64,000 nucleotides of DNA from Lasiosphaeria ovina. Lineage: Eukaryota; Ascomycota; Sordariomycetes; Sordariales; Lasiosphaeriaceae. Where the stretch lies: positions 3,162,001 to 3,226,000 of the forward strand of contig JAULSN010000002.1 of assembly GCA_033439765.1 (NCBI GenBank), given 5' to 3'. The position numbers were made by a program, and so were the translations under genes. Of this stretch, positions 1-64,000 are shown in pieces; the stretch's first letter is position 1; each line of letters starts with the position of its first letter. The notes below the pieces were generated by a model that worked only from the letters and a program-made list of their open reading frames with translations, was not told the origin of the DNA and made no database searches.

Positions 1-1
1 A

Positions 2-1116
2 CTCCTATCAGGCACCGCCACTCCACTTCACCAACCGTCTCCGGGACAGACGCCGGCCCACACTCCGCTCGAGATACAGTCAGACTCGGACGAGGCGCCA
101 AAGGAGCGTTCCGCGGCCTCCCTGCTTGCCAGGCAACTGAAAGAAGCGGCCAAGAGCGCCGCCCTAAAGCTGACGGGCTCCCAAAAGGCGCCCGAGGCTC
201 AAAAGGAACAAGCCCCAGTCAAACAGCTGACCGACCCATCAAACAAGAAGACTATTGACGATTTTGTCATTCTCGAGGAGATGGGCCAAGGCGCATATGG
301 ACAGGTCAAGCTTGCACGCTACCGGAACAACGCGAAGAGGTGTGTGTTGAAGTACGTCACAAAGCGGCGTATTCTAGTGGACACGTGGACTCGGGATAGG
401 CGGCTGGGGACGGTGCCGCTTGAAATCCACGTTCTCGACTACCTACGGAGAGACGGGTTTCGGCACCCCAACATTGTCGAGATGGAGGACTTCTTCGAGG
501 ACGAGGTCAACTACTACATCGAGATGGTGCCTCACGGGCTGCCGGGAATGGACCTGTTCGACTACATCGAGCTGCGGACCAACATGGACGAACAGGAGAG
601 CCGCAGCATCTTTGTGCAGGTTGCACGGGCGATTCACCACCTCCACACCAAGGCCCAAGTCGTCCATCGCGACATCAAGGACGAAAACGTAATTCTGGAT
701 GGCGAAGGCCGGATTAAGTTGATCGACTTTGGAAGCGCGGCATATATCAAGAGCGGGCCCTTTGATGTTTTTGTGGGCACCATTGGTGAGTTAACGTTTT
801 CATCTCCTTTTTAGGTTTCTCTCTTCGACACTGACTAACCTTCCCCATAGATTATGCTGCCCCCGAAGTCTTGGCGGGCAAACCTTACGGCGGCAAGGAG
901 CAGGACGTGTGGGCTCTCGGCATTCTCCTCTACACCATCATCTACAAGGAGAACCCCTTCTATAGTATCGACGAAATCATGGACCGCGACCTCCGTGTCC
1001 CCTACACAATCAGCGACGATAGCATCGACCTGATCCGCCGCATGCTGGATCGCAACGTATCCCAGCGCCTCGACATTGAGCAGGTGCTGGCACATCCATG
1101 GTGCCAGATGGAATGA
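2..1116 (+). CDS. PAS-kinase-type Ser/Thr kinase, C-terminal part (5' end outside window)
   Basis: The 3' portion of a serine/threonine kinase. The reading frame is open from the first bases, so the start lies upstream. Exons are 2-785 and 851-1116, with an intron at 786-850 (GTGAGT...CATAG, branch-like CTGAC). A Ser/Pro/Ala-rich linker precedes the kinase domain, which shows the glycine loop GQGAYGQVK, catalytic loop HRDIKDEN, DFG in IDFGSA and AAPEV at the activation-loop end. The stretch KRRILVDTWTRDRR followed by GTVPLEI is characteristic of PAS kinases (yeast Psk1/Psk2, animal PASK), which couple nutrient state to glycogen and translation control. PAS domains would lie upstream and are not visible, so the subfamily rests on the kinase domain alone. 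It ends about 90 residues after the intron, as expected for a kinase C-terminus. Confidence 0.88.
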
Positions 1117-2159
1117 ACATAATTTTAACGAAAGGGGGAAGGGGAAAAAAAGGGTACGGCTCAGAAGCCTGGGGGAGGGGACGTGGAACTGAAATATTTT
1201 TATCATCATTTTCTATCTTTGTTTTTTATGGCGGCATTCATGAAGAAATCATTGGCTTTGGGCATGGGGCAAAGAGACAGACAGGGAAAGCAGAAAGATT
1301 GATGGGTAGATATATTATTTGTTTCTATATCATAAACGCATCACATGAAGCATGTCTGGCCCCTTTTCCTTATCCTTGTCCTCGCCAGCAGCGGTGGCTG
1401 TGCGGGTGTGTTTATGTATGATATATCTATCTCCAAAGAGCAAGGAGAAGGAAAAGAAACATACGCGAATAGTGTACTGGCTTCTTGCCTCTGGTTGTTG
1501 CCTCAGTCGGTTTAAGAAGCCAGAGAAGGCATCGGAGAAAAGTCAGAGACGACTGGGTGAGACTACTTGGACATGTGGCTCTTTTTTCATTGAGTGTTCT
1601 CGAGGTGAAAAGGGGCGAAGAAGGGGGTGATGCCTGCTTTTATTTTTGCATTTCAATGACTGCCGTACGGGGGTGGCGAGTCAGGTTTTCCTTTCGGCGT
1701 ACCCATTTCGCCCCTTTTCCGCAATTCAAATTCTTTTCCCCCCTTTTTCTATTTCAGGTTCCCAGTATTCTACGCAGCGCGGGTGTCAGTGCGAGTCTGA
1801 GAGCGTGATATTAGAGAGACGGGGCAAGGTAGAAGAGAGATAAAGACGTCCGGAAAATTGGGAAATACAAAAGAGACAGGAGGGAGATTCTTATTTCATA
1901 TTTTTTTTTTCGAACAACTATTGAATGGATTCAAGGGTGCTGGCTAGCTTGTTGTAATTACCAACCTGTTTGCCCCTGTCTCGGTTCATATGTTTACTAG
2001 TTGACAAGCTCCGATTAAGTAGGTGTCTAATTTGTGGCAAAGCAGATAAATTAGGTATATACATAGGAGCCGCTGGGTTGGTCCGTAGTCCGAGTCAACC
2101 AGTTTACAAAATACAGCCCCTGCAATGGCCTGCCACAGCGGGGGGGCATTATTCCGGCT
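1117..2159. other. Convergent 3' intergenic region
   Basis: This 1 kb spacer lies between the stop codons of two convergent genes. It is rich in T and purine runs and probably holds both 3' UTRs. Several short open frames are present, but none has recognisable motifs or splice structure. Confidence 0.6.
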
Positions 2160-4647
2160 TCAGCTGCCCTTGCCCATCGGCTGCAGGCCGAATATCTCAT
2201 CCGACGAAACATTCATTTCGTCGTGCCCCCCAGAGGTTACTTCGCCAAAAAGAAAAGCGTTGCGCTCCCGGCTGGGATTATGACGCTTTTTCGGGGGTGT
2301 TGTATTGTTGCTGGGAGACCGATTTGACGGGGAAGATGATGCCTTGAGAGCGGATGATGCGGTTGTGTCTGGCTCAAGCATCCAAGAGAATGATGACTGT
2401 GCTAGTGTTGATCGAGTTGGGATTGGACCCTTGGGCCTCCCTTTTGGGGCAATAGAGACGTGTGGTTGACCGTCAGACACTGGTGTTAAAGGCACGGCGT
2501 CCAGATTGTTTTTGAAAGCCGTTACAACGTTTTCTTCTGGGGGCTCAGTGTCCATCTTGTCGCCGTCATGGACTGTTTGCTGTGGTTGTGGGCCCTCCTC
2601 CTCCGGCAAAGTAGCCAACCCATTAGTCTTAGCCTCCGATTCTGGTGATGATAATGCTGATCTCGCTTCCTCGACAGCCGACGAAGTCATTATGACCGGC
2701 GTTGTGTCTAGGGCAACCGTTGGCGACTTGTTGTCAATGTGTGTCGAAATCGTAAGCACGGTTAGGGAAGGCGGTTCCTCATCGGGAAGCTCGAGCGAGG
2801 TGTCTTCTAAGCAAGCCTTGACGAACTGAACTTTGGACGCAGCGATCTCGACAGCTTCAATGTGTTTCTCCTTGTCCCCCTCCAGTTTAGAAGCAGCCAC
2901 GTGCTTGAGGTTTGTAATCGACTCATCTAGCATCGCTGCCAGCTGGCGGTTTCTCCGTTCCATTAACGACACAGCGAGTGAGCGTTCTGGGGCTGCCGGC
3001 TGATTCTCACTGAGCGAGATGCGGGATCTCCTGGTAGAACTTCGAGCCTCCTGGAGGCCCTGAACGTTACGCCGGATCTCGCCCATGGCGTCACGAACTG
3101 CCTGGTTAATCCCGAGCTTCTCACCTCGCTCAAGCACGCCTTTGGCGGCGCCTTGAAACAGAGCCTCAACCCCGCCGGGCTGTTGCAGCAGCCTTACTGG
3201 CGAAGAAAGCGGCGACTTAGCACCTAGCGTTCGCTGGCGCAGGCTGCCAAAAGCTTGAAATGAGGGTGTGGAAGGCCGCGGGCCGGTGGAAGCCGCGGTC
3301 AGACTCCTGCCAGTATACTTTGATATTAAAGCGACGCCGCCAGCGGCGTTGAAGTGGGATTTCAGATAGATGGCATCGTCGACGAATGTATGGGGGCCGT
3401 TGGGGGGCTGTGGGGCTGGATACTTGAGCATGAGCTGTAGAGCTACCGAGTAGTCGGCTTCAAGCACTGCCGAACGTGTTAGTCTTGTCACGAGGCAAGG
3501 TTGGCACCAAGCAAGCGGGCTTACATGTCCACCGAAGTCTGAGCAGCATGGCAACGCAGATGAGGTCGATCAGTTCCAAATTCGGATCGAAGGCAAATAG
3601 CGTGTCCCAAAGAACCAGCAGCTGGTCAAAGGGGAACTCCCTGCCGAATAGGAGGCGAATCCAGCGTCTGGCTACAGTCAGGCCTAGATCCCGGAACAAT
3701 TGCTTCAGTGGTTGGCTGGACTCACATTAAGAATATCTGGGGCAAAACCTCAATGTTGCGAAGGTGAGTTGCAAGCTCCTGGTCGATTTTCATGAGGGCA
3801 ACTTCGTGGATATACTTTGACTTCTCCACAATGGTGTTCCTGTCATGGGCGGTTGATGCCGCCGTGTCGGAGCCCACTTCGTAGAAGTCGCTCGCACTGG
3901 CCATAACGGTGGAGAACAAGGCGTAGGCGTCGTGCTCGACAAAAGACAAGTCGAGCATCTCCACCATGGTGGCATCGGCGAGCTCGTCGGCCGCGGCAAC
4001 AGCAGAGTCGATGGCGTCCTGGACGACAACATAGACGATGGGGGCTAGCAGCTCGTGCATGCCCTGACGATAACCACCGACGGCTGGGTGCAGCTTGCAG
4101 TAGAGGAATAGGATGTCGAGGATCATAGTCTGGACAGCATCTTGGTGGTAGAAGGGCTCGTCGGGAAGCCTGCGAACGTCCTGCAGGATCTCGGACCTGA
4201 CAAGCTCGTCCTTGCGCACCGTGTGCCATGGCGAGTTGGGGTCATCGGCTAGAGGGTCGAAAGACAAGTCGGCTAGCTGCTCGGGGTGGCGGATGAACTT
4301 GAGGTGCTGGTCCGACACCGACGTGTACGAGGCACGGAGCTCGCGCAGCATGTGCGGCCACTGGTCGGTGGGGGCGTGCTGGAAGAGCAGAAAGGCCTTC
4401 CAGCAAACAGAGCGGCAGCCCGACAGGCATGGGCTGGCGTCGCCATTCGACCCGACGGCGCGCTGGAGGTCGGCGATGCCGGGGCCGTGCCTCAACGTCT
4501 CGGCCCATCTCGACCTGGCGATGCGGTGGTACTATGTGAGTTCGGCATGCCTCGTCTTGGGGCCTCGGCTTGGGTTGGCTTCACTTACTTTGCTTCAGCA
4601 TAAGACCTCATCATGGCCACCCGCTCCGTGGCATCCTCGATACTCAT
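2160..4647 (-). CDS. TBC-domain Rab GTPase-activating protein, TBC1D5-like
   Basis: A four-exon gene: 4647-4589, 4514-3726, 3667-3525 and 3466-2160, giving about 765 residues. Splice sites were chosen to keep the frame and join conserved motifs. Exon 1 ends with MRSYAEA and exon 2 continues SRWAETLRHG; exon 2 to 3 restores IRWIRLLFGREF; exon 3 to 4 restores LLRLRWTLLEADYS. The TBC domain spans roughly residues 55-330, with the arginine-finger motif EILQDVRRLPDEPF (Arg near 134) and the glutamine finger YRQGM (Gln near 170). The SPCLSGCRSVCWKAFLLF start and the LFGREFPFDQLLVLWD box match the TBC1D5 group, which acts on Rab7 and retromer at endosomes. The C-terminal 400 residues are low complexity, with Ser/Pro-rich and basic parts. 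Function is inferred from the family. Confidence 0.87.
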
Positions 4648-5644
4648 GAATAAATAAGTGAGTTAGACGAGGAAAAGTCTCCTGTCGTGCCTTCCGAGTT
4701 CGGGTCTTAGGTTCCAGGTTCCAGGTTCAAATGCGACAACTTTGGTCCAGTCCGTTGTTCGGTGATGGAGGTGAGGTAGTTATTGGCCTTAAATCAGGGT
4801 TGCTGGCAATGACATGTCGTTCAGCTTGAGGTGACCTAGGTGGGGGATAATACCTTACTTATGCAGCTCTGAACTGCTACTGTATTACGGAGTGGGAAGG
4901 TACGCTACGCTACGGAGACGAAGTGCAGCTGCGCAGCACACCGATAGCTGCAGCAGGATGAGTGGCAGTTGCATTCCCAGTTGCTGCACTCGTCGCGGGT
5001 TGCACTTGCACTGCGTGACTGCAGCCAAGTGGGGGGAGGCTGGAACCGTCCGTTTCTCGTCGCCCGTCGCCCAATCCCACCACTGGGGAGCATGGATCTT
5101 TAGCACGCCTGCCCCGTAACATCCCCCTGGTTCTCGTCCCATTCCTGGCACCGTTGTTTGGCAGCCAGCCGTGAGGTGCTCTCCCGTCTTCCACGGAGCC
5201 TGGTCCATTGTGCCGTCCAGCTCCTCGGCCCAACGTCAGCCAGCCTTGAACTTCCATGAAACCCATACAACTCGCAGCTCCCACTCCAAAGGCCATCGGT
5301 AATCGGCGACGAGGACAGACTGGCTGCCAAGCGCATGAGCAGGCCTGACTCACACATTTAGCTCGTCTCCTGGACCACTGAACGCCTTGGCAGCTCTCCA
5401 GTCGCGAACATCGGGAACTAGAGAGTCCCTGAAAGCTAAAGAGGGCCCGCCATCATCGCGTGCACGAGGACAAAACATAACTAAGGAGCCACGCAATACT
5501 GGAGCATCTACGTTTCTGAATGACAGCCCGCGTGTTCCTTCACTATCGGACCCTTGATCGCCATGCCTCTGCCTTGCAGGCGCTTCTCTTGGATACTTGA
5601 GTCGCAAAACCCCTGAAGCCCCTGAACTCACTGAAGCCGGCATC
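4648..5644. promoter_or_regulatory. Divergent promoter region between the TBC and Laa2-like genes
   Basis: A 1 kb spacer between two divergently transcribed genes, so it should hold both promoters. Short open frames occur on both strands without coding character. No clear TATA box was found. Confidence 0.5.
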
Positions 5645-7414
5645 ATGTCCGCCGATTTATTTGCCGCTTTTGAGGCTCCGGCTCCGAGCTCCAACGCGCA
5701 ACAAAACCAGACTGCTAAACCCGGCAGTGTCCCGGCCGCGCCTGAAAACGACCCATTCTCTTTTTTGACATCGAGCCTCGCCAGCCCCCAGTTGCAGTCT
5801 AATAACCGGCAAGCTTCGCAATGGCCGCCATTCCAGTCTCAGAACTCAACCCAGGCCACGCAAGCAAACCCGTGGTTGCCGGCGCAAAGTAGCCAGCCGC
5901 AAAATGTTGGGTCCTGGGGAGACCTTGGCGCTCTCACAGGAACACAAGGTGTTTCTTCGTTCTTGGCTCAAGAACCGGAACCTGCTAAATCAGAATATGA
6001 CGACGACGACACATGGGGCGACTTTGAAGTTCCAGCGGCTGTCCCGAGCCCGCAGACGGACCCGCCGCGCAACCGCATTACCAGAGCGTCTACGATTGAT
6101 ATAATGTCCAACAAGCTTGTCGACATAGGCTCGACCACCTCTACCCTGGAGCCGTGGCAGGAGCGGCCATCCTGGGAGCGGCCTGTCTCGCAAAAAAGCG
6201 TGCCCAAGCGTGACCTAAACGTCCTATTTGATGCCGACGACTTTGACCCCGACGAGGATGGAGAGAATGATTTTGGCGACTTTGAAGCTGCCGCTGCCGC
6301 TCCTAAACCCGCCGCATCATCAAAACCCATTCCCGACCTCCTGTCCCTTGATACCCTCCCGGCTCAAAGTGCAGCACAGACAAGAAAACAGCCTCCGGGA
6401 CTTCTCTTGTCCAGCTTGAGCCTATCTGGGAATTCTACCGCTTATCCTCAAGCACCAAAATCCCCTTATGGGTCCTTCCAGAACCGGAAACCCTCTCCTG
6501 TCAAGGAGCTCAAGGTCAAAACGCCACAGCCGCCCGAGTTTCCAACAGAGGCGAAAAAGGGATCGCCTACCCCAGTAACAGCCTGGCCAACTGTCGGCGA
6601 AGACGGATTCGACAATGAATGGGCAGATTTTGAAGACCTCCCGGGAACCCCGGAGCCCAAACATGCAAATGGGTCTACGGCCCCGAGTTCGGACCAGGGT
6701 GAGCTCGGGCAAGCCAATTCAAAGGCTGTCGGTGTGACTTCGTCCCCGGACCAACCCAGCCGCCCACCACCAACTAACGTGCCTCCACCTTCAATATTAC
6801 TCTCCATCTTTCCACAGTTGCTTGATCTCGCCACAACGTCGCTTCTCAAACCAGTTAGTGCAGTGTCAGCCCAGACGAAAGAGCGTGTGCTCTCTGACAC
6901 CGTTACCGTAACTTTTCTGCGCGGCTATCTTGCGCTCGCCACGGTCGCCGCGCGCGTCATTGCTGGCCGCAAACTGCGCTGGCACCGAGACAAGTTCTTG
7001 ATGCAAGGCATGGCTATCTCAGCTGCCGGGGGCAAGGGCGGTATGAAGCTTGCCGGAATCGACAAGACGCAGTCAACCCGCGAGGACCGCGAGGCCGCCG
7101 ATGTCATCGACATATGGAAAAGTCAAGTGGGACGCCTACGCTCTGCCGTCGCCGCTGCGAATGCCGCCATGACAGATGGCGGACCGCCGCTAAAGATTCC
7201 CGAGCTCAGCGTCAGCCTCCCAACCCATACGGCGACCATGGTGCCCACGGCGCCAAAGCCATGCGTCATCTGCGGCCTGAAGAGAGACGAGAGAATCCCA
7301 AAGGTCGACTTTGACGTCGAAGACTCGTTTGGCGAGTGGTGGGTTGAGTTTTGGGGCCATAGGGCTTGCAGGAACTTTTGGGTTGAACATGAAGCCAAGC
7401 TGAAGCAACGTTGA
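5645..7414 (+). CDS. Laa2-like AP-1 clathrin adaptor accessory protein (DUF5102)
   Basis: A single-exon gene of 589 residues. The ATG at 5645 (MSADLFAAFEAP) is preferred over an upstream in-frame TTG. Most of the protein is disordered and rich in Ser, Pro and Gln. Three acidic aromatic motifs are spaced along it: DDDDTWGDFE (near residue 124), ENDFGDFEA (near 210) and NEWADFED (near 326). Motifs of this W/F-G/A-D-F-E type bind adaptin appendage domains. The C-terminal 200 residues are ordered and end with a CVICGLKRDER motif and a Trp-rich stretch (EWWVEFWGHRACRNFW). The MSADLFAAF start and overall plan match fungal proteins related to yeast YBL010C/Laa2, which partners Laa1 and AP-1. Some databases label these proteins ppk6 kinase, but no kinase motif is visible. 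The role is inferred. Confidence 0.7.
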   Translation: MSADLFAAFEAPAPSSNAQQNQTAKPGSVPAAPENDPFSFLTSSLASPQLQSNNRQASQWPPFQSQNSTQATQANPWLPAQSSQPQNVGSWGDLGALTGTQGVSSFLAQEPEPAKSEYDDDDTWGDFEVPAAVPSPQTDPPRNRITRASTIDIMSNKLVDIGSTTSTLEPWQERPSWERPVSQKSVPKRDLNVLFDADDFDPDEDGENDFGDFEAAAAAPKPAASSKPIPDLLSLDTLPAQSAAQTRKQPPGLLLSSLSLSGNSTAYPQAPKSPYGSFQNRKPSPVKELKVKTPQPPEFPTEAKKGSPTPVTAWPTVGEDGFDNEWADFEDLPGTPEPKHANGSTAPSSDQGELGQANSKAVGVTSSPDQPSRPPPTNVPPPSILLSIFPQLLDLATTSLLKPVSAVSAQTKERVLSDTVTVTFLRGYLALATVAARVIAGRKLRWHRDKFLMQGMAISAAGGKGGMKLAGIDKTQSTREDREAADVIDIWKSQVGRLRSAVAAANAAMTDGGPPLKIPELSVSLPTHTATMVPTAPKPCVICGLKRDERIPKVDFDVEDSFGEWWVEFWGHRACRNFWVEHEAKLKQR

Positions 7415-7783
7415 TCTATGGCTAGAGATTATAGTAGTACGTAATTAGGTGTAATGTAACTCGAGAACTATTCAGTCTGAGATCTAATGGAGCTCGTAGA
7501 CTACGGACTGAACTTGTTGGGAGGAAAAGGGGAGGTTCAAGGGTTAGGGTTGTTGGCTTTCACTTGCCTGCCGGAAGCCTTATCGCACGGCCGATAAGAA
7601 TAAACGTTACGGATGTCCGTGCTCATGCGGCAGTCATCGAAGTGTGGCTGGTGCGGCGGGCCGTCCCCGGAACCATTCATCTTCAAAAAGTTGGACTGTC
7701 TGGCGCGCAAACCCCACAGCACCCTTCAACAAGTATATCGCGGCCCTTACGACTCTTAGACCGATCTAAGACCCACAGCTGCA
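7415..7783. promoter_or_regulatory. Short tandem spacer with the NSRP1-like promoter
   Basis: 369 bases between two same-strand genes. It should contain the 3' UTR of the first and the promoter of the second; no specific site was recognised. Confidence 0.4.
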
Positions 7784-9178
7784 ATGAGCAAGCCATTCTC
7801 TTTTGGGCTAAAGAAGAGCGCGCCGTCAAAACCCCCGCCGCCGCGACGGAAACCCGCGACATTTGGGGGCGATGACGACCATGACGAAAATGCGCCAGAA
7901 AACAACGGGGTCTTCGGCCGCTTGCAGTCCAACAAGGCAAAGATAAAAGCCGCGACAGGGACAGCGGGGGCAGTGGTGGTGCCCGTGTCAGAGATTAGCG
8001 GGTTTGACACGATAGGCGCTTCAACGGGGGCGGGCGGCGGCGACGACGACGCCGCAGACGAAGACGGCGATGGCGCAAAGGGAAGCAGAAAAAAGAAGAA
8101 ATTCCCCAACCACATCGCGCCGCCGCCTTCCCTCGGAACAAAGTCGAAACTCGCGGCGGGCGCTGTGACGCAGTTTGGCGACCTGTCGAGCGCGCTCGAG
8201 TCGCGCAAGTACGCCGAGGCGGCCGAGGGCGCCGACCCGTCCATCTACGACTACGACGGCGTGTACGACTCGCTCAAGCTGCCGGCGAAGAAGAAGAAGG
8301 ACGACGAGGACGCGGAGGGCGCGGCGGGGGAGAAGCGGCCGCGGTACTTTGACGCGCTGCAGAAGGCTGCCGAGGTCCGCGAGCGCGACCGGCTGATCGC
8401 CGAGGAGAAGCGGCTGAAGCGGGAGCGCGAGGCCGAGGGCGACGCGTTTGCCGACAAGGAGAAGTTCGTGACCGAGGCGTACAAGAAGCAGCAGGAGGAA
8501 AACCGGCGCCTCGAGGCCGAGGAGAAGCTCCGCGAGGAGGCCGAGGCCAAGAAGAACAAGAACCGGGGCATGGCCGACTTCTACAAGCAGATGCTGGATC
8601 GCGGCGAGGAGGAGCACGCCGCTAAGATCAAGGCGGTAGAGGAGCTTAAGGCCGGTGGTGCCGACGCCGCCGCCGAGAAGAAGGGCGAAGAAGACGACCC
8701 GGACAAGGAGAAATCGGCGACGGAGCGCGCGCGCGAGATCAACGCCATGGGCGGCAGCATCATCCTCAACGACGACGGCGAGGTGGTCGACATGCGGCAG
8801 CTGCTCAAGGGCGGGCTCAACGTGGCGCCCAAGAAGAAGACGGAGCTCGAAAAGGACAAGGCCAAGAAAGCGGCAGCGGCGGCGGCCGGGCGCGGAGGCG
8901 CGGGTGGCGGCATCGGCAGCAGCGGCCCGACGCGCGGCATCTTTGTCGGCGGCGGCAAGCAGGCCATGCGCGAGCGGCAGACGCGCATGCTCGAGGCGCA
9001 GCTCGAGGAGACGCTGAAGCGGTCGCGCGAAGAGGAGGAGGAGGAACAGGCGAAGGTCGAGCTGTCGGCCAAGAGCCGCAAGACGGAGTCGGACATCTCG
9101 AGCGCAAAGGATCGCTACCTCGCGCGCAAGAGGGCCGCCGAGGAGGCAAAGAAGAACGGGCTCGCCGACGTGCCATAA
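7784..9178 (+). CDS. Nuclear speckle splicing regulatory protein 1 (NSRP1/CCDC55)-like
   Basis: A single-exon gene of 464 residues starting MSKPFSFGLKK. After a Pro/Ala/Asp-rich leader, the conserved block IYDYDGVYDSLK (near residue 165) is followed by RPRYFDALQKAAEVRERD and a long, highly charged helical region (KFVTEAYKKQQEENRRLEAEEK, then NRGMADFYKQML). This order is diagnostic of the NSRP1 N-terminal domain (DUF2040), found in proteins that influence alternative splicing in nuclear speckles. The C-terminal half is Lys/Glu/Ala-rich, with a Gly-rich linker and a second coiled coil. GC content is very high, so long shadow frames occur on both strands. Splicing function is known for animal homologues and inferred here. 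Confidence 0.85.
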   Translation: MSKPFSFGLKKSAPSKPPPPRRKPATFGGDDDHDENAPENNGVFGRLQSNKAKIKAATGTAGAVVVPVSEISGFDTIGASTGAGGGDDDAADEDGDGAKGSRKKKKFPNHIAPPPSLGTKSKLAAGAVTQFGDLSSALESRKYAEAAEGADPSIYDYDGVYDSLKLPAKKKKDDEDAEGAAGEKRPRYFDALQKAAEVRERDRLIAEEKRLKREREAEGDAFADKEKFVTEAYKKQQEENRRLEAEEKLREEAEAKKNKNRGMADFYKQMLDRGEEEHAAKIKAVEELKAGGADAAAEKKGEEDDPDKEKSATERAREINAMGGSIILNDDGEVVDMRQLLKGGLNVAPKKKTELEKDKAKKAAAAAAGRGGAGGGIGSSGPTRGIFVGGGKQAMRERQTRMLEAQLEETLKRSREEEEEEQAKVELSAKSRKTESDISSAKDRYLARKRAAEEAKKNGLADVP

Positions 9179-9584
9179 CCCCTACGCGCAGACTGTACTA
9201 CCAACTCTGCTTGTACTACTTATGAACACGGAAAAAAGAACCAAATTTTCCCCCAGTTACCTTGAATTTGACTTCCGAGTCGTCTTTCCACCGGCTATGC
9301 CAAGACCCTGGGATGGTGTTGTGAATAGTGTATATTGTTTTGTACACAGGACCCCCTTTCAACGGACGCACTGCACTGCACCGCACCGACTCCTTACGTC
9401 CCCCGCGTCTATCGTCTATTTGTCCATATCGTACAAGGCGCGCCAGAACTACTCATACCCTCCAAACCTTCTACCCGCCGCTGGCCTATATATATATATA
9501 CATGTGCGGGCGTTTTAGGGGACCTTTGCTCCTTCGCTCTCTGTTTTTCTTCTTGGTTTTTTTTTTTGGTGGAATGTGTAAAAA
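9179..9584. other. Convergent 3' spacer with TA microsatellite
   Basis: 406 bases between the stop codons of convergent genes. It contains a short (TA)n run near 9488-9500 and a T-rich tract near 9541-9570 that may hold 3' processing signals. Confidence 0.5.
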
Positions 9585-9905
9585 TCATGTGCTGTGGCCG
9601 ACCGCTTCTTGCAGCTTCTTCATATATGTCGCGTTAACGGCGTTCCAAGCCGCCATGTACTTGTCCATGCACTGCGTGACGCACGTCTTCTCGCCGCTCG
9701 ACAGCGAGCTGCCCGGTTTCGGCACGCACTTCTCGAAGCAGTTTTGGTCGATTTTCTAGCAAGGGATTTAAACATTTTAGGTACAATATTAGATATATTG
9801 TTGTAGTAGGTATGTACATACGTCGATGAGCTGCCGCGCGTTGGCCATGTCCGACTCGGTCAGGATCTGCCGGATGACGGCCTTTTTTACCGAGTCCGAA
9901 TCCAT
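9585..9905 (-). CDS. TIM13: Mitochondrial intermembrane-space translocase subunit Tim13
   Basis: A two-exon gene encoding 84 residues: exon 9905-9822 (28 codons), intron 9821-9756 (GTATGT...CTAG), exon 9755-9585. The twin CX3C motif is complete (CFEKC and CVTQC, 15 residues apart). It is followed by MDKYMAAWN and preceded by an N-terminal helix ending ARQLID. The FEKCVPKPGSSLSS block is typical of Tim13. With Tim8 this subunit forms the hexameric chaperone that escorts hydrophobic precursors such as Tim23 across the intermembrane space. Length and intron position are normal for a fungal small Tim. The protein is too short and split to show as one open frame. Confidence 0.95.
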
Positions 9906-10543
9906 TGCTGTCTTGGGTTTGTTGGGTGGGGGCAAGGTTCGCGGGAATAGTTATTGGGTATGCGAGCAGAGGGGTGTTTTCGGTGCAATTCTGCTGTGCT
10001 GGTCTGGATGCTGCTTGAAACCGTTCGTGGATCACAGGCCGGAAAGGACGAAAAAAAAATACGGGAACTTCAAACTGAAGTCGAAGGTGTGGCGCAGGGT
10101 TGGGGCTGGACCTTATGGAGCTTCTTTTGGGCTAGTTCAAGCAATCACCCTCCCTGCCCTGGGCTTGGAACGAAAAACGAACAGGGGTAGCTTTTTGCCT
10201 GGAATACGCCGCAAGGCCCTCCCCCACCCCCCCTGGCCCAGCGTAGTCAACCCCGGACTTTTCAGTAGGCAAGCAACCGGACCAGGGTTCCACCTCTGGC
10301 GAAAAGGCCAGCTAAAGCGGTTGCAACCAACGTTGTCCAGCATCATAGCGGCCGAATTGGACCGCCACACACGACCACCCAGATATCTCGCCATCGGCCT
10401 TTTTTTATTGTCTTTTCTTTCGTTCCTTTTTCTTATACACTCTCTCGCAGCACTTTAAGGGTGCCTCACGAGAGGACAATTCTACCCTTCTGTCCGACCC
10501 CTTACGAAGCCTAGGCACCCGCGCGCGACGCTCTTGGGGAGCC
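9906..10543. promoter_or_regulatory. Divergent promoter of TIM13 and the L-lectin gene
   Basis: 638 bases between divergent start codons. Short C-rich and T-rich tracts are present near 10210-10240 and 10400-10440. No coding signal was seen. Confidence 0.5.
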
Positions 10544-11699
10544 ATGTTGATGAAGTCGACCCTGTCGGCCCTGTGGCTGGCCACGCGAGCTTGGGGTGCC
10601 GCCCAGGCAGAGGAGGATGGGACCGTCAAGAGCATAGGGGTATGATGGAACCAGGCGCGCCTCTCTATACTCTTCGGCATGGGCTTGCTAACGACTATCT
10701 TGCAGCTGAGGACACATACCCTCGTACAGGTACGAGACGAGCCGACCCCCCTTAACCCGCTCGCCAGATTGCTTGAGGACTGACTGTGGCACCGGAGCTT
10801 AGCCATACCTCGACTCGGACATGCAAAGCCGGTGGTATGACTTTGGAGGCGACACAATTGTCCGGACGGACCAGTAAATACCACCCCCCACACCCCACCC
10901 CCTTACCTCGGCTCCTCTGAACTTGGCTCTGACAACCCGCAGATATATCCGCTTGACTACCGATCACCCGTCGCAGAGTGGGTGGCTATACTCGCGGGTG
11001 CCGCTGACTGCGACGAACTGGGAGATTGAGGTCGAGTTCAAGATTCACGGAAAGAACCAGCTGTATGGCGACGGCTTCGCCATGTGGCTCACCAAGGAGC
11101 GCGGGAAGCAAGGACCCGTGTTTGGCAACGCGGACAAGTTCGAGGGCCTGGGCATCTTCTTCGACACGTACAAAAACAACCGACCCGGAGTGGTGTTCCC
11201 CTACGTCGTGGCCATGGTCGGAGACGGCAAGACAACATACGACAAGGACACGGACGGCAAGGAGACCGAGTTCGCCGGCTGCTCGGCCAGGGGCATCCGG
11301 CACGCCAGCGTGCCCACCAAGTTCCGCCTGACGTACTTCCAGGACAAGTACCTCAAGCTGGAGCTGCAGTACAAGACCGAGGGCGAGTGGTCGCTGTGCT
11401 TCGAGACCAACGAGCCGCCGGCCATCCCGCAGGTCGCCTACCTCGGCTTCAGCGCCGAGACGGGCGAGCTGAGCGACAACCACGACATCATCTCCATCAA
11501 CGCCAAGAACCTGTACACGTCCCAGCCCACCAGCCGGCCTACCCCTGGAAGTGGCAGGGGAAGGAAGTCGGCTTCCCGGGAGGGCGGCAGCTGGTCCTGG
11601 TTCTTGTTCAAGACGTTGCTCTTCTTCCTGGCCGTCGGCGGCGGTTATGCCGGCTACACGGCCTGGAGAGCCAACAACAAGCGGAGCCACCGGTTCTAG
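10544..11699 (+). CDS. L-type lectin ER-Golgi cargo receptor (Emp46/47, VIP36-like)
   Basis: A four-exon gene (10544-10639, 10706-10729, 10803-10873, 10943-11699) giving 315 residues. Exon 2 has only 24 bases and encodes LRTHTLVQ. The N-terminal stretch (MLMKSTLSALWLATRAWGAA) is a signal peptide. The lectin domain follows, with SDMQSRWYDFGGDTIVRTDQ, TATNWEIEVEFKIHG, the carbohydrate-site motif GDGFAMWLTKE and VPTKFRLTYFQDKYLKLELQ. A Gly/Ser-rich stalk precedes one transmembrane segment (LLFFLAVGGGYAGYTAW), and a short basic tail ends KRSHRF. Family members bind high-mannose glycans and cycle between ER and Golgi. The tail lacks an obvious KKXX signal but ends in an aromatic residue, which could serve COPII binding. 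Exon joins were chosen to keep the conserved block continuous. Confidence 0.92.
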
Positions 11700-14383
11700 A
11701 GGAATGAGCGAAGCCGGCTGGATTGAAAACGGCCGAAGCAAGAACGGCGGGGTTATGGTCAGAAATGGGGTTGAGGTTTCAATGCGAGTCGATTCAGCCA
11801 ATGACGAGATGGGATAAGCTGGCGATCCTCCGCCGGTGGGGCAAAAGGAGCGAAAACAACAATCGTACATATTAACTATTTTTCTTTTTACTCTTTTAGC
11901 ATGGCACGGGAAGGCGTGGAAATGTTTCCCTTTGTTTGTTTTTCTTCTTTTTGTTTGGTAGTCTGCCTGTCTTTCTGTCATACCGGTCAGCGAGCTTAGG
12001 ACCGGACTTACCCACCCCGCTCGTTACAAGGTGAGATGGCCTATGGATGTTCATTTTCCTCGTTTTCTTACTCATGTACCAACCACAAAATAAAGCGCTA
12101 TGATATATGTCTTCTTTATTGTGAAGGTGCCAGTGGCGCTGTCTTGGACCTGAAGCAACTTCCGAGTCGGTGGGGATCTGCAAATGTGTGGGCAGAGGGC
12201 AGACATTTTCTGACAGAACAGTCCCAACAGGCTTGCTCGTGACAGACAATAAAAGCAATGTCTCGGTTTGCTCGGACAAAAACTGCTAAAAATACCAGGC
12301 AAAGAGATGAAAGAGGGCTAGACTTAAGTGTTAGGTATGGTAATTGGGGTAATTCAGACGTTTGAATTGACTCTCACGGACACGCAGCCTCAAGGATGAT
12401 GTTACGCGGGTTCAGTCAGTATTAAGTGCGTGTCACTGTGGATTACGGTAGCGAAGAGGCGCGGGGAGACGGCGCAGGTCTTGACGTCGAGACATTTCAA
12501 ATTCCGGAACTCTGTCGTATGGTGTTGCTCTGCTAAGCTTCAATTCCAAACCTTTACTAGACCTAGTATGTAATGTCTTGACGCCTATCACGACGGGCTA
12601 ATCGCAGGCCCACCCTATCTTATTAGACACCGACGATCGAGGGGGCGTCCCAGCGTTCCCAGAAAAACCCACAGCTGGCGAGGCGAGCTGATTGGACATG
12701 CACGCAATGACGATGTGATGCGCCAGCAGCAGGCCAATCCTTGCTGGCGTGAAAAGACCCCGCCGTGGAGCGGACGCCAGCCCCTCCTCTGGCCCACGAC
12801 AGCCCACCTTCAACCGACCAATTGCCAAACCTTGGAGAGGAGCTTGAACTCACTCGAGCGCCAACATGACATGACTCCAGCATAGGGGGCATTTCTCTCC
12901 AAGCCCGCCCGGTCCAATTGATTCGAGTGCTGCCTTGTGTCATTCCGGACCTGCCGCGTGGCTGCCGTATGCTAGACCAAACAACACGAAACGGGGGGAC
13001 TAATAAAAGATGGAGAGCTCCTGCTTGACCTTCCAGCCAAGCAACCTAAGTACCTAAAAGCAAGCGAATCGCGGCGCAGTGTCAGAAGGAACCACCCAAG
13101 CTAGGGGAGCAGGGGCCGACTTTAAGTCCCGCTCCCCAAAACTCCATTGCCCAGCCGCCTTATACCTCAGCTATGAGCTATGGCAGCAGAGCAGTGAAAT
13201 ATCTATCTTTCCCAGGTGTTTTGTCCCGACCTACCTTATCCTTTGTTTGAACGTAGCTTCCGTGTACATCGATACCTCCTCCCGGCCCCGCGTCCTCGTC
13301 CCCGTCCTCGCCTTCCGGTCGTGTGAACGTCAGCGCCACTCGCAGCTCCGAATTCGGTCCCCAGTGCCGTGGCTTCAATTGCAATTATTATCACTCACTC
13401 TGCGGAGTGCACTGGATGGGGTGTGTGCCTGCAACTTCCTTGTCGAGTTCCCGCCGCGCGCGCCACAGCGAATTACAAGAAGCAGCCACCCGACGTTCAC
13501 GTCGTCCCATCTCGCACCCCGCCTACCTTACCTAGGGGGAAAAGGGCAAGCTGCAAGGGAGGGAACACGAGCGTGTTTAAGGCTTAAGACAGACGCCGTT
13601 GCTCGCTCTGCTGCATCTTGACGCAACGCGACTCTCCTTCCCTCTCACAGACACAGACACCACCTTGGCCAGAAGCACAAGCACGTACACACAAAGTGCT
13701 CTCTCTTGGTTTCTTTGTAGTTGTGGTATGTACGGATACACGCGCGCGCTGTAAAACGCCGAACCATTGAGTTACTTTTGCGGGAGCTTGTGCCGACGAC
13801 ACTCCTACCTGCCCTGCCTACCTAACCTTCTCCCCGCCTGCTCCCCCCTGCCCCCCTGCCCGCCCTCCACTCCTTGCCATTCATCGCACGTCAACGGCCG
13901 AAGCTGGACGACTTCTCCGCCTCTCCAGCTGTCCGTCACCTACATCCCTATCCTACCTGCCCGGTATCGCTACCACCGCGTCTACGGCCTGTCAACTTTC
14001 CGGGGCTCCTCGCACAATTTGTCGGTCCGTTTAGCCTTTTGGCAGCGGTGACGACGCCGAGACTCTGCAGCAGCCTGTACTGCTGTACTGTACACTCCCG
14101 CACCGCACCGCGGTACCGTCCAGTACCTTCCGTACCGTACCGTCCCATCAGAGCGACAGCACCTCCACTACCTATCTTCCGTGCCTCTCTGCGCGTGCTG
14201 TACCGTCGCCCTCCCCACGGCTGTCCGCCTCGTACCTCCGCCTGCACGGCACCTGCTAATTGGCCTGCCATTACCTGCCATTGATTGCCGTGCAGCCTTC
14301 CCCGGCAGCCGCCGTCCCCGTCCCTATACTTGGTCGCGGTTGTCCAATTAGACAACCAAGGCTTGCAACCCAAAGTATACTTG
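11700..14383. promoter_or_regulatory. Long spacer and leader upstream of the PKA catalytic gene
   Basis: 2.7 kb with no convincing gene. The last kilobase is strongly pyrimidine-rich (CT-rich tracts near 13600-13660 and 13790-14000), typical of long fungal promoters and 5' leaders of signalling kinases. Open frames here lack known motifs. Upstream short frames could act as uORFs. Confidence 0.5.
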
Positions 14384-16077
<1,694 letters not shown>

Positions 16078-18599
16078 GCGCGCAGCCTCCCGCCTCGGGT
16101 GCGGTTGGCTGCATGTGTCCTAACAGCCGAGTGGGGGTAGAGTCCCAACAAGTAACCATAATGTCTCTGAGCTGGCCCCGGCATGAGGCAAACAGGAGGG
16201 CAGTCCCGTTTGGCGTGGCAAAAGACGCGGGCTGGTCTGGCTTGGCGGCACCGTCTCACCCCCAAACTGCCTTTTCGCACTGACTGGGGGCCAGCTACTC
16301 CTAGAATTTAGTGCGCTTGTTCTTTCAGCTAGGACACGTGCATTGGTTGTTGGGGCGTGTGTAGCACATGGGATGACAGAGGAGGGGTCTCTGAGTGTCG
16401 GGGACGACTGGGACGACTGGAGCGGATGGGAACATTGGATGGGGTTGGCTTGGAAAAAGGAAAGTGCGAATACTGCCTATGAATCACCTATACGACACGA
16501 ATTGTTCTCGGAGCATCTTTAGCCCTTATGTTAGTTATGCCGACAAGACTAACACGATGGCCTCCTCCCTGGCCCATACATGTGTGACTGCAGACAGCTT
16601 GTGGCCGGCTAGGCTAGGCATCTGGTAAAGCCGGGGGAAGAATCGAACTCTGAGGAATAGTGTGCCCATTTCCGCCATGCCACAGCCACGAGTTGAGTAA
16701 CCGCGGGCTGACATGCTCTGTGCTCCCGGTTCGAGGTCAGACGGAATCCAACCTTAAAATCCAGCTGGGCTCAAGGGATTTGACGGCCCAGACTCGGATG
16801 ATGGGATGAAAAAGGCTTCTTTGTCATGGGCAAAGTTGAACGAGGCGTCGAGGAATAGGCTGGATGGCATACTGAACTCGACTCATGGGTCCGAGTCAAT
16901 AATGGCTACGGAGATAAAGCCACGGATATCCACTACTGCACGTCAATGGGCTGTGTGCTGCTAGGCTGTAATATGTATGTTCTGTATGTACGTACGTACG
17001 TACGTACATGCTCGTTCGTGCATGCCACTGTGGCTCATCTCCAACTGCCTGAGGCGCACTCCAATCAGACAAGGTCGTCGACTTTGAACCGCACCAAGTG
17101 TGGGAAATGATTATGTGCAGATACGTTCCTACATGCCGAATTCGCGTATATATGTGCATACTAGCACGTAAGGTATATACTGCGGATAAAGCCCCGCAGA
17201 ACACACGCGCTCCTTCACCTGTTGAGGACTGAAGCAGGACAGGCAAGGCACTTGGCCTCGTTTTTGTGGATAATTTTGAGAAATATTGGTGGTTTTCGGG
17301 GGCCCAGCTAGGCGGATGCGTTCTTACCCCCCCAGCCACACGCAACCCCCACCTCCCAACCCGGGCCAGCCAACTGGAGAGCTCCCTTCCTCTTCTCCTC
17401 ACCTCACCTTGTCCATTCACCCCGCATCCGCACATGGTTCTGGCCGAGCCCCACATCCAAGCATCCCGGCTCCCTCCCTCCCCAACCCTGGCACTTGGAG
17501 ACGTGCCCGTTCCGTCCGTCGAACGATGAACCTCTGGGGTGGCTGGCGAGAGGAGAGCCTGGTTGGCGGGCCGCTTTTTTTTCTTCTGTCCTGGACGAAA
17601 AAAACTTCCCATTCGCGAAGAGACACGGGAACAGAACAGCAAGTCAAGTCTTTACCCGTCTACTGGGTCTACGAGAAGCCAATGCTTTTATTACTTTGCT
17701 TCACTTACCAGATTCGATCGATACCCAACTCGGATTTTTTGCCTACCTTATCTACGTCGTTGCTTTTTGCTGGCACCGCTCCACGGCCTTGAAACAGCGA
17801 CTGCGCCAAATAAGCAAGAAAAAAAAGCTACCATCCATCTCACGCAAGCTGCTGCGGGTACAACATACGGAGTACATACATGCAGAGCTCCGGAAGCTAT
17901 CAGCCCACCTAAAGCTGCCCCTACCTCATTAACCCCGTCGTGCTGTATGTACATACATGTGCAGACATAAGGTACAGTAGCTCTCGCCTGGGAGGGGAGA
18001 TTACTCTGATATAATTACCCTACTAGCTGCCCATCTGCCGGGCCGCTAAATAATATCTCGACGCTAGTGTTTTCTTCCCTTCTTCTCTCTTTCACGATAC
18101 ATACGCACTTATTATTACTACTATCCGCACTTCAATCTTCTTCTCACTCAACTCCACTCTCCACTCCATCCCCTCACATATTGTCCGTCATCCGCCACGC
18201 GAGCGAGAATACACACGACAACGACGAAGACCAAAACGAAACGCATGAATTGATGATGAAACGATCGGGCCCGACGCACTGGATTTGTCAAGTCTCGGAA
18301 TAGAATACCTACACATCAAAAGAAGAGCCGCATTGCTGTTTTCTCAAAAGAGAGATATATAGCTTGACCAGGGGTTTGTTTGGTCCGGGAACAGTGGACG
18401 GGTTTTAAAACTCTGGAGCTTCTTGAGCTTCCCCGCCGCCGCCACCGAGAGCCGCCATCTTTGCCGCTGCTGCTGCCGCTGCCCGCTCTTACTCCGCCGC
18501 TTGCGCCGCCGCCGCCGCCTCTGCCGCAAACCTAAAAACACCGCAAAACAAAGATTTCCCCGGGGAGGGGGGGTTGTGAGAGGAGAAAATACCGACACC
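16078..18599. promoter_or_regulatory. Spacer and promoter upstream of the CorA-like gene
   Basis: 2.5 kb with no supported gene. It includes a GTAC tetranucleotide run near 16985-17010, a C/T-rich block at 17300-17500, and a pyrimidine-rich leader at 18060-18180 just before the CorA-like start. Frames are short and without motifs. Confidence 0.5.
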
Positions 18600-20897
18600 A
18601 TGGATGACTACATGTTCCAGTCCTACGTCAAGGAGTGCAAATGCGTCACGGAAGCCACGGGCTTCCTCGAGATCTTCAACTATTCGGTATGTTCAAGGTT
18701 TCATCTCTCATTTTCTTCTTCTTCTTGCTTGTTCCTTCGCTTTCGTATCCAAACCGATCGGGTAGAGAGGTGGATGTAGTGTTCTTCTCGAGACTTGTTC
18801 TTTTGCTTGTGCGCGTATGAGCTTGAGCGCGTCACCTAGAACGACAAGCGCTCTTGCGTTTCTTCTGGAACCGCCCTCTAAACCCTACCACCCCAGCCGA
18901 CATCCACCTGCGGTTAAGCTTTTTGTTCTTCCTCCCCTGAAGGGGGTGCATGTTGTCTTTTACGGCTCGATACATGTACGCGGCTGAAGGAATATCCCTG
19001 GCGAAGAGGCGGAGGCGGAGGCGGAGGCGGAGGCGTTATGGATCTACGGGGCAGCCCCGGCGCACCAGCTGTCAACCCGACTAACCTGTTGTTGTTTGCT
19101 CTACTGTCTAGGATCCCTCACTCAACTCGGTCGAGGAGCATCGGTTCCGCTTCGATGAGTTGCCCGACGAGTTCGCAAACTTTCTACACCGACGTGTGAG
19201 TTCTTCCGTCGAGCCAACTCCGACTTCATCTGTGAATGGCAAGAGTATATTGATGACATGGCTTTGCACGCTCCAGGGTGCCTTTGCGCCGCTCAAGCTC
19301 AAGGATGGCGTCAAGCTCGTCGGTGGGCTGCGGCTAATGTAGGTGTAGCTGGGTTTAACCAACTTATTTCAGGTGCTCACTCATTCGATGAGTGAGCCGT
19401 TCATCTCAGGAGAACAGAAACTAACCCGTCACACCCGTAGACTCCAGCTCAATGCCAAACACCCAGACACCTTCTCGCCTCACCACATCTCTCTGACGCA
19501 TCAGGCCTATGAGGAAATGGTCCGGGGCTTGCGCCTGCCCTTCCGCTCCATTGAGGGCACCAGCGTCGTCGGCCCCTTCTTCTGGTCCTCGTTCGACCAA
19601 GACGATGAAGATCCGCATTTGCGTACGGGCATTCCTCCACGACGCCATGTCCGTGTTCTTTGCTGACCTTTGGTTCCCGTAGAGGTGATATTCCGCAAGT
19701 CGGACGTGCGCAAGAGAGGGCTGACGCGGGGCTGGGAGCTGATGCTGTCGCACTCGTTCAAGACGGGAATCACGACGGGCTACGCCAAGGGCACTGCGTC
19801 GTCTGACATGGTGGAGAGCATGAAGCATCTCAAGGCCTGCGCCAACCAGATAATGCACCCGCTGCTGCTGCCCATCATCATCCTCAGCCACGACCTGTCG
19901 TCGTCCAACGACCAGAAGCAGCGCGACGCGCGCGAGTGGCTGCGCCTGCTGGAGCACGCCGTCAGCATGCGCAACGAGGTGCTCGAGGAGGAGAGCCGCT
20001 ACATCAAGGAGTCCATGGTCGACCTCGACCAGATCAACCGCGACCTCGTCGAGTGCCACTCGCAGGTGCTGTGGAAGCGGCCCCAGGCCTACCAGGAGAT
20101 CATCTCCAGCATCAGCCGCACCATGGACGAGTTCTGGGCCCTCGCCAAGGACGACGACGCGTACGGCGGCAAGGGCGGCGAGGTCGACAAGCTGCACCGC
20201 AGCATGCTCGCCCGCCTCGAGTTCTACAGGGCCAAGCTAAAGGGCATCGAGAACTATGCCCACATTACGCTGAAGCGGCTTACCATCCAGCGGGCTGCGG
20301 TACGTTTCTCCCCGCGTGTTAATGGTTTACTCTTCCTTCTCTTCTTCTTCTTCTTCTTCCTCGATGCTTCTCGATATTCATCTCCAGCACCACGTGCTAT
20401 CACGAGGATACTGACCACGCAAGCAGCTGTACAACATCATCGCCCAAAAAGAATCCAAGCTCGGCCTGCAGATGGCCGGAGAGCAGCGGCGGCTAGCGCA
20501 CGCGTCGAAGCGCGACAGCACGTCGATGAAGACGCTCTCGCTGCTCGGCGCCATCTTCCTGCCCGCCACGTACCTGGCGTCCGTGTTCAGCATGACCTTC
20601 TTCAACTTCCAGAACGGCCTCGTCGGGCCCGACCCTAGCCCGCAGACGCTCACCACGGACACGGGCGGCACCCAGCCCGTCGTAGCCCCGCAGCTGTGGA
20701 TCTACTTCGTCATCACCATCCCGCTGACGCTGGCCATCGTGCTCACCTGGCGCTGGTGGGACCGCCGCCGCGAGGCCCGCTACGCCCTCGAGGACGCCGA
20801 CATCGAGCTCGGCATCGAGAAGATGGAGGCCCAGATCATGGCCACCATGCGCAAGCGCACCCTCAGCAAGGTGCGCACGTGGGATGCCGGCAAGTGA
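18600..20897 (+). CDS. CorA-like Mg2+ transporter family protein
   Basis: A six-exon gene (18600-18686, 19112-19195, 19277-19338, 19441-19622, 19683-20299, 20427-20897) encoding 500 residues. Intron 1 is unusually long (425 bp) and contains a GGAGGC hexamer repeat near 19006-19035. The protein has a large soluble N-terminal domain with long helices (KHLKACANQIMHPLLLPIII; VDLDQINRDLVECHSQVL). It ends with two membrane segments (TLSLLGAIFLPATYLASVF and LWIYFVITIPLTLAIVLTW) and a basic cytosolic tail, the CorA plan. The canonical GMN after the first membrane helix is not present; the position reads SMTFFNF. Many fungal relatives share this change, so ion selectivity is uncertain. Exon joins restore DPHLQVIFRKSDVRKRG and IQRAALYNIIAQKESK. 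Confidence 0.88.
19006..19035 (+). repeat. GGAGGC hexanucleotide tandem repeat in CorA intron 1
   Basis: About five units of a GGCGGA/GGAGGC hexamer within the long first intron. It is purine-rich on the coding strand and a likely length polymorphism. Confidence 0.8.
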
Positions 20898-23280
20898 ACA
20901 AGGGTTTTACGAGTGCACGTTTATTCAAAAAAGAGAACAAAATTATTGGAGAGCAAATAAGAAAAATATATCTCGAGACAAAAAAATGGGGAGGAGAGGA
21001 GGGGAGAGCAGGCGCTTTTTTCTTTTCTTTCTTGTTCTTCTTATCATCATCCCTCCCAGCAAGCGACAAGTGCCAACAGCTGGCGTCGTGACGACGTATC
21101 CTTTACTTTTTACTGCTCCCTTCTTTCTCAAATTTCCCTTCCGAGGCTGGTCTGGTCTGGTTTTCATCTGGTTTTCGTCTGGTTAGGTTCGGCTTGGCTT
21201 GGCTTCTGCACATATACACGCAACGCACACACACACACACACGCAGCAAAACAAAACAAACAAACATACAAACTCGGGACAGACAAGACATGATCGAAAC
21301 GACACTTATGACTATTTTTCTTCACCGATAGGAACGGTGTGGTGCCCTACTAGGGCTCAACATGGCAGTGTTGAGGTATTTTGGGATATAATGCTCTCGA
21401 CATCCTGAATATACATATGCACTGTTGATACCAATAAAATGTCTCCACTCATGGCGAATCATGCTGGAGAATGAAATATCGTTGGCAAATGCTCAATTCC
21501 CATGCTCGGGTGATCTTATGGTTGAAGACATTGCGGAGCCCTGCCATTTTCCATCTCCTTGGTCACTTCCTCTCTTAGAACTCCTTACATTATGTCTTTG
21601 TCGACCCGTTTCCCTCTTTGGGGTCATATTTTGCTCCTTCTATCTCTCTCTCTCATATTTCTCTCTCTCTCGCACATCTCTCTCTCTCGCACCTCTCTCT
21701 CTCTCACTTTGACAGCCTTCAACTCTCTCGAATTACCCTCCCGCCAATACTTGGTAACCTGGTTTGTTTACTATATATGCCAACACGGAACATGTCAGGG
21801 GTAAGCAGAAGCCCCTGGGATGATTATGTAAGTGATGCGTGTAGGTATATAGGCTCTCCTGTGGCTTGGATAGATACAATTTATCATATGGTAGAGACAT
21901 TCCCCTCGTGAGATATATCTGGGTCTCATTGAGAGCCCTTTGGATGGGGTTGAAGTGCTTGCTTAAGTAGTTCATATGGTTTTCAGTGCTTGAGCCGTCT
22001 TATTAACAAAATTCGTAGTAAATGACTCAGCCTCTGTAAATGGATATAATTAGGTAGCTGGGCAGCCTTGCCGAGTGTATATGTAAGGGGCCAGAGATAA
22101 TCTCAAAATGACTACTTAAGCTGCTTAAACTGGCCGACCATCGTGTTTTGTTTAACGTGAGACTCAATCACCCCGCTGCCCCTTATTTAGGCCCCTGATT
22201 TTGTGCCTATATAATAGCGGTTCTCCTCTTCACAGGGATAGGTAGCTTTTGGTGTATTGACAGTCTCGGTAGTGAACTTGAAGCTTATCCGAGCAGTGGA
22301 TGATGTGTATCAAAGAAAGTACCATTAAACGGTTGGCGACCTCGGGGGATATATTACAATCTCAGTTGTTATAAGAGATATGCGGTCTTAGGAGGTTGCT
22401 TGCATATATTTATGATATATGTTATATATTTCTGATGCTGCTGCCCGCGCTAGCCTCCGGATATGTAGCCAGCCCACCTGAACTCACCGTCATAAATGAT
22501 CTTGACCAGCGGTGCATCTCTTCAAAGTCAAGACTCAGCATGAGCTACCTAAGACAGGCTGCCAGGCCGGGTCTTAGGTATAGCTCAGATGGTTACCTTT
22601 GCCCGTGTGTCTCCTCTCGTCCCTGAATATTCAGCTCATCGCCTCAGATCGGCCTCGCTCTTTCGCCCCTCTCACACAGGTTGAACAGTCACCGTCTGTT
22701 CACCAACAATCCGTCTGTTCACCAGCAACCCTTCTGGTCACCAACAGCCCGCCTGTTCATGGCTTTCCCGGTCCCCTCTATCTCGTCTCCCGCGTGCCCC
22801 TCCCGCGTGCCCCTCCTGCCTCCTGACCACCCTCCCCTGAACTTCACCTTTCTCAATTGAGTTTTCCCTCCTGCTTTCGTGCTCCCTTGGCTTGTTCCGG
22901 GATTTCTTCATTTTGCAGCAGCTTTGATTATCCAGCAGCCAGTCTATTTGGTAATGACTGCGCTATATTGATTAATTAATGGCCAGGCTCTGACTACGAA
23001 ATCGTCGTGGACTGTGCCATGTTTGAATTCCAAACGTCCCGCCCTCAACTCGAAGTTCGGACTCTCGGACCCCCGGATACATTTCACAAGCGCGCATTCA
23101 CATCTAAGATTCTCACAACGGAACCTAATTCCGCTGCAACTTTCGTATTCCACTGTAACCTTCCTTTTCAACCAAACCACCACCAGAATGGTCGCAAACA
23201 ACTTTAATCAATCCATGCATCAGTAAGGCTTCATTTCCTTCATTGTTCATCATCGCGGTGGTGGTACTAACCGAGCTTCG
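20898..23280. other. Gene-free, increasingly AT-rich start of the accessory island
   Basis: 2.4 kb with no supported gene. It contains a CA microsatellite near 21226-21243, CTCT runs at 21640-21710, AT-rich sequence at 21750-22440, and a short tandem duplication of a CCGCGTGCCCCTC unit near 22790-22820. Base composition shifts from GC-rich host sequence to AT-rich sequence here. Confidence 0.5.
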
Positions 23281-23389
23281 GAAATGCCCGATCTCAAAGA
23301 CTTCAGCGATTCCAGCGATGCGCCCGGGGATAAAGATTCGCCCTCGCCGCCCGCGCCGCCACCACCGCTTTCCAGCCCGCTGGCCAACC

Positions 23390-23506
23390 ATAAGCTTCAA
23401 ACATAACACCCTTAACGATCTAATTGTTGATTTGAACGAATGGGCTGCTTCTGTACGGTTCGGTGTATGCAAGCTACGAAGCGCCAACTATGCCAAAGAG
23501 TTGTGA
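23390..23506 (+). pseudogene. Possible FAR1/MULE-type N-terminal fragment
   Basis: A short open stretch reads LNDLIVDLNEWAASVRFGVC followed by KLRSANYAKEL and a stop. The pattern resembles the start of the FAR1-like DNA-binding domain of fungal Mutator-type transposases (a short helix with NEWA, then a Ser-Asn-Tyr turn). The expected CDRG-type continuation is absent, so at best this is a truncated remnant. The assignment rests on memory of the family pattern and is weak. Confidence 0.22.
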
Positions 23507-23968
23507 GCAGTTGAGAGTAGTTGTAAGGAGTCCTGCAGTTTTTTGTTGCATCTTTGGCCCTGCTACGTAAGTGAATTAACTAAACAAAGTTAGGTTTCGC
23601 TTTTTATTCTAGATTTGAACGCTTTGAGCGAATCTACGGTCCTGAGCTTCAATTACCGCATTTGGAAGTATGGTGACGATTTAACAGTAGCCGGAGACTG
23701 CCCTTTCTTGGCCGTGATTAGCCGCATGCTATCTCCCATCTCCCTGGCGCGATCCTCAAAGTTCAACAAATTGGTGTAAACTTTTACTGCCCGAGGTTCC
23801 TGCCAAACTCAAACCATCGACAGCAAACTTTAGACTCGTATTTAAGCAGACACCAAGAAGCATCGATTTCCACCAAGCTCGCACACTTTTACCATCGTTT
23901 TCAAAACATCAAAACTCATCAGAGGTTCCATCCAGGATTTCGAGCACCAGGCTCCCATCCCCCTTCCG

Positions 23969-23983
23969 CCCCCCCCCCCCCCC
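23969..23983 (+). repeat. Poly-C tract
   Basis: A run of about 15 C residues about 60 bases upstream of the start of the two-exon gene at 24046. Its length is prone to sequencing or replication slippage. Confidence 0.85.
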
Positions 23984-24045
23984 TCGGCGTGTCTTTTATC
24001 TGAAGAAGAAACGCGTACTGAGGCTCGAGAAGAGAAGAAGCCGCA

Positions 24046-25095
24046 ATGTCGCCTCCTGGCCCCGATCCTTTAAAAGGAAGAATGTCCCGAGTCCGGCTAT
24101 CTCCGTCCATGGGCCGGTACAAACGGCATGCGTCTTCGGAGGATCAGAATTGGGTCATCGCACGGAGCCTGAAAGCCCAGTACCTCCGAGACATGAGACG
24201 CTATCGGTTTCAGTGTTTTTTGGGAAAGCTTTCGCCTTTTCCCGCGCCTTCTCCCGCGCCTGCTCCTCCTACCAAGCCAGTCTGCCCAAGTACTAGGCCG
24301 TTCAAGTGGCTCATCTCGTCTCATCACGTGCCCCAGGAGTACCACGGCTGGAAACGTCTCCGAGACCAGGCGCCGTGGTACTTGCAACTCCGATTCCTAT
24401 TTGTCGATATGCCTAAGCAGCTACGATCCGAGGGCGGGATATACCTATGGCGCGACAATATGGTGGAACACCTGAGCGGTTCGGTAATCGAGAAATCTCA
24501 GCGGTCAAGCCGCCGCCACCTAAAGTTTGCCAAACGGCTGGTTTTCTCGGTACAGGCAAACGACCAACATCACTCCCTGGCCGGGCGTTGGCTCGTTGTT
24601 TGCTACCTCTGGGGCCAGAGTCGTGAGTGGATACAAAACGTGAACATCAGAAGCTTGGTGTCATTCGGCAGTGCATTTTGGTGAGCATCCATTACTCTAA
24701 CCCCTATTCTTTTTCACTTCTCTTTCGAACAAGAAAATAAAGTAAAGAGCCTTATCACCTTCTAACGAGGACCCTCCACCAGCGTCCGAGGCTATAAGTT
24801 AGAGACTCGTAAAGCTAAGCCCATACACGAATGGAATCTATTCTACGAGTACCAACGCGGAGTTGCTACCTACCGCCAGTCGACGAGGCTATTTTATGGG
24901 AGCTTTTTGTGGGGCTACAACCCACCCGAGGTGCTGCCAGGAATGGCTTTGCCGGCAACACACCTTCAACTCGCAGATCTCATGCAAACACAAGCGAGAG
25001 CCCTGATTTGTGCGAGCCACGAGAGGCCCGCCGAGTTTCAGAAGGAGGATTTCTCGGCGTACCCGCCCCTGGTTATAATGCCACCCTCCCGCTAA
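24046..25095 (+). CDS. Uncharacterised two-exon fungal protein
   Basis: Two exons, 24046-24680 and 24783-25095, joined in phase 2 across a GTGAGC...CACCAG intron, give 315 residues. The join was inferred because both frames continue with protein-like composition: WYLQLRFLFVDMPKQL and RWLVVCYLWGQSREW before the intron, and HEWNLFYEYQRGVATYRQ, YGSFLWGYNPPEVLPG and KEDFSAYPPLVIMPPSR after it. A Pro/Ala-rich linker lies near residue 70. No signal peptide, membrane helix or known catalytic motif was recognised. The sequence is rich in aromatic and basic residues. It sits about 1.5 kb outside the left recombinase-element end, in the repeat-rich flank, and appears intact. Function unknown. Confidence 0.5.
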
Positions 25096-25439
25096 GACAT
25101 AGTTCCATTGGATGTAGAACAAGAATATAACTAGTACTTTCTAGCTAGTCCCAGCCTTCCCAAAGAGGGCAGGTGTTGATAAAAGTCAAACAGATAGGTA
25201 TCTGAATGCAGCAAAAGGTTTACGAAAAGACTTTGAAAATTCAATAATTTACACTTACGATAACGTTGGGGCAAGGGTCAATTAAATTTCGATTGTACAA
25301 TACAATCTAGTCCTGGAATATGTATTGCGAGCGCCTTTCTAGGCTATCTGGTTTCGACCACCACGTCTTAGTCGTATTCACGAGAGGCGGACCCTACTGT
25401 GATAGCTGCTACTGCGATCTGTGGGAGGATTTCCTGGTC

Positions 25440-25580
25440 GGTGGTCTCGGCGGAGGTAAAAATATATCCGCGGTACGAAAAAAACTATAGCCACGAGGGC
25501 TGCCGCGACGCGAAGAATGTTGTGAAGAAGCTTGAGTACGCTGTGAACTCGCTGGCGATACTTGCTAAAGTCAACGTCAG
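25440..25580 (-). pseudogene. Degenerate copy of a short membrane-peptide gene (copy 1)
   Basis: Reading right to left, a frame encodes YRQRVHSVLKLLHNI followed by a hydrophobic stretch (AAALVAIVFF) and YFYLRR. It aligns residue by residue with the intact 64-aa gene 0.4 kb to the right and with a third copy at 48.35 kb. The upstream coding part seen in that gene is not recognisable here, so this is treated as a fragment. The two left copies flank an LTR-like repeat. Confidence 0.5.
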
Positions 25581-25617
25581 GTCTAGAACTAATCTAGAGT
25601 GAGGGCAGCGGTTGGGG

Positions 25618-25907
25618 AAGTATCGCCCAAAATTTGACCCTGGTATGCAAAATGCCCACTTTTTCTCCCTTACACCCTCCCTTACACTCTCCCTTGCGTT
25701 CGGAATGCCCTCAAACCGACTGCCTCCCTTACACCGAGGATTCGTTCAATTCTACGGCATTCCTTTTGCCCGAAATGCCTGGCCTGTATACGGACTTCCG
25801 TGGGGTTATTCAGAGGCCTTGTTGGCTATAAGAAGGCACTTTTACCTGTATTTTAGACCGATCTAACCAGACAATTCAATGCTTAGTCAATCCAGATCAT
25901 ATGCAAT
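25618..25907 (+). repeat. LTR-like dispersed repeat, copy a
   Basis: About 290 bases clearly related to 47287-47590 in the same orientation. Shared blocks include CTCCCTTGCGTTCGGAATGC, a TTGGCTATAAGAAGG promoter-like segment, TTTTACCTGTATTTTAGACC and AACCAGACAATTCAATGC. The other copy begins TGTGTCGCC directly after a polypurine-like GGGGGG, so this copy is best read as a diverged solo LTR of a copia-type element. Confidence 0.75.
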
Positions 25908-25981
25908 AGGAAGCATACGTGGAGATGCAACAGAGCCCGGATTCGACATCGTAATCGGGAGGCGGTCGTGAACTTGGCGAT

Positions 25982-26176
25982 TCAACCCCGGCGGAGGTAA
26001 AAGTGGATGCGCGATGCGAAAAAAATAATGGCCACGAGGGCCGCGACAACAACAAGAATGTTGAAAATAAGCTGAAGTACGCTTCGTACTCGCTGGCGAT
26101 AGATAGTCCCTGATTCGGGGTCAAGGCGATAATCCGGCGTTTGGGTACGTAGTGGCAAAAGTATAGACGCCGCCAT
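25982..26176 (-). CDS. Short single-pass membrane peptide (copy 2)
   Basis: A 64-residue frame with ATG at 26176 (MAASILLPLRTQTPDYRL). It contains YRQRVRSVLQLIFNI, then a hydrophobic helix (LVVVAALVAIIFF) and a basic end (RIHFYLRRG). A longer version using an upstream GTG is possible. The same motif recurs at 25440-25580 and at 48341-48475. It could be the detached C-terminal tail of a larger, unrecognised fungal membrane protein rather than an independent gene. No function is assigned. Confidence 0.4.
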   Translation of the reverse strand: MAASILLPLRTQTPDYRLDPESGTIYRQRVRSVLQLIFNILVVVAALVAIIFFASRIHFYLRRG

Positions 26177-26573
26177 CCTCGGCTCTAGTCGCCAGAGCGT
26201 CGACACAAACGAATTGCTAGTATTTTGGGAGTACTGGCGGTGAGTACTACGCCGACAATTAAATATTTATATCGGGCGGTGGGGTAAGATGAGAGGATGG
26301 GAGCATTACATTCAGGTCCTGAGTTTCTGCAACTGTTGGAATCACCAGGGTACCGGTACTGGAATCAACAGGGTGTTGCTGTCGCCGAAAAACTGGTGGT
26401 TCAAGTGATGGATTGCAGATGTGTGTTCTTGGAGAGGTTAGGTTCGGTGGAATAGGCCGAAGGCCAATCTATATAATTAGCTGAAGTCGATTTTTTTATG
26501 AATTTCATGATATTCAGATTTTTTCCGAAATGTGCCAACCCTACACTAGTCTGGAAAAGCCATCGTAGGTAAA
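26177..26573. other. Spacer left of the recombinase-element end
   Basis: About 400 bases of AT-rich DNA. It contains a short imperfect direct repeat (GGAATCACCAGGGT and GGAATCAACAGGGT near 26338-26373). No gene was seen. Confidence 0.4.
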
Positions 26574-26645
26574 TTACACATTAAGTCGAGAATTTGCTGT
26601 TGGAGCCGCCGAATTTGGCTGGCGCATGTCGCTAATTTCGGCGGC
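26574..26645 (+). mobile_element. Left outer end of a DUF3435 (Starship-like) element
   Basis: It begins with TTACACATTAAG and CGAGAA, then a 41-bp block at 26605-26645. That block starts GCCGCCGAATTTGGCTGGCG and ends TTCGGCGGC, so its 9-bp ends are inverted repeats of each other. The same 41-bp block (36 of 41 identical by eye) occurs inverted at 54163-54203. In each case it lies outside and upstream of a DUF3435 recombinase gene, and TTAC lies 31 bases further out. Captains of Starship elements are the first gene at the 5' end, so this is read as a 5' terminal region. The right end of the element has not been found. Confidence 0.6.
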
Positions 26646-26943
26646 GTTGACAGTGAGGCGCACTAGTCACAGTCATGTACTTAGTACCACTTCTCCGACC
26701 CCTACGCGGCTTGACCCCTCCACCCAGCTGGTCCACAGCCGCCGCCCCACCCATGTTCCAAGCGCAAGGCTTGGGGCATTCTGTTTCTTAAGGACATGTT
26801 TCCAGCATCCCGGATTCAGGACCTGACCTCCATTTTCGGCTCCCCAGTCTCAGCATGGTACAAAATGGCGGTTTTCGCACATTTCGCGCTCTCCGACTCT
26901 GCAGTAGAGTCGGAGGACTTCGCATTCAGCTTCATTCGAAGAC

Positions 26944-29513
26944 ATGGCTTCACGTGCCCCCGTACGACCGCTCCCAAATCCCAAGCGTCACTACGGGGAT
27001 TTCATCCAACGCTTCACGTAGCAAGAATCGGAGAGGCGAATTGCAAAAAGGCCAAAGACCCTCACAGCCGCCCAGCATGCCGCCCTCCGCGAGTAGCTCA
27101 AGGACGTTCAATTCCTCAAGCCAGACTATGCCGACAACACCAAGATCAATATTACGGGCATGCTACGAAAATGGAAGAGGTAAATAGGCCGTTCTCTCGC
27201 TCAATCAGTACCGTGGCTAACCGATATGGAGATACTGCGTATCTGCCGAGCTGATAGGGACTTGGGAAGAGGTTATCAAAAGAGTAGACCGAGCAATGGC
27301 GATGGATTTCCTCCTCCATTTGTATGAAGTATACAGGATCAAGTCTTGGGGTACCTCATAGGAATATTTTCGCCAATACAAGCAGTTGTACGCCAGCGCC
27401 ATAGGTCGCTACATGGATAGGAATAATAGTAGAGAAGTTCTCAAGGTAAGTCTCGTCTTAACGTCTGGTTCTGTTCTATGACGCGAATGCTGACGGACCG
27501 TGCAAGTGGTACGATGCGACCTTAGTCCCTCGCTTCGATCTCCAGGCGCCCAACAGCGGCGGAAAGGACGTCGCCGACTCCAGCGATCTGCTAGCCCTCC
27601 TGACCTTCAATATTGCCTACGATACCAGTATCGTCTCTTGGGAGAGGCATCGCATAAACCTATCGGGATGCTACCTCGGCCTTGCCTTAACGGGGGCGCG
27701 GCCGGCCGAGTTCGTGGACGGCGAGAAAAAGATCCCTAAGGACGGGTGTTTGGAGGAGCTTTTTGGCCCAAAAGCTATTGAGGGGCGCTCCTCCGCCGGC
27801 AAAGACGAAGATTGTACGCTAGATGACGATTCCAGGGTGCTGGAAGAGATACTCTCGCAAGAGACCGTGGGCCGCGGACGTCCAAAGTGTCTTTGTTATG
27901 AAGACATCTTACTAATGGTCGTGCGCCACCCGGACACCGGCGAGGACGTCTTGGCAATATCCATCAAGTTCATCCACTATAAGGGGGTAGACAACAAGCC
28001 CAAACCGTAGGTACTCCCCAGTTCTCCTAAATGGTCTTGGGCTTAAACGATATGCAATTTAGGACCGTCTTCTTCTTCACGCTTACCAGGAGGCTGATCT
28101 TCTATCTTAATACCGTTATCGTCAGTCTTGTAGTATACGACGGCGCGTTCGCGGCGCCGAGTTTGACTAGTGTCAGTCGAGTCTTTCAAGTGAAGAATCG
28201 CGGCCTAGTCAAGTTCACGCCGCTCCGGTAGAAGAAGGAATAGCTCAAGAGGCCTGTTTTCCGCCGATTCGACGGCTCCATCATCTCAGCGAGTGCAGGT
28301 GCGGCAGAGCACACACACAGCGGGATAAGCGGGAGTCAAGACACCCATTCAGAAGATGGACCTCCTCGATATGAATCTCCAGATGGACCTCCTCCATATG
28401 AACTTCCTCCAGATGAGCCTCCTCCATATGAACCTCCTCCATATGAACCTCTCCTATACCACAAACTGAGAGACGATATAGCGCGATAATCGCTAGACTA
28501 TGGATATGAGAGGCCGATTGAGCCAAAGGCCTGGCGTAGAGGAGCAGCAAATGTAGCTAACGGTATGTCTTTCCATACCCTGAGAGTGGCGCTTATCCTA
28601 AGAGTGAACAGGTAACGCATCTGACGCTATCCGCGATCAGATGATGCGCCACGATCCGAAGTAGGCCACGTTCAATAGCGTATATATCAACGAGAAGGTC
28701 CAGTTCCACCTACAGAACGTAGTACTGGATAAGCCGACCGAAGACAGCCTGATCGGAATGCTTTCGTATATAGGCCTTATACGCGACCCCCGCGCGCGTA
28801 AGGATATGGTCCCTGATGAGGCCTGGGCCGAATTGCCCCCCGATCCGGAGATCCTCGCGCTGGAGGCGGAGAGAGCACAGCTCAAAGGCGGTCAATACCG
28901 GATTACAGGCACGGAGCACGAGGACCGGATTCGAGAGCTTACTAGGTTGATTGCCCAAAAGAAGGCAAAGCGCGCCAAGGATTTCCGGCGGGGGTTCCGG
29001 GAGGATTAGTTCGACAACCGCCCGACCTGGGAGATTAAGGCGCAGGCCAATGGGGAGGAGGAGCTGGAGTACGTCGAGCCGGCCGTCGACCTGCAAATTC
29101 CGGAGCGTGCCGAGCTCGCAGAGATCCTGCGCAACCAGCCGGAAGGGTTGAGCTCTACGGCGCTCCTTGCACTCCGGATTCGGGCGGGCGAGCTCATGTC
29201 TATCCTATGTGGCAAGCGAGAGACCGTCAAACGTGAACGCATTCGGCAAAGAGCGCCCGCCGATGTTATGGTGAAGGAGAAGTCTCCCGGCCCAGACACG
29301 TTTCCGCTCTTGATATAGAGAACGTAATGCCCGCGCTGCATCGGGGATGAGAGCCTGTCCTACGAAGAGAGGACTTTCCAATACTGTCGGCCTGCTATGA
29401 TGTACGACCACTTCGATAGGGCACACGCGAGGCATATGGGCGATGCGAAGCAGATAGTATGCAACCACCCCAAGTGTCAGGGGGGGAGGTTGAAGTTCAA
29501 GCACTTGTGTTAA
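26944..29513 (+). pseudogene. DUF3435 tyrosine recombinase (captain-type), copy A, inactivated
   Basis: A nearly full-length DUF3435 gene with recognisable exons, starting MASRAPVRPLPNPKRHYGDF. Introns lie near 27180-27235, 27447-27506, about 28007-28062 and near 28562-28620. Conserved blocks include KINITGMLRKWKR, LTFNIAYDT, the catalytic-Arg motif LTGARPAEFVDGE, ETVGRGRPKCLCYEDILLMV, IKFIHYKGVDNKPKP, RRGAANVANG and RHDPK with a following Tyr. C-terminal Cys/His pairs (CPRC, CRPAMMYDHFDRAH) resemble a zinc-finger tail. In-frame stops occur at 27019, 27094, 27359, 28229, 28241, 28487, 28662, 29007, 29316 and 29325. Copy B has Gln, Trp and Gln at the positions of 27359, 28229 and 28487, as RIP-type C-to-T change would give. 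An in-frame PPPYE repeat at 28358-28455 is absent from copy B. Confidence 0.82.
28358..28455 (+). repeat. In-frame 15-bp tandem repeat encoding PPPYE units
   Basis: About six imperfect units of a CCTCCTCCATATGAA-type sequence inside recombinase copy A. They read GPPRYESPDGPPPYELPPDE and continue PPPYEPPPYEP, creating PPxY-like motifs that WW domains bind in other proteins. They replace the corresponding region of copy B, which has no repeat. Confidence 0.85.
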
Positions 29514-29599
29514 AGTATGGCTAGTTACCAGGGTTGTAGGGTCCTGAAGTGCAGGGCACTGCAGTAGCTGTGTTGGAGTTGTGAGTGTTGTGGCCGTTG

Positions 29600-29896
29600 T
29601 GTGGGTGCTGAGGGCGCTATACCTAGATTGTTTACTTTGCCTCACAGCACCTTCTCGAAACCCCTATACGTCTTGGCACACGTAAGACAAGCCCACTAGA
29701 AGACTGTAGAATACAGAGCTGTCTACAGAGCCTATGGGTCTCTAGAACCTTCTAGAGAGCCCACCTTAGGCCTATATAGACCTGTCCTTTCCCTTAGATA
29801 GATTTCCTTCTAAGTAAGCAAGCAAGCATTGCACTCACCACTCTTTGTACTATACTTCTATAATACAACTCCTCTCCGTCTTCTTCAGCACCCACA
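29600..29896 (+). mobile_element. LTR-like element with perfect 12-bp terminal inverted repeats
   Basis: The 297-base segment starts TGTGGGTGCTGA and ends TCAGCACCCACA, an exact inverted pair with TG...CA ends as in retrotransposon LTRs. It contains CCTATATAGACC near 29770 as a promoter-like site. The next bases are GTTGGTCCCGAAG, plausible as a primer-binding site, and a similar GTTGGTCC follows an LTR-like ...AACA end at 46320. Downstream leader sequence recurs at 46358-46489. It lies immediately 3' of the recombinase copy A pseudogene. Confidence 0.65.
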
Positions 29897-30075
29897 GTTG
29901 GTCCCGAAGACCCTGACTGCAGGGCAGAGTCCCCTACAGCCTACGAGGTAGACTGCTGAGCAGAGTCCTCACAGTCTGAGTGGCAGGCCTGTAGCAGAGT
30001 TCTACAGACCTGTAAGCAGTCAGTCAGTCTGCTTCCCTCAGTGCCTTGCAGAAGCACTGTTGTATCGGACCGTAG

Positions 30076-30223
30076 GGCACAGTTCCCTACAGTCTACCCT
30101 GCACTTGATCGACCTACCCTGCACTTGGTTCCCGACCACGCTAACGCTTCCGCTCCGCCTGCTGCATTGTGCACCCTATATAGGTGCTGAGTTCAGGCCT
30201 ATATAAGCACGCAGTTCAACAGT
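30076..30223 (+). repeat. Retrotransposon leader repeat, copy a
   Basis: It shares long exact blocks with 46358-46489 in the same orientation: GGCACAGTTCCCTACAGTCT, ACCCTGCACTTGGTTCCCGA, CCACGCTA and TATAGGTGCTGAGTTCAGGC. It has an extra partial duplication (ACCCTGCACTTGATCG). It sits downstream of the LTR-like element at 29600-29896. Confidence 0.8.
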
Positions 30224-30227
30224 TCTT

Positions 30228-30372
30228 TAAGTAAGTAATAATACGTTTATGTTTAGTTTTTTACTAGAGTAATCTCAGATGTGTTATCTTACCTAGGGAG
30301 CTTACCGTTGTCTTTGACCTACGCTTACACCATTCACTTTAAGGCGTTTAGGCCTTTACATTCCTTAGTTAT
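30228..30372 (-). mobile_element. Inverted LTR fragment
   Basis: The reverse complement aligns with 31008-31153: shared blocks include GGTGTAAGCGTAG, AAGACAACGGTAAGCT and CTGAGATTACTCTAG, ending in a TATT..CTTACTT motif. The pair forms an imperfect 145-bp inverted repeat with 635 bases between the arms. Confidence 0.65.
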
Positions 30373-30928
30373 ATTACTGTCTCTGTAAAGCCCCTAGAAC
30401 TACTTATATTCTAGTAGTTCTCTAGTGGACAGAGTTAGTATTATAATATTAAGTCTAATTTCCTAAAGTATATTGTAAGGAAAGAGCACCCCAAGCACAT
30501 GCGCACACCTTTGTGTGCGCCCACCACCTGTCACCAACTGGCCTGACCACTGCCAGTTGGCACAACCACTGCTGTTACAAGGAACGGAGCCCCTGAGCAT
30601 GTATATAAGCAGTGGCCCTCGCCCACCTTCCTTTGCGAGGGCCAGGTTGAAGTCTCACACCAATGCCACTCATTGCTCACCCTTCTTCTTGCCTACATTG
30701 TGACCACCTTGATCAGGCGTACCTGCCCTCTCTTACATATATCTTCTAATAATATCTTCTAATCTTTATTACCGCCTAAAGATTATAGCTAGTATTAGTA
30801 ATAAGGCCGTAAGCAAATAACATATTTACTAGGTACTAAAAGAAATAGTTAGAACATTTTCTCTTATATTAAAAATATCATCCCTGCTAGAGTACTATAC
30901 CGTATCCGCCTCGTTTCCTAAAGCTTCT
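30373..30928. other. AT-rich retroelement debris
   Basis: AT-rich sequence between the inverted LTR fragments. It has a TATATAAG box at 30602-30609 followed by a GGCCCTCGCCC...GCGAGGGCC hairpin (30612-30645). This resembles the promoter region of another LTR. No coding signal. Confidence 0.45.
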
Positions 30929-31153
30929 TGTTATAATCCCAACCCTGTTCATTAGAAAGCCGCTGGAATACAAGTGGTTCCCGGGGCTTCACGGAGAAAG
31001 TAGTGTGACTGAGGAATGTAAGGGTCTATACACCCTGAAGTGAAAGGTGTAAGCGTAGATTGAAGACAACAGTAAGCTTCCTAGGCAGGACAACACGTCT
31101 GAGATTACTCTAGCAGGTAACTGGACGTGAACGTGTATTGCTTACTTGGAGAC
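30929..31153 (+). mobile_element. LTR fragment beginning TGTTATAATCCCAACCCT
   Basis: It starts TGTTATAATCCCAACCCT, nearly identical to the start of the segment at 45024 (TGTTACAATCCCAACCCT). Its right part is the partner of the inverted copy at 30228-30372 and runs into ATTGCTTACTT.GAGA, which also recurs near 45221. It is likely one family of diverged LTRs. Confidence 0.6.
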
Positions 31154-31798
31154 CCTGTCTCCCTATCTGAGTGATCGTGGGCACGATCTTAGTATATATC
31201 TATATCTATTCACCCAATCAATAAGTCCCCGTGTTTTCTCGTCCCCGCGCTCGGGGCTCAGAGGCAACGGGGAGCCCCCCGTTCCTTTGACGCCCCGGCC
31301 TCGGGTCCTCAACTGCCCGGGCCCTCCTGATTGGCTCGCTTGTTCCACCAATGTCCTTTCATCACGGGGCGGCCCCATCCCCTTGGCGCCCCGCTCCCGT
31401 GCAGGTGAGCATCATGCAGATGAGAATCGTGACACTTCTATCCCGCGGCTTAGCATCCGCGATCGGCTACTTGCAGCAGCCTTTCAAACTGCTCGGATAA
31501 TATGAGGTGCCTTAACTAGACGAAGCAAAATCAAGCATAAGATTTAAAACTACTAGATATCGGGCATCCGGGTGACGACCCTCGCCAGGTAGGAACGAGG
31601 AGCGGGGCGAAAGCCCCTGAGCAGTTGAGAGAGCAACTCTCATCCGCTCGGCACCTGCAAGCCAGGGGCTACCACGCCACTGGTTCCCTTCATGTCTGGC
31701 AGGCGCAGTAGAATATAAAGACAATCGTCTCCCAATCATCCTAATTCTCTTCTTTGTCCTCCAAGTCCTCAATAAGATTTGTCTCTCCTTCCTATACC
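31154..31798. promoter_or_regulatory. GC-rich spacer with promoter-like sequence for the following frame
   Basis: It contains GC-rich inverted segments (CGGGGCTC..GGGGAGCCCC near 31251-31280 and a GGGGCGAAAGCCCC hairpin near 31603-31616), then a TATAAAG at 31714 and a pyrimidine-rich leader directly before the ATG at 31799. It may be part of an unrecognised element. Confidence 0.35.
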
Positions 31799-32150
31799 CA
31801 TGCCTTCTCCTATCTTCGGCAATATCCCTTCTTTAGCGCAGATTAATAGCCCGTTATGCCTGGAAGTAGCGCGACAATTCAGCCCGACTGTGGAACGAGC
31901 ACTATCTCTAGAGCATAACAAAATCAGCCACATAAATAGCGTGGGCATCGACCTGTTCCCGGTTGAAGTTGGTATTAATAGTAGTGTGGCGGTAGAGGAG
32001 GTAGGCTATATTAACCAGCACAAAAGCTTTCTAACAACAATGCTTTGCAGCCTCAGGAGACGACTCCAAACAATCCACGGTCAGGCAGTCAAAATGGGCG
32101 TTTCCAATCCATCCAACAGGCTACCCACCAGGAAGTCCCACGCAAGATAA
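31799..32150 (+). CDS. Hypothetical protein
   Basis: A 117-residue frame starting MPSPIFGNIPSLAQINSPL, with a TATA-like box 85 bases upstream and a good start context. The first 85 residues look protein-like (EVARQFSPTVERALSLEHNK, then NSSVAVEEVGYINQHK) while the last part is basic and may be a read-through past a splice site. No family was recognised. It could be the start of a retroelement gag-like gene, given the surrounding LTR debris. Confidence 0.3.
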
Positions 32151-32867
32151 CAGCCCTACTCGATATGCACAATACAACACGCGACGGCCAGCCCTCAATA
32201 AGAACTTCACGTGGAAAGTCCGGGAAGCCGGGTCATGGGATGATTATTTTGAGGAGAGCGCGACCGTCTCGTGGAGTACGTAGTCGGAGGAGAAGCAATC
32301 GTTCCAAACGGGTAAACTAGGTATAGCAAACAATAACTATAGATGGATAGTTTGATATGGAATGGGCACTAGGGCCGACAACTTTGGAGATTAAAATTGC
32401 AGTGCGGACACAAGGGACAGGGAGATCAGCGTTAATGTCTTTAATTCTGAAACTTGAAGAGTTTTGGCATCCGACCTGAAACAAAAGATGGTCACCGCTT
32501 GGATCGGCGCGCGCTAAAATTGCGGTGCTGGCGGCTTGTTGCTTGCCGCGTTGGACCAATGGTGGGTCCTTGGCGCCGTTGAACGCATGCGGCCGGCTAA
32601 CAGCAGTTCTTTGCCGGCTGTAACGTTACCCGTATTAGATGCGGCGATTTCGACGACTGCAAACCGAGACGTGCGAGGCGCGGCCGCCGGAGCAACACTA
32701 GGAATTGACTCCATCCTCAATGAAGACATTCCCCCCGGGCAGAAGCCGCTTCGCAGCCTACATTAGAAAACGCGCCTGGCCATTTCGGGTGTCCCAAAAA
32801 GCCCAACTCAAAAAAACGCGGTCGAGCGGGTAAACGCCGTTTGATTGGTGGGATTTATCTCAGCAGG
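32151..32867. other. Unassigned sequence
   Basis: 700 bases with short open frames and no recognisable motif. One frame downstream of 32090 reads ALNKNFTWKVREAGSWDDYF, which looks protein-like but has stops on both sides. Confidence 0.35.
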
Positions 32868-33041
32868 CTCAGACCTCTTTTTCAGGCGTAGAAAATAAAG
32901 GAAGGTGCCTGCGGCACCCCCCCCCATAAAAGAAGGCACCCTAGACCGCATTCGTATCCTGTGACCCGCAAATTTTTGGTGTGGCACAGATAGACCCACT
33001 TGGACCCACATTGCACAGAACGCCTGAAAAAGAGGTCTGAG
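32868..33041. repeat. Perfect 22-bp inverted repeat enclosing 130 bases
   Basis: Positions 32868-32889 and 33020-33041 are exact reverse complements (core CAGACCTCTTTTTCAGGCG). The interior has a smaller GTGCCTGCGGCAC hairpin and a C9 run. The size and structure fit a small MITE-like element or a long hairpin. No flanking target duplication was identified by eye. Confidence 0.75.
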
Positions 33042-33437
33042 AGAAAAATGTTGCCGGGGGGGGGCATAGCTCTCTGCGCCCCATACAAATAGAAAAAATG
33101 TCAAAAAGTTATCCTGCAACTGCACAACAACAACACATCTTCAAAATATGAAAATATATGTCTGAGGATGCTGAGACGCGCGCAAGTCTTTTGGTATAAT
33201 TTTTATGTCGTTGGAGGAAGTAGAAGTGTCATTCGTAATGTCAAACGGAAAAACAACCATAGATCTCTGTCTTTTTGCCGTGACCTTCATCCCAACTATG
33301 CCATCACAACAGGGCCGAAAAATCTGAAAATTTGCACATAGAATGCCCTCGCGCAGGGCATCCTCCGCATGTAATCTTTTCCTCCTACAACCTACCTCTT
33401 CTATTTGACCTCCCGGAAGACCGCCCGCACCGCCAAA

Positions 33438-33590
33438 ATGGACGAAAATGCGCGTAAAAAGCGCATCAACGACGTGATCTGTAAGATCACAGGCGCAAAG
33501 GAAGCCCGCCAGGGACAGGTTGAGGCAGTATATCGGCTTGTACACCAGCAAAAGGATACAGTCCTCGTCGCCGCGAGCATATATAGGCCA
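33438..33590 (+). pseudogene. RecQ-like helicase N-terminal fragment
   Basis: The frame reads MDENARKKRINDVICKITGA then KEARQGQVEAVYRLVHQQKD and TVLVAAS. This matches the Q-motif-to-Walker-A approach of fungal RecQ-type helicases (typically GQ.EA...L....DT.LVAATG.GKS). The frame breaks just before the GKS of Walker A, where the sequence switches to the antisense DUF6589-like gene. It is therefore a broken 5' end of about 50 codons. Confidence 0.5.
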
Positions 33591-34503
33591 AGAACATCTC
33601 TCAAGAAAGAGCTGTTATTGCGTGCGTAGCCGCCTGTAAATAAGGAGGCGAGTAGGAAGATTTGGGGGCTTTTCTCGTCGTCGAAGTCCATATTTGCCAG
33701 CTCTTTCTGGGTCATGCGCTGTCACAATATTAGAACCATGATGGGAGAGAGACTCATGGGAATGGGATGAAGGGCCATGGGAATGGGACAGCGACCCATG
33801 GGAATGGGAGACATACCTGATTCTGTAGGACCTGTGATAAAAAGGTCACCAGATTCGGGGCTTCTTTTTTGAGCGTTGGCCAGGCTTGTTTGAGTGTGTT
33901 GTCGAGCCATGTAGTATCACAGACTTGTGCAATAGTAGTAGGCACTGCAGACTGGCCCTTGAAAGGCTCAAATACACCAAAAGCTGGCTCTTTGATGAGC
34001 ATCTTCATCTCCTTGCGTACAGTACTGCTGAAGGATGCCGCCTCCTCGACGTGGTCGTCACTGATAATCGTAATGCCTTGTGTTTTGAGGGCATCGCGAA
34101 TGGAAGGATTCATGAGAGCCTGAGCAAGTCGCCGGGTTCTTGCCCCAGCCGTTGGAGTGCCCTCCTCTGTCCACCTGTATAGAAAGGCATCGATGTTGTA
34201 TCTCTGAGGCTGATCTCCATCCCGTTGTGCGCGTTGGTAGTTGTTTTTGCGGCGTTGTGACCATATCTTCATGGTTTCCTGTAAAATATCGTCCGCTGGA
34301 TGCACAGAATCGTCTGACTGGGCGTCTTCATCGTCATCGCCGTCATCATATTGAGGGGCTTCTGCAGGGCCGGACTTCGTAGGAGAAGAGAGCTCAGGGG
34401 TGTTGCTCAGGCCAGTAAGTGAGCTTGTGTCATGCAGTCGCAGTGACAACGGCTGACTCCCGCCGGGAAGGCCTGCATCCTCATCCTCTGGCGCGCCAGA
34501 CAT
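33590..34503 (-). pseudogene. DUF6589-like gene, truncated at its 3' side
   Basis: Exon 1 is 34503-33817 (229 codons, MSGAPEDEDAGLPGGSQPLS start) and the intron is 33816-33719. Exon 2 starts at 33718 with RMTQKELANMDFDDEKSPQI and continues LASLFTGGYARNNSSFLRDV then LGLYM. The N-terminal part is acidic and Ser-rich, followed by WSQRRKNNYQRAQRDGDQP and YNIDAFLYRW. The region with an R..NSSFL...LGLYM pattern resembles the start of the DUF6589 domain found in many fungal repeated genes. After LGLYM the frame runs into the complement of the RecQ-like fragment, so the conserved domain is cut off. The intron is made largely of CCCATTCCCATGG-type repeats. Confidence 0.5.
33752..33812. repeat. Tandem CATGGGAATGGGA repeat inside an intron
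   Basis: Three copies of a CATGGGAATGGGA core spaced 21-24 bases apart, filling most of the intron of the DUF6589-like gene. Confidence 0.75.
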
Positions 34504-35144
34504 GTTCTAATGATAAAATTAGTACCGGAATGCTCAGAATTTCTCGCGCTTTCGAATGGTACTAACGGCTTATTTTTGCGACGACTTTTGGTGTTGTTGT
34601 AGACCCGTAATTAGTTGAAGGTTGGTGGTTTGAAGATCTATGCCCGGGTCGATACACATTATGCACTCAGACCAGTACAGTGGCTCTTCTTCCCGGGTGT
34701 TGTGATTGGTTCAAATGTGTATTTGTGGGTCATATGTGGGTCAATGTCCCCTAAAATCTAAAAAATCGGGGCCGCAGGCCCCCCACTGGGGCGTAGCCCC
34801 TCTTTGAGCCACGGTACTGGTCTGAGCTTGCTGAGATAAGGTGGGATCAAAGTAGGTTCGTGCTGGACAGGCGAAAACAACATCGCTTGTCGCGGCCGGC
34901 TTGGGATATCTTCGATGCCCTCGGTAACCCAGATAAATTACATGCGGCGATCGCCTGCCACGGTTGGCCTCTACAAGTCCATGACACTTTCGACTACCAA
35001 ACTTCAAGTATACAACATAAATTAGGCTGTGGCTACGGGGAATACTGTAAGCTCGCCGTCCTCATCGACGCCGACCGTGGAAGAGCAGATCAAATTGGAT
35101 CGAAGATTTGAGTGCAAGGACAAGTTTGACACGATTCGTCAAGT
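34504..35144. other. Spacer with GC-rich palindromic segment
   Basis: It contains a GC-rich stretch near 34767-34801 (GGGGCCGCAGGCCCC followed by GGGGCGTAGCCCC) capable of forming two adjacent hairpins. The rest shows no gene. It could be the promoter side of the DUF6589-like gene and the 3' side of the next gene. Confidence 0.45.
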
Positions 35145-36050
35145 TCAGTCACGAACTACCGCCGACGTAACGACATCGAGAACCCAGGGGTATGAAGACA
35201 CGTCGAGGAAGGTCGTGTGTCGCATCGCCAAGCCGAGCAGCCGCAGGCCACCACGGCCTTGAACCAAGTTAGGATGTGCTTGAAGGAATTCCCACAAGTC
35301 GCTGTGGAAGCGGGGAATGGCTTCTATCGTGACGAGGAATTCCATCAGTTGAGGCTGTTCGGCCACGAGCCGGATGGCTTTTTCAAAGGCTAGGCGTCGC
35401 AGAGACTTAATGCGATAGTCGTCGTGGCCTCCTCTTCCGCCCTTGCAGGCGGTACTCAACACTTTTTCGGCCTCTTCCCAAGCTTCGTGCGGCCAGAGGT
35501 CCCTCAGAGCCTCGATATGAACCAAATCCCAGGCCTCGAGGTCGGCAGGTTGCGGGATATCAGGTCGATCTTGCTTGTAGTACGTCCGATAGTACTGGAT
35601 ACCGGTGATGGGGGCCATAGGGTCACCGAGGAAGATGAAGCAGTACCGAACTGCATTTAAGTTAGAGATGTCGATGACGGTAATTTCGTCGTTGTTGTCA
35701 ACTTCATCGGGGGTTATCGCGATGGAGAGGGGAATCACGTCATGCTGGTAGTGAGATTCCGGCCGAGGATCGATTCCTGCGCTGACGAGGAGACAGGTCG
35801 CCGTGACCGGGAACGGGGTCACATGGTCGTCGTCCCCTAGATTGTCCCACCATTCGTCTGGGCGGGTTGCGGCATACGCGAGCTCGTGCTTGATCAGCCT
35901 CTTATTCGCTTGATGCTCCAGGACCTGGAGAACTCTCCAGCACGCCTTCGTTGCGCTAGCTCCGTAGAGCCACTGATGGTGAATAGCGGCGAGGGTTCGA
36001 TATCGATCTTGGATTTTGGAAATGATGAAGAGCTGGTGACGTTGGCCCAT
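35145..36050 (-). CDS. MGQRHQLF-type fungal protein, apparently shortened
   Basis: A 301-residue single-exon frame starting MGQRHQLFIISKIQDRYRTL and continuing AAIHHQWLYGASATKACWRV. This start is shared by an expanded family of uncharacterised proteins in filamentous ascomycetes (recalled pattern). The protein is mostly helical and lacks signal peptide, membrane helix or known catalytic motif. Family members I recall are longer, so the stop after LDVVTSAVVRD may reflect C-terminal truncation. The frame itself has no internal lesion. It lies within the recombinase-bracketed segment and may be cargo. Confidence 0.6.
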   Translation of the reverse strand: MGQRHQLFIISKIQDRYRTLAAIHHQWLYGASATKACWRVLQVLEHQANKRLIKHELAYAATRPDEWWDNLGDDDHVTPFPVTATCLLVSAGIDPRPESHYQHDVIPLSIAITPDEVDNNDEITVIDISNLNAVRYCFIFLGDPMAPITGIQYYRTYYKQDRPDIPQPADLEAWDLVHIEALRDLWPHEAWEEAEKVLSTACKGGRGGHDDYRIKSLRRLAFEKAIRLVAEQPQLMEFLVTIEAIPRFHSDLWEFLQAHPNLVQGRGGLRLLGLAMRHTTFLDVSSYPWVLDVVTSAVVRD

Positions 36051-36694
36051 TTTTGCTCGATTCTAGTCGAAGGATGCGTCATTGCGGGGCGGCGAGAAAA
36101 TTTGAACCTCAGGGACCTGTTGGCGGACACCTATTGAACACTTCCCTCACCTAGCGAACACTTGCCTCAAACCTACCCACTCATGGGTCGACATTAAGTA
36201 GAACTCTGTGACTTTTCTTCAAATTGCGAAAACACCAGTGGTCAGGTGCGTGCCCGTCCTAGCCAATCTCTCCTTCCGTTTCGAGCCTAGAGAGAAGAGG
36301 GGCGTCGACCGCACCAAGGTTGGCAAGTCCTACACTATGAAGGAAGGTGACCCTTTTTTTAGCCGAAGCCTCCGTATGCGCTTTCCTGCGCATGCACAAG
36401 GGGAGGGAGAAAACAGCTCGCAGAGCTAGTATTGCGGCTATAAAAAGCAAGCAAAAGGAATCCTCCAAGTCTCGCAGCGCAGCTCCATGCCTCATGCACG
36501 GATTTGTGTTCTGTCACAAGGCATAGCCGTTGATAAAAGAAAACATAAACGAGTGTCCATCCAGCCTTCGACATAAACCTGTTTTGCCGAGCAGCAAACA
36601 TCAGACGAAATATTCACTGCATCCCTTATCCTTTACAGGTCCACCCCTTAACCCCCCCCCACCCAAAATCTCCCTCCCCCCATCCAGACCGACA
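36051..36694. other. Spacer between the MGQRHQLF gene and the large unknown gene
   Basis: About 640 bases. It includes a duplicated GAACACTT.CCTCA element (36136-36172) and a C9 run at 36653-36661 shortly before the stop codon of the large gene on the minus strand. No gene seen. Confidence 0.45.
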
Positions 36695-39600
36695 TCAAGT
36701 AACAATTAGCACCATAGTCGCGTACGAAAACGCCCCCCTAATCGCAAACGCCCCGCCCTTGATCGCCAAAACAACTGCCTCCACCTTCTTGTCTCCGGAC
36801 AAGTTCGCCAGACTTGACAAGTTGGCAACAGACTGACAGGACACAGCCACGACAGCCGTGATATCTTTATCCTTATTCTCCTTGTTCTTCCTCGCCGCAT
36901 CAATCTGGATACTTTTTCCCACGATAAACCCTGCAAACGACGCGCCCAGCAGCCCATCGGCGATAAGCGACAGGCGCGGCTTCCACCACGTCTTGAAGAA
37001 CGTCGGCGCAAAGGCCCCGATAAGATTATCAGCTATATTCTTGGCCACAACGCAGCACGTGGTGATGGAGTTGATCCCGTTGACCCAGTCGGCGTGGTCG
37101 GCGTCGAAATAGAGATCGGAAAGTCGACCAGGGGCTGTGAAGCATCCAAAGATGCCGGCAGCAAAGACGGCGCCGAGGAGATTTTTCTTTTTGCTCGGAG
37201 GAGTGGTTCCAATGAGACTGGTGGTTTCGTCGGTAACGGCTGTGCCCGGAGTGGCTTTCCAGATGATGTACGGGATCGCGAGGAAGGATCCGACTTCGGC
37301 GAGGAGCCAGCAGACTGCCGAGGATTTGGTCAGGGCTTCGCCGGTGGGGACAAGGCCGTTTGTTGTCAGCGAGGGTGATGCTAGAGACTTTGTTAATTTA
37401 CCGTTGGCTGTAGTGCTGTTGAGCTTGGGTGTGGTGGCGTTGGCTGAGCCTCGGAAGAAGAGGTTGAAGAAAGTTTTTGGGTCTTTGGCAGCAATAAGGG
37501 CCGTCGTGTCTGCTGTGTCTGGGAACGGCGACTTGTTGGTTGCGACCTTGTAGCCCAGGGTCACTACAATGCCTGCTACCAGACTGAGAACGGAGAGGAG
37601 TGTCAGGCTCTCGCCCGTGAGCTGCTTGTACAAGGGCGAGAGAACGGGGATCTCGATAGGCTCGTCGATCACGTCGAGGAAGCCCTTGATGGCCAGCTTG
37701 AGCAGCTCGAGTAGGGAGATTGTAGCGTCAGCGATGCCCTCGAGGATGGTGTCAGCAATAAGTGCGGCCAGCCGCTTGACCAGGTCCAGAGGCGAGAGAG
37801 ATCCCAACTTGTCAAATATCTCGGTCTTGCCTTTCTGGCCCAGTTTAGTAAAGCTATCTTCGAATGGCTTCAAAAAGGCCGCGCCGTCAGTCAAGGCCTT
37901 CTCAGCATCGCTGGCAGGAGGAGCTGGCGTCTTGTCGCCGGACTTGATGCTGTCTCCCTCGACGCCGTTGTTGGTGTGATACAGCGCCCAAGACGATTCA
38001 GGGCTCTTCATCGCCCCGCTGTCAGACGCGGCGGTCGAGGACCCAACCGAGGCAGTTGGGCCCAGATCCGTAATGCCGGCCCAGCCGTCGATATTCTTCT
38101 CGAGGTCGTCAAACGTCTTGCGCACCGTCGCCTCGGCTGCACCCAGCGTGTCGACAACGCGGCCCAGAGAGTGGCGGACCAGGTTCTCGACAACTCGCTG
38201 GGTGCGCAGCATGTCCTGCCAGTCAAAGAGGAAGCCGAGCCAGGCTACGAGGTCTTCAAAAGCCACCTTGATCTTTTGGAGGACAAATTCGATTCCCGCT
38301 ACGACAGCCTGGACTGAATCGAGAATGGCATTGTAGATGGCATCGCCAATCTTCACCACGAACTTCCAGGCCTTGTCGGCCCACTCGACGACGAAGCTCG
38401 TCACGTCGCGCCAACCCCGCTTTGCCCATGCGATCAGATCACCCCACAGCATCTCAATCCCATTGGACTGGCTGGCGGCCGAAGCAAACGCCAGGGACGT
38501 GCTGGGAGCCTTGGACAAGGCCTGGTGGAGCTTCTGCGCTTGGGAGTGGTCGTGGAAGGTGGCTTCGCCTTGGGGAGTGAACGACATCCCAAACGATGGC
38601 TGGAGCTTGGCTGAAGTGGATGGGGCGGGATTGGCAGCGGCAAATGCCGTGCGTGTCAAGGCGACTTGTGGCTGCTGGGGTGCCAGCGAATCTTTGACTG
38701 CCAACAACTGCTTGATCCCACTGGCAGCCGCATTGGCAGTATCCTCAGAGACATCGGCCGGGACGAGGGACTTGGTCTTACCATCTGCCGTCTTGACCGT
38801 GGTTCCCTTTAGCGAGCTCCCATCTGTGATGCCCGAGAGAGTCTTCATGGCCTTGTCAGGCGGGTTGATGACCAAGGAGCTCCCGGCACCAGGCGACCCT
38901 GTCACCGTCACGGTGTATCCGACGGCCGTCAGGCTCTGCGTCTCTTGGATGATGGTGACGGTTCCGCAAGAGTTGGACGTGGCAAGAACCGGCACGTCTG
39001 GGGTCAGGAACTGGTACTTGTTATTGATGTAGACGGGCGCTGGACTTGTTGACGACACGTTGATTGAGAATTGGGTGTTTGGAGTGCCGTCGTCTTTGAA
39101 CAGGGTTATCTGGGTGCTGTACGTATTGTACTCGATCAGGTCGTTGACGTTGGTAGCAGGGAGATGTATCTTGCGAGAGCTCCACTCGGACGTGACAGGG
39201 TCCTGGGTCAGCTGAAGCATATCCTCCTTGTCAATATGGGCAAAGAGGACGTTGTTGCTTCTCTGGACGTTGAGGTACGAGGCAAAGCCCTCGACGCCTG
39301 CAGCAAGTGGCACGGGAGCAGTCCATGACGACGGGGTATTTTCATGACCCTCGGGGCAAGAGACGTAGACGAGGTCTCGCTGGACATTGATGCCCCATAC
39401 GACGGTCCTGCCGCCGGTCGTGGATGCGGAAAGTGAAGACAGCCCATCCAGAAGATTGCGACCAGCCACAGTAACCGACGGAACGATGAGGGTGGATGAC
39501 GAAGCCTCGAGCTGCTTGTCAGGGGTAAAGACCCGCAGTCCATCGGAGGCGGCGACGAACAAGCTGGTCAAGCCCGAAGCGGCAGCAGCCGACGCAATCG

Positions 39601-40381
39601 AGGTGGCCCCGGCAGGGACGACAAGACGGGAGACGACTGGAGGAAAGCCGGGCCGAAATTGGCTGTACTGCGGCACAAAGATGAGCTGCTTGATGTTTTC
39701 CATGGCACCAAAGGTGTAGATGCCGGGAATCTTGCCGTCAATGGATCGATGGCCGAGGCAGCTGGAGATGGAGCCGGCCTTGAGATCGATGGGCAGGGCG
39801 TGGCTCACCCACTTCCGGGTGCCTATGGGCTGGACATAATACCGGTCCAGAAGAGCCAGCGGGTCCGAAGGGTTGCGGCGGACGTCTACGAAGCAGTTCT
39901 GCTGGGGAGACAGAGCAGGGCCTGACGTGGTGCTCATGAGGTAGACTCCAGCGATGACGAGAGGAGAAGGCGGGATAGCGCCAGCCGCATCAAATGGCAT
40001 CGTGGTCCAAGTAACCGGGGTAGTCCACGACGCGCTGCTGCTTGAGTGTCCAAAGCAGGTGAACAGCTGGTCCGAGTTGTTGACAGTGACGACCAGGGCA
40101 ATGTCGACGAGGGTGCTGCCGGGGTCTTGGGACACGGCGAAGGACTTGGCGACGACTTTGACGCCTTGGATCTTGGATACGGAGGACGAGATGTCGATCC
40201 GCGACCAACCCGTCTGAGAGTCACGGGCCTCGCGGGTGATGTAGAAGACGTGGTCATCTCCAATACTGAAGAAGAGCGAGTCTCCATCGGCGGTCTGGAG
40301 AACCTCGAAGGCGATGTCAGGTGTCATGGCCTGCGCATGCTTCTGGTTCTTCATCAAGGTGGACTGTGCCGTGAGCATCAT
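36695..40381 (-). CDS. Large 1228-aa protein: propeller-like N-terminus, central Trp-rich helical segment, C-terminal membrane segments
   Basis: An intronless, lesion-free frame. The ATG at 40381 (MMLTAQSTLMKNQKHAQAM) is preferred over an upstream TTG. Residues about 25-450 are beta-rich with propeller-like periodicity (DDHVFYITREA, TSLFVAASDGLRVF, RTVVWGINVQRDLVYVSCPE, NNVLFAHIDKEDMLQLTQDP). No signal peptide is apparent. A central amphipathic segment follows: GDLIAWAKRGWRDVTSFVVE, then ADKAWKFVVKIGDAIYNAIL and LVAWLGFLFDWQDMLRTQRV. The last 400 residues contain several hydrophobic segments (LTLLSVLSLVAGIVVTLGY, CWLLAEVGSFLAIPYIIW, LGAVFAAGIFGCFTAP, LIADGLLGASFAGFIVG). I cannot name the family. 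The plan (surface-binding beta region, amphipathic middle, membrane end) suggests a membrane-acting effector, but this is inference. It is divergent from a 554-aa gene across 1.45 kb, so the two may be co-regulated. Confidence 0.75.
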   Translation of the reverse strand: MMLTAQSTLMKNQKHAQAMTPDIAFEVLQTADGDSLFFSIGDDHVFYITREARDSQTGWSRIDISSSVSKIQGVKVVAKSFAVSQDPGSTLVDIALVVTVNNSDQLFTCFGHSSSSASWTTPVTWTTMPFDAAGAIPPSPLVIAGVYLMSTTSGPALSPQQNCFVDVRRNPSDPLALLDRYYVQPIGTRKWVSHALPIDLKAGSISSCLGHRSIDGKIPGIYTFGAMENIKQLIFVPQYSQFRPGFPPVVSRLVVPAGATSIASAAAASGLTSLFVAASDGLRVFTPDKQLEASSSTLIVPSVTVAGRNLLDGLSSLSASTTGGRTVVWGINVQRDLVYVSCPEGHENTPSSWTAPVPLAAGVEGFASYLNVQRSNNVLFAHIDKEDMLQLTQDPVTSEWSSRKIHLPATNVNDLIEYNTYSTQITLFKDDGTPNTQFSINVSSTSPAPVYINNKYQFLTPDVPVLATSNSCGTVTIIQETQSLTAVGYTVTVTGSPGAGSSLVINPPDKAMKTLSGITDGSSLKGTTVKTADGKTKSLVPADVSEDTANAAASGIKQLLAVKDSLAPQQPQVALTRTAFAAANPAPSTSAKLQPSFGMSFTPQGEATFHDHSQAQKLHQALSKAPSTSLAFASAASQSNGIEMLWGDLIAWAKRGWRDVTSFVVEWADKAWKFVVKIGDAIYNAILDSVQAVVAGIEFVLQKIKVAFEDLVAWLGFLFDWQDMLRTQRVVENLVRHSLGRVVDTLGAAEATVRKTFDDLEKNIDGWAGITDLGPTASVGSSTAASDSGAMKSPESSWALYHTNNGVEGDSIKSGDKTPAPPASDAEKALTDGAAFLKPFEDSFTKLGQKGKTEIFDKLGSLSPLDLVKRLAALIADTILEGIADATISLLELLKLAIKGFLDVIDEPIEIPVLSPLYKQLTGESLTLLSVLSLVAGIVVTLGYKVATNKSPFPDTADTTALIAAKDPKTFFNLFFRGSANATTPKLNSTTANGKLTKSLASPSLTTNGLVPTGEALTKSSAVCWLLAEVGSFLAIPYIIWKATPGTAVTDETTSLIGTTPPSKKKNLLGAVFAAGIFGCFTAPGRLSDLYFDADHADWVNGINSITTCCVVAKNIADNLIGAFAPTFFKTWWKPRLSLIADGLLGASFAGFIVGKSIQIDAARKNKENKDKDITAVVAVSCQSVANLSSLANLSGDKKVEAVVLAIKGGAFAIRGAFSYATMVLIVT

Positions 40382-41832
40382 TGTGCCTGTAGTCTTGGGA
40401 TGAAACGATGGGCCAAAGTGTAGGGGAATGAAAAACAAAGTTAATTTTGCAGTGAGCTAGGTGGTAATGTGAGACCACTGAGGTCCAAAATTTCTGCAAG
40501 CGAAGACAGTGTTGCAAGAGTTTGTCCAAACAATAAGAACCTGGCCTTTTCATGGGCCTGCGGCTCTCCTTTTAACGTATTTTCATCGATAGCGTAGCCC
40601 ATGTCTCGTAGTTACGCCCCCATCATGACGAACTCTTCTCAATCTGAACTTGGAAACTCTCGAGGAACTCTCGAGAAACTCTTTGGCGGTCACTATCGTA
40701 CGGTCCACGCCCCCACCCCCTTTGGCTGAACCTCGTATTCCAGGCAAGTCTACCCTACTCCAGCCAGCCTCATTCAGCCAGCCTCATTTTCAGATGGTCG
40801 TCCCAGAGCCAGTGCCAGAATACGACGGGCTAGGTGGTTTCGGCATTCACCACGCAGTCACCTATCGGGAATGGTATGGTCTGTTCATCGTAACCATTAT
40901 GCAATGAACTTGTTGTGAGCCAGCCACAGCTCACCATGTCAAGCATAGACATTTAACTCCACCCAGTCCCACCCGGGGGGCCTATGGAGAGCTGTATCAA
41001 GCTGAGAGGAACATAGTCCCAAGTGGTTTCATGCATGATGCACATAACCCCAAGTGGTTGCATGCATGGTGCACCTAGCCGTCACAAACCGCCCGAACCT
41101 CCAGCCCCTGGCACAGATTCGGCAAGTCCGTCGCAGTAGTAACTCCTTCCAGCCAAGTCCGTCGGACAATGGCCAAAGGAGATCAACAAAAACGCACAGA
41201 TAATACAGCTGTGGGCCATGGTGTTAGAGCTAACCGTGTTGCGACATCGAGACTACCAATAATGCAACGACTTGATTTTGAACACGAGTTTGAGGCGACC
41301 TGAACGACTAGACTAGTGCACGATAGCGCCAGGCGGTGTGGACATTCGGCGACGGCGATGGCTTTGCGTCTATCCCATTGGAATATCCAAGAGGGATGGG
41401 ATATGAACACGGGTTTGAGGCGACCTGAATGTCCACATTCGGATAATTGGGTTCAAGCCATGGAGCTTTTGGGGGCAGAGATAGGTCGTATCCATCAGCA
41501 CGAGACAACTCCAGAGGAGATGAACTTGCAACACGAGTTAAAGACGGGCTGAATAACCGTGACATACTCCATCCTACTAACCAACCTGCCGTGCATTGTC
41601 AATACTCACGCCATATTGGAGTATCTGGAAGCGTCGGAGTTTTGCATTGACGGCCTCAGTATTACGAATAAAGCCGCGTCGCGGTTTTGACAAGCAACTT
41701 GTATAAAAACCCCGCGCCCTGTGAACAACCTTGGTCGTGTCCCATCAAGTTTAGCAGGCATAACACTCCACTTGTTTCAAACTTTGAACCCTCCATTCAT
41801 ACCTTCCAACTCAAAATTTGCAACTGCCAACC
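40382..41832. promoter_or_regulatory. Divergent promoter region of the two large unknown genes
   Basis: 1.45 kb between divergent starts. A TATAAAAA box lies at 41702-41709, about 125 bases before the 554-aa gene. Repeated motifs include two ~31-bp units at 41015-41077 with ATGCATGATGCAC/GCATGCATGGTGCAC cores. A GTTTGAGGCGACCTGAA element occurs at 41288-41304 and 41413-41429, and a looser copy lies near 41535. No coding signal was found on either strand. Confidence 0.55.
41015..41077 (+). repeat. Two tandem ~31-bp units with TGCATG palindromes
   Basis: Two units sharing CCCAAGTGGTT.CATGCATG.TGCAC, lying in the divergent promoter. The embedded TGCATGCA-type palindrome could bind a dimeric regulator, but that is speculation. 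Confidence 0.75.
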
Positions 41833-43497
41833 ATGTCTTCCTGGCAACTTTCCAATCTCAGCGGCCCGCGGTACGGCTATGACTTTGTCATCGCTACGAC
41901 CCAGAGCAGCATTAATGCCACCATGAAGTACTTCCTCTCGGGCCTCACAGAGCCCTTGGTGCGATACTGTTTCGTGGCTGACGATGACGGCAACCCGGTT
42001 CCCATCGACTTCAACGAACTCCTCAAGCGCACGGGCAACCTTGACCCCTTCACTCTTCCGGGCAACCTGGCTGGCTCTGACGCACGCGTTAAGAAGCTCA
42101 TCGCCGCCCGGTTCTTGGCTGGCTTCCGCGCCCAGATCGGCCTTCCCGGTGGCAACGACCCTGGTGACATTATCGTCCTCGGGGGAGACACGTCGCAGGT
42201 CACCTTCAACATGCCGTGCTCCGAGTTTACCATCATGTCTCTCCAAGGCGGCTTGTTCGGCCCCATCAAGACCTTCAAGGCTTCCCAGGACCCCGAAAAG
42301 CCCTGGACCTTCAGCTCCAAGGTCGACCTCCGTCTCGACCCCGTCGACAAGGGCGCCTACACCAACCTCCCCAAGGACGTGAAGGCGGCCATCATGAACC
42401 TTGGCGCCGACACCTTCAGCGTGCAGCAGCTGCTCTTCGACTTGACCAACTCGCAGCTCGCCGCCAACCCGCCCACCATCTCAGGTGTGGTCTTGGGTTC
42501 CATCGAAGCCACCCTGCTGGACCAATACTTCCGCAACGGCTACTTCCAAACGCTGCGCAAGAACGGCGAGCCCATCTTGGGCGCCACCATCACCTCGAAC
42601 TTGCGCCAGGCCTCAACCCTCCACATGACGAGCTTTAACTTCCACACGCAGACGTACCAACCCGTCTCGGCTACCTCGTATGACCTCGACGTCCTCAACT
42701 ACCTCTGTGCGGTTGACGGCAAGACCCTGCCGCCCGTTGCCAACTTTGACTGGAACTGGGTCACTCCCGCAGAGCTGACCGACCACGACGGCGTCATCTC
42801 AGTCAACCGCAACGCGTTTTCCGGCTGGTTCCGCTCCCAGCTGTCCTCCGTAGCCCGGGCCAACTGCTGGGCGTTTGACGTCAGCGCTAAGTACGACGTC
42901 GGCAAGGCGTCCGTCATCCTGACGGTTTCCCCGTCGGGATATCAGACGCCCAAGGACAACCCGTCCGCGACAGGCGCCCAGGTCATCAACTACACATACT
43001 CTCACTCGTCGTTCGACCAAGCAGGTCTCAACGGCGCGCTTGCCAAGATCGGCGTCGACAGCTCCTACTCCATGACGGTGGCCTTTGCCGACACCGCCGT
43101 GACAGTCACCCAGAACATCTTGGTGACGCTCAAGCTTGAGGCCTTGTCGAGCAGCTCGGGCCCCAGCAACGTGGTGGACAAGACGATCGTTGACACGTAC
43201 AGCGTTGGTGTCGCGAACGACACGCTCGTGTTCAAGAAGACGGCCACCTCGTCGGACCGCAGCAATCGTCAGCATATTGATGGGTTCCGTGATCTGTTCC
43301 TCAACTATAATGCTATTGTGGATAGCTTTGGAGAGGCCTTGTCGCGCATCACGAGCACTAATTTTGTGGATATCCCTGTCACGCAGCTGCAGAATTTCGT
43401 GTTCCCTGGTGGTCGCACTTTTGCGTTCAAGAAGGCGGCGTTTTCGAAAAACCAGGATCTGGTGAGCTTGATCACGTATACAGACCCTCGCAAGTGA
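41833..43497 (+). CDS. Uncharacterised 554-aa beta-rich protein (divergent partner of the 1228-aa gene)
   Basis: A single-exon, lesion-free frame with a strong start context (CCAACCATGTC). The N-terminus SSWQLSNLSGPRYGYDFVIA then TTQSSINATMKYFLSGL looks like a conserved domain start. Later blocks include YCFVADDDGNPVPIDFNELL, GDIIVLGGDTSQVTFNMPCS, DVLNYLCAVDGKTLPPV, NFDWNWVTPAEL and NFVFPGGRTFAFKKAAFSKN. Composition is beta-rich and soluble, with no signal peptide, membrane helix or catalytic signature that I recognise. The YGYD..A......N opening loosely recalls TULIP-fold P47/OrfX-type proteins, a weak resemblance offered only as a hypothesis. Codon use is GC3-rich like host genes, in contrast with the AT-rich debris around it. 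The shared 1.45 kb promoter region suggests function together with the large neighbour. Confidence 0.72.
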   Translation: MSSWQLSNLSGPRYGYDFVIATTQSSINATMKYFLSGLTEPLVRYCFVADDDGNPVPIDFNELLKRTGNLDPFTLPGNLAGSDARVKKLIAARFLAGFRAQIGLPGGNDPGDIIVLGGDTSQVTFNMPCSEFTIMSLQGGLFGPIKTFKASQDPEKPWTFSSKVDLRLDPVDKGAYTNLPKDVKAAIMNLGADTFSVQQLLFDLTNSQLAANPPTISGVVLGSIEATLLDQYFRNGYFQTLRKNGEPILGATITSNLRQASTLHMTSFNFHTQTYQPVSATSYDLDVLNYLCAVDGKTLPPVANFDWNWVTPAELTDHDGVISVNRNAFSGWFRSQLSSVARANCWAFDVSAKYDVGKASVILTVSPSGYQTPKDNPSATGAQVINYTYSHSSFDQAGLNGALAKIGVDSSYSMTVAFADTAVTVTQNILVTLKLEALSSSSGPSNVVDKTIVDTYSVGVANDTLVFKKTATSSDRSNRQHIDGFRDLFLNYNAIVDSFGEALSRITSTNFVDIPVTQLQNFVFPGGRTFAFKKAAFSKNQDLVSLITYTDPRK

Positions 43498-44559
43498 TGA
43501 GTCGAGTCGTATGCTAGTGGTATGAGCTGTGGTTTGGACGGGAGAGGAGAAGGTTGATTCAAGGGCAAAGCCTGGAATTTTGTTTACCTCGGTCACGTAC
43601 CTTGCTATAGGAAGAGTAAAATGTGCTGGACTCACTCACCTCACGATTCATGCATCTAAATTGAATGTCTAACGACCCATGACGAAAATAACTTTACTCG
43701 TGTGACCCAAACACAACAAATGCAGCGCGTTTTGGCCCCTAGATTCCACCTCGTTCGTGCGGGACTGGGTTAAGCAGTCAGACAATCCTCTCACTTCCAC
43801 TTTTCTCATCTCACCTGTCGACTAATAGCCATGGATTTTAACCCCGTAGTTATATACAGCTATTCCTAATATCACATCCTTCTCGCAACAGCCGCCATAC
43901 TGCTTGTGCGCCAACCCCCAAACACCTCACGCCCGTCATGACAACGTCCGTTCCGCGGCAAAGCCCTTTTGGGAACAGGTGTTGACGGTCCTGGAAGATC
44001 TTCTGGCTGCCCCGTCACTTTCACTCAGTGCACGCGGAACCCACGGGCCCTTTACCGGTCTCGCGTTCTAGACCTACATCAGTGGGTTGTACCTTCTCCG
44101 CCTATTTACCTCTCTCGGCCTCGAACATGTACAGAGCACCGCTGGGTATCACTCGTTTTTCTTTTACACCTTTTCCTAGCTTGCCACTACGGCTCTAGCA
44201 TGGGATGCGAGATCAATAACCGCGGCCACCAAGGTGTCGACTCGTCTGTTCGTCACGGCACCTCGCGTCACCGCTTCAACCTCTAAACAGCTCGAAGCTA
44301 GAACTAGGTCCAACTAGAGAGTATTAGTCTAGGACGTTTGGGATTCGGAGTCTTAGTTGGATCGATCGCATGCTCTTCCAGGCTTGGCGCAACGGAAAGT
44401 TGCAGAACATCACTTCTCTAGATGATGGTAAGACAGCCACCCTAGCTAATGAACACCCCGGCTTAGTGAACACCACGTAACAGGGGTCTGAGTGCCCACA
44501 CAATGCACACCAAGATAGATTTGAAGCTATTCTCAGCTGATTACAATACAACTTTCTGC
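43498..44559. other. Spacer downstream of the 554-aa gene
   Basis: About 1.06 kb. Frames here (for example near 43970-44285) have no recognisable motif. It includes the presumed 3' UTR of the 554-aa gene. Confidence 0.4.
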
Positions 44560-44820
44560 TGGCCTTGATATTTTTTGAGTCCCCCGACTCACCGGAACCA
44601 TCAACAGGGCCCCCAGCCTCACGTTGAGCCCTGCGAACGCGCTTGATCCTGGCGAACTTCTTGCCGTGGCTAACAACGACCTTCTTCCTCTTTTTATTCT
44701 TTGAGAAGCTTCTTGAGGGAGTTCTTTTCGGCCTGCAGTATAACCAAGTCATTGTTCTTCACTTCAAAGGCCTTTTCCACCTTTCTGAATAGTTGTGCGT
44801 TGCTCCCGTGCGGCATGAGT
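44560..44820 (-). pseudogene. Pogo/Fot1-type DDE transposase C-terminal remnant
   Basis: On the minus strand one frame reads MPHGSNAQLFRKVEKAFEVK then NNDLVILQAEKNSLKKLLK. After a frame change near 44700 it continues KNKKRKKVVVSHGKKFARI and KRVRRAQREAGG. A coiled-coil K-E segment followed by KKRKKV...FA.I..VRRAQ.EA is the usual tail of fungal pogo-family transposases. The catalytic core is not present. At least one frameshift confirms decay. Confidence 0.5.
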
Positions 44821-45023
44821 CTGAAGGCTCAGCTTCCGCAGTGTTAGGGTTAATTAGCTCTTTGGTCTTGTAGGGAGCCTCCTAGAGCCCAGATTCCTTT
44901 GGCTCGGCTAGATTAGGTTGCTTGGTCCCTATGTAAGCCGTGGAAGTGGTGATCTTCCTTTCCACTTCGGTTTTGGTGTTTCGAGGACTAAAGGACTTCG
45001 AGTGCCTTCTGCTTGCTGATTGG

Positions 45024-45300
45024 TGTTACAATCCCAACCCTAGTCAGGGTGAACACGCTGAATGTGTGGTTCAGGTGAGCAACTGAGCTAGCGGTGTAGA
45101 CAGAACTGTAGGGACTAAGTCTAAGAGTTGTTGGGCGAATCGATGAACAATAGGGTAAGCGCCCAAGCACGGGTACATATGGGATTGCTTCCAACAGTAT
45201 GCTAAAACAGTGAATGTGATTGCTTACTTAGAGAAGTCAAGTCTATGTGAAGGCTCCGGGCCTAGCTCGTTGCCTATATGCTACTTTTGGATTCGGGGAT
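45024..45300 (+). mobile_element. LTR-like fragment beginning TGTTACAATCCCAACCCT
   Basis: The start matches the segment at 30929, and an internal ATTGCTTACTTAGAGA matches the end of that relative. The right boundary is uncertain; a TG...CA end could lie near 45334 or earlier. No associated coding sequence was seen next to it. Confidence 0.45.
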
Positions 45301-46357
45301 AGTATTCGTTACTCTGTGCCTCTTGAATACTACATCATCCTCTGATAGAAGGCTTTCCCGCCAGAGCAACAGAGAGTTCCAAATCTGCCGGCAGACAGCG
45401 CAGCCAAGGCCCACAGAGTCGTAGAAGGTACGGAGGTCGCCGTGGAGAACAAAGTACCGATTTGAACACCAGTGCCGCAGGGAGTGATCGATGGCATCTC
45501 GAATGCTAAATTAAAAGTTAGCACAGAGCATGATGCCTGGCAGTGCGTGAGCGGCCTGTTGAGAAATGGGCGATGCTTGTGGAGAGATTATTGCTAGAAA
45601 TGTCACGCAGTGGGGCCTATAGGACAGGACCCCTGCGTGTGCAACTATTCCAATTACGGTTATTGCTTACAAAGCCGCCCTGAACAGAGTTTTCCAGCCA
45701 ACAGGCCTGTCAACGGCCCTTTTGGCCGCATCACGACTTTCCTGACTACAACTCAACAACTCAATACAATCAACCTTTTTGCCCTGATTTGACTACATCG
45801 TTGTACGTGACAAGAAAACGGGCGTGCTGACTGACTTTGTGCATTGCTAAGAGATTAGGCGCCCATTAGCGGGGCTGAGTCAGCGATGCACCCCCGCGAA
45901 ACCCACGTGATTGTGTGACAGAATATGACCGACATTTTCCTCGAAGATGTAGGGTCTGAGAATCCTGAAACTATCACTACATACACTCAGACGTCTAAGC
46001 TGCAATGCATACCAACAGAATCCTATCTTGCAGCTTACCTCACCGCTGACGTGGCCGCACCCTATGCGGTATAATTAGCATAAACCGAAGAACGCATCGG
46101 AATCTCCGGATGGTAACTTTAGTCGAGGGTCCAAAATTAGGCCACACGGCTGTGCAGACTAAGCTCACCCATAGCTCAGGATCAGCTCAGGGTCAAGCAC
46201 AAACATGGAAATTGCTGAGGGCAACTTTAGGGTAAAACATAGAGCTGTTGTCGAACTATAATAAGCCTCGTATCGCTCTCAAACTGCGGTCTTCTTCGTC
46301 TAATCACCTTGTCAATTAACAGGTTGGTCCACATAAGGCCTCCTCTGCGGTATCAAT
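45301..46357. other. Unassigned, partly LTR-derived sequence
   Basis: No gene is supported. The minus strand near 45330-45524 gives a short open frame without motifs. Near 46290-46335 an LTR-like end (CAATTAACA) followed by GGTTGGTCC parallels the LTR/primer-site junction at 29890-29905. Confidence 0.4.
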
Positions 46358-46489
46358 GGCACAGTTCCCTACAGTCTACCCTGCACTTGGTTCCCGACCA
46401 CGCTACCGCTTCCGCTGCTCCTGTCACAACACTGTGCACCCTGTATAGGTGCTGAGTTCAGGCCTATACAGGAACGCAGTTTAATAGTT
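46358..46489 (+). repeat. Retrotransposon leader repeat, copy b
   Basis: The partner of 30076-30223 in the same orientation, sharing GGCACAGTTCCCTACAGTCT, CACTTGGTTCCCGACCACGC and GGTGCTGAGTTCAGGCCTAT. Here it runs directly into the copia RNase H remnant, which implies an internally deleted element. Confidence 0.8.
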
Positions 46490-47075
46490 ACTCGCGTAGC
46501 CTCTAAGCTATTACAGCACCTAACCAACCCCTCTCCGGATCACTATAAGGCCGCTAAGCAGACCATAGCTTACCTCTACTTAATACGCTTCCTAGCCGCC
46601 ACCTACGGTTCGGAATTAACAGAGGCTCTAGTAATCTATAGTAATACTTCGTTCGCTAATAACGAAGAAAGCAGAAAGTCCTTATAGGGCTACTTTATAA
46701 CCCTCTTTGGGGGACTAGTCATATAGAAGGCCAGCCGCCAAAGTACTATTACCATATTAATAACCGAAGCTAAGCTCAGGGCACTTCAAACAATAGCCTC
46801 TAAAGCTATCGCCCTCGAACGGCTGCTCAAGAGCATCGCCCTGGACCTGCAGGAACCATTAAAGCTATACTACGATAACACTCAAACTATACGCCTAGTC
46901 ATCTCAGACGATAGGATCAACACCAAGCTCAGGCATATTGATATTCAGAATATGTGGATGAAGCAGGAGTTTAAGAAAGGAAGCTTCCTAATTGACTACT
47001 AACCTACTAACGAGATGCCTGCCGACGGCCTGACGAAGAACCTCTCCCGTTAACGATTCGAGCACTTCAGAGCCA
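46490..47075 (+). pseudogene. Ty1/copia pol remnant: RNase H domain with stops
   Basis: A frame beginning ASKLLQHLTNPSPDHYKAAK continues AIALERLLKSIALDL, LKLYYDNTQTIRLV, INTKLRHIDIQNMWMKQEF and PTNEMPADGLTKNL, the standard C-terminal order of copia polyproteins. Stops interrupt it where relatives have Trp or Gln: before GYFITLFGG (TAG), before KASRQST (TAG), before PTNEMPADG (TAA) and before RFEHF (TAA). All fit C:G to T:A change. Reverse transcriptase and integrase are missing. Confidence 0.8.
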
Positions 47076-47124
47076 TGTTGAACCTACAGAACGTTCAGCA
47101 TTTGATCAATAACAATAACACAGG

Positions 47125-47227
47125 GGCTGTGGACCTACAAGCACCACAGGAAGCATCACCCCTTTCCTTTATCATCCTCACATAAGGCCTGTGGACCTAC
47201 AACGCCACAGAAAACATCACCATTTCC
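47125..47227 (+). repeat. Tandem duplication in the copia 3' region
   Basis: Two units sharing CTGTGGACCTACAA..CCACAG.AA.CATCACC, about 60 bases apart, between the pol remnant and the 3' LTR. Confidence 0.75.
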
Positions 47228-47286
47228 TAATCGGGTAATCGGCAGAGTACAGGCTTACCTATTGAACCCACAGTTAAGCCTGGGGG

Positions 47287-47590
47287 GTGTGTCGCCAAGA
47301 AATGACCCTTGCTTGCAAAATTGACCCTCTTTTACCCCTGCATATGTAAACACCTGCTTTTCTCTCCTTTGCACCCTCCCTTGCGTTCGGAATGCCCTCA
47401 ATCCGACTGCATTCCTTGCACCGGAGATTCCTTTCAATTCTACGGTCTTCTTGTGCCCGCCCTGAATACGGACTTCCGTGGAGATATTCAGTGATCCTGT
47501 TGGCTATAAGAAGGTGCTATTTTACCTGTATTTTAGACCAATCTAACCAGACAATTCAATGCTCAGTCAATCCAGATCACGTGCAACATC
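47287..47590 (+). mobile_element. Copia-type 3' LTR, copy b
   Basis: It starts TGTGTCGCC immediately after a polypurine-like CTGGGGGG and contains TTGGCTATAAGAAGG. It ends near CACGTGCAACA. The related solo copy is at 25618-25907. Its position just after the pol remnant fits a 3' LTR. Confidence 0.65.
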
Positions 47591-47799
47591 TTGGGATCAA
47601 TTTTTCCAGGTGCGCTCAAACCAGCAAGGTGATCCACGCTTCTCTTTCCTCGGCACAGATATCCTCGTCAGAAAGAGCAGTGCCCCTGAGCCTCTTGCCC
47701 TCATGATAAACATGGTAACCAGCAGGAGTAGTGCCGTCGCCTTTCCTGCTCTGGTTCTCATTGCAGACATGCACCCCCTCCCCCTTTCTGCGAGCCGCC

Positions 47800-48225
47800 A
47801 ACTGAGCCTGCTAGGCTGGATGGTGCATCACTCCGGTCTGCAAGTTGTGATGTAGGAACATGGCTGCCTCCTCTGCCAGATGAAAAACCCCTTGCCTACC
47901 TGGTTTCCACAGGAGTGATTGATCATCCGTTCTGTGCTCGCAACATTGCCGCCAGGGCACAGCTGATCTACCAGCTACCTGATGGTGGCTGCATGGGTTG
48001 TCCCGGCCCCAAGTTCATTCTTGTCTGATTAGTAGCTGCCGTCCGACAACGGGACGGCACGCCCCAACTTGTGACAATGGTACAGCGAGCTTTCCTCATG
48101 ACGCTGGGATGGAAGGACCTTCTTTCCACCTCAGCTTCCACCGCATTTCGTTACTATTTGGACCGCGACACTTTCATTCTCATCAGCACTCGTCACTATA
48201 TCCTTGCCTGCCAAAGTGTATGCTA
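47800..48225 (+). pseudogene. Decayed coding fragment of unknown family
   Basis: One frame reads PPLPDEKPLAYLVSTGVIDH, then FCARNIAARAQLIYQLPDGG. After a TGA at about 48027 it continues QLVTMVQRAFLMTLGWKDLL and STAFRYYLDRDTFILIS, ending at a TAA near 48222. The composition is protein-like and the TGA sits where a Trp codon would fit. The YYLDRDTFIL pattern faintly recalls fungal 2EXR-type proteins, but not enough to name it. Confidence 0.3.
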
Positions 48226-48308
48226 ACGTGCGAATAGTTTTTCAAACGCTCGATTGGGACGAGGACGTAGAATTAGGGCTTTGCTGCATTAGCGAGTAAG
48301 TTTCACGC

Positions 48309-48341
48309 TTAACCCTAACCCTACACCTCACCCTAACCCTG
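48309..48341 (+). repeat. Short interstitial telomere-like tract
   Basis: The sequence contains TTAACCCTAACCCTA, then CACCTCACCCTAACCCTG, i.e. two pairs of CCCTAA-type units (the fungal telomere repeat is TTAGGG) separated by a degenerate spacer. It is internal to the accessory island. Confidence 0.7.
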
Positions 48342-48475
48342 TGTCTAGTACATATAGAACGCCACTACGCGGCATTCTTAAGCTTTTAAACAACATCATT
48401 GTTGTTGTTGTTTCGGCCATTTCGGCCATAGTTTATTTCATCATCTGGGTACATTACGACATCCGCCAACGTTAA
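48341..48475 (+). pseudogene. Short membrane-peptide homologue (copy 3)
   Basis: The frame reads VSSTYRTPLRGILKLLNNII, then VVVVSAISAIVYFIIW and ends VHYDIRQR with a TAA. It aligns with the peptides at 25440-25580 and 25982-26176: a YR....R..L.L..NI motif, a 15-residue hydrophobic helix, and a basic end. No upstream start in a good context is visible. It lies in the opposite orientation and directly follows the telomere-like tract. Confidence 0.4.
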
Positions 48476-49181
48476 TTAGGTAAGCTCGATTTTTTTAACA
48501 TCTTGGCTTCGCAACCCGTGAAGCATGGTCTGGAGTTCCAGCGCTGTGTGGAGGTGTCGGCTGGCAAGCGCTGTGTCTGACCTGGGACGACGGACTGGCA
48601 CCTTCTCGTGGTGTCCTGGGTGAGTACCTGTACCCCTTCACGGGGTGCAGGGAAACGAAGACCAGTCCATCTTGTATTTAGATCTCTCTTCGCTAGTTAG
48701 CTGTAAGCTCAAGTTGAAATTCGGCGAGCGTTAGAACATAAATGAACGTACTGCCTTGTGTTACCGCGAGCAAGGAAAGGTGTTTGTGTAACTAGGCGTT
48801 GAAGACTTCAACTCGTCCCACTTTCAGATTCATCCACTTTCATTGGTCCAGTCAGTCTCAAAGAGATCCCTTGGGCATTGCCCATACCAAGGTAATCCGT
48901 AATCACGATAGAATAACAAGGTCAACGCGACAGAAGTCAGACTCGGCTTGTTCAAAGTCCAAGGAAGTGGAATTAAGCGTTACACCGGTATAACTTCATA
49001 TCGGAATACTTCCTGGGCGGAATAAACAAGTACAAAATACAAACTACAAAACTACGCAACCCTATTCCATGTATGGCACTCAAGGCCCAAAAGACTCCGC
49101 CCAATGATGCTCCCAAATGACGCGCGCCTCACAAGCCTGCGTATGTAAATCCAGACTGTCGTGTTTTCCGAGAAATACACA
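48476..49181. other. Spacer with no gene seen
   Basis: About 700 bases without a recognisable coding or RNA feature. Confidence 0.45.
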
Positions 49182-49709
49182 TCAATAGTCCAACGCCTCG
49201 CCGCTCAAGATGCTCCGCAGAATTCCCACGCCTAATCCCTCAACAGCTTGCTCCATCTCTTTTTCCCCGACACAGCTGGCAACGCGCTTCTCGTCCGCGA
49301 GCCCATGTATATTAGCAAAAATATCCTTTCTTCGTCTCCGGCCCGGCGTCTGGAGCACCGCAAACGACCCCGTCTTGCCGTCAACGGCAGAGATGAGCGA
49401 CAGTGTCTCCAGACTTCCCACCACCTCCCGAAACTCGGAGCTCGAGAGCGGGTGCAACACCGAGTCTCGCGTGTAAAGAAGGCCGTAGGCGTCGTAAAGG
49501 ACCTTCACCGTAGGGGCAGCAATCTACGACTTGGACGGTGTTCCGGCGGCAGATGCTGCGGCTGCCTGCGCTGCTCGATTCCTCTGCTCGATCGCTATTA
49601 GCGAGCACAATGCTGCCTTTTGCTGGAGGTTGAGCGTCTTCAGCCGCTGGTTCGTTCCGTTGCTGAATGCGGCCGCAGTGACCTTGTTGGTGACCCTCAC
49701 CAACCCCAC
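49182..49709 (-). pseudogene. Cdc6/Cdc18 C-terminal fragment
   Basis: A continuous frame reads VTAAAFSNGTNQRLKTLNLQ, then QKAALCSLIAIEQRNRAAQ, a single TAG at 49526-49524, then IAAPTVKVLYDAYGLLYTRD, HPLSSSEFREVVGSLETLSL and a GEKEMEQAVEGLG end. This is the winged-helix C-terminal region of the replication licensing ATPase Cdc6 (Cdc18). The AAA+ core is missing: homology stops abruptly near 49710. The TAG replaces a likely Gln codon. It is therefore a truncated copy; the functional gene must be elsewhere if the species is normal. Confidence 0.7.
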
Positions 49710-49779
49710 ACGTAGGAGGCCAAGCTGACTTGAGATGGAAGCAGGCGATCTCCGCCGTCACCAAGCGGCACCAACGGCG

Positions 49780-50225
49780 GATTCCAAGTTCCCGAGGGGG
49801 GTAGATTGGGAGGTCAGACCGGAGGGTCTCGCGTGGGATAGAGAGTGGTGCTTGGTACACCAAGGCTCGGGCCAAGCGCTGAGCCAGAAACGACACCCCC
49901 AGATGGCCCTCTCGTCCGGCCGTCGCTAGACTTTGGCCGAGGCGAGCTCCGTGTAACATTCGCAGGGTCTATCCCGCGCCATTTACCACGCGAGGTCGTG
50001 GTGCCGCTATCCAAAAACCCGACGGTGTTCCAGCCGCCCGAGTCGTTTCGATGGCGTTCGTCGCAGGTCTGCGGCGAGGAGATATTGGCGCAGACATATG
50101 CGTCGCCGGAAATCAACGACTCTTTCACGGGGGTCCTGGGGGTGTCGGCGGCCGCGTCGTTCCGGGCGAACGTGGCCATTGCGGCGTCGGACCCCGGGGC
50201 CGCGCCGCCGTATGCCGAGGAGTGA
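49780..50225 (+). pseudogene. Molybdenum cofactor sulfurase C-terminal (MOSC) fragment
   Basis: The first frame reads WEVRPEGLAWDREWCLVHQG, then ALSQKRHPQMALS, the MOSC N-terminal barrel signature (GL..DR.W.LV....LSQ...P.MAL). After a frameshift near 49905-49915 the next frame continues VRPSLDFGRGELRVTFAG, REVVVPLSKNP, CGEEILAQTYASPEIND. Relatives are the C-terminal domain of Mo-cofactor sulfurase (hxB type), which activates xanthine dehydrogenase and aldehyde oxidase. The NifS-like N-terminal domain is absent, and the reading ends without the usual terminal Cys-rich part. Confidence 0.6.
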
Positions 50226-50579
50226 GCCAAAGGCCCTCGCGTGGCGTCGCCCCTATAATTGGAGGGAAGACAGGGCGGTTTCTTCTGTGGAACGTGCCAC
50301 AGTGTGCGGTTTGCTTTTATTCCCTTTCTTTCTTTCTTCTTTCTTGCTCTTGCCGGTTTTTGCGGGCTGCTCTTATTACTTTGCTGTGGCGAGCAAGCAG
50401 CCGTCGGGGCTCGTTTCCTCGTTGTGTAGGTTAGGTTGTTTACTTGCCTGACACGAGGCCCCTGAGCGGACAGAAACCCAACGCTTTCAGTTGGGATTTT
50501 TGCAGGTCTCGGGGTTCCCTTTTTCGACTATTTCTTTCCATAAGACGACAATACCGGAAGTAGAACTCACCGTTTTACA

Positions 50580-50741
50580 ATGTCGGCGGCGAGGGCGGCG
50601 TGGGTCATCCACGCCCCCGTACCCGCGTCGCCCCTGCGCTTCCTCCTCGGCGGGCACTGGTGGCGCTGGGACGCGACCCATCTCCCGCACCGGTACTGGT
50701 CGCCGGTCCATTGGTGGGAGAGCGGCATCTCGATAGGATGA
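50580..50741 (+). CDS. Small Trp-rich hypothetical peptide
   Basis: A 53-codon frame starting MSAARAAWVIHAPVPASPLR and rich in Trp (GGHWWRWDATHLPHRYWSP, then VHWWESG). It could be part of another decayed host gene like its neighbours. There is no splice or family support. Confidence 0.2.
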   Translation: MSAARAAWVIHAPVPASPLRFLLGGHWWRWDATHLPHRYWSPVHWWESGISIG

Positions 50742-51113
50742 GCCAGTTGAGGGTTTGGTGTGGGTATGGACTTGGCTGTGTGTCTGTCTGTGTGTTATCT
50801 CGGTGCCTACTCGAGAACGAGAAGATGGTCCTTAGTTACCTAGGTTTGGCTTCGGCTTTGCATCTCGCCAGGTGAAGCAGGTTCCGGCATCGCGTCTGGC
50901 TGATTTCGCTACAGAAATGGGGGCTCGGTTCGGAATCACAGCATCAAAGAGAATGGGTAGCGCAAGCATGCAAGTTTTGGCTCTTGCCGAGACGTTCCCA
51001 GTGTGGTGACAAACCAACATACTTTACTACTACAATTTCCTACACAGGGACAAAAACACACCACAGTGTCTGCCGCCGCCATGTCCTATCGAAATACAAG
51101 ACTCAGCAGGCCC

Positions 51114-51606
51114 CTAAGTCCACCACGGCTTTGCCGGCACCCCGGCTGCTGACGTAGAAGCTGCAGACTTGACGACCCTCAGCAGCGCCGCGCAGTCCAC
51201 GTCCTTGTGGCCGGACAGCTTTCGCGTCTGCTGCTCCAGCCACGCAATGACCTCGCCGTAGCCCGTCTGCTTCTTGACGAGCACCTGTCGACACGCTACC
51301 GTGGCGAGCCTGGGTTTGTTTCTCGCGAGTTAGCGACGGTACAAACGCGGCAGCGGGGTGTGAACATTGAAAGCGGATATTAAATAGGAGGTCGAGTGCG
51401 GAGTACATAGAGAGAGACAGGGACGGGAACGGAAACGGAAACGGAGCAGAGGGAGTAAAAAAGCGCAAAACGGAGACAAGGACAACACAACACATACCAC
51501 GCCAGCTGTGCCTTGTCGACGGCGAAGCTGTACCCCGGATTGCGGAGCTTCCGGGACCTGCTGGCCAGCAACAGGAACGCGACGTCGACCAGGCGCCTAA
51601 TGGTGT
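51114..51606 (-). pseudogene. Spliced 3' fragment of an unidentified gene abutting recombinase copy B
   Basis: Two exon-like segments on the minus strand: 51606-51498 after a CTTAG acceptor, and 51309-51114 after CCCAG, with a GTATGT donor at 51497. Together they read TIRRLVDVAFLLLASRSRKL, RNPGYSFAVDKAQLAW, then LATVACRQVLVKKQTGYGEV and IAWLEQQTRKLSGHKDVD, ending at TAG 51116-51114. Frame and splice phase agree, so this looks like the last two exons of a real gene. The region upstream where earlier exons should lie is recombinase copy B, so the 5' part is missing. Family not recognised. Confidence 0.5.
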
Positions 51607-51649
51607 CTAAGACGCAGAGAGAACGAAAAGGCGGTCAGCAAAGTCTCAG

Positions 51650-53624
51650 TCTGGCGCTTCGAAAACTCCCCAAAGTGACAATCCGCTTGTCGCGCTGCGC
51701 CCGTTTGCTTCTGATCATGTCCGTAAGCTGTCGAATCTTTGCCTCGTCTCTATAGCCCTGGAGCCGATACTGTCCCTGCTTGAGTTTCGCCCGTTCCTCT
51801 TCCAGTGAAGCAATCTCCGGGTCCGGCGGCAAGTTCGTCCATACCTCGGCCGGGACCATATCTCTTGTGGCACGGGGATCTCGGGTCAGGCTAACGTGCG
51901 CAAATAACCGAAACAACTGGTCCTCCGTCTCCTCCTCTAGGAATGCATTTTGAAGGTCGAAGTTGGCGACTTCATTCAGATATGCGCTCTGGAAAGTGAA
52001 GAATTTGGGGTCATGCCGCAGCATTTGATCGCGAACAGCATCTGGCGCATTCACTAGGAGAGTAATTAGACTAAAATCAACCCTCTTCTCCGGGAATAGC
52101 GACATACTATTGGCAGCATTGGCAGCGCCTCTCCGTCCAAACCTAGGCGCCCAGGCCTTCTCGAATCCCGCTTCTAGGCTCTGTCGAGCCATGTTGTCCC
52201 TAAGTATAGAATATTGCATAGCTTCGTCCTCGGACAAGATACCACCACGAAAGGCCCGACGAAAAAACGGGATTTTAAGCTTGGACTTCTTCCATCGTAG
52301 AGGTAAGCAGTCCTTGCCGGGTGGAATCTTGGTCGCAGGCACTGAGCTCGCATCCTTCAGGGAATCCGCATCAAAAGCCCCGTCGGATAGTGCAAGAGAG
52401 AGGAAGAGCAGAACAGGACAGAAGATCAAGTGCTTTGGAAAGGTTGAAAAGAAAGATAGTCCTAGAACCTATTAGTATATATAATTCGCTACGACCGGGC
52501 GTCAACATACGGTTTTGGCATATTATCGCATCCCTTATGATGAATAAATTTAATCGACATAGCCAGTCTCTCTCGCCCCGTAGCAGGATCGCGGATGATT
52601 AGCATTTGTATATCCTCGTAGCAAAGGGCCTTTGGACGGCCCCTTCCAATGGTCTCTTGGAGCAGAAGCCTATCGAGCTTGCTAGAATCCTCGTTTGTTA
52701 CCTCTTCGCTGGCTCGCTTGCCTTGGTCGTCGACTGCGCCGCTGTCACCGGCCGACATAATAGCTTTCGACCCAAAAATCTGCTCAATGGAGCCATATTT
52801 CGGTCTCTGCTTCTCGTTATCCACTAGCTCGGCCGGCCGCGCTCCAGTATAGCATATTATCATATAGCAGCCGGCCATGTGAAGACGCTGCCGTTCGAGG
52901 GGGGAAATACCGGCATCATACGCAATATTGAAAGTCAGGATAACTCGCAAGGAGTCTACATTGAGAACCGGCTTGCCGTCGATATTAGGCGCATGCAGGC
53001 CAAAGCGAGGGACGAGGACGTTGCCATGGTACTATTAGCGGGTAAGTAAAGGTCTTCAAAGGACGGAAGGGAATTAAATTAAGCATCTCGTACTTTGTAA
53101 AGCTCCTCTCCTTCATATCATTTCTATTAGGAAAGTTCCCGGTCATTTGGGTATAGAGCAGCTGAAGTTGACGGATATATTGTTGTGATGTGCCCCGGGA
53201 TTTGATATTATGGTTTTCACAAACCCAAAGGAAGAAGTCTTGAATCGTTGCGCGAGGTAGGCTCTTGATCGTATCTCTCCAGTCTCCAACGTTCATTTCG
53301 GTACAGTAACGTTATCTATTTCGAAAGGTTAGCTTATTGGGGTAGAAAAGGCTTGGATGAGACGTAGTAAGGTGTTACGGACCGCTTCCATTTCCTCAAG
53401 ATACCGCTAATATTGATCTCGGTTCCAGGTGCGTAGTTCCGCCTGATGAAACTGACGCCCTCTAGGGTCGTTCGGTGTGCAGCATGCTCCTCGGCCGACA
53501 GAGGCGCTGGCCGTCGCTTGGCTAGCTCTCGATTGTGTGCTTCTTGAGTGGTAATACTATTGAGGAAATCGGCATGATGGTTGAGGACGCCATTCGCCGC
53601 TGTCGGGCGACGGTGAACGGCCAT
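51650..53624 (-). pseudogene. DUF3435 tyrosine recombinase (captain-type), copy B, 3'-truncated
   Basis: It starts MAVHRRPTAANGVLNHHADF (53624). Blocks in order: INISGILRKWKR, YCTEMNVGDWRDTIKSLPRA, GTSQQYIRQLQLLYTQMTG, LTFNIAYDAGISPLERQR, the catalytic-Arg motif YTGARPAELVDNE, ETIGRGRPKALCYEDIQML, IKFIHHKGCDNMPKP, LPLRWKKSKLKIPFFRR, PRFGRRGAANAANS, LRHDPKFFTFQSAYLNEV (likely nucleophile Tyr) and RDPRATRDMVPAEVW. Four short introns are implied. Most blocks are open, but joining some requires a phase I could not satisfy (around 53290-53385, 53030-53095 and 52430-52470), so small indels or unusual splicing are possible. Homology to copy A stops after MIRSKRAQRDK near 51680, and the Cys/His tail is missing. 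Confidence 0.78.
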
Positions 53625-54162
53625 GGTTCCGGATAGCATCCAGGGTAGTAGTTGCACGAAAATTGCCCCAATGCTCCTAAAAGCGGCCGAGAATGTGACG
53701 TAGGTAAGTGGTTTTGAGTAATTCGGACGACGCACTGTGTAGAGCTTGATAAAAACAATAGCACAGGAAGAAGTTTTGTCAAGCTTGAGGAGCCATGAGG
53801 CGGCCAGTTTGGCTTGTTGGTTACGAAGAACTCCAACGGGGCGGCGCGGGCACAGATCCCAGATTCCACCATTAAATGCCTCCGCCGCATGCCTCTTTGG
53901 CTGTAGGTGCTATTATCGAGCAAATGTAGCATTTAGGTTGAGCGCCGCTTTCTCTGTGTAGAGTTGGTTTTCTGTCTCTCGGAGCTATTTCCAAGCGACC
54001 TAATCGTTGGCTGTGACGGAGACGGAGACGGAGATGCCCGACATCCTGCATAAGCCAACCCCCCTGTAATACGCCAAGGCTGCGCTACGAAAGTTGGATG
54101 GATGAGACAGGTACGGAGTACCCACACGGTACTTGTAGGAGACCTGTGCGCTTGGTGTTAAA

Positions 54163-54234
54163 GCCGCCGAAAATGGCAGCATACGCCAGCCAAATTCGGC
54201 GGCCAGAACACCGCTTTCTCGGTTTATGGAGTAA
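54163..54234 (-). mobile_element. Right outer end: inverted copy of the DUF3435 element 5' terminus
   Basis: Read on the minus strand it begins TTACTCCATAAA at 54234, then CGAGAA, then the 41-bp block at 54203-54163. The first 20 bases of that block are identical to the left copy (GCCGCCGAATTTGGCTGGCG) and it has the same 9-bp inverted ends. TTACTCCATAAA fits the TTAC(N7)A pattern that I recall being reported for Starship insertion sites. Recombinase copy B starts 540 bases further in. The end lies 390 bases from the MRH4 stop codon, so the element border is next to host sequence. Confidence 0.6.
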
Positions 54235-54624
54235 TTATATTGTATCTTATATATATATTTGCACAAGTTTATATCGCCAGCCAGCTTGTTTACAATTAAT
54301 TCATGTGGTTCAGATATTTCTCAATTTCCTGCTCTCTTTTCACTCACTCACTCACTCACTCCTTATATTTCTCACATCTCACATTTCAAACTTGAAACAA
54401 ATGCGATTGGTATCTAGATTGAAATCTTATAAAACTGAGGTCTGGAGATATCTAGATGAAGGAATACGACAGAGTTTGTGGTTATTTTTTTTTTGTTCAT
54501 ATATACATCCTAGTTGTACAATCCATCACCGATTTCCTCCTTGTCTTCCCTTCCATCCATATCTACGTAGGTATAGTATACACGAGTAAAACAACGCTGA
54601 AGGACCATGTCGGCTGGCAACCAA
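54235..54624. other. Spacer with CTCA microsatellite, 3' of MRH4
   Basis: AT-rich sequence with a (TCAC)n run at about 54341-54361. It is the 3' flank of MRH4 on the minus strand. No gene. Confidence 0.55.
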
Positions 54625-56523
54625 CTACACAAGCGCCTGCCCCATGAACATGCTGCGCTTGACCTCGGCAACCACGTCGCGGCGGTCGTCGCGGCCGACG
54701 AGCACGAGGCCGCGGCCGCGGCGGCCCATGCGGCCGGCCCTGCCCAGCCGGTGGACAAAGTCGATGGAGGTGTGGGGCACGTCGTAGAGGATGACGTGGC
54801 GGACGGCGACGGTGTCGAGGCCGCGCGAGGCCAGGTCGGTGGCGACGATGACCTTTGTGTTGGGCAGGTGGCGGCGGCCGGCAGCGGCGGTGGCGGTGGC
54901 GGCGTCGATGAGCAGCGGCTCGCTCGACGTGAACGAGGCTATCATCTCGGACTGGCGCAGCTCGGGCGTGTCGCGGTGCAGGGCCACGGCGTCGACGCCC
55001 TTGGACACGAGGTACTCGGCCACCTCCTGCGTCGTCTCGCGCTCGTTGACAAAGACGATGATGCGCTTGACGTCGATGACGCCCTTGACGGGCCCTTCGT
55101 GCTGGGCGGCCTCCTTGCCGATGGACCAGATGGCGTCGGCACAGGCCAGGTTCTTGTTGTTGCGGTACGGGTCCTTGGACACGTCGATGACGCCCAGCTG
55201 GACGCGCCGCGGGATGGCGTGCAGGTTGGGCGTCGTGATGCGCTCGACGTCGGGGAACTTGGACTCGAGATACGTGTCGAGCCGCTTGGGGATGGTGGCC
55301 GAGCACAGCACAAACTGCTTGAGCGTCGGCATGCAGCGGTCGATGATGGACGTTGTCTCGGGCGAGAAGCTGCGGTCCAGCAGCGAGTCGGCCTCGTCGA
55401 TGACGAGGTGGCTCACGCGGGAGAGGACATAGGGGTCCGAGTTGGCGATGGACGCCAGCAGGTGCGGCGTCGCGACCACGAGGTCGATTCCGGTCGGGCT
55501 GTACAGATTCCGCTGGATCTTGAGCGCGTTGTGGTTGGCCGACAACGGGCGGGCCTTGAACTTGGCTACATGGGAGATGTCTTTGGCTACGGCGACGACT
55601 TGGTCGACGAGCTCGGCGGTGGGCACCAGGACGGCGGCGCGGGGCCGGGCCATGTTGGGGTGCGGCTCGAACTTGTCGATCCACTCGGACATGGGGCGGT
55701 CGCCGCGAAGAACCTTCTCGGCCTCGAGGCGCTTGTTGTAGGAAGCGAGGGTGGTGTCGTCGGCTTCGGCAAGCTTCAGCGCGTTGGCGATGGGAAGCAG
55801 ATAGGCAAGCGTCTTGCCGGACCCAGTCTCGGCGGCCAGCAGAACCTCTTTCCTGTCGGGGACGACTCGCGGGCGGCGCCTCTTCGGGTCCATGTGCTGG
55901 CCAAGGAGTGCAGGGATGGCGAGTCTCTGGATGGGCGTGGGCTTGATGTCAACCATGCCCTTCAGAACCGAGGATGCAATGGCATCTTTGATGGAGGGCA
56001 AGAGGTCGAAGAGACCGAACGAGTCGACGGCCTGGATGCGTTCTTTGACACTGGCGCGCTGGCCGTAGCTGACCGACGTGAGACTGCGCTGCATGTTGAG
56101 GGCCTTGAAGCCGCGCCTGTCCCGCCTGCCTCCCTTCTTGCCCTTGCCGTTTTCCTGGTCGTCTTCATTGCTCAGGGGGTCTCGGGTCACGGCGCCGGGG
56201 AGCGGGGCCCTTCGGCGCGTGTCGATGTTGGCGACGGTGCGGTTCGTTCCGGCCCAGGGGCCGTCGGGGCCACGGGGCTTGGTTTTTTTGGCAATGGCGC
56301 CATCGGCGGTGCGTCTCGGCGACGACCGCGCAACGTCAGTACGGTCGGACAGGACCATTCGCGCCGGGGCTGGTCGTCGTTCTAGTCGCGTAGCGAATGC
56401 TCTCGAGGCCGAGCCAGGCGCCGTCGACATCAGCGGCCTGCCTGCCTCCACAGCCCTTGGCCTGCCTGTTGCGCCCGCCGATGCGCAAAGCAGGCATACC
56501 GAATCCCGCGCTGTCCTCCACAT
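54625..56523 (-). CDS. MRH4: Mitochondrial DEAD-box RNA helicase MRH4
   Basis: An intronless gene of 632 residues. The ATG at 56523 ([20 protein letters not shown]) opens a basic, Ser/Ala-rich mitochondrial-type presequence; the frame extends further upstream without a better start. Helicase motifs in order: [12 protein letters not shown] (Q motif), AAETGSGKT (Walker A), [28 protein letters not shown] (DEAD), [38 protein letters not shown] and [16 protein letters not shown]. The long insert between Walker A and motif Ia is typical of Mrh4, which assembles the large subunit of the mitochondrial ribosome. Very high GC creates a 592-codon shadow frame on the opposite strand, which is not a gene. 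Confidence 0.93.
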
Positions 56524-56930
56524 GATCACCGATGTAGGGGGTTGGTGGTGGTGTTGCAATCCGTGGCAACGCTTGCCATTGTCAACTTTTACCCCTAAGC
56601 GAAGCATACCTACTAGCTTGCCTGCTGGTCTCCAAAAATTCGGGCTCTCCAGTCTTCTGCCGCTCTTCACCGCTTGAGACCCCTGCACCAGTCAGGGCCG
56701 GCAGGCAACTCAAGTCTCCACATTTCTTCCATTTCCTCCAACCCCCAACCCCCAACCCCAACCCTAGCGTAGCGAAGCCAAGCGAAACCCCGCATAAAAA
56801 ATTAACTGCTAACAGCTCACAAACCAGTTCCCCTCGTTCCGGATAATTCTGAGACATAATCTGCATTACCGACAGCTCTTCTCCAACAAGCGAAGATCCT
56901 TTCGGATCAAGCGATTCGCTAGCGACAAAC
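56524..56930. promoter_or_regulatory. MRH4 promoter region and tRNA 5' flank
   Basis: 407 bases. It contains a CCCCAACCCCCAACCCC-type run near 56742-56766, which is C/A-rich and not a telomere repeat. Nothing else stands out. Confidence 0.5.
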
Positions 56931-57009
56931 GGCCTTGTGGCGCAACGGTAGCGCGTTCGACTCCAGTGAGGATATCGAAAGGTTATCCGTTCAAATCGGG
57001 TCAGGGTCA
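56931..57009 (+). tRNA. tRNA-Trp (CCA) with a 7-base intron
   Basis: It folds as a cloverleaf. The acceptor stem is GGCCTTG paired with CAGGGTC (two G-U pairs), with discriminator A at 57009. The D stem is GCGC/GCGC around AACGGTA, the anticodon stem TTCGA/TCGAA, and the T arm ATCCG-TTCAAAT-CGGGT. Between the anticodon-stem strands are 14 bases. A loop of CTCCAGA with anticodon CCA requires a 7-base intron (TGAGGAT) after position 37, the normal site of nuclear tRNA introns. The A box (TGGCGCAACGGTAGCG) and B box (GTTCAAATC) are good, and a T-rich terminator follows from 57010. Confidence 0.9.
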
Positions 57010-57859
57010 TTTCTTATTTTTGATCTCTTCACGCTCTGTGAATAGCTCACTCTCATTGTTACTATTTTTGTATACTTACTACTTTAACCAATACCACTCC
57101 TTATTACTTATATTTATTTATTGTAAAGTAGAATATGTAACTAACACAGAAGACTTCCTCATCGCTTCCCATTGAATCCCAGTACTTTTCATTGTTTCTC
57201 AGAGCTTTTTACTCCACTTGTTTGAGTCTTTTCATCTGCTCTACCTTCACACTGTCTATAGTTGCAATATACTCCTCCTCGCAACTTTAACTGCCGTCCG
57301 AGCCTCGAAACATTCAGACAGTGACAAAGAGTTACCGTGCAATTTCAGCACGCAATAAGAGCTGTGGCAGCATCGCAGAACTCTCTTGGTAGCCAAAGTA
57401 GTAAATTAGGAAGAGAGGGCTTATTTATTAATTAGGCCGCTACCAACTACCTGCTGTGCATCACCGGCCGACACTGCTAGGCCAGGCGAGAAGGAGGCAA
57501 TGAATGTGTGTGTTCCGTCACCGAGACCATCATACCTGCCTGTCATGCCCGTATTGATACAATCTCGTGTTAATGATCCTGCTCGCAACACCCGTTCACC
57601 CTATATCCACAGCAACTGAACGGACCGTCATCGCAATCTCCCTCGCATAGTCTCGCCTGCCCCCTCAGCACCCACAGTAAACAAGCCTAGAAAAACAGAC
57701 TGCACGCCCTCAACACCGCCGTTTACTTTGTTGTCTGACCGTGCCCATCCCTAGCTGCCAATTTCCACCACCCAAACCCCATTACAGCCGCGGCCGTGCC
57801 TGCGGTCAGCAGCCTAAGACGAGAGTCAACCGATGAATCGCAGTACGCCGGTGCTAGCC
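57010..57859. other. AT-rich spacer between the tRNA and the CBM48 gene
   Basis: 850 bases. The first part (57010-57170) is AT-rich with T runs that can terminate RNA polymerase III. No gene was recognised. A CTCAGCACCCACAGT at 57665 matches the end of the 29.9-kb LTR by 12 bases but has no other LTR features. Confidence 0.5.
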
Positions 57860-60644
57860 TTACGTCTTCCGCCTGCCGCCGCACAGTCTGCCGAGAAACC
57901 CTCCGATCCAGTCCACAAAGAGCAGTCTGAAGAAGGCCCTGAACCAGCCACCTCCTCGGTCCGTGTGTATGCCGGTTGAGTGGGTAGAAACAGGCGTTTC
58001 GGGTCGCTCACCCGACGCCGCCCTTTTCCTCTTCCTCAGCTGGCCCGAGTCGCCGGCGTCTGCCGTCTCGGCCGTTGCTCCGTTAGATGTCTCGCCCCTA
58101 GTGCCGTTTGCGTGTTCGATGTGGCCATCATCGTCCGAGTGGTGGCTGTCAGCGTCGCCGTCCGCATCCTTCACATGCTCAATCACGATGCGCGGGCTTT
58201 GCGTTCGGGGCCTCTCCGGCTCTGTCGGTATCGGTTTGCCCGAAGCTGGGCCCGCCACAGCTTTGCCATTGCTCGTCTGCGGCTTTGCCGAGTCCGAGAC
58301 CCCTGGAGCCGGTTCAGATTGACTTCCCAAGGTAGCTTGTTGTAGCAGCGTCGCCATCCAATCGGGAGGCAGAAGGTCCCCATTTTGCCCCTTGGGCAAT
58401 CCATTGCCAGTTTTCAGGTCAATGCCTTCGTCCTCGTCACTACCAGGTGACACCATATCATGGGACTCGGACGGCTTAGGAGGATCAGAGGAGAGCATCG
58501 CCGGAGATGATCGGCTTTGGTCGCTGCCGCTAGGTTCTTCACCCTCTGAGATAGACTGAAGCGACAATGCTGACGAATGAGCGGAACTGATGGAGCCACG
58601 AGGCGACCTGGGAACTGCCAGGCGCCTCGGTGCCCGGGGAAATAGGGGACTGACAACTATAGGACTCGCAGCGATTGGCGAAGACAGGAAATGGTCGCCG
58701 CCCAGGATGTCCTCCGCGCCCGGCCGCAATGAAGTGACAATAGGAGAGGGAGGGACACCTTCAAATGCCGGTTGGTCCTCTGCAAGGCCCGTTTCTATCT
58801 TCCGAACCGTGTCGATGATCTCCTCCCGATTCGACGGGAAACGCTCCAGTGTTGGGTCATTGACATCAATATTGTCGAGATCCAACTCCTCTTCTTCCTT
58901 GGGGGACTTCCCTTCGTGTTGGCGGGCCTCCTCGGCTTCATCTGCCCTGGGCCCCCCATCGTCGTCATACAAACCAGCATACTCGTAGGAAAAGAGGGGT
59001 GGCTTATGATCGTGTTCGTCGTCCTCATCTTCATACCCAACTTGATGCTCTTCATGGTGGTCTGGGATGCTGAAGTTGTCCGGACGCACTTCCAACTCGA
59101 ATGCAGCCTTCGAGGTATTCAGTCGGTTGCACTTTTTGGTTTAGACGGGTGAGTCTTACCTCTTCGTTGTCCAGCGCCTTTGCCGTATCTGCCACCTCTG
59201 CAGCAGTGTTTCCAGTTTCAGCAATAGGGGTAGCTGAGCGGGGACGAGCTTCGGTTTTCTCCGCATCCTCGTCCGGCTTTTCGGGTTCTGCTTGCTCTTC
59301 CTTGTCAAGAAGGGCTGCAGACTCCCCGACCTCTGCTGCGATACCTGCACTTTCCGCAAAGGGCGTCGCTGAACGCGAGCCGGATTCGGGCATTTTAGCG
59401 GCCTCGGAAGGCGCTCGAGACTGTGGCTTGTCCTCTCTATCCAGAAGAGCGGCCGAATCGCCTACCTCCGCTGCGATATTCGCGCTTTCCGTAAAAGGGG
59501 TATTTGCACGCGGGCTGTCTTTAGAGATTGTCGCCTTTTCAGATTTCACTTCCCTATCCAAAAGGGCTGCCGACTCGCCCACCTCTGCTGCAATATTGGC
59601 GCTTTCCGTAAAAGGGGTGTCTGAACGCGAGCTTGTTTCTGGTTTTTCTTCCTTATCTAGAAGGGCGGCTGACTCCGCTACCTCTGCTGCAACATTGGCG
59701 CTTTCCGTAAAGGGGGTGCTGGAACGTGGGCTGTCTTTAGGAATTGGCGCCTTTTCTGGTTTCACTTCACTGTCGAGAAGGGCGGCCGACTCGCCAACCT
59801 CTGCTGCAATATTCGCACTTTCTGTGAAAGGGGTCGTTGAGCGTGGGCGAGCTTGTATCTCTGTCTTCTCCTTCGGCTTCTCCTCTCTATCAAGGAGGGC
59901 GGCGGACTCTCCCACCTCAGCAGCAACCTTTGCGCTATCTGTAAAAGGAGTAGTTGAGCGTGGATGAGTCTCAACCCTCTCAGACTTATTCTTTAGCTTT
60001 GGAGTCTCGGGTTCCTCCGGCGCAAGAGAAACTGACGATCCAACCAATTCTGCAGCAACGTCCACATAGCTTCGTGTAAGATGGGAGGGACGGGCATCGG
60101 AAGAGGGTGAAGGGACTTTGCCTGAGCTTTCGGCCGGCTGGGGTAGACGATGCTCAGTTTTCGGCGACTCGGTCTCTGCCTTCGAGGGCGTCGTATCGTG
60201 GACGGAATTCGTATGTTTCCCAGAAATGTTTGCCGTGTCCAGTCCCACACTTCCTGTAGCGGCAGCCTTGTCGGACAACCTGCACCGGTCAGCATCATCA
60301 GCCACGACATGCCCGTGGCCGCGGGCTGGCCATTTTGCTTACCCCTTATGGGAATGCATCTCCATCTCATTGTTCTGGTTTCCGGAGCTATCTCGCACCG
60401 TATGACTGCACTCATCAACGGCCCACCAGTTTCCGGTACCGACGCGGAACTTGTACTGGATCTTTGAGCCTGGTTTGGCAAAGACTTCCTTCCTGAAAAC
60501 ATGGTGCCCTTCCGCATTGGTGGTGTACTCCATCTCTTCTGGCTGCCATGGTGGATCGGAGTAAGTCCCTGCCACAAAAATCGGCGGCCGAGTGTTGGGT
60601 CTCTGATACGTTATGAAAGCTGGGATGACGTCGGTCGATGCCAT
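57860..60644 (-). CDS. CBM48 (AMPK glycogen-binding domain) protein with seven internal repeats and C-terminal hydrophobic tail
   Basis: A three-exon gene (60644-60343, 60279-59160, 59107-57860) giving 889 residues. The N-terminal 95 residues are an AMPK1-CBM/CBM48 domain: PPIFVAGTYSDPPWQPEEME, then FAKPGSKIQYKFRVGTGNWW and VDECSHTVRDSSGNQNN, with the Trp and Lys residues used for glucan contact in the family. Exon 2 holds seven clear repeats of about 30-45 residues with core TPFTESANIAAEVGESAAL, plus a degenerate first one. Exon 3 is acidic and Ser/Pro-rich and ends with GGGWFRAFFRLLFVDWIGGF, an amphipathic or tail-anchor-like segment, and a basic GGRRKT end. The plan suggests a glycogen-binding scaffold attached to a membrane (inferred). 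Yeast relatives with this domain include Mdg1 and Crp1. Confidence 0.82.
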
Positions 60645-62592
60645 GATGGGCCGTTGGTCGGTCGGCCAGTCAGTCTCGGTAGTTGAGATCACGAGACCGT
60701 TGACACATTAAGATCGATGACAGTATTCCTGCTGTGGGCTGATACTGGAACGCCGTGCGTAGGAAAAGGAGAGGGGGAAAAAAAGAAAGGAAAAAAAGAA
60801 AGGAAAAAAAGAAATCTGCTGTAGGTGGATGGCGTGAGACTGTTGGGCGTACTGCTGCGGCACAAGATTCCCAAGCTACCCACGGTGGACTAGGAGCTCA
60901 GTGTTCTCAGAGCTGGTTAAATACTAGGATGTCAGCGACGGCCAAGACATGTGCCGCAACTAGGTTGTTCTGGAAAAGTTGAGGCGAGAAAGTCTGCGCT
61001 TCAGGTATCACGAAATTCGATAGTCAAACAACGAGGCTAGAATTCGAGTGCGGGGCATACATATCACGGCAGGAACGGAGAACAGAGAAGGGATGACGAG
61101 GACAAGACTCACACGTCTGTCCATCGGAATTGGAGACGGCTAGGTGTTGCAATGGTCAATGGAGATGAGCTTGTTAGATGACAGCCCTCCTGTGATTGTA
61201 TAGGGCCAGTCGCCAAAAAGGAGGAAGTGATGACGTGCAGAGGAGCAGTTGAAGATCACGCCAGCAGACGGGACGCATTGGTAAAAAGGAAGCGAGGTGG
61301 GGGGGAGTCGGATGTGTGGAATCTTTCGATTGATGACCTGTATTCAGTTGGGAAACCACCTCCACCTTGGCCACTACCCCCCTTTCAGTTCCCGCCCACG
61401 TATGTATAGTAACTTGTACGACTGGGCTGGTGACTGCTAGAGTGGTAAGGTACCTTAGGTAGGTAAGGTATTGCCGCAGGCGGCCAACTGGATTGGATGG
61501 AATGTGGCTGGCGACTTGAAACAGATTGAAAGAGACGAGAGCTTGACATTGCGAGGTTTCATTGGCTCTTCCTTCCACATTGATCCTTCTCCCGTCAGCT
61601 CGCTCGTAAGCTCTCTCTTTCCAGCTCGTCGAATCGCAAATCATCTCGTTGGTTATGCTCCGGGGCCCCTTTCCGATTGTGGGAGATCATGTGCTTAGCA
61701 AGCGCAGTCTATGATACTGCAATGAGGTATGCCAGCCGCAGTAAGCCCAGCTGCTATGCCGCGTGGCTCTGAATTCCATGCCCGGTTTAACCATGACCTG
61801 AAAGCTCTAAGGGTAGAGAATGGGCAAGTGCGCTGAATGGAGTGCTTGCGGCATGGCATGGGTGTGCACGGGCGTTGGTCGTGGCGATCGCAACGAGCCC
61901 CGCATCGTTTAGCTCACGTTAGCGCCGTTGAGGCCCTGTAAGGTTGGCGTCATCGGCGGAACCCAGGGCGGTCGCATCCGGCACAAAGTATTCTGCCCAC
62001 AATGTCCGCCTTTACAGTCCAATCAGTTTGTTGGCATGGTACTTAAGAAGGAAAAGTAAATAACAAATGAACCGGCCAGGAAAGGTCTTTAAGAGGTATT
62101 TTAAAGGAAGGTATAGGCCCCTAGGATTCTGGAATATGGATCTAAGTAGTTATTACCTCCCTCAGCAAAAAGCCTTTACGGCGAGTCGTAAGATACTGAG
62201 GCCATTTGGATCTTGGAAAGTATAACGCTAACGAACATTCATCCAAATGTCAACTAAACGTATCTCCACTTGGCTGGGTTCTATCTGTTAAATTGTGGAC
62301 TCGAGGATGCTCCAATGTACAGTAGCGGAGCACTTTTGCTCGAGGAGACACCCTTGAACAATAAGCTTTTGTTGCGGCGTTTGCGCCCGCTGCTCAATCC
62401 ATCCTGTCCTGTCAACTGCTGCGTTATCGCGAACCGAGGCCAGACTTCGATCAGGCTTCAGTTGGGTCACGATCGGCGACTTCATGCGATTTTTACCCCT
62501 CCAACCGCCGCGTCGCTGTCGTTGCAAACACACCCAAACACGTCGCAATCTCCACGTCGGCCACATTGCCACGTACTTCTAACCCTTTCACC
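60645..62592. promoter_or_regulatory. Divergent promoter region of the CBM48 gene and IWR1
   Basis: 1.95 kb without a supported gene. It includes a purine tandem repeat (GGAAAAAAAGAAA units near 60773-60813) and a GGTAAGGTA-rich segment near 61443-61472. Open frames here lack motifs. Confidence 0.5.
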
Positions 62593-64000
62593 ATGTCGCT
62601 ACCCCCAGACACCATCCAAGTCAAGCGGAAGCGCGGCGAGGACGATGAGCCAGTTGACTTCCTTAGTATGTACCCCCAAGCCCCGCCTGCCACCTTCCCA
62701 TGCCATATTTTACCTTACTGACGCCCGTGACTCAAGGGGTCGAGGCAAACAAGCGTCATCGAGGAGTTTCGGCGGGCGACAGCACTTGGGTATACCAGCG
62801 CAAGCAGACAGTCGTGGAGCGAGCCGATGTAGCCCAACCTTCCATCCCAACAATCAAGCCGACCCAAGAAGGAGACGAGGATCGTCCTATCAAATCCTTG
62901 CGACGCGAAAGAGATGTCCCCAAGGGCTCCAGCGAAAGCCCCGGGGATCTGGGGGTGCTTAGCACAGCGCTAAATGATCAAATCCGCCGCTTCCACTTGT
63001 TACGGGCCAGCTCGACGCTGCCAACAAATGGCGTCCCCAAGAAGCGCAGTGCCACTGCTGCTGTGTTCGTCGAGCGGGAAGCCAAGAAGCAGAAGGATGA
63101 GAAGCATATGACTACAGAGGCTGTTATCTCCCACGACCAGGCTCCCAAGCAAGAAGGGTCAAGTGACGAGGCCCAAGACGAGGTTTCAGTCACCCAGCCG
63201 CCGCAGACCCCTGCCAAGGAGCAACAGCCGAGTAGCGTCAGGTATAAACGTCCTGGGAAGCATGCGCGAACCAATGTGTCGGCGGGTGCTGCAAAACCAA
63301 GCCTCCCACCGTCTCTACTTAACCGTGAGGGCACCGACATGGACCAGCTCGCTCGCGAAATGGATGCCTACACAATCAGCCAGATTAACAGAACTCTTAG
63401 TAGCATGGATCAAAGCAGTGTCTCGTCCGCTCTCAGCCCCAGTCCGGCGAGGAAGTCCAAGTTCCGGCCCAAGGCTCCCGCGCTCCGCTATGCCGAGCGG
63501 CATCCGGAGCAGGCGGCCAAGATCGAAGAGGCGAAGGCCGCGCAGCGGCAGATATCAGATGCCATGGATGTCGATGCTGATTCTGGCGCGGCCGACGACA
63601 ACGACTACGTGACGGAGACATACGAGCGCGTTCCCGCCAGCCGCCTCAAAGGCAAGGCAGTCCCGCCCCACCGGGTCGGCCTACTTGTGTTCGATACGGA
63701 GCCTGATAGGAACGACTTCTTTTTCGGAGATGAGGGAGACAGCGACGACGAGTTCCTCGAGGACGATGAGGACGAGAATGGTATGTCCGAGTTTCTCCTC
63801 CTCTTCCCCCCCCCCAGCTTTACCCTTGTAAGCCAATACTAATACCTGCAGCAGCCGAGAACTACTACACGACCGAGTATCCCGACGAGGATCTCGACGG
63901 CGACGACCAGTTTGGACGCAGCCCGTATAAGTTTGTCAACCGGAACTCGTCGGATGTGGAGGAGTACGACGTGAACGACTTTGACGACGAAAGGTTTTGG
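62593..64000 (+). CDS. Iwr1-type RNA polymerase II nuclear import factor (3' end outside window)
   Basis: Exon 1 is 62593-62665 (MSLPPDTIQVKRKRGEDDEP), the intron 62666-62736, exon 2 62737-63780, the intron 63781-63851, and exon 3 begins at 63852 and runs past the window. The first intron splits an Arg codon (FLRVEANKRHR). The N-terminal LPPDTIQVKRKRGEDDEPVD and the acidic C-terminal block AENYYTTEYPDEDLDGDDQF with YKFVNRNSSDVEEYD are the Iwr1 signature. Iwr1 binds assembled RNA polymerase II and carries it into the nucleus; the basic KRKR near the start fits its nuclear localisation signal. The second acceptor is a tandem CAGCAG, both halves in frame. At least 420 residues are present. Confidence 0.9.

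Follow-up and report, generated by a model that had tools for sequence, protein, structure and literature searches.

Do the two captain-type recombinases that face each other in this part of the Lasiosphaeria ovina genome bracket a single mobile element, or are they the remains of separate insertions? The window, the whole stretch of DNA that was analysed, comprises 64,000 nt (C12:3162001-3226000, where C12 is contig JAULSN010000002.1). Coordinates of the two captains, A and B, and of their ends are positions in the window, and the genome searched was assembly GCA_033439765.1, with 51.7 Mb in 32 contigs. The initial annotation described an island with an inward-reading DUF3435 recombinase at each edge, A on the plus strand and B on the minus strand, and suggested nested or colliding insertions or a composite element with a 27.7-kb cargo. 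We conclude, with a probability of about 0.7, that A and B are independent, decayed 5' parts of captain elements, that they belong to two sub-types and lie in opposite orientation in a repeat-rich island, that the motif outside them is a 5' terminus shared by a family spread through the genome, and that small members of this family were presumably moved by captains in trans. To the right of the island is a DEAD-box helicase gene, identified by its domain. A CorA gene was sought on the left, and none of the 10 window ORFs scanned, which are a subset of the ORFs, had a CorA match. The features discussed below are listed in Table 1.

Table 1. Features of the window (positions within it) and genes found in longer or captain-associated members elsewhere in the genome
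Feature	Position	Strand	Remarks
5' terminal block of element A	26574..26680	+	TTAC outermost; GCCGCCGAA...TTTCGGCGGC dyad inside
Captain A, DUF3435 pseudogene	26944..29510	+	In-frame stops; C-terminal Cys/His-rich part still legible
Intact ORF, 1228 codons	36698..40381	-	Between the captains; no Pfam match
Intact ORF, 554 codons	41833..43494	+	Points away from the 1228-codon ORF; nothing matching in Pfam or PDB
Captain B, DUF3435 gene	51690..53624	-	Several putative exons (predicted splice sites); family match stops near 51690
5' terminal block of element B	54089..54234	-	TTAC outermost
GGACT gene in longer member	C12:2245k
NPHP3_N/NACHT-type gene in longer member	C12:2683k
APH-type protein adjoining DUF3435 gene	C27:2541k		Outermost 5' bases replaced
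Weak kinase and PigL_N matches	C12:1076k		Below Pfam cut-offs
Ankyrin/NPHP3_N protein between B-like captain relic and clean 3' end	C27:3797-3805k		5' end not recognised

Pfam matches confirmed a DUF3435 recombinase at both edges, each in the inward orientation. In A, the DUF3435 (PF11917) matches are in two pieces on the plus strand (27462-28007 and 28665-29006), and in B they are at 52492-53031 and 51638-52468 on the minus strand, the latter with an E value of 1.1e-32. Similar to a Starship captain, each DUF3435 gene is the first gene after its 5' end and points inward, A as a pseudogene and B as a truncated gene. Neither gene is intact. A is interrupted by stops at 28662 (within the conserved HDPK...TFNSVY motif), 29007, 29316, and 29325; an additional stop at 28008 could be intronic. 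The family match of B breaks off early, so that positions 96-335 of the 418 in the DUF3435 profile are covered. B retains the GARPAE box and the tyrosine of QSAYLNE, presumably with the catalytic roles that such residues have in tyrosine recombinases generally.

In two pieces compared, the amino-acid identity between A and B was 51% and 54%; B has nothing that corresponds to the C-terminal pieces of A. Judged by their sequences, they are different captain sub-types. Among the loci compared, the closest to A is a captain relic at C28:728.9k, whose DNA is 73-76% identical over three longer stretches and 86% over one of 43 nt, with 60-66% identity between the C-terminal pieces. The closest to B is an element at C23:3721.7k (83% over ~1.1 kb). 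We recognised no captain of either sub-type in the genome that is clearly intact, and thus present activity is doubtful. RIP was considered as the reason for the decay of the captains and rejected, since the composite indices of A (-0.27) and B (-0.32) are near that of window positions 1-20000 (-0.37). The only RIP-like part is at 29.5-31.2 kb (composite index 0.90).

The same terminal motif is indeed present outside each captain. Two inverted 81-nt arms (26572-26652 and 54156-54236) are 77% complementary, and a profile built from seven other copies found both 5' ends, that of A from 26587 to 26680 (E 1.6e-13) and that of B from 54233 to 54089 (E 1.9e-38). TTAC forms the outer edge in both (26574-26577 and 54234-54231), and the edge reads TTAC(N6)AG in A and TTAC(N6)AA in B. 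The motif is not restricted to the two captains. A BLAST search of the genome with the end of B gave 41 rows, and a 19-base pattern with up to two mismatches was found at 41 sites, compared with one for the reversed control. After removal of 3 spurious rows from 46, the set comprised 43 copies. These copies align to one common outer boundary with different flanks, and TAC is precisely at the edge in 34 of them. When the first 300 bp were compared among 10 copies (45 pairs), matches usually reached ~60-130 bp inward from the 5' edge; longer matches, up to ~280 bp, occurred in a few related pairs, and one pair matched in the interior only. The 5' end of A matched other copies over just 24-79 bp.

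The motif is linked to captains. When 18 search rows were merged by place into 14 DUF3435 loci, four loci (A, B, C28:729905, and C27:2537864) had a 5' end of this type no more than 5 kb upstream, on their own strand, and the other 10 had none nearby. Random placement gave 0.05 such loci on average and never more than 2 in 5000 trials. This bears out the proposal that A and B are 5' ends of captain type. The converse proposition, that the homologous termini are common genomic repeats unlinked to DUF3435 genes, holds in its first half, for the motif is common. Its second half is false, and the link at 4 of 14 captain loci rules out a common repeat unrelated to captains.

Comparing the copies also revealed a common 3' end, which terminates in GTGCAGCACCGTGTTCNNNNWTAC. 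Three comparisons of the 3' side showed shared stretches of 73, 81, and 92 bp at 92-93% identity. The genome contains 24 matches to the 3' end with at most one mismatch and 33 with at most three; nine of the 33 have three mismatches, and, with four hits for the reversed control, some of the 33 are due to chance. For 19 of the 24, a 5' end on the same strand lies no more than 15 kb upstream, against a random expectation of 0.27 on average and 3 at most in 2000 trials. With the wider threshold, 22 of the 33 pair, three of them through 3-mismatch ends, and 21 of the 43 5' ends are without a 3' partner over the same distance. The 22 paired elements range from ~0.46 to 14.3 kb, and each has one 5' end and one 3' end rather than two 5' ends. 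Captain remnants were found in at least three of them (C27:2532-2542 kb, C23:3721.7-3724.8 kb, and C12:1076.6-1088.6 kb), and a fourth (C32:1981 kb) has kept 34 bp of the leader of B. These counts are lower bounds, as the best candidates were scored and the interior of the 14.3-kb element was read in part. With such sizes and so few captain remnants, the paired elements are not large elements that each carry their own captain.

The sites occupied by these elements share a pattern. We compared 21 distinct junctions, two with imperfect ends; downstream of the 3' TAC, 16 of the 21 have an A at +7 and 13 have one at +8. The binomial tail for +8, which is the position of the published site, is 0.0012; the +7 position was noticed afterwards. 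The target thus resembles TTAC(N6)AA, with TAC at both edges of the element. Among the targets reported in PMC12153272 are TTAC(N7)A for Hephaestus and TTACA(N5)AAT for Nebuchadnezzar, and the shared-end family has a TTAC(N7)A-like target with a direct repeat. The element's own 5' end, TAC TCCATA AA, is similar to the target, and therefore head-to-tail tandems can arise. One tandem was found on C23, where a family-1 copy (see below) ending in TATAATAC is followed by the 5' end of a captain-bearing element, with a single TAC between them. This junction is the product expected from one element inserting at the end of another.

For the small elements, the simplest mechanism is presumably captain-driven movement in trans. 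A captain would act in trans on the two short ends, and excision would yield a circle in which the 5' and 3' ends are joined. The circle would then enter a TTAC(N6)AA-like target by strand exchange at TAC.

Several members carry genes. Family 1 comprises 13 copies of 1.31-1.49 kb with pairwise identities of 0.89-0.98 and one shared ORF, which is oriented against the captain direction. An open frame of 235 codons or more, counted between stops, persists in 11 of the 13 copies, and nine of the 13 have also kept the first ATG used here, a putative start that gives 198-200 residues. Mean dN/dS of the ORF over these nine copies was 0.56, and dN was lower than dS in 31 of 36 pairs, which are not independent of one another. 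Two stretches of the protein were scanned against Pfam with no match, and a comparison with the PDB gave a single match at chance level (E 2). A genome search with the protein gave 30 rows, 16 of them at 78% identity or more. Two of these 16, C31:1605.6k and C1:7532.4k, match the family-1 interior at 84-89% DNA identity and lack both terminal blocks; the former matches the interior of the 3' profile (positions 3-104 of 171) and not its terminal part. The family-1 gene therefore occurs with and without the ends. These end-less relatives are consistent with capture of the gene by a pair of ends, or they may be old elements whose ends were lost. A second set of elements also shares interiors (L016, L020, L022, L046, and L052), and longer members contain other genes (Table 1).

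The DNA between the two captains is of mixed origin. It contains direct repeats that look like LTR debris, the LTR assignment being our interpretation. A 1,986-bp repeat (32854-34839) has a copy with 100% identity on C30, and at other places its two halves stand several kb apart. Each of the two intact ORFs has a paralogue at C29:2950955-2956678 (34% identity for one, 25-37% for the other), in the same divergent layout, and thus they form a conserved pair. C29 has no listed end of the shared-end family. The pair is not evidently cargo of the A and B ends. The 554-codon ORF had no relative in the prokaryote contigs scanned, and its single-sequence structure model was unusable (mean pLDDT 32.7).

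The cognate right ends that the initial annotation suggested looking for were sought in the window and on C12. In the window, the 3' profile gave nothing convincing; the best match (E 0.48, at 25545-25609 on the plus strand) is outside A. Downstream of A on its strand, C12 has no 3' end, and on the strand and side of B it has just two, ~0.98 and ~2.6 Mb away, both already paired elsewhere. A diverged 3' end of A-type elements in the window could escape this search. Since no 3' end for A or B was found in the window, the 27.7 kb is not supported as one element.

Nested or colliding insertions are possible. In the fullest form of this explanation, a Starship-like element starting from B (or from A) spans the island, the other captain is nested in it, and decay or divergence has made the 3' ends unrecognisable. 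Such an arrangement would account for two inward captains, each directly behind its own 5' end, and for two intact ORFs between them, and nested Starships are among those described in Gaeumannomyces (PMC11905480, PMC12134995). However, no 3' end was recognised in the window, C12 has no unpaired one in the required orientation and direction, and both intact ORFs have their divergent paralogues on a contig without listed ends. We therefore regard a nested full-length Starship as unlikely.

It is very improbable that the ends belong to a Helitron-like element and are linked to captains by chance or hitchhiking. The elements do resemble Helitrons in gene capture, in a dyad close to one terminus, and in the asymmetry of their ends, and there are seven Helitron_like_N matches in the genome. 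However, all seven lie outside the paired elements and more than 20 kb from any listed end, with ~27 kb as the shortest distance. Moreover, TAC at both edges, the TTAC(N6)AA pattern, and 5' ends upstream of captain loci far above chance all argue against it. A Helitron origin of the short elements was rejected, as the ends have no Helitron protein (Rep/helicase) near them. Least probable of all is a 27.7-kb composite in which both captains and the intervening DNA are, or were, mobilised as one. Inverted 5' ends do bracket the segment, but the paired elements of the family have one 5' and one 3' end, and recombination between inverted sites is generally expected to give inversion rather than excision. 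Both captains are broken and they represent two sub-types, other repeats lie inside, and no cognate 3' end was found. A and B are not the two ends of one 27.7-kb element.

We therefore return to A and B as independent 5' remnants of a wider family. The main result is a family of small elements, mostly with no captain found in them, which have the same ends and target as captain elements; several of them carry genes. On balance, though with some reserve, we favour the view that captains mobilise small captain-less elements in trans, that short ends (~115 bp and ~85 bp) suffice for this, and that different lineages carry different captured genes. Such elements would be miniature gene shuttles, the non-autonomous counterpart of Starships. 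If captains act in trans on ~200 bp of ends, the requirements for transposition could be tested with a small reporter, and the route of cargo capture and the captain-driven share of fungal gene movement would become testable too. In the literature searched, which did not extend to preprints, there was no description of short captain-less Starships; we do not claim that they are absent from print. Starships are usually detected through their captain and their great size, and thus kb-sized relatives without a captain would be missed by captain-based searches.

Similar to Hephaestus-type Starships, the loci at A, B, C23, and C28 have a DUF3435 captain just behind the 5' end, facing inward, and the family has a similar target, short asymmetric ends, and NACHT-type and other genes in some members. 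The paired elements differ from them in size and in the small number with captain remnants (at least 3 of 22). Starships of 34-688 kb have been reported in one genus (PMC11905480), and among the A. fumigatus table entries consulted the smallest mean size was ~19 kb (PMC12153272). Phoenix Starships likewise have a TTAC-like direct repeat beside a DUF3435 captain, with repeats such as ATTAC and TTTACT (PMC12257634), and therefore the repeat alone cannot settle the Starship family. The Janus target, A(N3)TTACTA(N2)A(N15)CT (PMC12153272), fits the junctions less well, since an A is at +2 in just 5 of the 21.

Two other kinds of element are also similar. Cryptons are few-kb tyrosine-recombinase elements with short direct repeats. 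The Crypton recombinase has a DNA-binding domain of its own, and in the pieces of A and B scanned against Pfam (for A, those before its C-terminal piece), DUF3435 alone was reported. The Crypton and captain recombinase groups are described as very distantly related (PMC12134995). Similar to MITEs and other non-autonomous cut-and-paste elements, the family has short ends in common with a coding element and many dispersed copies, and its enzyme is presumably provided in trans. It is unlike them in that the enzyme is of a different class, long inverted repeats are absent, and many copies carry genes.

Between the captains lie two intact ORFs with no Pfam match, and a paralogous pair, likewise divergent in layout, is present elsewhere in the genome (C29:2950955-2956678). 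These ORFs and their C29 paralogues represent a conserved two-gene unit. The 1,986-bp repeat also lies between the captains (Table). Its halves are separated by ~4-10 kb at other places (contigs C1, C6, C28, and C29), which suggests that the repeat arose from a longer sequence by deletion. On C32, a relative has an end 136 bp from a Helitron_like_N match.

Features of the window and their matches
Feature	Window position	Match or setting
Divergent intact ORFs (1228 + 554 codons)	36698-43494	
1,986-bp repeat	32854-34839	C30:1599925-1601910, 100% identity
Repeat beside captain A, with L003 (genomic sequence) 1-359	29888-30243	92% identity to sequence directly outside 5' end of A-type captain element at C28:728.9k
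LTR-like repeats	25677-25906; 47364-47586	Each other, 82-94% over three stretches
113-nt repeat pair	25448; 25989	Either side of LTR-like repeat 25677-25906
tRNA gene	56931-57009	Right of DEAD-box gene

Beside captain A, dinucleotide indices at 29510-31200 are RIP-like, with TpA/ApT at 1.82 and a composite index of 0.90, and the same indices showed no RIP-like signature in the adjoining captains. The repeat within this stretch has a partial further copy at 46358-46492. The second LTR-like repeat seems to come after retroelement coding debris. Two CCCTAA units are found near each other at 48313-48336; they are telomere-like and possibly of chance origin.

In the family-1 copy L062 (C31:1403823-1405146), the 10 nt directly behind the 3' end are identical to the 5' end of the family, and the sequence beyond them is unrelated. 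These 10 nt could either be a site resembling the target or be left over from a tandem neighbour that was lost.
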